Shown here: positions 1 to 37,871 of the stretch, piece after piece
How the letters are laid out: the number at the start of each line of letters is the position of its first letter
Position numbering within the stretch: position 1 is the first letter of the stretch
NCBI GenBank assembly: GCA_903934875.1
Contig: CAIZPP010000069.1
Coordinates: forward strand, 1 to 37,871
Direction of reading: 5' to 3'
Length of the DNA: 37,871 bases
From: an uncultured Methylococcaceae bacterium
GTDB taxonomy: Bacteria > Pseudomonadota > Gammaproteobacteria > Methylococcales > Methylococcaceae
Position numbers and translations under genes: made by a program
The notes under the pieces: generated by a model
Seen by the model: only the letters and a program-made list of their open reading frames with translations
Databases searched by the model: none
Told to the model about the DNA's origin: nothing

Positions 1-2015
1 CTCGTCCATTGGGATATCTTGACATTGCCTGCAATGCTGCGCTCAAAGCCCAGCGCCAGTTCCCACAGCAGCCGCAACTGGGCCAGGTGATCCTCCATCA
101 GCACCACCTGGGCGGCATCGGTCGCGAACGTGGTTGCCCCGCGCAGCGAGACGGAGACTTCCGCCTGGCGCAGGGCGATGGCATCGTTGATGCCGTCGCC
201 GATGAAGCAGACACTTCTGCCCTCGGCTTGCAAGGCCTTGACCCGCTCGGCCTTCTGTTCCGGCAGCGTGTTGGCGAAATAGCCGTCCATCCCGAGTTCG
301 GCGGCTAGCTTGGCGGTCGGGGCATCCTGGTCGCCGGATAGGATATACAGCGCCAAGCCCTTCTGCCGTAGCCAGTCGACTGTCTCCTTGGCCTCGGGCC
401 GCAGGGTCGCCGCCAGTTCAATCGCCCCGACCGCCTCATCCGCCACCGCCACAAACACCAGCGTGTGGCCGGACTCATGGGCTGCGTTGTTCGCCCGCCG
501 CAAGCTGGCCGGTAGCTCTAAGTTTTCCATCGCCAGGAAGCGCTCGCTGCCGACCCGCACCCGCTGCCCTTGGATCATGGCCGCAAGCCCGTAGCCGAGT
601 TCGTAATGCGCCCCGTCCAAGGCGGGGAGCGCCAGTTGGCGTTCCGCCGCCGCCGCCAGGATCGCCTGTGCGATGGGGTGGGCCTGGCGCTGTTCGGCGG
701 CCGCCGCAAACGCCAGCACTGCGCTTTCTTCATGGTCCGCGCAGGCATGGATTTGCACCACCCGCTGCCGGTCCAAGGTCAGGGTTCCGGTCTTGTCGAA
801 CACCACGGTGTCTATTGTCGGCAACCGCTCCAACGCGCGCCCGTCCTTGACTAGGATGCCACGCTCGGCACCGGACTGCAGCCCGTTCAGCAACAGCAGG
901 AGCCGAAACGGTATTTGCGTCAGCAGGAAATTGCAGCCGAGCATCGCCACACCCTTGCCCGGGCCGCCAACCAGCCAGCCCAGCACCCCGCCTGCCAGCA
1001 TGGGCCAGCGCGTGTTTTCCACGCTTTTGAATTGGTCGGCGATGCGGATTTCCTGGGTCTCGACGGTGCGGATGAGGATTTCCCCGATGCGTGCGGCGGC
1101 GGTTTCGGCCCCGGTCTTTTCGACCTTGACGTGGATGCGCCCGCCCAGCACCAGGGTGGCGGCCAAAACGGGGTCGCCCGCCGCCTTCTCCACCGGTTGC
1201 GATTCGCCGGTCAGCCGGTGCTGGTCGACCGTCGCGGCACCCTGCACGACCACCCCGTCGACCGGGACTTGCTGCCCGGCCGTCAACACTAGAATGTCCC
1301 CCAGTTGAAGTTGTTCGAAGGGTATCTCGATCTCGACCCCGTCCATCACCACCCAGACCTGCGTGGGCTGCTCGCCGAGCAGGTGGGTCAGAGTGTAGCG
1401 GGTGACCGTCTGGGTCAGGAATTGGTACTTCCAGCATAGGTTGCCGAAGAGGATGCCGATCATGCCTATCAGGTAATATCCGCACAACCACATCCAGAGA
1501 ACGTTCACCAGCATTAGATGCATCAAGCTGAAACGGCGCTCATCGACGGCAATGGCCCAACTCTCCTTAAGCCCGGGCCAGGCATCATAGATGCCTAGGG
1601 TGATGGCAACAGGGATGAGCGGCCACCCAGTCAACGGTGCCAGCCCGATCAATCCAAACCCGGCCACCCCCAGAACCAGGCTGCGGTTGGTCCGTTTCTC
1701 CATGCGATTCAGTTCCCGCAGGACACTGGGGGCGAGCGACTGCATCTGCTCGGTTCGCAAGCGGCCCATGATCAAAGGGTCTAAATGGGTCTGGATTAGG
1801 GACTGATAGCGCCCATCCCAGCGCTCTATGCAAGCGATGGCAGTATCCATGATGCCTGAGGCCCGGGTTTGCACCGTTGTGCCTGGCTTTGGGTGGGGAA
1901 GGGATATCTCAGGCTCCGCAAGCGAGTCCAGCAAGGTGGGTCGGCGGTATCCCCCTCTTGTCACAAAGGCGGCAACGGCAACCCCGCCTAGGGCTAGACC
2001 GATCACTGGAAACAT
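1..2015 (-). CDS. P1B-like P-type ATPase lacking the CPx motif (C-terminus off the left edge)
   Basis: An uninterrupted minus-strand frame of about 671 codons begins at ATG 2015; an in-frame TAG lies three codons upstream of it, so this is the most upstream ATG. Visible in order: hydrophobic segments near residues 115-150 and 165-200, actuator TGES (TGESQPVEK), a third hydrophobic segment, phosphorylation motif DKTGTLT, the P1B-type HP dipeptide (QAHPIAQAIL) and hinge GDGIND. These are hallmarks of heavy-metal P-type ATPases, which export or import metal ions across the inner membrane at the cost of ATP. Where family members carry Cys-Pro-Cys in the metal-binding helix, this protein reads TQIPFRLLLLL, so the proline is kept and both cysteines are gone. 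No N-terminal metal-binding domain (GMxCxxC) is seen. Substrate unknown. The gene is convergent with nothing in the window and is separated by 465 bp from the biosynthetic genes. Confidence 0.9.
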   Translation of the reverse strand, partial: MFPVIGLALGGVAVAAFVTRGGYRRPTLLDSLAEPEISLPHPKPGTTVQTRASGIMDTAIACIERWDGRYQSLIQTHLDPLIMGRLRTEQMQSLAPSVLRELNRMEKRTNRSLVLGVAGFGLIGLAPLTGWPLIPVAITLGIYDAWPGLKESWAIAVDERRFSLMHLMLVNVLWMWLCGYYLIGMIGILFGNLCWKYQFLTQTVTRYTLTHLLGEQPTQVWVVMDGVEIEIPFEQLQLGDILVLTAGQQVPVDGVVVQGAATVDQHRLTGESQPVEKAAGDPVLAATLVLGGRIHVKVEKTGAETAAARIGEILIRTVETQEIRIADQFKSVENTRWPMLAGGVLGWLVGGPGKGVAMLGCNFLLTQIPFRLLLLLNGLQSGAERGILVKDGRALERLPTIDTVVFDKTGTLTLDRQRVVQIHACADHEESAVLAFAAAAEQRQAHPIAQAILAAAAERQLALPALDGAHYELGYGLAAMIQGQRVRVGSERFLAMENLELPASLRRANNAAHESGHTLVFVAVADEAVGAIELAATLRPEAKETVDWLRQKGLALYILSGDQDAPTAKLAAELGMDGYFANTLPEQKAERVKALQAEGRSVCFIGDGINDAIALRQAEVSVSLRGATTFATDAAQVVLMEDHLAQLRLLWELALGFERSIAGNVKISQWT

Positions 2016-2480
2016 GGGGGTTTTCTACAGATTGGCTGTGTAAAGGTTCTGAATGTTGCCATGGGTAGTCTTATGATTCTTGGGTTGGCCGGCGATTGCG
2101 GCAGCGATGGCGGTCGTGCCAATTCGTTTGTCGCGCTGGACTCTGCCAATGGCATCATAGGCATGGCAATTCCAACCAAACGCGGACTATGGTTTGCCGC
2201 ATATGGAAAGGGTAACGGGCCTGTGTCGATAACAGCTTCCCAGCGCAGGGAGAACCACTGCCAACACTAGAATAGGGACAAGCCAGTGCACATACAAACA
2301 GTTTTCTTAGGTTCAGCGATTCAGAGCATTTTTAAAATCCAACGAAATGGAATTTTAGCATTTTATGCGGTATCAATTCCAACTAGGGTTAACAACCCCG
2401 TTCAGCCGCTTTGAGCCGCTCATAAACTAAAGCCCAGGCATTGCCGTGGGATATTTACTGGCAGTGTTGCAAGCCCCGCT
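2016..2480. other. Intergenic region, no gene supported
   Basis: This stretch separates the P-type ATPase start from the end of the methyltransferase gene. The part around 2300-2390 is AT-rich. It holds a short possible hairpin (GGGTT-AAC-AACCC near 2386) but no convincing terminator with a U-tract. Short open frames here have no recognisable family features. I see no RNA gene. Confidence 0.4.
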
Positions 2481-3491
2481 TCAGTTTGGTTTTGCATCCA
2501 GGAAAAACAGCGGGTTTTCCCCGACCCCCGCCGCTATCCAGTTCAATTGGCCGAAGCCAGCCACCGAGAGCAGCCGTTCAAACTCGGCGTGGGTGCGCAG
2601 GCGCGCACCAAACATCACCAACAAGTTCAGGCTACTCAGATAATCATTCAAACCGGCGTTTTCGGTCAGGATGATTTCCAGAATCAGTAGTTTGCTGCCG
2701 GCCGGCATCGCCAGTCGGCAGTTTCGCAGGATTTCCAACACTTTGGCATCATTCCAATTCAGCAACACGCGAGACAGCAAGTAAATGTCGCCATCGCCGG
2801 GGATGCTTGCGGATTCGAAGAAGCTACCCGCGACAATCCGGCAGCGTTCGGCGACCCCGGCTGCATCTAATACGGCAGGTGCTTGTTTGACAGCTTGATC
2901 CAAGTCAAACAAGGTGGTTTGCAAGTCGGGGAACTGTTTCAGCAGCATCGCGCTGAGTGCGCCTTTGTTGCCACCTAGATCAATCACACGTCCGCTAAAG
3001 CCGTAATGTTTCCCGGCATCCGCCAGCCAAGTGTCGGTCGTTTGCGCCATGTAACGGTTGAAAAAGGTATTTTGGGCTGGATTGCCGGTAAGATAACTGT
3101 AAATGTCCGTGCCGTACACTCGGTCGAATGCCGGTTTGCCGGTTTGCACACTGTGCGCTAGCCCCACCCAGGCTGGGTAACCCATCTGCAAATGATCCAA
3201 AAATGGGATAAAGGAATCCTCATGCTCGGGAAGCAGGCGCATGCCGAGTTCGGTCAGCCGGTAATGGCCATCGGCCTCTTGGGTGACGGCATTCAGTTTT
3301 TTGGCAATTTCCAGCAATTGCCAGAGCGCCCGCGCATCCGCACCTATGGCCTCGGACAAGCTGGCGAGCGAGGGCGCGGCTAGTCGTTGCAAGAGGCCGG
3401 GTACATCCAAATGATGCAGGGTAATGACGGCCTGACTGAGCCAGTGGCCGCAGAAGGCTTCTTGCAATGGAGAACTTGGGTTGGCGGGCAT
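2481..3491 (-). CDS. SAM-dependent O-methyltransferase family protein (class II fold), catalytic His replaced
   Basis: 336 aa, a normal length for the plant-COMT/hydroxyneurosporene-type methyltransferase family (N-terminal winged-helix dimerisation domain, then a Rossmann SAM domain). The SAM-binding glycine motif is at residues 169-177 (VIDLGGNKG) followed by an acidic residue in FDLDQ. The family's catalytic general base is the His of the R-V-L-H-(D/N)-W motif; here residues 241-246 read RVLLNW, so the base is Leu244. It may therefore methylate by a different mechanism, or do a related SAM-dependent reaction as described for some family members in natural-product pathways (inference). It is the last gene of the biosynthetic run, 71 bp after the PKS. 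No strong ribosome binding site is seen before ATG 3491. Confidence 0.85.
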   Translation of the reverse strand: MPANPSSPLQEAFCGHWLSQAVITLHHLDVPGLLQRLAAPSLASLSEAIGADARALWQLLEIAKKLNAVTQEADGHYRLTELGMRLLPEHEDSFIPFLDHLQMGYPAWVGLAHSVQTGKPAFDRVYGTDIYSYLTGNPAQNTFFNRYMAQTTDTWLADAGKHYGFSGRVIDLGGNKGALSAMLLKQFPDLQTTLFDLDQAVKQAPAVLDAAGVAERCRIVAGSFFESASIPGDGDIYLLSRVLLNWNDAKVLEILRNCRLAMPAGSKLLILEIILTENAGLNDYLSSLNLLVMFGARLRTHAEFERLLSVAGFGQLNWIAAGVGENPLFFLDAKPN

Positions 3492-3554
3492 AAGGGATTC
3501 TCGGTGTTTGTCGCTGTGGTTAGGTAGGGTACGGCGTAGGTAAAACTACTTTCG

Positions 3555-3593
3555 ATTCGCCCTCACCCCAACCCTATCCCGGAGGGAGGGGGA
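3555..3593. repeat. Dispersed GC-rich intergenic repeat forming the PKS C-terminus
   Basis: The segment CCCTCACCCCAACCCTATCC followed by GGAGGGAGGG resembles a widespread proteobacterial intergenic repeat. It is partly palindromic (TCCC/GGGA). The last codons and the TGA stop (3563-3565) of the PKS gene lie inside it, giving the C-terminal residues TPPPSGIGLG. No copy elsewhere in the window was noticed; recognition as a known repeat is from memory, not from a search. Confidence 0.5.
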
Positions 3594-6500
3594 GTATAAT
3601 ATATGGCTTGGTCTAGGCATTTTTGCAGCCAGTCGGCCAAATGCCGCACATGGGGGGCGGTATTCATGCTGATATGGTTGCCGGGTAGGGTAAAAATTTC
3701 GATTCCGCCCTCAGCCAAGGGAATCCAAGCCTGCGCCGGGGTGCGGGCGTTGAATTCGTCACGCTCGCGAGCGAGGAAAAAATGCAGCTTGCCGGGATAG
3801 GGCAGTGGGGTATAATCCAGCATGGCCTGCATATTGGACTGGAACAGGTCCAGTGTGCGTTTCAGTGCCGTGCGGACCTGTGGCGTGTCCTCTTGCTGAC
3901 TGAGCCTGAGGAAGCTGCCTAGCTGCTGCTCTTCATTCAGCGCCCGCAGGTCTTCCAAGGCCAGTTCGACGTTTTCTCCAACTTTCAGCAAGTAAAACAT
4001 GATTTCGACCTTGTCGGCCAGGCGGGCCGGCATGTGGCCGGGGCCGGGTGAGTCGATCAGGCCCAAAAAGCCGACCGTCTCACCCACCGCCGTCAGTTTT
4101 TGCGCCATCGCATAGGCGAGAATCCCGCCGAACGAAGAACCGGCAAGATAATAAGGACCACGCGGCTGGAATTCCCTCAAGGTGCGCAGATTGACTTCCG
4201 CCATCGCTTCGATGGTGGTTAGCAAGGGGGCTTCGCCTTCCGAACCTTGGGCGCGGATGGCATAGACCGGCAGTCGCGGGTCCAGGTGTTGGGCCAGTTC
4301 GCGGTAGAAGTAGACATGTCCGCCGACTGGGTAAAGCAGCACCAATGGAGTCCTAGCGGGAGTTCCTACCTGTATAGGCACCAGCAGTTCAGGCAGTCCG
4401 GGCTTGCGATCCGTTGTTGCGGCTGCATCTGCATTCAGGCGCTCGCCAATCAGTTGTGCCAGCTTGGCGACGGTGGGTGCATGCAGCAGGCTATGGGTGT
4501 CCAAGCTGATATTGAAGTGTTCGCGCAGACGCGCCACCAATTGTGTAGCCAGTAGCGAATCCCCGCCCAGCGCAAAGAAATCCAGTTCCGCATCGACACT
4601 CTGCAAACCCAGGCTTTGCGCCCAGAGAATGCCAATCTGCCGTTCCAAAGGCGTGGAGGCTGTTTGCCGCAAGGGTCCAGTCGGGGCTGTCGTTGCGCCA
4701 ACGGCCACGGAATGCCAATCCGGGCCAAGTGCCTGCCGGCTTTGGACGGCCTGATGTGGCGGGTCCAGCCAGTGGCGCTTGCGTTCAAACGGATAGCCCG
4801 GCAAAGGAACGCGGCGGCGGCGTTCATAGGCATAAAATTTATCCCAGTCCAAGGCCACGCCCTGCAAGCTAATTTGTCCCAAAGATTGCAGCAATTGCTG
4901 GGTTTCCGACACCTTGCCGCCATCGCGCCGCGAGGGCAAGCTGTGCAAAGTGGCAGTGCCTTTGGGACAGGCCGGATGCTGCCTGGCCAGTGACGATAGG
5001 ACGCGCCCCGGACCCACTTCCAACAACACGGCCATGCCATGCTGGAACAGTTTTTCGAGGTTGTCGGCAAAGCGTACGGTATGCCGCAAGTGTTTTACCC
5101 AATAATCCGGCTCGGTTGCCTCATCCAGGCCAATCCAGTCGCCGCTCAAGTTGGACAGGTACGGAATCTGCGGAACGTGGAATTCCACCTGCCGCAACCG
5201 GTAGTCAAACGCTCCCAATACCGGTTCCAGCAGGTGTGAATGGAAAGCATGGGAGGTGTGCAACAGGGCCGCTTCTATGCCCTGTTCATGCAAATCGTTT
5301 TGCAAGCGGGCAATGGCCTCGGGTGTGCCCGCCAACACGCAGCGTTCCGCGCCATTAACGGTTGCCAGCGAAATTTCGGCGGAACACCATGCTTGCGCGT
5401 CTGCTTCGGACAAGGGCACGGCCAGCATGTCTCCGGGTGGCAAGGCTTGGATCAGGCATCCGCGCAGGGCGATCAGAGCCAAGGCATCTTCCAGCGAAAA
5501 CACACCGGCCAGACACGCCGCGACATATTCGCCCACACTATGCCCTAGCAGCGCTGCGGGCTGTATACCCCAGGACATCCACAATTGTGCCAGCGCATAT
5601 TCGACAGCAAACAAGGCTGGCTGGGCCAATTCTGTCTGGTTGATGTCGGTGGCGCTGTCGCCGCGATAGAGGATGTCACGAATATCCTTCCCCAAATGCG
5701 GGAGCAATAGATCGGCACACTGGTCGACTGTTTCCCTGAACACCGTTTCGGTGGCATATAATTCTAGCGTCATGCCCGCATACTGCGAACCCTGGCCCGG
5801 CAGTAGGAAGGCAACTTCGGGGGTGGTTTCAGTGGCCGCATGCTTCGCTTGGCTGTCCGTTTGCCCCAGTTGCCGCAGGGCGTCCCCACGGTCGGCGCAG
5901 ACCAGCATCCGCCTGTGGCTAAACCCTTGGCGGCAGCGGTTCAGGGTGTAGGCCACATCGGCCAGGTTTTGCCCGGTGTGCAGTTCTAGGTGGGCGCGCA
6001 AATTCTGGCAGGCGGCATCCAACGCGGTGGGCGTTTTCGCGGACAACAGCAGCAACTGAAAATTGCGGCTGGGGGGGGTCTCCTCGGCAAGCACTGGCGC
6101 TTCCTGCACGATCAGATGGGCGTTTGTGCCACCGATGCCGAAGGAACTGACACCCGCACAACGCGGCTGGCCGGGCGCGGCTTTCCATGCAGAGTGTTCG
6201 GCATTGACAAAAAACGGGCTGCTGGCGAAGTCGATCTGCGGGTTGGGCTGTTGAAAATGCAGGCTGGCAGGCAGTGTCTTGTGTTTCAGCGCGAGCACGG
6301 TCTTGATCAAGCCAGCTATTCCCGCCGCCGTGTCGGCATGGCCGATATTGGTCTTGACCGAGCCTATGGCGCAGTATCCGTTAAGCTGTGTGGCGGTGCG
6401 GAAAGCCTGGGTCAGCGCCTGCACTTCGATGGGGTCGCCGAGTGGCGTGCCGGTACCATGTGCCTCAATATAGCTGATGTCTTCCGGGTGCACATCCGCT

Positions 6501-7408
6501 GCCGTTTGCGCTTCAAGAATGACGGCAGCCTGCCCGCTAATGCTAGGCGCGGTAAAGCCGATTTTGTCTGCGCCGTCATTATTGATCGCCGAACCCTTGA
6601 TCACCGCGTGGATCGTGTCGCGGTCTGCCAGTGCATCCGCAAGCCGTTTCAGCACCACGACACCGACGCCGCCACCTACCACAGTGCCTGTGGCTGCAGC
6701 GTCAAAGGCACGGCAGTGCCCGTCCGGGGAGAGGATCATGCCTTCCTGATAGCGATAGCCCGTGCCTTGCGGCAGGTCGAGGCTGGCAGCACCGGCCAAG
6801 GCGAGGTCGCATTCAAAATTAAGCAGGCTCTGGCAAGCCATGTGTACGGCGACCAAGGAAGTGGAGCAGGCCGTCTGCACAGTGACGGCCGGACCTTTCA
6901 AATCCAGCTTATATGCGACTCGGGTACTGATGAAATCTCTGCCATTAAGCAGATGGAGCCGGTAGGCCCCGACCATGGGTAGCAGATGCTCCATGCGTGG
7001 ATCAAGGCAGTGGGTGCGGTAGAGGTTCTCACCCACCCCGGCATATACGCCGACCAGGGCTGTGGCGGTGGTTGGCGGGTAACCGGCCTGTTCCAGCGCT
7101 AGGTAAGCACACTCCAGGAACAGGCGCTGCTGGGGGTCGGCAATCTCCGCGTCCGCTTGGCTCATGTCAAAGAAAGCCGCATCGAAGCACTCCACATCCG
7201 GCACGACCAGCCCGGATTTGACATATGCGGGATGTTCCAGCAGCGCCGGTTCGACACCGGCAGCCCGCAGCTCCTCATCGGAGAAAGTCTGCACCGCTTC
7301 GCGCCCGTTCTCGAGCATATCCCAGAAAGCGTCCAAGTCGGGTGCCAGAGGGAAGCGGCCCGCCATGCCGATGACGGCTATGCCGGCAAGCCCATATGAT
7401 TCCCGCAT
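3563..7408 (-). CDS. Type I PKS module KS-AT-ACP-TE (malonyl-specific, non-reducing)
   Basis: 1281 aa. Ketosynthase at about residues 5-430 with active-site Cys181 (TACSTS), His317 (EAHGTGT) and His357 (KTNIGH). Acyltransferase at about 535-820 with Ser624 (GHSVGEY) and HAFHS at 720-724, the usual signature for malonyl-CoA. Carrier domain with Ser951 (LGGDSL). C-terminal thioesterase with GSSFGG (catalytic Ser1092) and a late His (LPGNHIS). There is no ketoreductase, dehydratase or methyltransferase domain, so the added C2 unit should stay a beta-keto group. It probably extends the NRPS-bound peptide once and releases it. Start chosen at ATG 7408 because AGGAG lies 6 nt upstream; ATG 7447 overlaps the carbamoyltransferase stop (TAATG) but has no clear Shine-Dalgarno. 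The stop codon sits in a dispersed repeat. Confidence 0.95.
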   Translation of the reverse strand: MRESYGLAGIAVIGMAGRFPLAPDLDAFWDMLENGREAVQTFSDEELRAAGVEPALLEHPAYVKSGLVVPDVECFDAAFFDMSQADAEIADPQQRLFLECAYLALEQAGYPPTTATALVGVYAGVGENLYRTHCLDPRMEHLLPMVGAYRLHLLNGRDFISTRVAYKLDLKGPAVTVQTACSTSLVAVHMACQSLLNFECDLALAGAASLDLPQGTGYRYQEGMILSPDGHCRAFDAAATGTVVGGGVGVVVLKRLADALADRDTIHAVIKGSAINNDGADKIGFTAPSISGQAAVILEAQTAADVHPEDISYIEAHGTGTPLGDPIEVQALTQAFRTATQLNGYCAIGSVKTNIGHADTAAGIAGLIKTVLALKHKTLPASLHFQQPNPQIDFASSPFFVNAEHSAWKAAPGQPRCAGVSSFGIGGTNAHLIVQEAPVLAEETPPSRNFQLLLLSAKTPTALDAACQNLRAHLELHTGQNLADVAYTLNRCRQGFSHRRMLVCADRGDALRQLGQTDSQAKHAATETTPEVAFLLPGQGSQYAGMTLELYATETVFRETVDQCADLLLPHLGKDIRDILYRGDSATDINQTELAQPALFAVEYALAQLWMSWGIQPAALLGHSVGEYVAACLAGVFSLEDALALIALRGCLIQALPPGDMLAVPLSEADAQAWCSAEISLATVNGAERCVLAGTPEAIARLQNDLHEQGIEAALLHTSHAFHSHLLEPVLGAFDYRLRQVEFHVPQIPYLSNLSGDWIGLDEATEPDYWVKHLRHTVRFADNLEKLFQHGMAVLLEVGPGRVLSSLARQHPACPKGTATLHSLPSRRDGGKVSETQQLLQSLGQISLQGVALDWDKFYAYERRRRVPLPGYPFERKRHWLDPPHQAVQSRQALGPDWHSVAVGATTAPTGPLRQTASTPLERQIGILWAQSLGLQSVDAELDFFALGGDSLLATQLVARLREHFNISLDTHSLLHAPTVAKLAQLIGERLNADAAATTDRKPGLPELLVPIQVGTPARTPLVLLYPVGGHVYFYRELAQHLDPRLPVYAIRAQGSEGEAPLLTTIEAMAEVNLRTLREFQPRGPYYLAGSSFGGILAYAMAQKLTAVGETVGFLGLIDSPGPGHMPARLADKVEIMFYLLKVGENVELALEDLRALNEEQQLGSFLRLSQQEDTPQVRTALKRTLDLFQSNMQAMLDYTPLPYPGKLHFFLARERDEFNARTPAQAWIPLAEGGIEIFTLPGNHISMNTAPHVRHLADWLQKCLDQAIYYTPPPSGIGLG

Positions 7409-7446
7409 GTTCAACTCCTGCGTCCCCGCGCCCGGCAAGGTCGCCA

Positions 7447-9447
7447 TTAAGCCAGTCTGGAAGCGGGCCGCAAAACCAGCAATCGATCTGACCATAGTCC
7501 CGGCAATTCTGCCAAGGCCTGCGCTTGCTGCTCCTCAGAAAATTCCAATACCCCCATAAGTTGTCCCACCGATTGTTTGCCGTCAGCCGCTTGCAAGAGC
7601 TTATGCCAAGCCTCTGACAAGGGAAATCGGCGAGTGGGTTGGTAATTCCACACCAGCGCGTGACTGAAGCCGCGCTCGGTGTGGCTGATGTAGCGGTCCT
7701 CCCTTAATAATACCGCCGCTTTCGGCAAACTCACGACCAGGCAAGCCAAGTCTTCCGGTCGCCAAGCCTTTTTGGAGGCTAAATAATCGCCCACTACCAG
7801 ATAGTCCAAGCCGGATGTCAAATAGCACACCACGGCATCGTCCACACTATCGACTATGGGTTCTGCGTTGTTATTGAATGAGGTATTCAGCAAAATCGGT
7901 ATCCCGGTTTTGCGGCCGAAGGCATCAATTAGCTCCCAATAGCGTGGATTGGTGGCTTTGCTTACGGTTTGCAGCCGTGCGCTGCCGTCAACATGGGTGA
8001 TGGCGGGCAATTGCGAACGCCATTCCGGCTTGACATTCAGGACAAAGGACATGAAGGGGAAATCGGCATTTTCGACCGGCACCTCGAAGAAGTCCCTAAC
8101 CCTCTCTTGCAGAATTGACGGCGCAAACGGACGGTAGCTTTCGCGCATTTTGATCATGGCGTTGATCGTCTCCTTATGTTCCGCAATGCGCGGGTCGGCA
8201 ACGATACTACGGTTGCCCAACGCTCTGGGGCCAAATTCGGAGCAGCCCTGCACCCAACCGACCACAGCGCCTTCGGCAATCAAATCGGACACCCGTTCGG
8301 ACCTATGCGGCATTTTTTCGATATCCAAGAATGTGCGCCAAGACTCCAAAACCTCACCGGCCCCATCGTTATGGACTGGCGTCCCCCAATAAGCGTGTGG
8401 GGTGCGGAGAATTGGAGAATCCGCTTGCAGATTATGGGCGACATAAGCCGCAGCACCGTAAGCACAACCGGAATCCCCCGCAAAAGACGGCACAAAAACA
8501 TCATCAAACAGACCGGAGCGGAGAATTTTGCCGTTCATGCTGCTGTTTTGGGCGACACCTCCGCTAATGACCAGGCGGCTGTGGCCAGTCGCTTGCCGGA
8601 AATGGCGCAAAAGATGGAATACAATCGCCTCCACAGCTTCTTGCAATGCCGCCGCAATGTCCATGTGGACTTGGGTGAACGGTTCGCCCCGCTTTCTCGG
8701 TTGTAATAGTTCGTGCAGGTCTGCAATGCATTGTCTATGGATGCGGTAATCGCCATCGGGCCGCAATTCATAGAAGCGGCTAAATGCCTGCCGGTAAACC
8801 TCCGGGTTGCCGTATGGCGCCAAGCCCATCACCTTGTATTCGTCAAAATCCGCGTAGCCCAAAAAAGCAATGACTTGCAAATAAAAATATCCCAATGAAT
8901 CGGTTATGGGCCATGTCTTGAGTAAATTGAAGGCTTTGCCGTCCACATCGGCCACCAAACCCGAAATATCTTCGCCCTCGCCGTCTATGGAAAGTACCAG
9001 AGCCTTGTCAAATCCCGATAAATAATAGGACGAAGCGGTATGGGCGAGATGATGGTAGACGAATCTAAACACATCCCGGCTGAGCGTGACACCGAATTCC
9101 CGCTCGAATAGGAATTGGTACAAATGCCGGGCATCCTCAAAAAAACTGGCTTCCGGCGAGATCAAGCTAACACTTTTTAATTTGGCGTTTAGAAAATCTT
9201 CACTGGAATAAATGGCGATGGCATCCAGATCACCCAGAGTCTTTTGGGCGGCTTGCAAACAAAAACTCACGGCGGACGAGCATAACTTATTGGTATGTTT
9301 TATTCGGTTTAACCGTTCTTCTTCAATGCCGGCAAGCACTTCCGTGTTTTCTAGCAATACTGCGGCCGAGTCATGCCATCCCGTGTCAGTCAAAAGCGGT
9401 GCATTAATCAGCGGATATACTCCGCCTGTTATACCCAAAATTAGCAT
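7447..9447 (-). CDS. O-carbamoyltransferase (NodU/CmcH/TobZ family)
   Basis: 666 aa, full length for the family. The N-terminal YrdC/Kae1-like part shows the metal-binding HHLAHTASSYYLS motif near residue 130 and GGVAQNSSMNGKI near 295. The C-terminal part shows SEFGPRALGNRSIVADPR and SYRPFAPSIL. Family members use carbamoyl phosphate and ATP to carbamoylate a hydroxyl, often on a sugar of an antibiotic or Nod factor. In this locus the likely acceptor is the glycosylated NRPS-PKS product (inference). A purine-rich AGGGGGA lies about 6 nt before ATG 9447. About 20 bp further upstream is one copy of the locus-specific leader repeat. The stop codon overlaps a possible upstream PKS start. Confidence 0.93.
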   Translation of the reverse strand: MLILGITGGVYPLINAPLLTDTGWHDSAAVLLENTEVLAGIEEERLNRIKHTNKLCSSAVSFCLQAAQKTLGDLDAIAIYSSEDFLNAKLKSVSLISPEASFFEDARHLYQFLFEREFGVTLSRDVFRFVYHHLAHTASSYYLSGFDKALVLSIDGEGEDISGLVADVDGKAFNLLKTWPITDSLGYFYLQVIAFLGYADFDEYKVMGLAPYGNPEVYRQAFSRFYELRPDGDYRIHRQCIADLHELLQPRKRGEPFTQVHMDIAAALQEAVEAIVFHLLRHFRQATGHSRLVISGGVAQNSSMNGKILRSGLFDDVFVPSFAGDSGCAYGAAAYVAHNLQADSPILRTPHAYWGTPVHNDGAGEVLESWRTFLDIEKMPHRSERVSDLIAEGAVVGWVQGCSEFGPRALGNRSIVADPRIAEHKETINAMIKMRESYRPFAPSILQERVRDFFEVPVENADFPFMSFVLNVKPEWRSQLPAITHVDGSARLQTVSKATNPRYWELIDAFGRKTGIPILLNTSFNNNAEPIVDSVDDAVVCYLTSGLDYLVVGDYLASKKAWRPEDLACLVVSLPKAAVLLREDRYISHTERGFSHALVWNYQPTRRFPLSEAWHKLLQAADGKQSVGQLMGVLEFSEEQQAQALAELPGLWSDRLLVLRPASRLA

Positions 9448-9467
9448 TCGTCCCCCTAAGTGTCTGA

Positions 9468-9494
9468 TACAGCATTTTCATGTTCAAAATGACG
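9468..9494 (-). repeat. Locus leader repeat, copy A (upstream of the carbamoyltransferase)
   Basis: Read on the minus strand it ends in ATGAAAATGCTGTA, matching copies at 18702, 20873 and 25722 (consensus TTGAAAAYGCTGTA preceded by ATTTGAT-like sequence). This copy is the most divergent and lies 20 nt before the start codon. Confidence 0.55.
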
Positions 9495-9544
9495 GCGTTC
9501 TAGCCAATAATGAGAATTGCTGGTTTTTCAAGGTTCCTGCATGC

Positions 9545-12500
9545 TCACCTCCGGCGTTGGGGGGCCGAACCCTGGCGGGCGCGGCGTTGTTCGGCGCGGG
9601 ATTGCGCAGCCTGCCTATCCATCGCGGATTCGTGGGTTGACGGCTGCCCATGTTGTCGCAGATGCCCTGCCAGCGCCCGTATTGTCGGGTAGCTGAACAA
9701 ATCGATGACTTTCAAGGCCGGGTAATCCGGCTGCAAGCGAGTGTGTACCTGCATCAGTAGCAAGGAATGCCCGCCTAGACCGAAGAAGTTATCATTCATG
9801 CCCACGCTGTCCCGTTTTAGCACCTGCTGCCAAATGTCGGCAAGATGCTGTTCGGTGGTATCGCAGGGGGGTTCGTAAGCCATACTGGCAACATCGGGTT
9901 TAGGCAGGGCTTTGCGGTCAATTTTGCCATTCGGGGTCAAAGGCAGGCTGTCCAGCACTTGGATATGGGCAGGCACCATATACTCGGGCAGGCGGGACTT
10001 TAGGAAAGTGGTCAATGACCAGTGGCTAGTGGCTAGAGAAGAGGGGTATCCCTGGGCATCTCCCTCAGCCGGTTTTCCACTGACCACTGATGACTGGTCA
10101 CTCAGCACTACATAGGCCACCAAGCGGGGGTTGCCGTCGTCTTGGTAAAGCACAGCCACGGCTTCCCTTACGGCAACATGCTTGGCCAGCACCGCCTCGA
10201 TCTCGCCTAGTTCGATGCGAAAGCCCCGCAGTTTCACTTGCTGGTCGAGACGGCCTAGATATTCCAGATTGCCGTCCATTAACCAGCGGGCTAGGTCGCC
10301 GGTCTTGTAGATGCGTTCGGTTTTGCCGAAAATATCGACTTCTTTGAACTTCTCGGCGGTCAGTTCTGGGCGGTTGAGATAGCCGTGCGCCAACCCCATT
10401 CCGGCGATGCACAGCTCACCCGGAATGCCCGGCGGCAGCGGCTGGTGCAGTTCGTTCAGAATGTAGATGCGGGTGTTGGCTATCGGCTTGCCGATGGGTA
10501 ATCGGAGAGCCTCCGCCGAGTATTCGAACACACTGGCGCAAACGGTGGCCTCAGTGGGGCCATAGGCGTTGATGAAACGGCGTCCAAGCACCCATTGCGA
10601 TGCCAGTTTCGGCGTACAGGCCTCGCCGGCCACGATCAACGTACCTAGTCGGGGCAAGTCCTCCTGCGGCAAAGCGGCCAGCGCGGAAGGCGGCAGGGTG
10701 ACGTGGGTGATGGCCTCATCCCGCAGCAAGGCAAACAAGTCGGTGCGAATCCGCTGGTAATGCGCCAGATGCAGGGATGCGCCTCGTGTTAGGCTCATCA
10801 GCACTTCTGATGCGGCTGCGTCAAAACTAAGTGCGGCAAATTGCAACACCTGGCTGTGCGAGTCGGTGCGGAAATAATCGCCTTGGAAGCAAGCCAGATT
10901 CACTGCGCCACGGTGTTGCAGCATGGCACCCTTGGGCTTGCCGGTGGACCCCGAGGTGTAAATCACATAAGCCAGGTCGCCGGGCCGGCTTTGTGGCGGA
11001 GGATTGTTGCCGGAATAGTCGCCGGTATTCAGCGCATCCAGGCACAGTACTATGCAACCCTGCTTGAGGCCAGCCGTCGGTAGCCGGTCTGCTAGGCTGC
11101 TTTGGGTTAGCAGTAGCGGCGCGGCGCTGTCGGCCAGCATCCAGGCGATGCGTTCCTGTGGATAATCCGGGTCGATAGGGACATAGGCACAGCCGGCCTT
11201 GAGTATGCCCAACAGGCCAATGACCATGTCTAGCGAGCGGTCCATGCAGAGGCCGATCAAGGGCTTGCTGTGCAGCAGCGGTTTGCCGTCCGCATTGGTC
11301 AAACCGAGCAGGTAATGCGCCAAACGGTTGGCTTGCCGGTTAAGTTGCCGATAACTCAGTGACTGTCCGGCAAACACCACCGCAATGCCGTCCGGGGTTT
11401 TTTCAACCTGCCGCTCAAACAAACCAGTCACCGTCCCATCGTAAGAGTAGTCTATGGCAGTGTCGTTCCATGTCTGCAACAGGTGAATGTCGGCTGCCGT
11501 CAGCAGGGAAAGTTGCTCTACGGATAGTCTGGGGTTACTAACGATGGCTTGCAGCAAAGTCGCAAAATGCACTGCCATCTGTGCGATGGTGGTTTCGATG
11601 AACAGGCTGGTGGCATATTCCCAGTGGCACAGCAGTTGTCCGTCCCGTTCTTCCGTGCTGAGGGTCAGATCGAACTTGGCGACAGGAAAATCGGCATCCA
11701 CTTCGGTAATGCGCACATCCGGCAAGTTGACGCGTGGGGCTGCGGTGTTTTGCAGAGCGAACATCACTTGGAACAGGGGAGTATGGCTGAGGCTGCGTGC
11801 CGGTTGCAGGCGTTCCACCAAGGTTTCAAACGGAGTGTCCTGATGGGCGTAGGCATCCAAGCAGGTTTTGCGAACGGAACGCAGCAGTTGGACAAAGCTT
11901 TCGCCCGGCCGCAAGCGGGTGCGCAATACCAGTGTATTAACGAAAAAACCGATGAGTTCCTCGGTATGGCTATGGGTGCGGTTGGCGATGGGCGAGCCTA
12001 TGCAAATGTCATCTTGACGGCTGTAACGGGCCAACAGAAGCGTAAAGGCCGCGAGTAGGGTCATGAACAGGCTGCTGTTCTGCTGCTGGCCCAGCGCCTT
12101 CAGTGACTCGGTTAGTTCACTGCCCAAGATGTGCCGATACTGGCCACCGTGGAAACTTTGCCGTGCCGGACGCGGCCGGTCAGTGGGCAATTCCAGCAAT
12201 TCAGGCGCGTCGGCGAGTTGTTGCCGCCAGTAGTCCAACTGCCGTTGTAGGATTTCGCCTTGCAGCCATTGCCGTTGCCAAGCCGCATAGTCTTGGTATT
12301 GGATTGGCAGTACCAGCTCCGCAGGGGTTCCGCCAATGGCAAACGCATGATAGGCTTGTTGCCAGTCGCGCATGAGCACCCCCAGCGACCATCCATCGCT
12401 GATGATGTGGTGCATGTTCAGCAGCAGCACCTGCCGGTTTCCCCCCAGCCTGAGCAAGTCCGCCCTGAACAAAGGGCCTCTGGCTAGATCGAAGGGCTGG

Positions 12501-15500
12501 ACCGCATGGGCATTGGCATGCCGGCTGACTTCAGCCTGTTGCTGCCCCGCAGGCAGGGATGACAAATCGCATACTATGCAAGCAAATTCTCTTGCCGGTA
12601 GAAAGGCAACCGATGCTAACCCGCTGTGGGTGGGGAAGCAACTGCGCAGGCTGCGATGGCGCTCCACTAGCCAGCGCAACGCCGCTTGCAGGGCTTCCAT
12701 GTCCAGCGGGCCGTCCCAGCGCAATGCTAGCGGGATGTTGTAGGTGGCTGACGGCCCCTCGAAGCGGTCAATAAACCACAAGCGTTGCTGGGCGAAAGAC
12801 AGGCATGGCGTGAAATCCCCCGGGCATGGCAGAATTGGCGGCAGACTGAAGCCTACGGCGGTTTCTTCCACTAGGGTAGCCAATCCGGCCAGCACCGGAT
12901 GCTCGAAAATTGCGCGGATCGGCAGTTCCACCCGGAAGCTGTCGCGGATGCGTGAGGCGAGTTGGGCGGCGAGCAGCGAATGCCCGCCTAGGCCAAAAAA
13001 ATTGTCATGGCGGCTGATGGTTTTCCGTCCTAGCAGGCCGGCCCACAGGCTTGCTAACAGTTCTTCGCCAGGAGTGGCCGGCGCTGTGAATGTGGCTGTG
13101 CTTTCTGATTTCGGCGCAGGCAGCGCTTTGCGGTCTAGCTTGCCATTCGGTGTCAGCGGCAGGCTGTCCAACACTTGGATTTGGGCGGGCACCATGTAGT
13201 CGGGCAGTCGGGCCTGCAGGAAAGTGGACAGGGAAGAGGCCAGAGAAGAGCGGGATGCTTGGACATCCTCCTCAGCCTGCTTTCCACCGGCCACCGGCCA
13301 CTGTCCACTAGCCACTACATAAGCCACCAGCCTAGTGTTGCCGTCACCCTCGAACAGCACGGCTGCGGCTTCCCGGACGGCTTCATGTTGGGCCAGCACC
13401 GCCTCAATTTCACCCAGCTCAATGCGGAAACCGCGTAATTTGACTTGTTGGTCGATGCGGCCTAAATATTCCAGCCCGCCATCCGGCAACCAACGGGCCA
13501 AATCGCCGGTGCGGTAAACCCGTTCCAGTTGGCCGGAAGCTTCGATGTCGATGAAGCGCTCCGCCGTCAGGTCGGGACGGTGCAAATAGCCACGCGCCAG
13601 CCCGTCGCCGGCGATGCAGAGTTCGCCGGGGAGGCCGGGCGGGAGCAACTGGCTTTGCCTATCCAGAATGTAAATTCGCGTATTGGCGATAGGCTGGCCA
13701 ATGGAAGGTGGCCTGTCCAAGGCTCCAGGCATGAGCAGACAGGCAGTTGACCAGATGGTCGTTTCGGTGGGGCCGTAGACGTTCCATAATTGCCGGCTGT
13801 TTTGCGACAGGTAACGGGCCAGTTCCAACGGCATGGCTTCGCCTCCGCACAATACCGTCAGCGGGGTGGTCTGCCGCCACTGGCTGTATTGCAGCAGTTT
13901 CCAGGTGGCCGGGGTGGCCTGCATGAAACTGACCGGATGGCTGTCCAGGTAAGCTTTCAAGCGCCTGCCGTCGGTGGCGGTTTCCCGGCTTGCCAGATGG
14001 ATGGTGCCGCCGGCCAGCAATGGCAGATAGAGTTCCAATCCGGCAATATCGAATGACAGCGTGGTCACCGCCAGTAGTTCGCTGTCCGCCGTGAATCCGG
14101 TGCGCTGCCGCATGTCCAGCAGGAAGTTGAGCAGGGCGCAGTGTTCTACCATCACTCCCTTGGGGCTGCCGGTGGACCCGGAAGTATAAATCACATAGGC
14201 CAGCGCATCCGGCTTGCTGCTTGCAGGCGGATTGGCCGTGGAGTAATCCGCCAGTGTCGCTTGCAGGGCATCCAGGCACAGCGGTCGGCAACCCTGTCCA
14301 AGTGTCAATTGCGGCAGCAAGCCGCTATGCGTCAATAGCAGTGCTGCGGCACTGTGCTCCAACATGTGGCGGATGCGTTCGGCTGGATAGTCCGGTGCCA
14401 GAGGGACATAGGCCGCCCCTGCCTTGAGAATGCCAAGCAGGCCCACCAGCATATCCGGTGAACGTTCCACACACAGGCCGATCAGCGTATCGTTTTTGAT
14501 CAGTGCATCCCCCGCCTCTGTTTCCAAGGTGCTAAGAAAATGCGCCAACTGGTTTGCCTGCTGGTTGATTTGCCGGTAAGTCCAAGTCCGTCCGTCAAAC
14601 ACCAGTGCCCTCGCATCCGGTGCCTGCGCGGTTTGTGCCTCGAATAGGTCGATTAGCGTTTTGTGTCGCGCGTAATCCTGTGCGGTATCGTTCCATGCCA
14701 GTAGTTGCCGGATGTCGCCGTCAGTCAGCAGGGGCAGGCGGTCAACCGGCACTGTCGGGTGGGCGGCAATGGCTATGAGCAAGGTCTCAAAATGCCCCGC
14801 CATGCGAACGACGCTGTCCCTCGCAAACAGGTCGGTGTTATACAAGATCAATCCACGCAGCGGATTGTCTCCGATAACAGACAGGGAAAGTTCAAACTGG
14901 CCTTCCATCTGCGGGATGTCCACCAGTTCCGCACGGCATCCATCGGCCACAAAACTGTCTTGCATCAGGGATTCGTTTTCATAGGCAAAGCCTGCCTGCA
15001 CCAGCGGCGCGTGACTACGGTCACGCCGGGGCTGCAGTTTCTGCACCAGCAGAGAAAACGGATAAGGTTGGTGGAACAGGCCGGCTAACACTGTATGGGT
15101 TGTTTTCGCCAATAACTCGGTGAAGCTTGGTGCCTTGCCTTCAGGAATGTGTGCAGTCACTACCATCAGGTTGGCCAGATAGCCGACCAGATTGGCAAAC
15201 TGTCTCTGGTTGCGCGGAACAGAGGTGGGCACACCGATCCAAATATCCGGCTGGGCGGTATAGCGGTGCAGCAGCACTTGATACGCGGCCAACATGACAT
15301 TGAACAAGCGGGTGTTGTGCTGTTGCGCCAGGGTTCTTAACTGCCCAGTCAAAACGGGCGAAAGTTGGAAAGGCAGTGAAGCGCCTGCATAAGTTTGCAC
15401 AGGCGGGCGCGGTCGGTCGATCGGCAATTGCAGGACCGGAATTCCGCTGCCTAACTGCTTGCCCCAGTAAACCGCCATGCGCTCGCCTTTGCGGTCGGCC

Positions 15501-16048
15501 AGCAGACCATTCTCCCAGGCTATATAGTTGGAATAATCAAGCGCGGCGGGTAATTCAGGAAACTGCCCTTGCACAAGACTGGCATAGTTTGCCAGCAACT
15601 CCTGCCCCATAATCGACAAAGAACTGGCATCGCCGACGATATGATGCAAATCCAGCAGCAGGATGCAGACCTCGTCCGCACCCTCAAACAAGGTGGCGCG
15701 GAATGCATTCTGGGTGAGGTCGAAGGCTTGGTGGGTGGCTTGTTGCGCCTGCCTCAGTAATTCGCTTTCTGGGCAACGGCGGGCGTTGACCACCGTGAAA
15801 TGGGTGCAGGCTTGTGCTGCCAAGCGTTGGCAGGGGATGCCGTCCCGTTCTAGGAAAATAGTCCGCAAAGCGGAGTGCCGTTCGAGCAGGTAATCCAATG
15901 CCTTCCGCAGCACGGGGATATTCAGGGTTTGCCGGAAACGCAGTGGCAGGGCAATATTGTAAGCCGTACTATTCGGGTCTTCCTGATAAATCAGCCACAG
16001 TGCCTGCTGACCGTGGGAGAGCGGCATTTCCTGGTGCGCTAGCTTCAC
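9545..16048 (-). CDS. Two-module NRPS, C-A-PCP-C-A-PCP
   Basis: About 2167 aa. Condensation 1 (roughly 5-440; active site HHIVGDA, where the usual HHxxxDG Gly is Ala), adenylation 1 (460-970; YTSGSTGSPKG, YGPTETT, NGKLDRK), carrier 1 (LGGHSLL, about 1010-1060), condensation 2 (1080-1520; HHIISDG), adenylation 2 (1540-2040; YTSGSTGKPKG, YGPTEAT, NGKIDRK), carrier 2 (LGGHSLL). There is no TE, E or MT domain; release is left to the PKS. Aligning by eye to GrsA, pocket codes read DILQLGVIWK (close to known glycine codes) and DASTIAAVCK (close to Tyr/Phe codes). Both A domains carry a 20-25 residue insertion before RLP(D/E)YMVP. Start GTG 16048 is chosen because it overlaps the preceding gene's TGA (GTGA), with AGGCGAGG upstream; ATG 16027 is the alternative. 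The C-terminal tail is rich in Arg and Gln. Confidence 0.95.
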   Translation of the reverse strand: MKLAHQEMPLSHGQQALWLIYQEDPNSTAYNIALPLRFRQTLNIPVLRKALDYLLERHSALRTIFLERDGIPCQRLAAQACTHFTVVNARRCPESELLRQAQQATHQAFDLTQNAFRATLFEGADEVCILLLDLHHIVGDASSLSIMGQELLANYASLVQGQFPELPAALDYSNYIAWENGLLADRKGERMAVYWGKQLGSGIPVLQLPIDRPRPPVQTYAGASLPFQLSPVLTGQLRTLAQQHNTRLFNVMLAAYQVLLHRYTAQPDIWIGVPTSVPRNQRQFANLVGYLANLMVVTAHIPEGKAPSFTELLAKTTHTVLAGLFHQPYPFSLLVQKLQPRRDRSHAPLVQAGFAYENESLMQDSFVADGCRAELVDIPQMEGQFELSLSVIGDNPLRGLILYNTDLFARDSVVRMAGHFETLLIAIAAHPTVPVDRLPLLTDGDIRQLLAWNDTAQDYARHKTLIDLFEAQTAQAPDARALVFDGRTWTYRQINQQANQLAHFLSTLETEAGDALIKNDTLIGLCVERSPDMLVGLLGILKAGAAYVPLAPDYPAERIRHMLEHSAAALLLTHSGLLPQLTLGQGCRPLCLDALQATLADYSTANPPASSKPDALAYVIYTSGSTGSPKGVMVEHCALLNFLLDMRQRTGFTADSELLAVTTLSFDIAGLELYLPLLAGGTIHLASRETATDGRRLKAYLDSHPVSFMQATPATWKLLQYSQWRQTTPLTVLCGGEAMPLELARYLSQNSRQLWNVYGPTETTIWSTACLLMPGALDRPPSIGQPIANTRIYILDRQSQLLPPGLPGELCIAGDGLARGYLHRPDLTAERFIDIEASGQLERVYRTGDLARWLPDGGLEYLGRIDQQVKLRGFRIELGEIEAVLAQHEAVREAAAVLFEGDGNTRLVAYVVASGQWPVAGGKQAEEDVQASRSSLASSLSTFLQARLPDYMVPAQIQVLDSLPLTPNGKLDRKALPAPKSESTATFTAPATPGEELLASLWAGLLGRKTISRHDNFFGLGGHSLLAAQLASRIRDSFRVELPIRAIFEHPVLAGLATLVEETAVGFSLPPILPCPGDFTPCLSFAQQRLWFIDRFEGPSATYNIPLALRWDGPLDMEALQAALRWLVERHRSLRSCFPTHSGLASVAFLPAREFACIVCDLSSLPAGQQQAEVSRHANAHAVQPFDLARGPLFRADLLRLGGNRQVLLLNMHHIISDGWSLGVLMRDWQQAYHAFAIGGTPAELVLPIQYQDYAAWQRQWLQGEILQRQLDYWRQQLADAPELLELPTDRPRPARQSFHGGQYRHILGSELTESLKALGQQQNSSLFMTLLAAFTLLLARYSRQDDICIGSPIANRTHSHTEELIGFFVNTLVLRTRLRPGESFVQLLRSVRKTCLDAYAHQDTPFETLVERLQPARSLSHTPLFQVMFALQNTAAPRVNLPDVRITEVDADFPVAKFDLTLSTEERDGQLLCHWEYATSLFIETTIAQMAVHFATLLQAIVSNPRLSVEQLSLLTAADIHLLQTWNDTAIDYSYDGTVTGLFERQVEKTPDGIAVVFAGQSLSYRQLNRQANRLAHYLLGLTNADGKPLLHSKPLIGLCMDRSLDMVIGLLGILKAGCAYVPIDPDYPQERIAWMLADSAAPLLLTQSSLADRLPTAGLKQGCIVLCLDALNTGDYSGNNPPPQSRPGDLAYVIYTSGSTGKPKGAMLQHRGAVNLACFQGDYFRTDSHSQVLQFAALSFDAAASEVLMSLTRGASLHLAHYQRIRTDLFALLRDEAITHVTLPPSALAALPQEDLPRLGTLIVAGEACTPKLASQWVLGRRFINAYGPTEATVCASVFEYSAEALRLPIGKPIANTRIYILNELHQPLPPGIPGELCIAGMGLAHGYLNRPELTAEKFKEVDIFGKTERIYKTGDLARWLMDGNLEYLGRLDQQVKLRGFRIELGEIEAVLAKHVAVREAVAVLYQDDGNPRLVAYVVLSDQSSVVSGKPAEGDAQGYPSSLATSHWSLTTFLKSRLPEYMVPAHIQVLDSLPLTPNGKIDRKALPKPDVASMAYEPPCDTTEQHLADIWQQVLKRDSVGMNDNFFGLGGHSLLLMQVHTRLQPDYPALKVIDLFSYPTIRALAGHLRQHGQPSTHESAMDRQAAQSRAEQRRARQGSAPQRRR
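10007..10107. repeat. In-frame heptamer-repeat insertion in adenylation domain 2
   Basis: Within the NRPS gene the DNA contains runs such as CCAGTGGCTAGTGGCTAG and CCACTGACCACTGATGACTGG, variants of a seven-base unit CCACTGA/CCACTAG. They encode the insert SDQSSVVSGKPAEG...SLATSHWSL between YVV and the conserved RLPEYMVP. A matching insertion exists in A domain 1. Confidence 0.7.
13222..13318. repeat. In-frame heptamer-repeat insertion in adenylation domain 1
   Basis: The DNA holds CCACCGGCCACCGGCCACTG followed by TCCACTAGCCACTAC, the same heptamer family as at 10007-10107. The two insertions also share AGAGAAGAG and CTCAGCC-G-TTTCCAC blocks. The encoded insert (SGQWPVAGGKQAEEDVQ...) is at the equivalent protein position in both A domains. 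Confidence 0.7.
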
Positions 16049-16926
16049 GATGCTTGCCTCGCCTGCGCCCGATAGGCTAGGTAACCCAGCAACCTGCCGA
16101 CAACCAGGCTGGGCATCAATAACAGTTCCTTCCAACGGCCATGCAACAGACAGGCAGGCACATACGAAAACGGCTCGATCAGTGCTTTCATTAACACAAT
16201 TTTAGCCGTGAATTGGCGCTTCCCCATCAGATAGCCATTGCCCAAGCCATAGCGGTACTCGCGTTTGATAAGCTGTGGGACGCTGTAAATCCGCATCGGT
16301 GTGGGGTGGCGGATGACGACACTTGGATCGAAGTAGAAGTTTGCGCCGTTGTCTATGCAGCGCAGCAAAAAATCAGTGTCCTCCCCACATCCCCACATCG
16401 TGCCGGGGCCTATGCTTTCATCGAAAGTGTTGCCCTTAGCCTGGTCGGCCCGCAGGAAGAAGGCGGCGGTCATACCCAACACCCAGGCATTCTCCTGGGT
16501 GATATCGCCTGCCTTGTGCGGCATGTAGAACAAGATGGATTCCTCGTCCTTGTCCAGATCAAGCACGTTGCCGACCACGCCGTCCCGCCGTGGGTTCTCG
16601 GCCAGGAAGCTGGCAACCTTGCTCAAGGTATCCGGTTCATAGGCACAATCGTCATCAGGGAATCCGACCACATCGCCGCTAACCTGTGGCAAACCCAAAT
16701 TACGGGCACGCGCCAGCAGGGGTTCATCTTGCCGAAGATGCAGAATCGGGAAATGTTGGCGGTAATTTTCAATCATAGCCTCCAAGCGGCTGTCTGGATT
16801 CTGATCGACAATAATCAGGCCGAAACCACCCGCATAATCCTGGCGGCTGAGCGAGTGCAGGAAACGTTCGGTTTCCTTGACACGGTTTACGGTGGCCATT
16901 ATCAAAGAGAAGCGCAATTTTGTCAT
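16045..16926 (-). CDS. Glycosyltransferase family 2 (copy 2)
   Basis: 293 aa. It starts MTKLRFSLIMAT, has the nucleotide-sugar binding acidic motif VGFPDDDC, a later GCGEDTDFLLRC segment (GT2 acceptor/catalytic region) and hydrophobic stretches near the C-terminus that may touch the membrane. It is a clear paralogue of the GT2 at 20897-21790: the order FSLIMAT...VDQN...GDVVGFPDDDC...ED TD...RIYSVPQL is shared. It likely transfers a sugar from an NDP-sugar to the product or a carrier-bound intermediate. Start 16926 chosen because GGAGAGG lies 9 nt upstream; earlier in-frame ATGs (17049, 16971) overlap the ACP gene and are less well placed. Its TGA overlaps the NRPS GTG start, suggesting coupling. 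Confidence 0.9.
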   Translation of the reverse strand: MTKLRFSLIMATVNRVKETERFLHSLSRQDYAGGFGLIIVDQNPDSRLEAMIENYRQHFPILHLRQDEPLLARARNLGLPQVSGDVVGFPDDDCAYEPDTLSKVASFLAENPRRDGVVGNVLDLDKDEESILFYMPHKAGDITQENAWVLGMTAAFFLRADQAKGNTFDESIGPGTMWGCGEDTDFLLRCIDNGANFYFDPSVVIRHPTPMRIYSVPQLIKREYRYGLGNGYLMGKRQFTAKIVLMKALIEPFSYVPACLLHGRWKELLLMPSLVVGRLLGYLAYRAQARQAS

Positions 16927-16960
16927 ACCGGCCATCCTCTCCAATTTCGTTGTTGAAAAA

Positions 16961-17230
16961 TCAGGCTTCATCCTGAGCGGTTTTTTGCCGTATTTTTTGT
17001 TTAATGATATCTTCCAATGCGGGAAGGGAATTAAAGTTATCCGTGACAATATCGCCGTCGCCGAATTTAACCCCGTATTGCTTTTCGATGTGGGATATCA
17101 GGCCGACCAACATGAAAGAATCCAGAATTCCGCTATCAATCAGATTGGAGCTTTTGTCAAACCCATCTGGCACCCTGCCCATCAGGTATCTTTTAAGGAT
17201 AAGTTCATAGAGTTCGTCTTGTATGCTCAT
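16961..17230 (-). CDS. Acyl carrier protein (ACP2)
   Basis: 89 aa, a typical size for a free-standing carrier protein. The phosphopantetheine attachment motif is GILDSFMLV with Ser38. AAGGAA stands 10 nt upstream of ATG 17230. It lies 14 bp downstream of the acyl-adenylating ligase gene, which suggests it receives the acyl group from that ligase and presents it to the first condensation domain of the NRPS (inference). It needs a phosphopantetheinyl transferase, which is not in this window. Confidence 0.88.
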   Translation of the reverse strand: MSIQDELYELILKRYLMGRVPDGFDKSSNLIDSGILDSFMLVGLISHIEKQYGVKFGDGDIVTDNFNSLPALEDIIKQKIRQKTAQDEA

Positions 17231-17244
17231 GCGTTGATGTTTCC

Positions 17245-18699
17245 TTAAGGCTTTAGTTGGGATGCATTGCGGATTAATTTTCCGCTGGCCGTTCTCAGTA
17301 AGCGGTCAACAAAAGTGATCTGTGCCGGTATCTTGTGTTCAGCTAAATGACCGGCACAAAAGGCAATGATGTCCTCCGTGGTCGGCAATTCACTTATTCC
17401 CGGGGCTTTAACCACATGGGCATGGGGAATCTCACCCAAGCGTTCATCGGGGTAGCGAAACACACAGGCCTCCTGAATGGCCGGGTGGGCTTCCAGCACG
17501 GCTTCAACCGTTTGCGGGAAAAATTTCATGCCGCCCACGCTAATGACTTCTTTTGACCGCCCACGGATATGGAGATACCCCGCTTCATCAAACTCGCCCA
17601 GGTCGCCGGTGGCAAACCAACCATCATTTTTTTGCAAAATGTCCTTGCGCTCTTGCCAAGGCTCATAATAAGCATCAATCAGGCCCCTGCCGCGCAACTG
17701 CACTTCACCCAAGCCAGTGGCTTGATCGACTCCCAGCAGGCGGGCTTCATACGCGGGCAGTATTTTCCCCACTGAACCCTGCTTTTCGCGGGGCTGGTCC
17801 AGATTCATGCAGGGTAGGCCCACTTCAATGATGCCATAGGTTTCATTCAAGGGTATTTGGAAACGTTGGTAAAACGCATCGGCCACTGCGGGCGCTAATG
17901 AGGCGGTGGTAACGATGGCCAAGCGCAAGTCGGGCAACATTTGGCTTCCCCTGTCCTGCGCCATTAAGTTGTAATGCAGCGGTGCCGCATAAATCAGGGT
18001 GGCCTTATGCTTCGCGGCGATTTGGATGATGCTTGAACCGAAGGCATTGGGGGCAAGCAGAATGGTGCAGCCATAGCTCAGATAGGCGACAATCGACACG
18101 GTAAAGTGGTAGGCCATGGACAATAACCAGACAATCCTGTCGCCCTGGGCTAGGCGCAAGCCTTGGTTGGCGGCTTGGATGCGTTCGTAAACGGTTTCAT
18201 GCGACAGCACAACCCCTTTGGAGGTTCCCGTCGTGCCCGAAGTGAAGCGCACAAACGCCGGGTTAATGCGGGCAAAACCAACAGGTTTCGGCAGGGTTTT
18301 AGCACAAGGCATAAAAGCCGTTTGCGCGGATAGAAAAACCGCCTCAGCGGTTTGCAAGGGCGCGACATCCGCCATGATGTTGGATTTGGAAAGCACTGCG
18401 TCAATGGCAATGTGCCGGAAAATCTGTTGCTTTTCCAGCGGGTTCAGTTCCACCGGAACGGGCACGACACATGCGCCGCAACCCCATATCGCATAGATTA
18501 AGGCAATGTATTCAGGGCTGTTCGGATAGTGCAGCGCAATACAGTCTAAGGCCTTGACGCCTTGCCCCTTAAGTTGCGCAATCAAGCCTTCTATTAATAG
18601 CCTGAAATCGCCATAGGTATACTCTTCACGAGTCGTGGTGATTAGCAGGTGGTTGGGTTGCTTTGCGGCTGTTGCTAAAAACAGGTCAAGTAAGTTCAT
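17245..18699 (-). CDS. Stand-alone acyl-adenylating ligase (AMP-binding enzyme)
   Basis: 484 aa, without carrier or condensation domains. Core motifs: P-loop RFTSGTTGTSKG (residues 151-162), YGIIEVG, GWFATGDLGEFDEAG, the hinge RSKEVISVGGMKFFP and the C-terminal lysine motif TASGKLIRN. Such enzymes activate a carboxylic acid as acyl-AMP and pass it to CoA or an ACP. Next to ACP2 it most likely loads the starter acid of the NRPS line. Substrate cannot be read from the sequence. The start codon sits two bases after one copy of the leader repeat, with no visible Shine-Dalgarno. Confidence 0.9.
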   Translation of the reverse strand: MNLLDLFLATAAKQPNHLLITTTREEYTYGDFRLLIEGLIAQLKGQGVKALDCIALHYPNSPEYIALIYAIWGCGACVVPVPVELNPLEKQQIFRHIAIDAVLSKSNIMADVAPLQTAEAVFLSAQTAFMPCAKTLPKPVGFARINPAFVRFTSGTTGTSKGVVLSHETVYERIQAANQGLRLAQGDRIVWLLSMAYHFTVSIVAYLSYGCTILLAPNAFGSSIIQIAAKHKATLIYAAPLHYNLMAQDRGSQMLPDLRLAIVTTASLAPAVADAFYQRFQIPLNETYGIIEVGLPCMNLDQPREKQGSVGKILPAYEARLLGVDQATGLGEVQLRGRGLIDAYYEPWQERKDILQKNDGWFATGDLGEFDEAGYLHIRGRSKEVISVGGMKFFPQTVEAVLEAHPAIQEACVFRYPDERLGEIPHAHVVKAPGISELPTTEDIIAFCAGHLAEHKIPAQITFVDRLLRTASGKLIRNASQLKP

Positions 18700-18701
18700 G
18701 A

Positions 18702-18733
18702 TACAGCGTTTTCAATAGCAAATAGTTACTTGT
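18702..18733 (-). repeat. Locus leader repeat, copy B (abuts the ligase start)
   Basis: On the minus strand it contains CAAGTAACTATTTGCTATTG and ends in GAAAACGCTGTA, two bases before ATG 18699. It matches copies C (20873) and D (25722) at most positions. Confidence 0.7.
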
Positions 18734-18756
18734 AAAAGCTCTTCGGCATAATTTAG

Positions 18757-18866
18757 GTTCTTTGGGAATTCGCATGGTGACCAGCGACGCGCATACACAA
18801 GCCATTGTTTTTACATTGTGTCGAAACTTTCCTAAAGCCGTTTACCATGCGAATTCCCAAAGAGCC
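18757..18866. mobile_element. 110-bp MITE with 23-bp inverted repeats and 8-bp target duplication
   Basis: The left end starts GGTTCTTTGGGAATTCGCAT and the right end, read in reverse, starts GGCTCTTTGGGAATTCGCAT. The two 23-bp termini (18757-18779 and 18844-18866) differ at one base. Both flanks carry the same 8 bp, ATAATTTA (18749-18756 and 18867-18874), a perfect target-site duplication. It has no coding capacity. Length, GG-starting termini and 8-bp duplication suit a non-autonomous derivative of an ISL3-type insertion sequence (family assignment is inference). It sits between the FAD oxidoreductase and ligase genes. Confidence 0.9.
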
Positions 18867-18914
18867 ATAATTTATCCCATCACATCATCCTCAGTATATG
18901 CTGACTTGTCAGGG

Positions 18915-20069
18915 TTAACAGCAATAAAAACGCTGTAATGCTTTGCCAAGGGCATCTCCCATTGCCCAGCAAGTTCCCACTACCCGCACGGAAGCTTGTG
19001 CCAACTTGTCCGCCGACAGGCATTTGCCGACTGCCCACAGGTTTTCCATGCCTGCGACTTTTAACGATCTCAACGGTATTTGATAAGAATGCTTTGCTGG
19101 TAAATAGTCAAGCTTGACCCCATGCAGCGGATCCCAATATTCGACCGGCCAAGCGCAACGCCCGGCGGAGTCGATGAATTCGCGCCCATTCTTTATGTCT
19201 TCAAGTGTCAGGCAATAATCACCCTTGATTCTACCGCCATCACGAATCCCCAAGCATCCCATCCGGGTAATATGGGCGTTGGCAAAATCCGCTAGCTGTG
19301 TCATGAACCCCGCCAGGGTTTCTTGGTAAGTTGTTGCCACTTCACGATCATAGGCATGGCTTGGAATATTAAGCTTGGCATAGACCTCGTCCGCATACAC
19401 GCCGCTGTCAAACCAAACTCCCGCAAAGGCTTGCGGTAATTTGCCCGCATCAACGGCTGCTTGCACAATGCGGCGGACAGCAATATTTTTAGGGAACCCC
19501 AAGGCGTTTTCCGCCACCCCGCGTATCTGGAAAACCAGCCCGGCCAAGGCATCGCCCGGACTCAGCTTGTCGGCATCAAGCAGGCGCACTACTTCTGCCG
19601 TTCCCGTTGCATCGACTAGCGCGTCAGCGGGAAGCAGGCGTTTTTCAATGCCATCATACACTTCCAATTGGGTGACCCAAGGTCCATCGGTGTGGATTTG
19701 AGTGGGATAAGTGCCGCGTAAAACGGTGATTTTAGTTTGGCGGGCCACCCACTGTTCAACGACTTGTCCGTATACGCCGGGGTCCACGTTTAAAGTCCAG
19801 ACTTTGCCCATGTTCCGTTTGCGTGTGTGCGGGTCGGCCTGAAGCAGCAATGCGGATAATTCTACCGGCAGCCCTAGGTTGATATATTCGCCAGCATCAT
19901 CATACAGCCCGCCAATCGTGTGGATCAGGCTATTCGTCACAGTTCCGCCAAGGTGCCCTGACTTCTCCACTAGGCAAACTTCCGCACCGGCGGCTGCGGC
20001 TGAAATGGCACAGGCCAAGCCGCCTGCCCCGGCACCGACAACGACAATTTGTTGGCAAGCGTGGCGCAT
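18915..20069 (-). CDS. FAD-dependent oxidoreductase
   Basis: 384 aa. The N-terminal dinucleotide-binding motif is VVVGAGAGGLACAISAAAAG followed by the acidic residue in CLVEKSG, then GGTVTN, and the late FAD-contact region VVGTCWAMGDALGKAL. This is the layout of the pfam FAD_oxidored group, which oxidises or desaturates small substrates in the cytoplasm. It follows the DUF1796-like gene by 9 bp, so they are probably co-transcribed. Its target in this pathway is unknown; it could act on the peptide or on a carrier-bound building block. The MITE follows its stop and may affect transcription into the ligase gene. Confidence 0.85.
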   Translation of the reverse strand: MRHACQQIVVVGAGAGGLACAISAAAAGAEVCLVEKSGHLGGTVTNSLIHTIGGLYDDAGEYINLGLPVELSALLLQADPHTRKRNMGKVWTLNVDPGVYGQVVEQWVARQTKITVLRGTYPTQIHTDGPWVTQLEVYDGIEKRLLPADALVDATGTAEVVRLLDADKLSPGDALAGLVFQIRGVAENALGFPKNIAVRRIVQAAVDAGKLPQAFAGVWFDSGVYADEVYAKLNIPSHAYDREVATTYQETLAGFMTQLADFANAHITRMGCLGIRDGGRIKGDYCLTLEDIKNGREFIDSAGRCAWPVEYWDPLHGVKLDYLPAKHSYQIPLRSLKVAGMENLWAVGKCLSADKLAQASVRVVGTCWAMGDALGKALQRFYCC

Positions 20070-20078
20070 ACGAGTTTG

Positions 20079-20873
20079 TCAATACGTCGTGTTAAAGCTG
20101 GCTAGGTCGAAGGAAACATCGCCTATGATATCATTCCACAGGCGTTCATAGCGGTCTTCAGGAACCGTGACGCCGCGCAACACATCGTCCCACTCCGTAC
20201 CTCTCTCGTTGTTCCATACAGTTTCCCAGCGGGCGATGTGCAAATTGGGGATGCGGTTCGCAACGGCCCAGCTTTTGATGTACTCATAGCGTTTTGCAGG
20301 CACGGCGAGTGCCAAGGTAAACGCCTTGCCTTGTCGCAATTCGCCTAGCACATCCAGCAGTTCCAGAATTTGTTCTTCCTTGACTTCGGTATCTTCCAAC
20401 TCTGGCGAACTCATGGCTTTGCAAATAAAACGGATATTGTCGTATAGCTGGCATTCCTTTAAGAACACATGCTCCTGCAAAGCCAGTTTTTGGCGAAATT
20501 TTGGATAGCTTTTCAGCTCGTCCAAAGTATTTTCTGCCAATGGAAAATGATGTTTGTTCTCTAGGTTATAGCGTGTGCAATACGTCATCAGTGTCATGCG
20601 CTTGGCATTGTTGGGACCGGACGCATCTTCAATGGGTTCGCCTATGACCATGTCTTCCAGCCGCCAATAATCGGCAAAACGGTTTTTTAGAATCGGAATA
20701 ATGGCATGCCAAGTCCTTAGGCCAAAGTTGTCAAAAGGCGAGTTCGTATCTTTGATGTCGTAAATCCACAGCATCCCCCCGACATGGCAGAAACTGCCCA
20801 AGCTAATCACAGAATCGACATGCCCGCCAGGCTGGTCCTGCGCCATCCTTTGTTTTTCAATTAGGTTTGACAT
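20079..20873 (-). CDS. DUF1796-like putative papain-fold protein
   Basis: 264 aa. The N-terminal segment VDSVISLGSFCHVGGMLW followed by SPFDNFG is the pattern I associate with DUF1796 (a cysteine-peptidase-like family often found in glycan and surface-polymer gene clusters); the Cys of GSFCHV is the candidate nucleophile. The remaining two-thirds are soluble and rich in charged residues, with no transmembrane segment. Its presence in an NRPS-PKS locus between glycosyltransferase and oxidoreductase genes is unusual. The ATG at 20873 overlaps the end of a leader-repeat copy, and no Shine-Dalgarno is visible. Family assignment is from motif memory and should be treated as moderate. Confidence 0.6.
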   Translation of the reverse strand: MSNLIEKQRMAQDQPGGHVDSVISLGSFCHVGGMLWIYDIKDTNSPFDNFGLRTWHAIIPILKNRFADYWRLEDMVIGEPIEDASGPNNAKRMTLMTYCTRYNLENKHHFPLAENTLDELKSYPKFRQKLALQEHVFLKECQLYDNIRFICKAMSSPELEDTEVKEEQILELLDVLGELRQGKAFTLALAVPAKRYEYIKSWAVANRIPNLHIARWETVWNNERGTEWDDVLRGVTVPEDRYERLWNDIIGDVSFDLASFNTTY

Positions 20874-20904
20874 ACAGCGTTTTCAAGATCAAATGGTTAT
20901 TTAT
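20873..20904 (-). repeat. Locus leader repeat, copy C (runs into the DUF1796-like start)
   Basis: Minus-strand sequence AAATAACCATTTGATCTTGA followed by AAACGCTGTATG; the final TATG supplies the start codon of the downstream gene. It is closest to copy B. Confidence 0.7.
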
Positions 20905-21790
20905 GGGAGACTGATTTCCAGTATCCAACCGCTCTGCCCAAGCCCATTGCAGTGAAAACAGCGGCTTTGCGCAAATTTCCGGCAAGTAAATTCTTAACCA
21001 CCAAAGTAAAAGGCAAGAGCAGCTGCATTCTCGCCAGCGGCCAGGGAATTGCCCGCTTTACCATCAAGAAGGCAAAGCCACGACCATAGGTATACTCGCG
21101 GCGCATCAACTGGACTACGGAGTAAATCCTGTCTGGCGCAGGGTGCCTGACAAACAGATCGTGCGCATAATAATGGCTGGCCCCGCTGTCTAGGCAACTC
21201 AACAGGTAGTCCGTGTCTTCCCCCCCACCCCATTTTTGGCCCGATCCAGGCCCTATGGCTTCATCGAAGGCGACCCGCTCGGCGACAGTCCTCCGGAAAA
21301 ACAAAGCTGGCGTGATACCCACACCCCAGGCATTGGAATAGTCGATTGGACCCGATGACGGTTCGCTGAAGCCGAAGGCATCCTCGTCCCGGTCCAGGTC
21401 AAGGATGCGCACACTCAGCCCATCCCATTTTTCAGACTGAAAAAAGTCTGCCACCTTGCCCAAAAAGCCTGGTGGGTATACGCAATCGTCATCAGGAAAA
21501 CCCACAATATCGCCATTTATATGGGAGCGCCCCTCATTGCGGGAGCGGGATACCCCAGGCTTTGCCCGCCGGATATGCTTAATGGGAATATGTTGTCTAT
21601 AGGCATCAATCAACTCCACCAAGCGGTCGTCCGCATTTTGATCGACCACGATCAACTCAATAGCCTGATGATCCTGCCCGGATAATGCTTGCAGGAAGCG
21701 TCCGACTTCTTCGACCCGTCCACGGGTTGCCATGATTAGGGAAAAACGCATGTTATGATCGGTTTCAATCTGCGCGTATTTCAGGGGCAT
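20897..21790 (-). CDS. Glycosyltransferase family 2 (copy 1)
   Basis: 297 aa from ATG 21790, or 284 aa from ATG 21751 (MRFSLIMAT), which matches the start of its paralogue at 16045-16926. AGGCG lies 8 nt before the longer start, and that start leaves a 12-bp gap from the radical SAM gene, so I list the longer form. Motifs: FSLIMATRGR, VDQNADDR, GFPDDDC (NDP-sugar/metal binding) and WGGGEDTDYLLSC. The C-terminal 60 residues are hydrophobic and may be membrane-associated. Likely adds a sugar during assembly of the product. Two related GT2s in one locus suggest two similar sugar transfers. Confidence 0.88.
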   Translation of the reverse strand: MPLKYAQIETDHNMRFSLIMATRGRVEEVGRFLQALSGQDHQAIELIVVDQNADDRLVELIDAYRQHIPIKHIRRAKPGVSRSRNEGRSHINGDIVGFPDDDCVYPPGFLGKVADFFQSEKWDGLSVRILDLDRDEDAFGFSEPSSGPIDYSNAWGVGITPALFFRRTVAERVAFDEAIGPGSGQKWGGGEDTDYLLSCLDSGASHYYAHDLFVRHPAPDRIYSVVQLMRREYTYGRGFAFLMVKRAIPWPLARMQLLLPFTLVVKNLLAGNLRKAAVFTAMGLGRAVGYWKSVSHK

Positions 21791-21802
21791 GCCGATCGCC
21801 TG

Positions 21803-22978
21803 TCAACGTCCGTGCAGGTAAAGCAGCACACACTTCGAACAGATGGGCGTCAGCCCCTGCCCTAGGATTTCCCTGACGCGGCGGAAGTTTTCGCCGTGCC
21901 AAATGTCCATGACACCCTCTTGGTACAGGTTGCCGACGCTGAATTCGGGGTAGAGCTTGCAGGAACTAACGCTGCCGTCGGCCAGCACATCCATGCGGTT
22001 GGCGATGGACAGGCACTGGGTTCTGCGCTGACCGGGCTGTTCCGTGCCGACGATGAAATGCTCGAATTCATCGGCTTCCAAAGCGGGCTGGAAACGCAGG
22101 CGGATATTCCAACTACGGCTGTTCAATTTGGCCATCTGCTGACGCAGACTGTCCAACAGGTCTTCGGCCACATGGTGCGTGTAGGAATGCCAACTGGCCT
22201 TGGGTTGCAGGGGCAGACGGTTGAGCCAAGAGAAGTTTTTCTTGTAATATTCATCCATTTTGTTGGCGACCGCTTCCGTGATGTACCACGGGTACACCAC
22301 ATACAGGCTGTCGATGCCGTCAATCCCTTCACAGTATTCGGCAAACTCATACAGATTGGGAATGAATTTATCGCTCAACACCAGGCTCAGGGAGATTTTA
22401 CCCTTGTATTCGCCTGTTTTTTGCAAGTCCTTGACCAAGTTCACGTTGTGCATGATTTTATCAAACGTGCCCTTGCCGCGGATCGCGTCATTCTGTTCTT
22501 TGAAACCATCCACGCTGATAAGCAACACCGTGCTTTCCGAGATGCGCAGGATCGATTCCAGCTTGCGTTCGATCATCAGTCCGTTGGTGCAGAGGACGGT
22601 CCAGCGTGGGTCTTTTTCTAGCATCAGGCTGAGTGCGTCCCAATCCTTGTGCACAGTCGGCTCACCACCCCATAAGTACAGGTTTGACTTGGCTTCGCGG
22701 GTCTCAAAGAGGATTTTCTCAAACACCTCGGCGGACAATTCGTCGCGCACTTCTTCCTTGCTGAGGTGGTGGAAAAAACCCTTGTCGTTCCACTGGAAGC
22801 AATGCTCGCAACGGATGTTGCAGCGGTAGGTCAACTGGATGCCGATTTCCTCGGGCGCGGGCGCGGCATAGGCGGGATTGGTTTTTCTGGCCCGCACGGC
22901 CTTGGACAGATTGCCCATGGATTTCTTCATCCGGTCAAATTCCGCTTCGTCGATCTTAACCGTAGTGGTGGGTTGCAT
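21803..22978 (-). CDS. Radical SAM enzyme with SPASM-like C-terminal cysteines
   Basis: About 391 aa. The [4Fe-4S] cluster motif is YRCNIRCEHC (Cys53, Cys57, Cys60), followed by LWGGEPTVHKDW (the GGE SAM-binding element) and the TNG motif. The C-terminal part carries Cys residues in TQCLSIAN, SSCKLYPEF, VGNLYQEGVMDIWHG and PICSKC, the arrangement of SPASM domains that bind extra iron-sulfur clusters. Such enzymes often modify peptides, sugars or carrier-bound substrates by radical chemistry. It overlaps the GT-B gene end. Nested starts exist: ATG 22978 has GAGG 9 nt upstream; 22984 and 22996 are alternatives. Confidence 0.9.
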   Translation of the reverse strand: MQPTTTVKIDEAEFDRMKKSMGNLSKAVRARKTNPAYAAPAPEEIGIQLTYRCNIRCEHCFQWNDKGFFHHLSKEEVRDELSAEVFEKILFETREAKSNLYLWGGEPTVHKDWDALSLMLEKDPRWTVLCTNGLMIERKLESILRISESTVLLISVDGFKEQNDAIRGKGTFDKIMHNVNLVKDLQKTGEYKGKISLSLVLSDKFIPNLYEFAEYCEGIDGIDSLYVVYPWYITEAVANKMDEYYKKNFSWLNRLPLQPKASWHSYTHHVAEDLLDSLRQQMAKLNSRSWNIRLRFQPALEADEFEHFIVGTEQPGQRRTQCLSIANRMDVLADGSVSSCKLYPEFSVGNLYQEGVMDIWHGENFRRVREILGQGLTPICSKCVLLYLHGR

Positions 22979-24062
22979 CGTCATATACCTCGACATAGTT
23001 TTGCGTTTGTGTTCTTGCATTCAGTAAATTGACGTGCAAGTCTCTTAGCACTTCGGTGGAATAGCCCGTATCCGCCCATTTCGCGTAGGCAATGGCAAAA
23101 CCGAGCGCTTCCCAGAGTTCTCCATTTCTTCGCTCATATTCGCCATAAGGTTCGAGCAGGATCAACGGCGTGGCGGCTGAGAGCGAGTCCACCAAGGTGG
23201 AGCCGCCCGGTTTGCTGATGATGGCCTGGCTTTGCCGTATCATTGGGTACACCTCGGGGTAAGCCGGGTTGTTGGCAAAAATGACCGGGGCGTTTCCCTT
23301 GACTTCGCCAAAAGGCGGGAATTGGTGGTGGCCTGATTCATCCCGCTCCCAAGCCTTCCATGCCGGGTCGATCATGAAATAGCGGTTGCCTGGCCATAGC
23401 TTTTCAAGGTCTTGTTGTTCATAAACCGTGACATCCAAGGGGATGCCCTGGCCGGCCAGTTCGGGAATCTTGCTCTGGTAGGTGCCTATCCCCCAGCCTC
23501 CGCCGTGAATCAGGAACCGGCCTGAGCGTCCGGCATAGGGAACGGGTTCTTCATCGGTGACGGCCAAGCGGTAAGGCAGGGATTGGCCTGCCCAGTCGAA
23601 AAACCAGATGTGCCGGAAACGGGAGGCGAATGTTTCAACCCCGTTCCAGGAAGTCGATGTGATCGCATCCATGTGGCACAGGTCGATAGCAAGGTCACCC
23701 GGACAATCCGCCTGCCTTAAGTATTGGGCAATGATGGGCATCCAGAAGCCATAGATCACCACAAAGCGCCTGCGCTGCTGTTGCTGCCAGCCTGCCAGCA
23801 GCTTGGACACGGTTTCTGGGTCCAGGCTGGGGGTGATGTCACCGACCAGCTTCTGCGCCATCCGGGCGATGGAAAAATTGCGGTGGAAGGCGAATTTGGT
23901 CTTCAGAAGCTTGTCGCGCTTTTCTGCCAGCAGACAGTTTTCCAGCACCTGCACATCGGTGTCGAAACCTTTTGCAGAGAATTGGCGCGCCAACAGCAAG
24001 CCCGGCACATAAGCGCCCAAGGACGCGCCAGAACACAGCAGGGTGACGGTTTCCTGTGTCAT
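22956..24062 (-). CDS. GT-B fold glycosyltransferase (MurG/GT28-like)
   Basis: 368 aa. An N-terminal glycine-containing loop (CSGASLGAYVPGLLLARQF) suits the acceptor domain of a GT-B enzyme. The C-terminal donor-binding segment reads IISKPGGSTLVDSLSAATPL then LLEPYGEYERRNGEL, which parallels the GG-T/S-x-x-E-type nucleotide-sugar site of MurG and related enzymes. The ATG overlaps the ATP-grasp stop (ATGA), so the two are probably translationally coupled. It is the third glycosyltransferase of the locus and differs in fold from the two GT2s. Donor and acceptor cannot be inferred from the sequence. Confidence 0.75.
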   Translation of the reverse strand: MTQETVTLLCSGASLGAYVPGLLLARQFSAKGFDTDVQVLENCLLAEKRDKLLKTKFAFHRNFSIARMAQKLVGDITPSLDPETVSKLLAGWQQQQRRRFVVIYGFWMPIIAQYLRQADCPGDLAIDLCHMDAITSTSWNGVETFASRFRHIWFFDWAGQSLPYRLAVTDEEPVPYAGRSGRFLIHGGGWGIGTYQSKIPELAGQGIPLDVTVYEQQDLEKLWPGNRYFMIDPAWKAWERDESGHHQFPPFGEVKGNAPVIFANNPAYPEVYPMIRQSQAIISKPGGSTLVDSLSAATPLILLEPYGEYERRNGELWEALGFAIAYAKWADTGYSTEVLRDLHVNLLNARTQTQNYVEVYDDATHHYG

Positions 24063-25417
24063 AGCGTGAACACCTTGATGCCCAACCCGGCAAAAACCTG
24101 TTGCATTTTTTCCTTCAAACTGGCCCGCTTCACCTGGCTCGTGGCGACGATAGAGACGTAAAAACGGCCTTTGAACGCGGTGTCACCCGCTGCGGTAGGA
24201 TTCCAGTTGGCCGTCAGAGTATTGGCTGACAGTGGCAGTATCCCTTCCGGCCGGTCGGGCAGGAACAAGATGTTTTCCTGTTGCAACCGTTGCAGAATAT
24301 CCTCCATCTCCACCCGCCGAGTCAGGCCTAGGGAAAAGAACAGCAAGCTTCCGCAGGTTGAAAACGGCGCAAGAAAACGGTCGATGTAATGATTGATGAA
24401 GCCCATGGATTGGCGGGCGTTGATTTCCACAACAGTGCGGATACTGCCATCCTTGAGCAGCATGGAATCGACGCAAACCGGGCCGAAATAGCCTTCCCGG
24501 TAAAGCCTGACGGCAATTACCTGTATTTTGTCCAAATAGCCTGCACGGCAAAGCCGCTCCATGAATGCCGTGTCTGCGGTCTGGATGGCGGAAAAGGCAA
24601 ACCCAGCGTTCTCCATTTTTTGCACAGAGACAATTTCAACGCCGCCATTTTCGCCGATTTCCAGTTGGCAGGAAAAATCCAGTTCCTTGTCCAGCAAGGG
24701 TTCCAACAGAAAACGGGTTTGTTTGCAGGCTCTTTCCTGCTTTCCGATATGTCTAACGATCCTTTGCAGCAATGGCACGGAATCGACTAGCAGGTTGCCC
24801 TTGCCGGACACGCCAAAATCGTCTTTAATCAAGAGGGGGGAGGTTCCCAGCAGGCGCATACCCACAGTCTCCAACTCAGCCGCAGAATGCACGGCCTCGC
24901 CACCGTGCAACTCGTCAAGGTGTTCGACTTCCAAACTATGGGAAAACAGCTTGGAATTGGCTTTCCTGACGGACTCAATATCGGGCATTCTTTGTGCTAT
25001 ACCATAATGTTGGCAGAACGCCCCCGTCGAAGGCAGCACGGAATAGGGGACAAGTCCTTTCAGACCGGAAAACATATTCCTAAAATGCGCCTGTTCCACG
25101 GTTACTTGTAACAAGCGGCAGATGGCTTCGTTGCTTGGGGAGTCTCCGGCAGACGCGAGTGGTTTTTCGTTATTGGTAAACCGGAAGCCAATGTCCCGCA
25201 GGTAATCCGCATGAGTGCTGTCCATGGGGCTGCGGGTAATCAGTAAGCCGTCCTGGGCATGGCAGGATGCAAACATTAACTCGTCCATGACTGCAACAAT
25301 GGTATCGGCTTGCGCATCAGGGATGCTAGGCAATTGGCTAAAAGCCGGGTCGCGCCAAAAGCGTTCCGAGTCGAAGCTACCTAAATACAGGCTGTCGGAA
25401 TTGCTGACTGCTGCCAT
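24059..25417 (-). CDS. ATP-grasp domain enzyme
   Basis: 452 aa. The central region shows the ATP-grasp lysine loop LLIKDDFGVSGKGNLLV, and downstream GPVCVDSMLLKDGSIRTVVE followed by INARQSMG supplies the acidic/Asn/Arg residues that bind Mg-ATP. ATP-grasp enzymes join a carboxylate to an amine or thiol through an acyl phosphate. Positioned between a free ACP gene and a glycosyltransferase, it could make an amide bond on the product or a carrier-bound intermediate (inference). The start lies 10 bp after the ACP1 stop; its stop overlaps the next gene's ATG. The N-terminal 180 residues match no motif I recognise. Confidence 0.8.
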   Translation of the reverse strand: MAAVSNSDSLYLGSFDSERFWRDPAFSQLPSIPDAQADTIVAVMDELMFASCHAQDGLLITRSPMDSTHADYLRDIGFRFTNNEKPLASAGDSPSNEAICRLLQVTVEQAHFRNMFSGLKGLVPYSVLPSTGAFCQHYGIAQRMPDIESVRKANSKLFSHSLEVEHLDELHGGEAVHSAAELETVGMRLLGTSPLLIKDDFGVSGKGNLLVDSVPLLQRIVRHIGKQERACKQTRFLLEPLLDKELDFSCQLEIGENGGVEIVSVQKMENAGFAFSAIQTADTAFMERLCRAGYLDKIQVIAVRLYREGYFGPVCVDSMLLKDGSIRTVVEINARQSMGFINHYIDRFLAPFSTCGSLLFFSLGLTRRVEMEDILQRLQQENILFLPDRPEGILPLSANTLTANWNPTAAGDTAFKGRFYVSIVATSQVKRASLKEKMQQVFAGLGIKVFTL

Positions 25418-25427
25418 TGGCTCTGCA

Positions 25428-25679
25428 CTAAGTTATAATCGCGCTCTGTTGTGCCGCAAGCAACTCGGCTAGGCGGTTGATGGAACTTAGGTCGGCGTAA
25501 TCGAATTGTTCAAAATCAATTTCGATGCTGAAGGCTTCCTCGATCTTAAATAGGAAGGTCACCAATTGCAAGGAATCCAGCCCCACCTCGTTAACAATAT
25601 CAGCCTCATCGGACAGGTTAACGGCAAGGTCTTGATTTTCCTTTATATCGGCCAAGATAGACTTGATCTTACTTTTCAT
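25428..25679 (-). CDS. Acyl carrier protein (ACP1)
   Basis: 83 aa from ATG 25679. The attachment motif is EVGLDSLQLV with Ser36, and the flanking helices are acidic as in ACPs. A longer frame opens at 25772, but its first 31 residues (MPFRSS...NPTVS) do not look like an ACP and include the translated leader repeat, so the internal start is preferred although no good Shine-Dalgarno is seen. It is the first gene of the biosynthetic run, about 110 bp after the predicted promoter. Its distance from the NRPS and closeness to ATP-grasp, glycosyltransferase and radical SAM genes suggest it carries a separate building block. Confidence 0.85.
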   Translation of the reverse strand: MKSKIKSILADIKENQDLAVNLSDEADIVNEVGLDSLQLVTFLFKIEEAFSIEIDFEQFDYADLSSINRLAELLAAQQSAIIT

Positions 25680-25721
25680 TGAAACTGTTGGATTGTTGTC
25701 GGGTATTGAAGGTTTTCCACT

Positions 25722-25751
25722 TACAGCATTTTCAACATCAAGAGTTACTTG
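25722..25751 (-). repeat. Locus leader repeat, copy D (upstream of ACP1)
   Basis: Minus-strand CAAGTAACTCTTGATGTTGA followed by AAATGCTGTA. Unlike copies B and C it lies about 40 bp before the likely start codon. Confidence 0.65.
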
Positions 25752-25791
25752 ATAGCTGGAACGAAAGGGCAAGATATTCAGTTAAATGCGT

Positions 25792-25820
25792 ATAATAATG
25801 CATTTATGGGCTTCCCTCAA
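25792..25820 (-). promoter_or_regulatory. Predicted sigma70 promoter of the biosynthetic genes
   Basis: On the minus strand, TTGAGG (25815-25820) and TATTAT (25792-25797) are separated by exactly 17 bp, upstream of ACP1. The -10 lies inside an inverted repeat TAAATGC...GCATTTA (25783-25806), which could be an operator. This is the only good promoter match I found for the 14-gene run. Confidence 0.5.
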
Positions 25821-25936
25821 CGCGGTAAGGCGCAACAGGCGTAAGCCATAGTTTTGGTAAAGTCATATTTGTTGCTCGACAAACTTTCTATGATACACGA
25901 TAACCGAGCTGTTGTATACTCTCCATCTACTCCCTA

Positions 25937-26065
25937 ATGTATGCACACATCGGCAAGGCACTGGGGCGCAGCCTGGGCGCGGACGCGGTCATCGACTACA
26001 CCCGCAACGAAGCGGGGCCGCAGCACGAACCTTTCGACCTGATCTTCGACACTATACCCTCAATG
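25937..26065 (+). pseudogene. Fragment of a zinc-type alcohol dehydrogenase/quinone oxidoreductase
   Basis: The frame encodes LGRSLGADAVIDYTRNEA followed by PFDLIFDTI, the segment of MDR-family enzymes that follows the NADP-binding fold (SLGAD-VIDY...FDLIFDTV). Only about 40 residues are present: both the N-terminal catalytic domain and the C-terminal part are missing, and the frame then runs into the 3' end of arfB on the other strand. It is a decayed remnant marking a recombination junction next to the biosynthetic locus. Confidence 0.6.
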
Positions 26066-26485
26066 GTCGCGGGTAATCTTCCCGCGCAGGGCTTTGGTTT
26101 GGCCGCGTCGGAACTTGCCTTCCAAGCGCCGTTGCTTTGAGCCTGTGCTGGGCTTGGTCGGCTTGCGCAAACGGGGCGACGCGGATACGCTGCGCACCAA
26201 CTCATGCAGCCTGTCCAGCGCGTCTTGCCGGTTCAATTCCTTGCTGCAGTGCTGCTGGGCCTTGATGACGACCACGCCATCGTCGCTGATGCGCCGGTCA
26301 TTCAGCGCGAGCAGCCGTTCTTTGTGGCCTTCAGGCAGGGAGGATGCGCGGATGTCAAAACGTAAATGCACCGCACTCGACACCTTGTTGACGTTTTGCC
26401 CGCCCGGACCTTGGGCGCGTACACCGATTATCTCGATCTCGCCGGGAGGAATGTCACAACAGGGGTGGTTGGGGTTGCGCAACAT
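26060..26485 (-). CDS. arfB: Alternative ribosome-rescue factor ArfB (YaeJ/ICT1 family)
   Basis: 141 aa, typical for the family. It has a single RF1-like domain with the catalytic GGQ (residues 28-30, GVRAQGPGGQNVNKVSSAVH) and the basic C-terminal tail (RRLEGKFRRGQTKALRGK) that enters the empty mRNA channel of stalled ribosomes. It hydrolyses peptidyl-tRNA on ribosomes stuck at mRNA ends. Unlike RF1/RF2 it lacks codon-recognition domains. Start ATG 26485 gives the expected N-terminus. It is usually a chromosomal gene, so its place between a decayed dehydrogenase and plasmid genes is notable. Confidence 0.93.
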   Translation of the reverse strand: MLRNPNHPCCDIPPGEIEIIGVRAQGPGGQNVNKVSSAVHLRFDIRASSLPEGHKERLLALNDRRISDDGVVVIKAQQHCSKELNRQDALDRLHELVRSVSASPRLRKPTKPSTGSKQRRLEGKFRRGQTKALRGKITRDH

Positions 26486-26553
26486 GGCAGGCCTGCAAAA
26501 TCAACATACCGACACCAATCGTCCTCCCACTTCCCTTGCACAGAGACAAAATC

Positions 26554-27039
26554 TCAATGCAATCCCCGCAGCATCTGCCGCCGGATGTCCACCTCCTGCG
26601 CAAACGCCTCCGGTGACATGACTATAGAGTTGTCGGCATCCAACTCCAAGCTCATAACGTTGGCGTAGGCCAACAGCCCCCGGCGGCGCAGCCGCTCCAA
26701 CGTCGCCAGCAGGCACAGCAGTTCGACATGCCTGCCGAGTTGCTCCTCGCCGAAGGCAATCTGTTCGGCCCCTCGTTCGGCGGCGAGGGCGTGGATAACC
26801 AGGAGCACCAAGTCTTCCAGCGCGGTTCCGATGGATGGCGCACCGTGCAGGGCCGTCTCGGCAAACTGCTGCAAATGCACTAGCGTGTCCTCGTCCAAGG
26901 ATTGCAGCCAGTCGCCGAAATGGAAATGATAACCCTTCTTGCGATTGGCCAAGAAGCTCATGAGGTTCGAGGAAAACCGCAAGCCCTCCCCGTCGAGGCT
27001 GGCGCGGATTTTGATTTTGTCGGTAGCGTGTGGAATCAT
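26554..27039 (-). CDS. Conserved-looking hypothetical protein
   Basis: 161 aa, ATG start at 27039. The N-terminal third contains KGYHFHFGDWLQSLDEDTL; the rest is predicted mostly helical with several Leu-rich stretches (LVLLVIHALAAERG, HVELLCLLATLERLRRRGLL). No signal peptide, no clear transmembrane segment and no motif I recognise. It lies 68 bp upstream of arfB on the same strand and could be co-transcribed. Codon use and composition look like a real gene. No function is proposed. Confidence 0.6.
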   Translation of the reverse strand: MIPHATDKIKIRASLDGEGLRFSSNLMSFLANRKKGYHFHFGDWLQSLDEDTLVHLQQFAETALHGAPSIGTALEDLVLLVIHALAAERGAEQIAFGEEQLGRHVELLCLLATLERLRRRGLLAYANVMSLELDADNSIVMSPEAFAQEVDIRRQMLRGLH

Positions 27040-27073
27040 CGGTTTCGTCTAAACTATGGGATTGACCCGGCCA

Positions 27074-27235
27074 TTATAGCCTAACACGGCTGCCCTGCCC
27101 TTTCGTCAATTGCATTGCCTTTGCTATTTCGTTGATAAGCTTCAAGCCTTCGCGGAGTTCGCCTTTCCTTCTCGTAAATTTGGTACCCAAGGACGAAGGG
27201 CCACGAAAGATTTGTGGATACTTATGCTTAAGTGG
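27074..27235 (-). pseudogene. Possible remnant of a partition-associated gene downstream of parA
   Basis: A minus-strand frame without a usable start reads ...KHKYPQIFRGPSSLGTKFTR then RKGELREGLKLINEIAKAMQ and ends at TAA 27074. It is basic and helix-rich, sits immediately after the parA remnant in the same direction, and resembles coding sequence, but I cannot name a family. It could be the tail of the second gene of a par operon or chance. Confidence 0.25.
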
Positions 27236-27247
27236 AAAGCCACAGAA

Positions 27248-27735
27248 TCATCTAACCCCTTTCTGAGCTAGCAATTCCGTTACAAATAAGAGCAATCCTA
27301 ACTCTTGGACGATAATTAGGGCCAGTTGGCGAAACTCCCGCGATACCTTTGCGGTACGATCTAGGCTGTGAACACTAGTTTGAGCCATCGCAGCCTGATT
27401 GACCTTGGTACTGGTGGGGATGGGATGCGCACTGGCAGCAACTTTCCGATCTGTTCCCGAGCTGCCGTTTCTATCAATTTGCATACCGTTTGCCGTTCAT
27501 CGTGGCGGATTAGTAAAGCACCCAGCAATTGCAGTTCTGGGTTGATCTTGCGAATCTTCACTACCAATTTCATCAGATCGGTCACGCCGTACATGCCATA
27601 CTGGGAGCCTGATTCAATAGGAATAATAAGATGGGTAGCCGCTGCCAGCGCGTTACTAGTAAGAAGTTTTAGGCTTGGCGGACAGTCGATGAGAATCATA
27701 TCAAATAACACGCTGCCGAACCTGCTCGCCACCAA
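27248..27735 (-). pseudogene. parA: Truncated and frameshifted parA
   Basis: The first part encodes FDMILIDCPPSLKLLTSNAL followed by HLIIPIESGSQYGMYGVTDL, the Walker A-prime/B region and core of ParA-family partition ATPases. Near 27430 the frame shifts: the continuation (IPTSTKVNQAAMAQTSVHSL then DRTAKVSREFRQLALIIVQE) lies in the next reading frame and ends at 27248. The N-terminal third with the KGGVGKT P-loop is absent. ParA drives segregation of low-copy plasmids, so this copy cannot work. It lies just upstream of the iteron origin. Confidence 0.85.
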
Positions 27736-27881
27736 CCAGCTGCGACTTTAACTGGATAGTGGCGACTGCTGGTCGCGGCAACGACCCAATCATGTGTGCA
27801 TCGGAGAGATTGGCCCATACGCGCCTTCATAGAGGCAATTACCAGATGCCTGCTGCACTTGTTTTTATAGGGTTAAAAAAA

Positions 27882-27932
27882 GTTCTTAAAAGCTTTTAAT
27901 GTTTTTAAATATTTTTTAAAGCTTTTAAGAAC
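27882..27932. repeat. AT-rich 15-bp perfect inverted repeat beside the origin
   Basis: GTTCTTAAAAGCTTT at 27882-27896 is repeated in reverse complement at 27918-27932, with a 21-bp AT-only or near AT-only spacer. It could be a terminator for transcription toward rep, or part of the AT-rich unwinding region of the replication origin. Confidence 0.6.
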
Positions 27933-27970
27933 GCTATAACCCGCGTATTTCGCGGCTTCTAAGTCCAATA

Positions 27971-28462
27971 TGATGAGAAATTTACTGCCGTATGGTGAGA
28001 GATTTACTGCCGTATGGTGAGAGATTTACTGTCGTGTGGTGAGAAATTTACTGTGTATGAGGAGAGATTTACTGTAAATGGTGAGATAAAACATCTTCTC
28101 CTTTATTTTTTATGTTGTAAAAACAATGTAATAAAAATCATATAGGGAGAACTTTACTGTTGATGTGGGGAGCGATTTACTGTAAATGGCGATAGCTGTC
28201 TGTTATTTAGAAGGATGCATTGGCCTTGTTGCGGGGATGCGATCAAATGATGCGCCCATTCCGTCAACACCTAGGTACCCATCTGCCGCATCACGTTTAG
28301 TCAAACCTTTGTTGCGGGCTATATGGTGAGAGATTTACTGGCTATGGGGAGTAAAATATTATTCTCATTTTTTGTGCTGAAGTATTCTCTTTTCGGAATC
28401 TCATGTTTTTCACACCGATCAAAACAAAGATGGCAGTCCTCATATGGTGAGAGATTTACTGC
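27971..28462 (+). repeat. Iteron array (replication origin)
   Basis: Nine copies of a unit with core GGTGAGAGATTTACTG are seen. The first five are in phase at about 22-bp steps (27971-28074), two lie at about 28143-28182, and single near-perfect copies lie at 28322-28341 and 28443-28462. The variable tail after TTTACTG is CCG/TCG in the first three. This is the arrangement of Rep-binding iterons in theta-replicating plasmids; a Rep_3-type initiator gene follows directly. The distal single copies lie close to the rep promoter and may serve autoregulation. Confidence 0.9.
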
Positions 28463-28583
28463 TTATAGATGTCATCATCTATCACTTTTGGGGCAGATTT
28501 TGACGTTCACAAAATTCAGACGAAATGAGGCATGGTAGAATGGTGTCAAAATAAATACAGTGACCATAAAATCGTTTAACGTC

Positions 28584-29558
28584 ATGGCCAAAACCGATCT
28601 TGTAGTCAAATCCAACCGGCTTGTAGAAGCCAGCTATCGTCTTGGGCTTGTGGAGCAGCGCATTGTGCTGTATGCCATCGTTTGCGCCAGAGAGACCGGG
28701 TGTGGGTTGAACGCAATCGATTTTGTTTCCATATCGGCCAGAGACTATGCCGAACACTTCCATTCCGACGAGGATAGCGCCTATTCGCAAATCAAGGACG
28801 CGGCATTGTCGCTATACGAACGAGGGTTTGAACTTTATGACATCGACCCTGATAGCGGGAAGCCGAGGACAATCAAGGCTAGGTGGGTGTCGGCTGCCAG
28901 TTATATCGACGGCAACGGCGTAATACAACTTCGCTTTTCCCCCGATATAGTGCCGTATATTACTAGGCTAGAAAAAGAGTTCACCCGCTACAACTTGGAA
29001 ATGGTCGCCAATATGAGCAGCATTTACGCCGTTCGTATGTATGAGTTGCTTATCCAATGGGGTAGCGTCGGGATACGCGAGATAGAAATTGCTTGGCTGC
29101 GGCAGGTGTTGATGGTCGGCGATCAATACAAACTGGTCAAGGATTTCAAGCGGTGGGTCGTCGATGTTGCTCTGAACCAGATCAACACATTTTCCGACAT
29201 AAATGCGAGTTATACGCAACGTAAGGCTGGCCGCACCATAACTCACCTGTTGTTCACATTCAGCCACAAGGAGCGAAAAAATGGTGAAACGAAACCATTT
29301 TTGAGTAGAAAGGGAGTAACCAACATCAATAAGTTGCGGCCAACCGCCAAGCAAACTGTAGCGACCAAAGAAACGGACGCAATAGGCATAGCAGTAGACA
29401 AAAACAAAGTGCCAATGAAGGAGATGGTTGCCGCATTTTTGAAGGGCAACGAACGGTTTGCGAAACGATATCCAAACCTCGATCCGCATACTGCTAGATG
29501 CACCCCGGCTGTGTGGGCGGAATTCCAAGGTGACTTTGAGGAATGGCTGAGTAATTGA
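28584..29558 (+). CDS. Plasmid replication initiator (Rep_3/RepB family)
   Basis: 324 aa. The N-terminus (AKTDLVVKSNRLVEASYRLG then LVEQRIVLYAI) is the typical opening of Rep_3 initiators; two winged-helix domains follow (YAEHFHSDEDSAYSQIKDAA region and the second around YAVRMYELLIQWGSVG and LRQVLMVGDQYKLVKDFKRW). These proteins bind iterons as monomers to open the origin and as dimers to repress their own gene. Start ATG 28584 is chosen by family resemblance; GTG 28560 in frame is the alternative, and neither has a clear Shine-Dalgarno. The 75-residue C-terminal tail is basic and less conserved. The iterons lie immediately upstream. Confidence 0.92.
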   Translation: MAKTDLVVKSNRLVEASYRLGLVEQRIVLYAIVCARETGCGLNAIDFVSISARDYAEHFHSDEDSAYSQIKDAALSLYERGFELYDIDPDSGKPRTIKARWVSAASYIDGNGVIQLRFSPDIVPYITRLEKEFTRYNLEMVANMSSIYAVRMYELLIQWGSVGIREIEIAWLRQVLMVGDQYKLVKDFKRWVVDVALNQINTFSDINASYTQRKAGRTITHLLFTFSHKERKNGETKPFLSRKGVTNINKLRPTAKQTVATKETDAIGIAVDKNKVPMKEMVAAFLKGNERFAKRYPNLDPHTARCTPAVWAEFQGDFEEWLSN

Positions 29559-29662
29559 TAAATGTGGTCCAGAAACCACGGATGTGATAGAGAACCGTGA
29601 GTTTTATGTTTTAATGATTTTGAATAAGCCAAACAAGCAGTCAGAATCATGAGCCTAGTTTA

Positions 29663-30280
29663 ATGAATACCAACATCCTTTGGCACCGCCCCATTGTTGA
29701 TAGGCAAAGCCGAGAACGGCAAAGCGGACACAAAAGCTTCGTACTCTGGTTCACCGGGCTGTCAGGCTCGGGCAAATCGACTCTCGCCCATCGCGTCGAA
29801 GAAATACTGTATCAACGTCGTTGTAGGACTTATGTGTTCGATGGCGACAATGTCCGGCATGGTCTGTGCAAAGACTTGGGATTCACTGACAAGGACCGCG
29901 CCGAAAACATCCGCCGCATCGGTGAAATGGGTAAGCTTTTTGTAGATTCAGGCTGCATCGCCCTTACCGCCTTCATCTCCCCGTTCCGGGCGGACCGCAA
30001 CAAAGTCCGCGCCTTGCTAGACCCCGGGGACTTCATCGAAATTTACTGCCAAGCATCCTTGGATGTCTGCGAACAGCGCGATGTCAAGGGACTGTACCAA
30101 AAAGCCAGAATTGGCAAGATCGCAGAATTCACCGGCATATCCTCGCCATACGAGGAACCTGAAAACCCCGAAATGCTGGTGATGACTGGAGAACAGGATG
30201 TTGAAACCTGCGCAGGTCAAATCATTGAGTATCTGGAGCGAACCGGCAAAATCCGTCTTGACACAGGAATATCTATATAA
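29663..30280 (+). CDS. cysC: Adenylylsulfate (APS) kinase
   Basis: 205 aa, full length. P-loop GLSGSGKST (residues 32-40), DGDNVRHGL, and the FISPFRADR and GLY-KAR segments match CysC. It phosphorylates APS to PAPS, the sulfate donor for sulfotransferases and for sulfate reduction. It stands alone here, without cysD/cysN and without a recognised sulfotransferase, about 100 bp after rep on the same strand. That position suggests a cargo gene of the replicon rather than part of a sulfate assimilation operon. Confidence 0.95.
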   Translation: MNTNILWHRPIVDRQSRERQSGHKSFVLWFTGLSGSGKSTLAHRVEEILYQRRCRTYVFDGDNVRHGLCKDLGFTDKDRAENIRRIGEMGKLFVDSGCIALTAFISPFRADRNKVRALLDPGDFIEIYCQASLDVCEQRDVKGLYQKARIGKIAEFTGISSPYEEPENPEMLVMTGEQDVETCAGQIIEYLERTGKIRLDTGISI

Positions 30281-30382
30281 CATCATATTCTAAAGAACTA
30301 GCGAACAGCATCTGTTGATGGGCAATTCGCCAGGAGTAGTCGTAATCCATTTGTACACGGGCTTGTTAAAACTAAAGTTTCG

Positions 30383-30592
30383 GTGTTCATTTGCCCTTCC
30401 AAGTCCTCGCGGTTCATCAGGTCGTATAGGGCATCCTTTTCTGCGTCGCAAAATGCATGCAGGTGGAAAAACAAGGCCGTGTCCCGCGCCGATGAACTTC
30501 GGTATCGCAAAAAAGCCGAAAAGCGGCTTCGTGGAAGAATCGCGGAATTGGAGCGGCAGGTTGGGGAACTCAAGCAAGCGGCCGAAAGATAA
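30383..30592 (+). pseudogene. Possible transposase N-terminal fragment
   Basis: The frame ends with CRWKNKAVSRADELRYRKKA then EKRLRGRIAELERQVGELKQ, a basic, coiled-coil segment. The WKNKA...elr..kK..kRLr pattern resembles the N-terminus of some insertion-sequence transposases. Nothing of a catalytic domain follows. The rest of 30281-30701 contains no gene I can support. Confidence 0.3.
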
Positions 30593-30701
30593 AAAAAACG
30601 GCACTGCCCGCTATGAACAGGGTCGCGGCGATCCGGCTGGAGGACTGCGAATGCCGCCAAAGTCCTGCTCCGAATGATGCTTTTCAACCCAATTTGAAAA
30701 A

Positions 30702-31571
30702 GTGAAAAACAAACGCAAAACTCCAAAATACCCAAGCATAAAAATCGGGGAATCCTACGTCGACAAGCTTGGCTTGCCACGCTATGATTGGAGCGACATT
30801 TACCATTTGCTATTAACTTTGTCGTGGCCTCGGTTTTTGGCTTTGGCGAGCGGTTTTTTCGTGTTGACCAATGCCGTGTTCGCGTTGGCCTATCTCGTCC
30901 AAGACAACGGCGTCGAAAACGCCCGCCCCCATTCATTTGCGGATGCTTTTTTCTTCAGTGTGGAAACCATCGCCACGGTGGGCTATGGTGCCATGCATCC
31001 CGCCACACTGTATACCCATCTTGTCTCAACGGTGGAAATTCTGGTGGGCATGTTGGCTGTTGCCATGATGACAGGCATGATGTTTGCGCGATTTTCCAGG
31101 CCCACAGCCCGTGTCCTATTCAGCGATTCGGCCACCGTCCACCCGGTCAACGGCATACCCACCCTGACGGTCCGCACGGCGAACCGGCGGCATAACTCCA
31201 TTTTGCAGGCCTCCGCCAAGATGACCTTGCTGCGCCATGAAACCACCCAGGAAGGCCAAGTGTTTCGTCGGTTCCATGATCTAAAACTGGTTCGGGAGTC
31301 AACCCCGGTATTCGCACTCAGCTTGAGCATCATGCACCCTATCGACGAGGACAGCCCATTGCATGGAGTTGATCTGGAGCAATCCGGGGATTTGACCCTG
31401 ATCGTATCTTTGAGCGGATTTGATGAAACTTCCTCGCAAACCGTCTTGGCGCGGAAGTTTTATTATGCCAGCGACATACGCTGGGGCAGGCAATTTGCCG
31501 ACATTATATTGACGCTGGCAGATGGACGGCAGGCCATCGACTTCACCCGGTTTAACGAATTTACTTCTTGA
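30702..31571 (+). CDS. Inward-rectifier potassium channel (KirBac type)
   Basis: 289 aa from GTG 30702; an in-frame TGA lies nine codons upstream and no ATG is available near the N-terminus. Order: slide helix (YDWSDIYHLLLTLSWPRF), first transmembrane helix (FLALASGFFVLTNAVFALAYL), pore helix and selectivity filter TVGYG (92-96), second helix (ILVGMLAVAMMTGMMFARFS), then a cytoplasmic immunoglobulin-like domain (RPTARVLFSDSATVHPVNGI...). This is the complete layout of bacterial Kir channels, which conduct K+ across the inner membrane. It is transcribed with selO downstream but separated by 121 bp. Confidence 0.92.
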   Translation: MKNKRKTPKYPSIKIGESYVDKLGLPRYDWSDIYHLLLTLSWPRFLALASGFFVLTNAVFALAYLVQDNGVENARPHSFADAFFFSVETIATVGYGAMHPATLYTHLVSTVEILVGMLAVAMMTGMMFARFSRPTARVLFSDSATVHPVNGIPTLTVRTANRRHNSILQASAKMTLLRHETTQEGQVFRRFHDLKLVRESTPVFALSLSIMHPIDEDSPLHGVDLEQSGDLTLIVSLSGFDETSSQTVLARKFYYASDIRWGRQFADIILTLADGRQAIDFTRFNEFTS

Positions 31572-31692
31572 AATCATTGGACTCATCGAAATAACGACTC
31601 GCTTGTTCTAGGATTTTGTGCTTATACTTTGCCGATTTCGGTCAGTAGTTAGCGTCTGCAGTTCGCTACTCGCACATCAACTAGGAAATCAG

Positions 31693-33156
31693 ATGACATT
31701 CGCCTTTGATAACACTTACGCACAGTTGCCAGACCGCTTCTTCGAACGGCTTGCCCCGGTTCCAGTTGCGCAGCCGTGGCTCGTCAAACTCAACGAGGCA
31801 CTCGCTAGAATGTTAGGGCTGGACATTGAAGCCTTGGGGTCGCCCGAGGGCCTGGCCATGCTTGCGGGCAACCGGGTGCCTGAAGGGGCGGATCCACTCG
31901 CCATGGCTTATGCCGGCCACCAATTCGGCAACTTCGTGCCGCAACTCGGAGATGGCAGGGCGATTTTATTAGGCGAGATACTAGACCCAACCGGCGAGCG
32001 CTTCGATATCCATCTCAAGGGTTCCGGTCGCACACCTTTTTCTCGCAACGGCGATGGTCGGGCTGGGCTTGGGCCAGTCCTGCGGGAGTATATACTTAGC
32101 GAGGCCATGAACGCCCTCGGCATACCGACGACAAGGTCCCTCGCGGTGGTTGCGACCGGCGAACCGGTCTTCCGCGAAACCCCGCTACCCGGGGCAGTTC
32201 TGACGCGCGTGGCGCGCAGCCATGTGCGGGTGGGAACCTTCGAGTACTTCCATGCGCGTCAGGACATTGATGCGCTCCGGCGCCTTGCCGATTATGTGAT
32301 TGCGCGTCACTACCCCGAAGCGCGGCAATCGGATCAACCCTTTCGGGCGCTAATCTCGGCGGTTGCCGCACGTCAGGCGGGGCTTGTTGTCAAGTGGCTC
32401 GGTATCGGCTTCATCCATGGCGTGATGAATACCGATAATATGTCGATTGCCGGCGAGACGATAGACTACGGCCCCTGTGCCTTCATGGATGACTTTCACC
32501 CGGGCAGAGTCTACAGTTCGATCGACCGTCGCGGGCGCTACGCATACGGCAACCAGCCCCGGATTGCACAGTGGAACATCGCCCGCCTAGCCGAGTCACT
32601 GTTACCGCTGCTAGACCCTGACGCGAACAAGGCTGTCGAGGTGGCCCAAGTTGCCATCGGCGGGTTCGGCCTCTGTTTCGAACAGGCCTATCTTGCGGGC
32701 TTCCGGGCCAAGCTGGGCCTCTTGGAACCACAAGCGGGCGACGCCGGGCTAATCGACGGGCTCTTGCAGTTGATGTCGGAGGCAGGCGCAGACTTCACCA
32801 ACACCTTCCGCTACCTGTGCGACGCTGCGGCGGGAGCAACCGGGCCGGTCAGGGCGCAGTTCGGCAAGAGCGCCGCCTTCGACACTTGGCTCGCGCACTG
32901 GGATGCACGCCTCACCAGCGAATCGGTGAGACCGGATGCGCGTGCGGCAGCCATGCGCCTCGCAAACCCGGCAATCATACCCAGAAACCATCGGGTCGAG
33001 GCCGTACTCAATGCGGCTGTCGACGGTGACCTTAACCCGCTCGACGCGTTTTTGCAGGCACTCGCCAACCCTTGGGATGAGGGTCACAATGCCGACTATT
33101 ACATGCGACCGCCCGCACCGGATGAGGTTGTGCAGAAAACGTTTTGTGGGACCTGA
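31693..33156 (+). CDS. selO: Protein adenylyltransferase SelO (YdiU family)
   Basis: 487 aa, the usual length. The pseudokinase fold is shown by AMAYAGHQFGNFVPQLGDGRA, HLKGSGRTPFSRNGDGRAGL, GFIHGVMNTDNMSIAGETID and DYGPCAFMDDF, the last two holding the catalytic Asn/Asp residues. SelO binds ATP in flipped orientation and transfers AMP to Ser/Thr/Tyr of proteins involved in redox balance. The protein ends in FCGT with an ordinary Cys. Start ATG 31693 has AGGAA 6 nt upstream; an earlier in-frame start at 31618 is less likely. Confidence 0.95.
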   Translation: MTFAFDNTYAQLPDRFFERLAPVPVAQPWLVKLNEALARMLGLDIEALGSPEGLAMLAGNRVPEGADPLAMAYAGHQFGNFVPQLGDGRAILLGEILDPTGERFDIHLKGSGRTPFSRNGDGRAGLGPVLREYILSEAMNALGIPTTRSLAVVATGEPVFRETPLPGAVLTRVARSHVRVGTFEYFHARQDIDALRRLADYVIARHYPEARQSDQPFRALISAVAARQAGLVVKWLGIGFIHGVMNTDNMSIAGETIDYGPCAFMDDFHPGRVYSSIDRRGRYAYGNQPRIAQWNIARLAESLLPLLDPDANKAVEVAQVAIGGFGLCFEQAYLAGFRAKLGLLEPQAGDAGLIDGLLQLMSEAGADFTNTFRYLCDAAAGATGPVRAQFGKSAAFDTWLAHWDARLTSESVRPDARAAAMRLANPAIIPRNHRVEAVLNAAVDGDLNPLDAFLQALANPWDEGHNADYYMRPPAPDEVVQKTFCGT

Positions 33157-33345
33157 ACGCTTTTAACCCATTCCTGCCGTTTAACCTGGCGAAGACTCAA
33201 CGGCAGCTTTCAGGGTCTAGCGGTCAATCGCACCTGCGAGCCGAAGGGCTAGTGGTCGGCCAAAGACGTCATTGGGCTTTGGATTATGATCCCGCTCAAA
33301 TGGGAGGGATGGCTGCGGCCAGCGATCAAGTCAAGGGTCGGTGAA

Positions 33346-34500
33346 TCACCGCCATAGCCCGGCACTTTTGAGCCGCCGCACCAGCGCCGTACGCCTGCCA
33401 TGCCGCTCGGCGAAGCCGCGAAAACGCGCGTCGAATTCGGCACGGCTCGCATGGAGATCATAAGCCTCCGACAAGTCGGCCAGCGCCTGAGTGGCTTCCT
33501 GATAGGCACTGGCAATGCCTTGCTCAGCCATCCTGTCAACCGCGCTCCAGTGACTACCGAAATCGGCAGCCAGCATCGCCAAGTGGGCTTCCCGCCTGCG
33601 GCGTTGCTCGGCCTTGAGCTGCGCCAGATCCTCTTCGGCGCGCCTCAGTCGCGATTTTCTGGCGACTTCCGCTTTCTTCCACAATTCAGCCACGGAACGC
33701 CTCTCCTTCAACCGCTCCGCCTGCAGCGCGCGCCCCTTCTGCCACGCTAGGAATCGCAATCTGAGCTGCCGTTCCGCTTGCTGCGACTGCCCCTTCAATA
33801 ACAGCTTCAGGCTCGCGCGGGCTTCATCGATGCCGACATTTTCCAGCCATTCATCCATTTCGACTTCGGTATCGCTGGACTCATCGTCCATCCCAGGGGA
33901 TTCCGACGCAGCGGCGGCCAGCAAGTCGGGGTCCACTTCAATGAATTCGGCCAAGGACTGCTGGGCGGCGGTGAGGCGCAACAGACCCGGGGGGATATCC
34001 GGTTCCAGGCAGTCCTCGGCGACTTCTCCAGCAGTGACACCGGCCAGCCAGCCGAGATAGAGCGCTCTGTAGTCGCCCCGTAGCAACTCATCGCGCAAAG
34101 CCACCAAACGGCCCATCCAGCCTTCTCCTTGCTCGCTGCCGAAGCGGTCGTAGTCCTCGCTCTCGCTTAGCCCCCATTCGATGATCCAATGATCAGAAGA
34201 TTTTTCAAGCGTCAATGCCCTCTCCGTCATGAAACTGGATAGCTCTTTAACCGCAAAAACATTACACGGAAACCGTAACGCGAAACGGCAAGAGCACCAG
34301 TTGGCCACATAAACGAAGGCATCGAAGTATCGCCGCATCCAGTCTATCGGATCGCCTTTAAGGTCGCCCCAATGATATACGTTCACGAACGAAGTGGGCG
34401 TGATCGTGGCGCGCGTCGAGCGAGCACGCAGCTCCGCCATCTGGGCAGAGGTTAAGGGTTGGTCGATGGCGACAAATTCGTAGTATTGATACTCGCTCAC
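33346..34500 (-). CDS. Hypothetical protein with a long charged helical region
   Basis: 384 aa. The N-terminal part (SEYQYYEFVAIDQPLTSAQM, then VNVYHWGDLKGDPIDWMRRYFDAFVYVANW) looks globular. An acidic linker (MDDESSDTEVEMDEWLEN) follows, then about 130 residues rich in Arg, Glu, Lys, Ala and Leu that should form a long helix or coiled coil. No signal peptide or membrane segment. It stands alone on the minus strand between selO and the hns-like gene. I do not recognise a named family and propose no function. Confidence 0.75.
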   Translation of the reverse strand: MSEYQYYEFVAIDQPLTSAQMAELRARSTRATITPTSFVNVYHWGDLKGDPIDWMRRYFDAFVYVANWCSCRFALRFPCNVFAVKELSSFMTERALTLEKSSDHWIIEWGLSESEDYDRFGSEQGEGWMGRLVALRDELLRGDYRALYLGWLAGVTAGEVAEDCLEPDIPPGLLRLTAAQQSLAEFIEVDPDLLAAAASESPGMDDESSDTEVEMDEWLENVGIDEARASLKLLLKGQSQQAERQLRLRFLAWQKGRALQAERLKERRSVAELWKKAEVARKSRLRRAEEDLAQLKAEQRRRREAHLAMLAADFGSHWSAVDRMAEQGIASAYQEATQALADLSEAYDLHASRAEFDARFRGFAERHGRRTALVRRLKSAGLWR

Positions 34501-34900
34501 TTTACTATCTCGGAAAAGGAAAAAAGACCCGCATTGCCGGCGGGAAGCATTTCGGTCATCTTACCAAATCGCTCTTTGATGCTTCCATCATCGAAGTATT
34601 GGCGCATGGAACCGGCCCCTCCCGAACGTCACTTTCAAGAGGGAGTCAGTGGCGACAATGCCGAACTCGCGTATTAGGATCATCAAATGCCAACGACTGC
34701 TTCGATAGGTTGTTTGAAACGTTCGCCATTCCCGGAAGCTGACATTCCTTATTATAGTTGCTGAAATCAATCAGCATCCATTTTACCGGGGACAGCATGG
34801 CCCTTGGGAAACTTTTCCGGTGAACCGCCAATGAAAAGACAAAGTTTTGTATACTAGGCGATTCAATAGCATTCACGAAAACCATAAACCGGACGGCGCG
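34501..34900. other. Divergent intergenic region, no gene supported
   Basis: About 400 bp between the divergently transcribed hypothetical gene and the H-NS-like gene. The part near 34840-34860 is AT-rich with TATACT (34849-34854), a possible -10 for the H-NS-like gene, but no good -35 was found. No RNA gene or repeat was noticed. Confidence 0.35.
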
Positions 34901-35233
34901 ATGAGCGAAAATATACATGAATTATCTGAGGACGAACTGGCCAGGCTGATCGACAATGCGCAGAAAAGCCTCCGCGACAGGCAGGCCGCAAAGCGCAAGC
35001 AAGTCGCCGCCCATATTAAGGAGTTGGCTGCGTCAATTGGGTACTCTGCGGAGTTGACCGAAATATCCCCCAGACAGGCCTCAGGAAGCACTCGGAAGGG
35101 CGCCAAGGTGGCGATAAAGTACCGCGACCCGGACAACCCAAGGCATCAGTGGACGGGGCGCGGCATGCAGCCGACCTGGCTGCGCGAGTTGCTCGGGCAG
35201 GGAAGGTCTTTGGACGAGTTCAGCGTTGCCTAG
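34901..35233 (+). CDS. H-NS family DNA-binding protein
   Basis: 110 aa from ATG 34901. The N-terminal half is a charged oligomerisation helix (LSEDELARLIDNAQKSLRDR). The C-terminal half carries the H-NS DNA-binding signature YRDPDNPRHQWTGRGMQPTW LRELLGQG, with TGRG as the AT-hook-like minor-groove loop. H-NS proteins silence AT-rich foreign DNA. Plasmid-borne copies are known to limit the cost of carrying a plasmid (established for other systems). It is followed closely by a small unknown gene and by an IHF-beta-type gene. Confidence 0.9.
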   Translation: MSENIHELSEDELARLIDNAQKSLRDRQAAKRKQVAAHIKELAASIGYSAELTEISPRQASGSTRKGAKVAIKYRDPDNPRHQWTGRGMQPTWLRELLGQGRSLDEFSVA

Positions 35234-35252
35234 GGCACGCAGGGGCGGCACG

Positions 35253-35558
35253 ATGCCAAAAGCCACAGCCGCCCGAAGGACAATTCAGCCGGAATCGTGC
35301 CGACTGCCTGACCATGAGATTATCGAAGAATTCGGCCTGCCTTCATGGTTTCCCGACGAGGAGGTTCCGCTGGCCGTGGCTAGGCTCTGTTCGGACACCG
35401 ACCACAAGCCGTTGGCGTATGCGCTCGGGTTGGCGGACGAACGCGGATTCGAGCCGGTTTGCAGGCCAATCCCACACATTGGCCCCGGCCTAGTTGTGAT
35501 TGGCTTGAGCGTGGCTGGCAAGCAAGTGCCGTTAATGGCCAAGGTGGGCAAGGGTTGA
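35253..35558 (+). CDS. Small hypothetical protein
   Basis: 101 aa from ATG 35253 with AGGGG about 8 nt upstream, 19 bp after the H-NS-like stop. The middle (PDHEIIEEFGLPSWFPDEEV and LAYALGLADERGFEPVCRPI) is soluble and acidic; no membrane segment or known motif. Spacing suggests an operon with the H-NS-like gene. Function unknown. Confidence 0.6.
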   Translation: MPKATAARRTIQPESCRLPDHEIIEEFGLPSWFPDEEVPLAVARLCSDTDHKPLAYALGLADERGFEPVCRPIPHIGPGLVVIGLSVAGKQVPLMAKVGKG

Positions 35559-35692
35559 GAAACGCCCGGCTTGCCTAGGCTGGCTCAGTTTGGACTGGAT
35601 GGGAAGCGGGGCACTGTTCAAAAATGACCGACTTGCAAATCCGACATAAAAATCGGTAAATATCACATGGACCAACCCATTGGAGACAGCCG

Positions 35693-35977
35693 ATGACTAG
35701 GGCAGAATTCATTTCCCGGCTGGCCGATAGGCTCGGCCACCTGCCAGCCGAGGAAGTCAAGGCGGCGGTGCTGGCGATCACCGACCGGATGGGCCACGCA
35801 TTGCAGAACGGGGAGCGGGTGGAAATTCGCGGGTTCGGCGGGTTTTCGCTGCACCGCCGCCCACCGAGGGTTGGGCGCAACCCTAAGACCGGGGAGGCTG
35901 TTGAATTGCCAGCGCGGTTCGCCGTCCACTTCAAGCCCGGGAAGGAACTCAAGGAACGGGTGTATGGCGCCCCGTGA
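35693..35977 (+). CDS. ihfB: Integration host factor beta-type DNA-bending protein
   Basis: 94 aa. HU/IHF fold: [20 protein letters not shown], then [40 protein letters not shown], where the RNPKTGE beta-arm with its intercalating proline and the GFGSF-like turn are typical of IhfB. It binds and bends DNA, and IHF is a frequent cofactor for iteron origins and transposition. GGAG lies 8 nt before ATG 35693. No alpha subunit is present in the window, so it may act as a homodimer or pair with a chromosomal IhfA. Confidence 0.9.
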
Positions 35978-36086
35978 TTGACCCGCCCAGAAGACAGGTG
36001 CATGCAAGGCATAAATAACATTTGAATGGTGACTCATGGGAAAAGCCAGCAATAAAAAAAGGGCATGATTCAATTTGCCAAGTATC

Positions 36087-36175
36087 AGGGTAACACTTTT
36101 TCCAGCGCTCAAATGGCTCTAGCCCACGAAACTAAAGGCTTTGTCCTTGTGGTGCTTTGCCAAAAGTGTAACCCT
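36087..36175. repeat. Imperfect 14-bp inverted repeat, 89 bp end to end
   Basis: AGGGTAACACTTTT at 36087-36100 and its near reverse complement AAAAGTGTAACCCT at 36162-36175 differ at one position. No clear target duplication flanks it. It fills most of the 306-bp gap between the ihfB-like gene and the secreted-protein gene and may be a degraded small mobile element. Confidence 0.4.
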
Positions 36176-36284
36176 CGTTTGAACCACGCCCAAATTTACG
36201 GAACAATGACGCTCGTCCCTGTCCAAACTCTGGAGTAGGGGTAACCTGTAGCCAATCGCATCGTTTAGCCAACTGAGAGCCGCC

Positions 36285-37079
36285 ATGAAAAACCAATACA
36301 AATCCTACCTGGGTCTTCTCCTATCACTGGCCTCGCTTGCCGCAACCGCCAACGACAATGACGGCCACGCCGGACAGCTAGGCGTGACTTTCAGCAACTG
36401 CACCGAGTTCGCGGGCGTGGCCTCGGTGGACGTGGCCAAGGCACAGGCGCTCGTCCCCAGCCGTTACACGCTGTTCGCCGATGCCGGCGGCGCGAAGCTG
36501 GTCGTGCGGGTGTCCGATTGCGCGGGCATCAGCGTGAACGGGCGACATCCCCGGCCAGGCAGGGTGGCCCACATCGGGATCGAGGTCGTTTCGCCCGACG
36601 GCACCGGCACCGACCCCTTGACCTCCATCAACAACTACACGCTGACCTACGCCAGCAACGTCCCGGCCTTGGTGTCCGGCCTTGGCCTGTTCGGCGTGCC
36701 AGCCGTCTTTGATGCCGGTTTGGACTACGAGTACGCCCCGCCGACCGGCCCAAGCCAGCTTTACGCGTCGGTCTCGCCGGAAAACGGCAACTCTCCGACT
36801 TGGTTCCTGTACGGAACCGTCACGAACCCGACCTACCCCAGCCCCTTCCTGGCAAACTGGTGGTATTCCCCTATGAATACCTGGCCTCACAGCGGCGAGG
36901 TCAAAATGGCGACCACCTTCCCGACCATTTACTTCGACTTCACCTCCACGGTCTCCTTTTACACGTCGCGTAGTAACTTGATAGGACTGCTGATTGGCGG
37001 AAACACGGTGGCGAACTTTCCGGTCAGCTACCGCGGGCAGTACCAGACGGCGCAAATGACCGTAACCACCCTGCCTTGA
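36285..37079 (+). CDS. Secreted protein of unknown function
   Basis: 264 aa. A signal peptide is evident (basic MKNQYKSY, hydrophobic LGLLLSLASLA, probable cleavage near ATA-ND at 21-22). The mature part has two early Cys (FSNCTEF, VSDCAG) that may form a disulfide and repeated short beta-like stretches. The segment VDVAKAQALVPSRYTLF recalls acetoacetate-decarboxylase-like beta-barrel proteins, but this is a weak resemblance. It is followed by a hairpin that may terminate transcription. Exported to the periplasm or outside; no role proposed. Confidence 0.75.
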   Translation: MKNQYKSYLGLLLSLASLAATANDNDGHAGQLGVTFSNCTEFAGVASVDVAKAQALVPSRYTLFADAGGAKLVVRVSDCAGISVNGRHPRPGRVAHIGIEVVSPDGTGTDPLTSINNYTLTYASNVPALVSGLGLFGVPAVFDAGLDYEYAPPTGPSQLYASVSPENGNSPTWFLYGTVTNPTYPSPFLANWWYSPMNTWPHSGEVKMATTFPTIYFDFTSTVSFYTSRSNLIGLLIGGNTVANFPVSYRGQYQTAQMTVTTLP

Positions 37080-37096
37080 CGGACTTTCACTGCGGC

Positions 37097-37132
37097 CCCG
37101 CAGAACCAGTCCTTGACGGGCTGTTCTGCGGG
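37097..37132 (+). terminator. Perfect 10-bp hairpin after the secreted-protein gene
   Basis: CCCGCAGAAC (37097-37106) pairs perfectly with GTTCTGCGGG (37123-37132) around a 16-nt loop, 18 bp after the stop codon. There is no U-tract right after the stem, so termination may be partial or factor-dependent. The following stretch to 37376 contains no gene I can support. Confidence 0.5.
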
Positions 37133-37376
37133 AATCCAGCCACGCAAATCCGGGTTGTGTACGTTTTTAATGGGTGAGTTTGGGTTGCGCAAAACGGATA
37201 AAAACGCTCACAGGATTGTTGGCGTTCCCGGTCTTTTTGATGCCGGGGGAATTGCCGTTGGCGGTTAATACAGACAAGGGGGCCTGCTTTGCTTTGTCGC
37301 GATTACGGTTTACCTCAACAGTCATAAACGAACAAACCCGACCGGCATCCCGCGCTTAAAAAAATCCTATGGGACT

Positions 37377-37407
37377 TTGAGTCGTTTGTTTAAACGTACC
37401 CTATAAT
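37377..37407 (+). promoter_or_regulatory. Predicted promoter of the antitoxin gene
   Basis: A perfect TATAAT (37402-37407) lies 35 bp before the GTG start, with TTGAGT 19 bp further upstream as a suboptimal -35. An imperfect palindrome TAGCTAAAATGGCTA overlaps and follows the -10 and could be the autoregulatory operator expected of Phd/YefM antitoxins. Confidence 0.45.
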
Positions 37408-37442
37408 AGCTAAAATGGCTAATTGAACTTTGGAGTTTGCCC

Positions 37443-37718
37443 GTGATAACACTCACATCGACCGAGGCCCAAAATCGCTTTGGGGAAATCCTTGATGCCG
37501 CCCAGCGGGAGCCAATCACCATCACACGGCGTGGGCGACCGATGGCCTTCATCATCTCGCCAGAAGAACTCAAGAAGCTCTTTGCAAGCCAATCGAAGCG
37601 GGACGAGGCGGTTGCCGCCTATGAAGCCTACAGGCAAAGGATACGGCTAAACCCAAACCCTGCCGCCGACGAACTGACGGACGAAGACGTTAACCGGCTT
37701 GTCCATGAACTTCGATAA
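37443..37718 (+). CDS. Phd/YefM-family antitoxin
   Basis: 91 aa from GTG 37443 with GGAG 8 nt upstream. The N-terminal DNA-binding/dimer fold ITLTSTEAQNRFGEILDAAQ then REPITITRRGRPMAFIISPE is the classic Phd/YefM pattern. The C-terminal tail (about residues 65-91, acidic, ending DVNRLVHELR) would wrap around and neutralise a toxin. The next frame starts inside its last codons (ATG 37705), the usual coupling to a toxin gene, but that gene is cut by a transposon end 26 bp later. Confidence 0.88.
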   Translation: MITLTSTEAQNRFGEILDAAQREPITITRRGRPMAFIISPEELKKLFASQSKRDEAVAAYEAYRQRIRLNPNPAADELTDEDVNRLVHELR

Positions 37719-37767
37719 AAGGATCGTCATGGGGTTTGAAGTCCAACGGTACAGAAACGTACGCTAA
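37705..37767 (+). pseudogene. 5' stub of the partner toxin, interrupted by a Tn3-family end
   Basis: The frame overlapping the antitoxin stop reads MNFDKRIVM before the transposon terminus begins at 37731; the remaining codons to TAA 37767 (GFEVQRYRNVR) are transposon sequence. An opening like KRIVM fits the first beta strand of a PIN-domain toxin (RIVLDTN), but nine residues cannot prove the family. Confidence 0.55.
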
Positions 37768-37871
37768 GGACCGTCAATGTTTTCCGTTGGCTGGTTTAGC
37801 GGCCGGAGTTGCCCTTTCATTACCTGCTCTGCCAGTGTAAACGAGTAATCCCCGAGCACATTAATATGCCC
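37731..37871 (-). mobile_element. Left-hand end of a Tn3-family transposon (38-bp inverted repeat)
   Basis: The 38 bp at 37731-37768 begin GGGGTTTGAAGTCCAACGGT and end ACGCTAAG. They line up base for base in layout with the Tn3 terminal repeat (GGGGTCTGACGC... to ...ACGTTAAG), including the central GAAAC block. The transposase stop codon lies inside the repeat, as in other Tn3-family elements. The rest of the element is beyond the window. The 5 bp before it, GTCAT (37726-37730), should be duplicated at the far end. Confidence 0.88.
37764..37871 (-). CDS. tnpA: Tn3-family transposase TnpA, C-terminal end only
   Basis: A minus-strand frame entering from the right edge reads GHINVLGDYSFTLAEQVMKG then QLRPLNQPTENIDGP and stops at TAG 37764-37766. 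The HIN-hGdY-F ... LRPL ending is characteristic of Tn3-family transposase C-termini (HINLxGEYxF...LRPL). It is too short for the ORF to show the catalytic DDE residues. The matching 38-bp terminal repeat supports the call. Confidence 0.85.
   Translation of the reverse strand, partial: GHINVLGDYSFTLAEQVMKGQLRPLNQPTENIDGP

Follow-up and report, generated by a model that had tools for sequence, protein, structure and literature searches.

The window, i.e. the whole stretch of 37,871 nucleotides that was analysed and at the same time the entire contig (C69, 1-37871), contains one complete, co-directional biosynthetic cluster of 14 genes (about 23 kb, 2481-25679, minus strand), whose pathway has apparently not been studied so far. 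Four of these genes, coding for a radical SAM enzyme, a free ACP, an ATP-grasp-like and a GT-B-like protein, constitute a cassette common to the methanotroph cluster and to Streptomyces plasmids, which is the new finding reported here. The product is tentatively proposed, with somewhat less than even confidence, to be a small glycosylated and carbamoylated acyl-Gly-aromatic-C2 molecule, which would arise from two carrier arms, an NRPS-PKS, tetramate closure and O-methylation. To our knowledge, the secondary metabolism of methanotrophs has been little explored, and with this cluster they gain a well-delimited orphan locus, small enough (23 kb, 14 genes) to be tractable.

Organization and conservation of the cluster

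The ORF scan of the window confirmed the 14 genes on one strand, all with open frames, and the Pfam and NCBIfam scans bore out the content named by a first-pass annotation, except for g02 and g03, whose assignments are weaker (Table 1).

Table 1. Position of the cluster genes and of the plasmid backbone in the window
Feature	Position	Strand	Basis
g01, free ACP1, 83 aa, GLDSL site	25428..25679	-	PF00550 5e-9
g02, putative ATP-grasp-like aminoacyl-ACP ligase	24059..25417	-	8ynd profile match 9.8e-4
g03, putative GT-B-like glycosyltransferase, KPGGST motif	22956..24062	-	weak C-terminal similarity
g04, radical SAM/SPASM enzyme	21803..22978	-	Pfam radical SAM + SPASM
g05, family-2 glycosyltransferase GT2a	20897..21790	-	Pfam GT2; motifs FPDDDC, EDTD
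g06, DUF1796 papain-like protein	20079..20873	-	Pfam DUF1796 3.9e-9
g07, FAD-dependent oxidoreductase	18915..20069	-	PF12831, 9.7e-61
g08, stand-alone AMP-forming acyl ligase	17245..18699	-	Pfam 2.5e-50
g09, free ACP2, 89 aa	16961..17230	-	NCBIfam, below cut-off
g10, family-2 glycosyltransferase GT2b	16045..16935, start approximate	-	Pfam GT2
g11, NRPS C-A(Gly-like)-PCP-C-A(Tyr-like)-PCP	9545..16021, start approximate	-	Pfam domains, motifs
g12, O-carbamoyltransferase, NovN/GdmN type	7447..9447	-	Pfam N + C domains, solved-structure matches
g13, PKS KS-AT(malonyl-type)-ACP-TE	3563..7411, start approximate	-	Pfam domains, motifs
g14, Methyltransf_2 methyltransferase	2481..3491	-	Pfam 3.4e-39
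Plasmid backbone	27361..29558	mixed	parA fragment, iterons, Rep3
parA fragment, truncated	within 27361..29558	-	sequence scans
Eight 22-bp repeats (iterons)	27969-28464		repeat search
Rep3/RepM initiator	28560-29558	+	NF038290 268.8 vs 250 bits cut-off

All 14 genes recur in identical order, with 69-90% identity, in Candidatus Methylumidiphilus alinenensis, which provides the synteny in a relative that had been looked for. The DNA similarity to this sister cluster spans 2497 to 25680 and stops at the edges of the cluster; since ACP1 also starts at 25679, the right edge lies at about 25680 and not at 25820, as first annotated. In both Methylumidiphilus copies the genes are on one strand and contiguous, apart from two genes which the sister has in addition. 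The exporter and small radical SAM genes of the sister copy are missing from the window copy, in which no transporter gene was found. The dN/dS values between window and sister were 0.07-0.19 in 13 of the 14 genes, ACP1 (74.7% identity over 83 aa) being left out of the set; the single stop counted for g10 belongs to a range running beyond the end of the 293-aa frame. Because a second genome has the same genes in the same order, with dN/dS in this range, the cluster is more than a chance assembly.

The complete set was found nowhere beyond these two genomes within the genomes and plasmid records searched, and no characterised cluster matching it was found in the literature searched, as had been anticipated. 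Radical SAM matches in 59 of 61 genomes were generic, those at the orthologue level being confined to two (its own and G006). Of the 311 genomes examined in the order, 2 carry the ATP-grasp gene, and a trait common to methanotrophs was therefore rejected. A gap of 215 bp separates g07 from g08, and therefore two transcripts are possible. The promoter scan (17, against a mean of 11.7 and an sd of 3.4 in shuffles) and the terminator scan (19, against 24.0 and 4.9) were both near the shuffled level, and nothing was found in Rfam at the gathering threshold.

The flank is likely of plasmid origin, as judged from a RepM-type Rep3 initiator above its cut-off, iterons and a parA fragment, which bear out the plasmid-type backbone proposed earlier for this contig. 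The two ends of the contig share no exact overlap in the range of 21-200 bases. The truncated parA, a broken oxidoreductase-like frame directly upstream of the operon and the absence of the sister's exporter and small radical SAM genes could indicate that the cluster was acquired, is no longer expressed and is decaying on the remains of a plasmid; however, the 14 open frames out of 14, the intact motifs and the purifying selection speak against decay, which we regard as very improbable.

The cassette g01-g04

No Pfam or NCBIfam match was obtained for g02 at E 0.01, and its weak profile match is to a solved ATP-grasp peptide ligase; its Streptomyces homologue matches biotin carboxylase at 3.9e-6, below the cut-off. 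A free ACP gene lies near the ATP-grasp gene in five of five loci (window, sister, L028, L029 and L030), with a PLP-enzyme gene between them in L030. The g03 protein has no Pfam match, and its C-terminus is weakly similar to diacylglycerol glucosyltransferases (1.9e-4; 0.0032). The ATP-grasp enzyme and third glycosyltransferase of the first-pass annotation thus retain this distant similarity, but were named too firmly. In g04 the CxxxCxxC motif is at 67/71/74 of the 405-aa frame 21803-23020 and the C-terminal cysteines are also conserved; the solved-structure search gave weak generic matches, the best at 1.2e-5.

Among 72,556 plasmid records, two Streptomyces plasmids (NZ_CP134205.1 and NZ_CP108509.1) were the only ones matched by all three cassette proteins searched, with identities of 42-45% for the radical SAM, 29-32% for the ATP-grasp and 33-34% for the GT-B-like protein. 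There the gene order is MFS-rSAM-ACP-ATPgrasp-Gfo/Idh-APH-GT-C domain; radical SAM, ACP, ATP-grasp, GT-B-like protein and C domain are shared and fall within about 7 kb, whereas the Gfo/Idh and APH genes are interposed and the MFS gene stands in front. A third relative of the ATP-grasp protein, in S. decoyicus, has an ACP and a type III PLP enzyme as neighbours. The 41 kb read around the two plasmid cassettes contained no match at E 1e-3 to g05, g06, g07, g08, g13 or g14; the four-gene cassette, uncharacterised in Streptomyces, thus exists separately from the full cluster.

This separate occurrence halves the earlier claim that the genes form one unit, since the set is conserved together within the genus, whereas four of its members are conserved alone in two Streptomyces. 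It would suit a cassette which makes a separate moiety or product and merely neighbours the NRPS-PKS operon. This is considered unlikely, as both Methylumidiphilus copies keep the 14 genes together and their similarity stops at the outer edges. A portable, undescribed cassette can be imagined, which would use a carrier protein to hold an amino acid during its radical modification and glycosylation and pass it to a C domain, would have moved between Actinomycetota and methanotrophs, and would here feed the NRPS-PKS; we hold this to be possible rather than probable. The cross-phylum distribution raises a testable question, namely the action of a SPASM radical SAM enzyme on an amino acid held by a stand-alone carrier.

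The NRPS-PKS core, the ligase and the tailoring genes

The modules of the hybrid NRPS-PKS are complete, with intact carrier and catalytic motifs, the core motifs being retained in both genomes. The adenylation codes of g11, DILQLGVIW (A1) and DASTIAAVC (A2), which we take to be Gly-like and Tyr-like, and the presumably malonyl-type AT motif of g13 support the acyl-Gly-aromatic-C2 core suggested at first. The A2 codes of the two species disagree at one position, and the C1 motif reads HHIVGDA, compared to HHxxxDG in C2. Since the NRPS begins with a C domain, an acyl donor is needed.

The top-scoring model of g08 is a long-chain fatty-acyl ligase (264 bits, cut-off 476), and in the NCBIfam scan, the only one made for ACP2, the ACP models fell below their cut-offs, the best being an ornithine-lipid ACP (6.3e-8), with weak matches also to the small-acyl/aryl carriers AmcB and AsbD. 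The best models of both proteins therefore favour a fatty acyl unit over a sugar acceptor. The genes g08, g09 and g10 are adjacent in both genomes. The g10 product is a paralogue of g05, whose plasmid relatives (3 records) are 33-35% identical; the one examined lies in a polysaccharide locus.

The glycosyltransferase and carbamoyltransferase genes named earlier are present, as two GT2 genes, one GT-B-like gene and one of the NovN/GdmN type; g12 matched 9s2t (1.4e-149, residues 1-662/666) and 7vyj (6.3e-149, 1-663/666) over its full length, in both domains. The g14 protein reads LLNW where its solved relatives, among them MmcR of mitomycin (2.9e-41), read LHDW. The missing His is compatible with an acidic enol as substrate, but also with another reaction or lost function. 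Residues C29 and H108 of g06 are retained in a Priestia homologue (27% identical); the solved-structure search gave a single match for g06 (E 0.96) and none at 1e-5 for g07.

Proposed pathway

From these genes we infer the substrates, step order, ring and product as follows. In one arm, g02 would load an amino acid onto ACP1, where the bound residue would be altered by the radical SAM enzyme and the GT-B-like protein; in the other, g08 would charge ACP2 and the GT2 enzymes would glycosylate the bound unit, as MitE/MmcB/MitB do in mitomycin. The C1 domain would accept an ACP-bound acyl unit, the NRPS would add Gly and then Tyr or another aromatic residue, and g13 a single unreduced malonate. 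At the TE step the amide nitrogen may attack the beta-keto thioester to give a tetramic acid, whose enol g14 would O-methylate to an althiomycin-like methoxypyrrolinone. Carbamoylation of a hydroxyl by g12, probably on a sugar, would come last.

Several observations run counter to this model: the weak ATP-grasp and GT-B matches, g14 without His, the fatty-acyl-type models of g08 and ACP2, and the lack of a transporter; also the C1 motif, the A2 code change, the 215-bp gap and the cassette standing alone in Streptomyces. The models of g08 and ACP2, together with the initial C domain, might rather point to a linear or macrocyclic glycolipopeptide, in which ACP2 receives a fatty acid from g08, C1 performs lipo-initiation, the TE hydrolyses and g14 methylates a Tyr or sugar hydroxyl. 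This has a minor but real share of our confidence, as ACP2 also weakly matches small-acyl/aryl carriers and the His typical of the phenol-methylating relatives is missing from g14.

Comparison with known systems

The earlier term "glycopeptide-like" is misleading: a vancomycin-type glycopeptide, which needs a heptapeptide NRPS and cross-linking P450s, was rejected, because there are two modules only and no P450 match among the 14 genes. In the butirosin BtrI/BtrJ aminoacyl-ACP system an ATP-grasp ligase is paired with a free ACP. The likeness concerns this gene pairing; the present cluster is without a PLP decarboxylase, and radical SAM and GT-B-like genes adjoin the pair.

In mitomycin biosynthesis glycosylation is ACP-dependent, and the available part of the account lists a ligase, ACP, glycosyltransferase, radical SAM, O-methyltransferase and carbamoyltransferase (PMC8621148). 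The early pathway (MitE, MmcB, MitB, MitD, MmcR, MmcS) has a ligase, a free ACP and a glycosyltransferase in common with the cluster; the mitomycin glycosyltransferase acts on the acyl unit while it is bound to the ACP, and its counterparts here may do the same. In both cases a carbamoyltransferase, an O-methyltransferase and a radical SAM enzyme are part of the gene set as well. At the gene level, ligase, free ACP and glycosyltransferase genes occur together here, MitB being likened to g05/g10 by role only. In contrast, the same part of the account describes neither an NRPS/PKS chain nor an ATP-grasp enzyme.

For althiomycin, a malonyl PKS module, a TE and a methyltransferase lead to the methoxypyrrolinone (PMC3445576, PMC11085572, in the sections available). 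As far as these sections go, althiomycin (alb/alm) and chalkophomycin (chm) share with the cluster one malonyl PKS module after the last NRPS residue and a stand-alone methyltransferase, and the TE is common to althiomycin and this cluster; the six alb genes described there include neither a glycosyltransferase nor a carbamoyltransferase, and the residues are other ones. The window holds the corresponding terminal malonyl PKS module after the NRPS, release domain and stand-alone methyltransferase; the likeness is one of gene content, and g14 is without the usual His.

Gene content and layout of the cluster

The window is one of the 344 contigs of a 5.41-Mb genome, which we take to belong to the methanotroph genus Candidatus Methylumidiphilus. 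The first-pass annotation of 14 genes on one strand with tight spacing was confirmed (see the table), whereas the assignments of the ATP-grasp protein (g02) and of the third glycosyltransferase (g03, GT-B-like) were weaker than it implied. No sugar-nucleotide synthesis gene was recognised among the 14 genes, therefore the sugars would come from general metabolism. A dispersed repeat of about 60 bp overlaps g13, the PKS gene, at its 3' end, where it provides the final residues, and was found at at least 39 further places in the same genome (40 of 72 candidates scored).

Features of the window, of its genome (G000) and of the sister genome (G006)
Feature	Sequence	Position	Strand or flank	Remarks
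Cluster g01-g14	window	25679 to 2481	minus	gaps mostly short, or overlaps
Larger intergenic gaps	window			g07-g08 215 bp; g11-g12 97 bp; g13-g14 71 bp (by gene coordinates)
Rep3/RepM initiator	window	28560-29558	right flank	268.8 bits (cut-off 250)
Truncated parA and eight 22-bp repeats (iterons)	window	within 27361-28464	right flank
Oxidoreductase-like fragment	window	about 25950-26060	plus
Dispersed repeat, ~60 bp	window	about 3525-3600
Dispersed repeat, ~130 bp	window	36061-36190		6 places in G000
Dispersed repeat, ~130 bp	G006, contig C7	14137-14264		5 places in G006
Two added genes	G006, cluster locus L023	11207-13930		g04-g05 interval
Other large PKS gene	G000, contig C180	13969-16641		49% to g13; frame 2640 aa
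Other large PKS gene	G006, contig C13	26308-28998		51% to g13; frame 3145 aa

Conservation and distribution

All 14 genes are collinear in the sister genome, Candidatus Methylumidiphilus alinenensis, with protein identities of 69-90% and dN/dS values of 0.07-0.19 (13 genes measured). The DNA similarity within the cluster runs from 2497, where g14 ends, to 25680, the outer end of g01; beyond it, the only matches to the 68.5-kb sister contig were 175 bases of the P-type ATPase gene and one dispersed repeat. In the rpoB comparison, which took in this genome and four other relatives with G004 left out, the sister was the closest (95.5% versus 93.3-94.0%). Since the rpoB dS (1.27) also falls inside the 0.35-1.79 spanned by the cluster genes, a common ancestor and relocation would be enough to explain the pair, and the low dS of g12 (0.35) and g05 (0.46) could mean later recombination. 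The sister cluster has two added genes. One encodes a radical SAM protein of 198 aa, the other an MsbA-like ABC protein, likely an exporter, that is absent from the window copy and whose best-scoring relative in the window's genome is 33% identical. One sister copy of the ~130-bp repeat lies directly upstream of the operon.

The genes searched for in sets of genomes were rare. Radical SAM gene g04 was found at orthologue level in 2 of 61 genomes (its own and the sister), and a search of 311 genomes from the order found g02 in two (E 1e-8); profiles of g03 (398 genomes sampled from the phylum), g06 (369 of the class) and g04 (339 of the class) each found the window's own genome alone. A scan of 84,980 species, one genome each, with g04 gave 26 candidate stretches and one confirmed locus, that of the sister; such a single-protein scan reaches close relatives only.

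Among 72,556 plasmid records, g02 had three matches (E 0.01), g04 three (E 1e-20; the third, from Serratia, 24% identical) and g03 two (E 1e-6), the Streptomyces plasmids NZ_CP134205.1 and NZ_CP108509.1 being common to all three lists. Both carry the order MFS, radical SAM, ACP, ATP-grasp, Gfo/Idh, APH, GT-B-like, C domain, with cassette-region genes 50-83% identical between the two plasmids; the second record has no gene annotation and its genes were located by tblastn. The third g02 match, in Streptomyces decoyicus, adjoins an ACP and a PLP enzyme of type III, the layout of butirosin-type aminoacyl-ACP loading. In the 41 kb around each Streptomyces cassette no match to g05, g06, g07, g08, g13 or g14 was found (E 1e-3); NRPS-like matches occur around both, and NZ_CP134205.1 also has a carbamoyltransferase 33% identical to g12, from a common family (196 plasmid records, E 1e-60). 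The cassette thus forms a separate evolutionary unit, which is kept without the remaining genes at long range and together with them in the genus. The view of the locus as one cluster thus holds for the sister genome, where similarity stops at the outer genes, but not for the two Streptomyces, which keep the cassette separately. Around the cassette, the Streptomyces sp. BB1-1-1 plasmid (loci L028 and L036) has a large uncharacterised cluster that looks like one for an aminoglycoside or a nucleoside and contains several Gfo/Idh, glycosyltransferase, APH, carbamoyltransferase, TauD and thymidine phosphorylase genes.

Replicon

The proposed plasmid-type replicon was borne out in part. The initiator, the iterons and parA, which retains its C-terminal part and misses its N-terminal half, are by sequence the remnant or a part of a plasmid backbone. 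Relatives of the initiator occur in 2,948 plasmid records (E 1e-20), and that of the methanotroph Candidatus Methylospira mobilis (52.4% identical) is one of the best three among the matches listed. The initiator was found in 6 of 37 genomes (E 1e-8), the sister not being one of these; since the sister has the cluster, the latter is not tied to that backbone. The backbone genes share the contig with genes for an APS kinase, a Kir-type channel and SelO. A fragment that to the eye resembles a quinone oxidoreductase/alcohol dehydrogenase lies immediately upstream of the operon and is perhaps an old breakpoint.

Proposed pathway and comparison with known systems

Core motifs are kept in both species in both C domains (HHxxxD; HHIVGDA in C1 versus HHIISDG in C2), both PCPs, KS, AT, ACP and TE. 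By the GrsA numbering, the codes in the window are DILQLGVIW (A1, Gly-like) and DASTIAAVC (A2, Tyr-like), and those in the sister DILQLGVVW and DAATIAAVC; the AT carries a malonyl-type HAFH motif. These readings agree with the acyl-Gly-Tyr/Phe-C2 core of the first-pass annotation. Extension of the residue by one unreduced malonate and attack of the amide nitrogen could give a tetramic acid.

The ligase, ACP and GT2 glycosyltransferase genes g08-g09-g10 lie side by side, and g10 has a paralogue in g05 (45-48% in cross-matches to the sister's copies). Carbamoyltransferase g12 matches NovN and GdmN across nearly the whole length, and rhizobial carbamoyltransferases at 47-48% among the matches listed (20 of 196 plasmid records). 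In the mitomycin pathway, as described in PMC8621148, the loading and glycosylation of an ACP-bound acid fall to MitE, MmcB and MitB; a radical SAM protein (MitD), a methyltransferase (MmcR) and a carbamoyltransferase (MmcS) also belong to it. Because of this precedent, the adjacency, the paralogy and the g12 match, we prefer two glycosylation arms, each of which would act on a carrier-bound unit. A lipid starter is a serious rival, since the best models are lipid-type for both ACP2 (g09; ornithine-lipid ACP) and g08 (fatty-acyl ligases), all below cut-off.

Text searches of the literature, mainly outside subscription papers, found no description of the cluster, in keeping with the claim that it matches no characterised pathway, although a known match elsewhere is possible. 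The genus name is absent from the main text of a survey of methanotroph secondary metabolism (PMC11964084, term search), and its mention seen in PMC10051162, one of eight papers that name it, is a tabulated GTPase.

The methyltransferase g14 has LLNW in both species where MmcR, CalO6 and 6c5b have LHDW; the missing His may fit a tetramate substrate, whose acidic enol would not require that residue as a base. In althiomycin, whose ring-closing step is described as unsettled between AlmF and the TE, a PKS module of predicted malonyl specificity occurs with a TE and a methyltransferase (PMC3445576, PMC11085572), the same arrangement as here.
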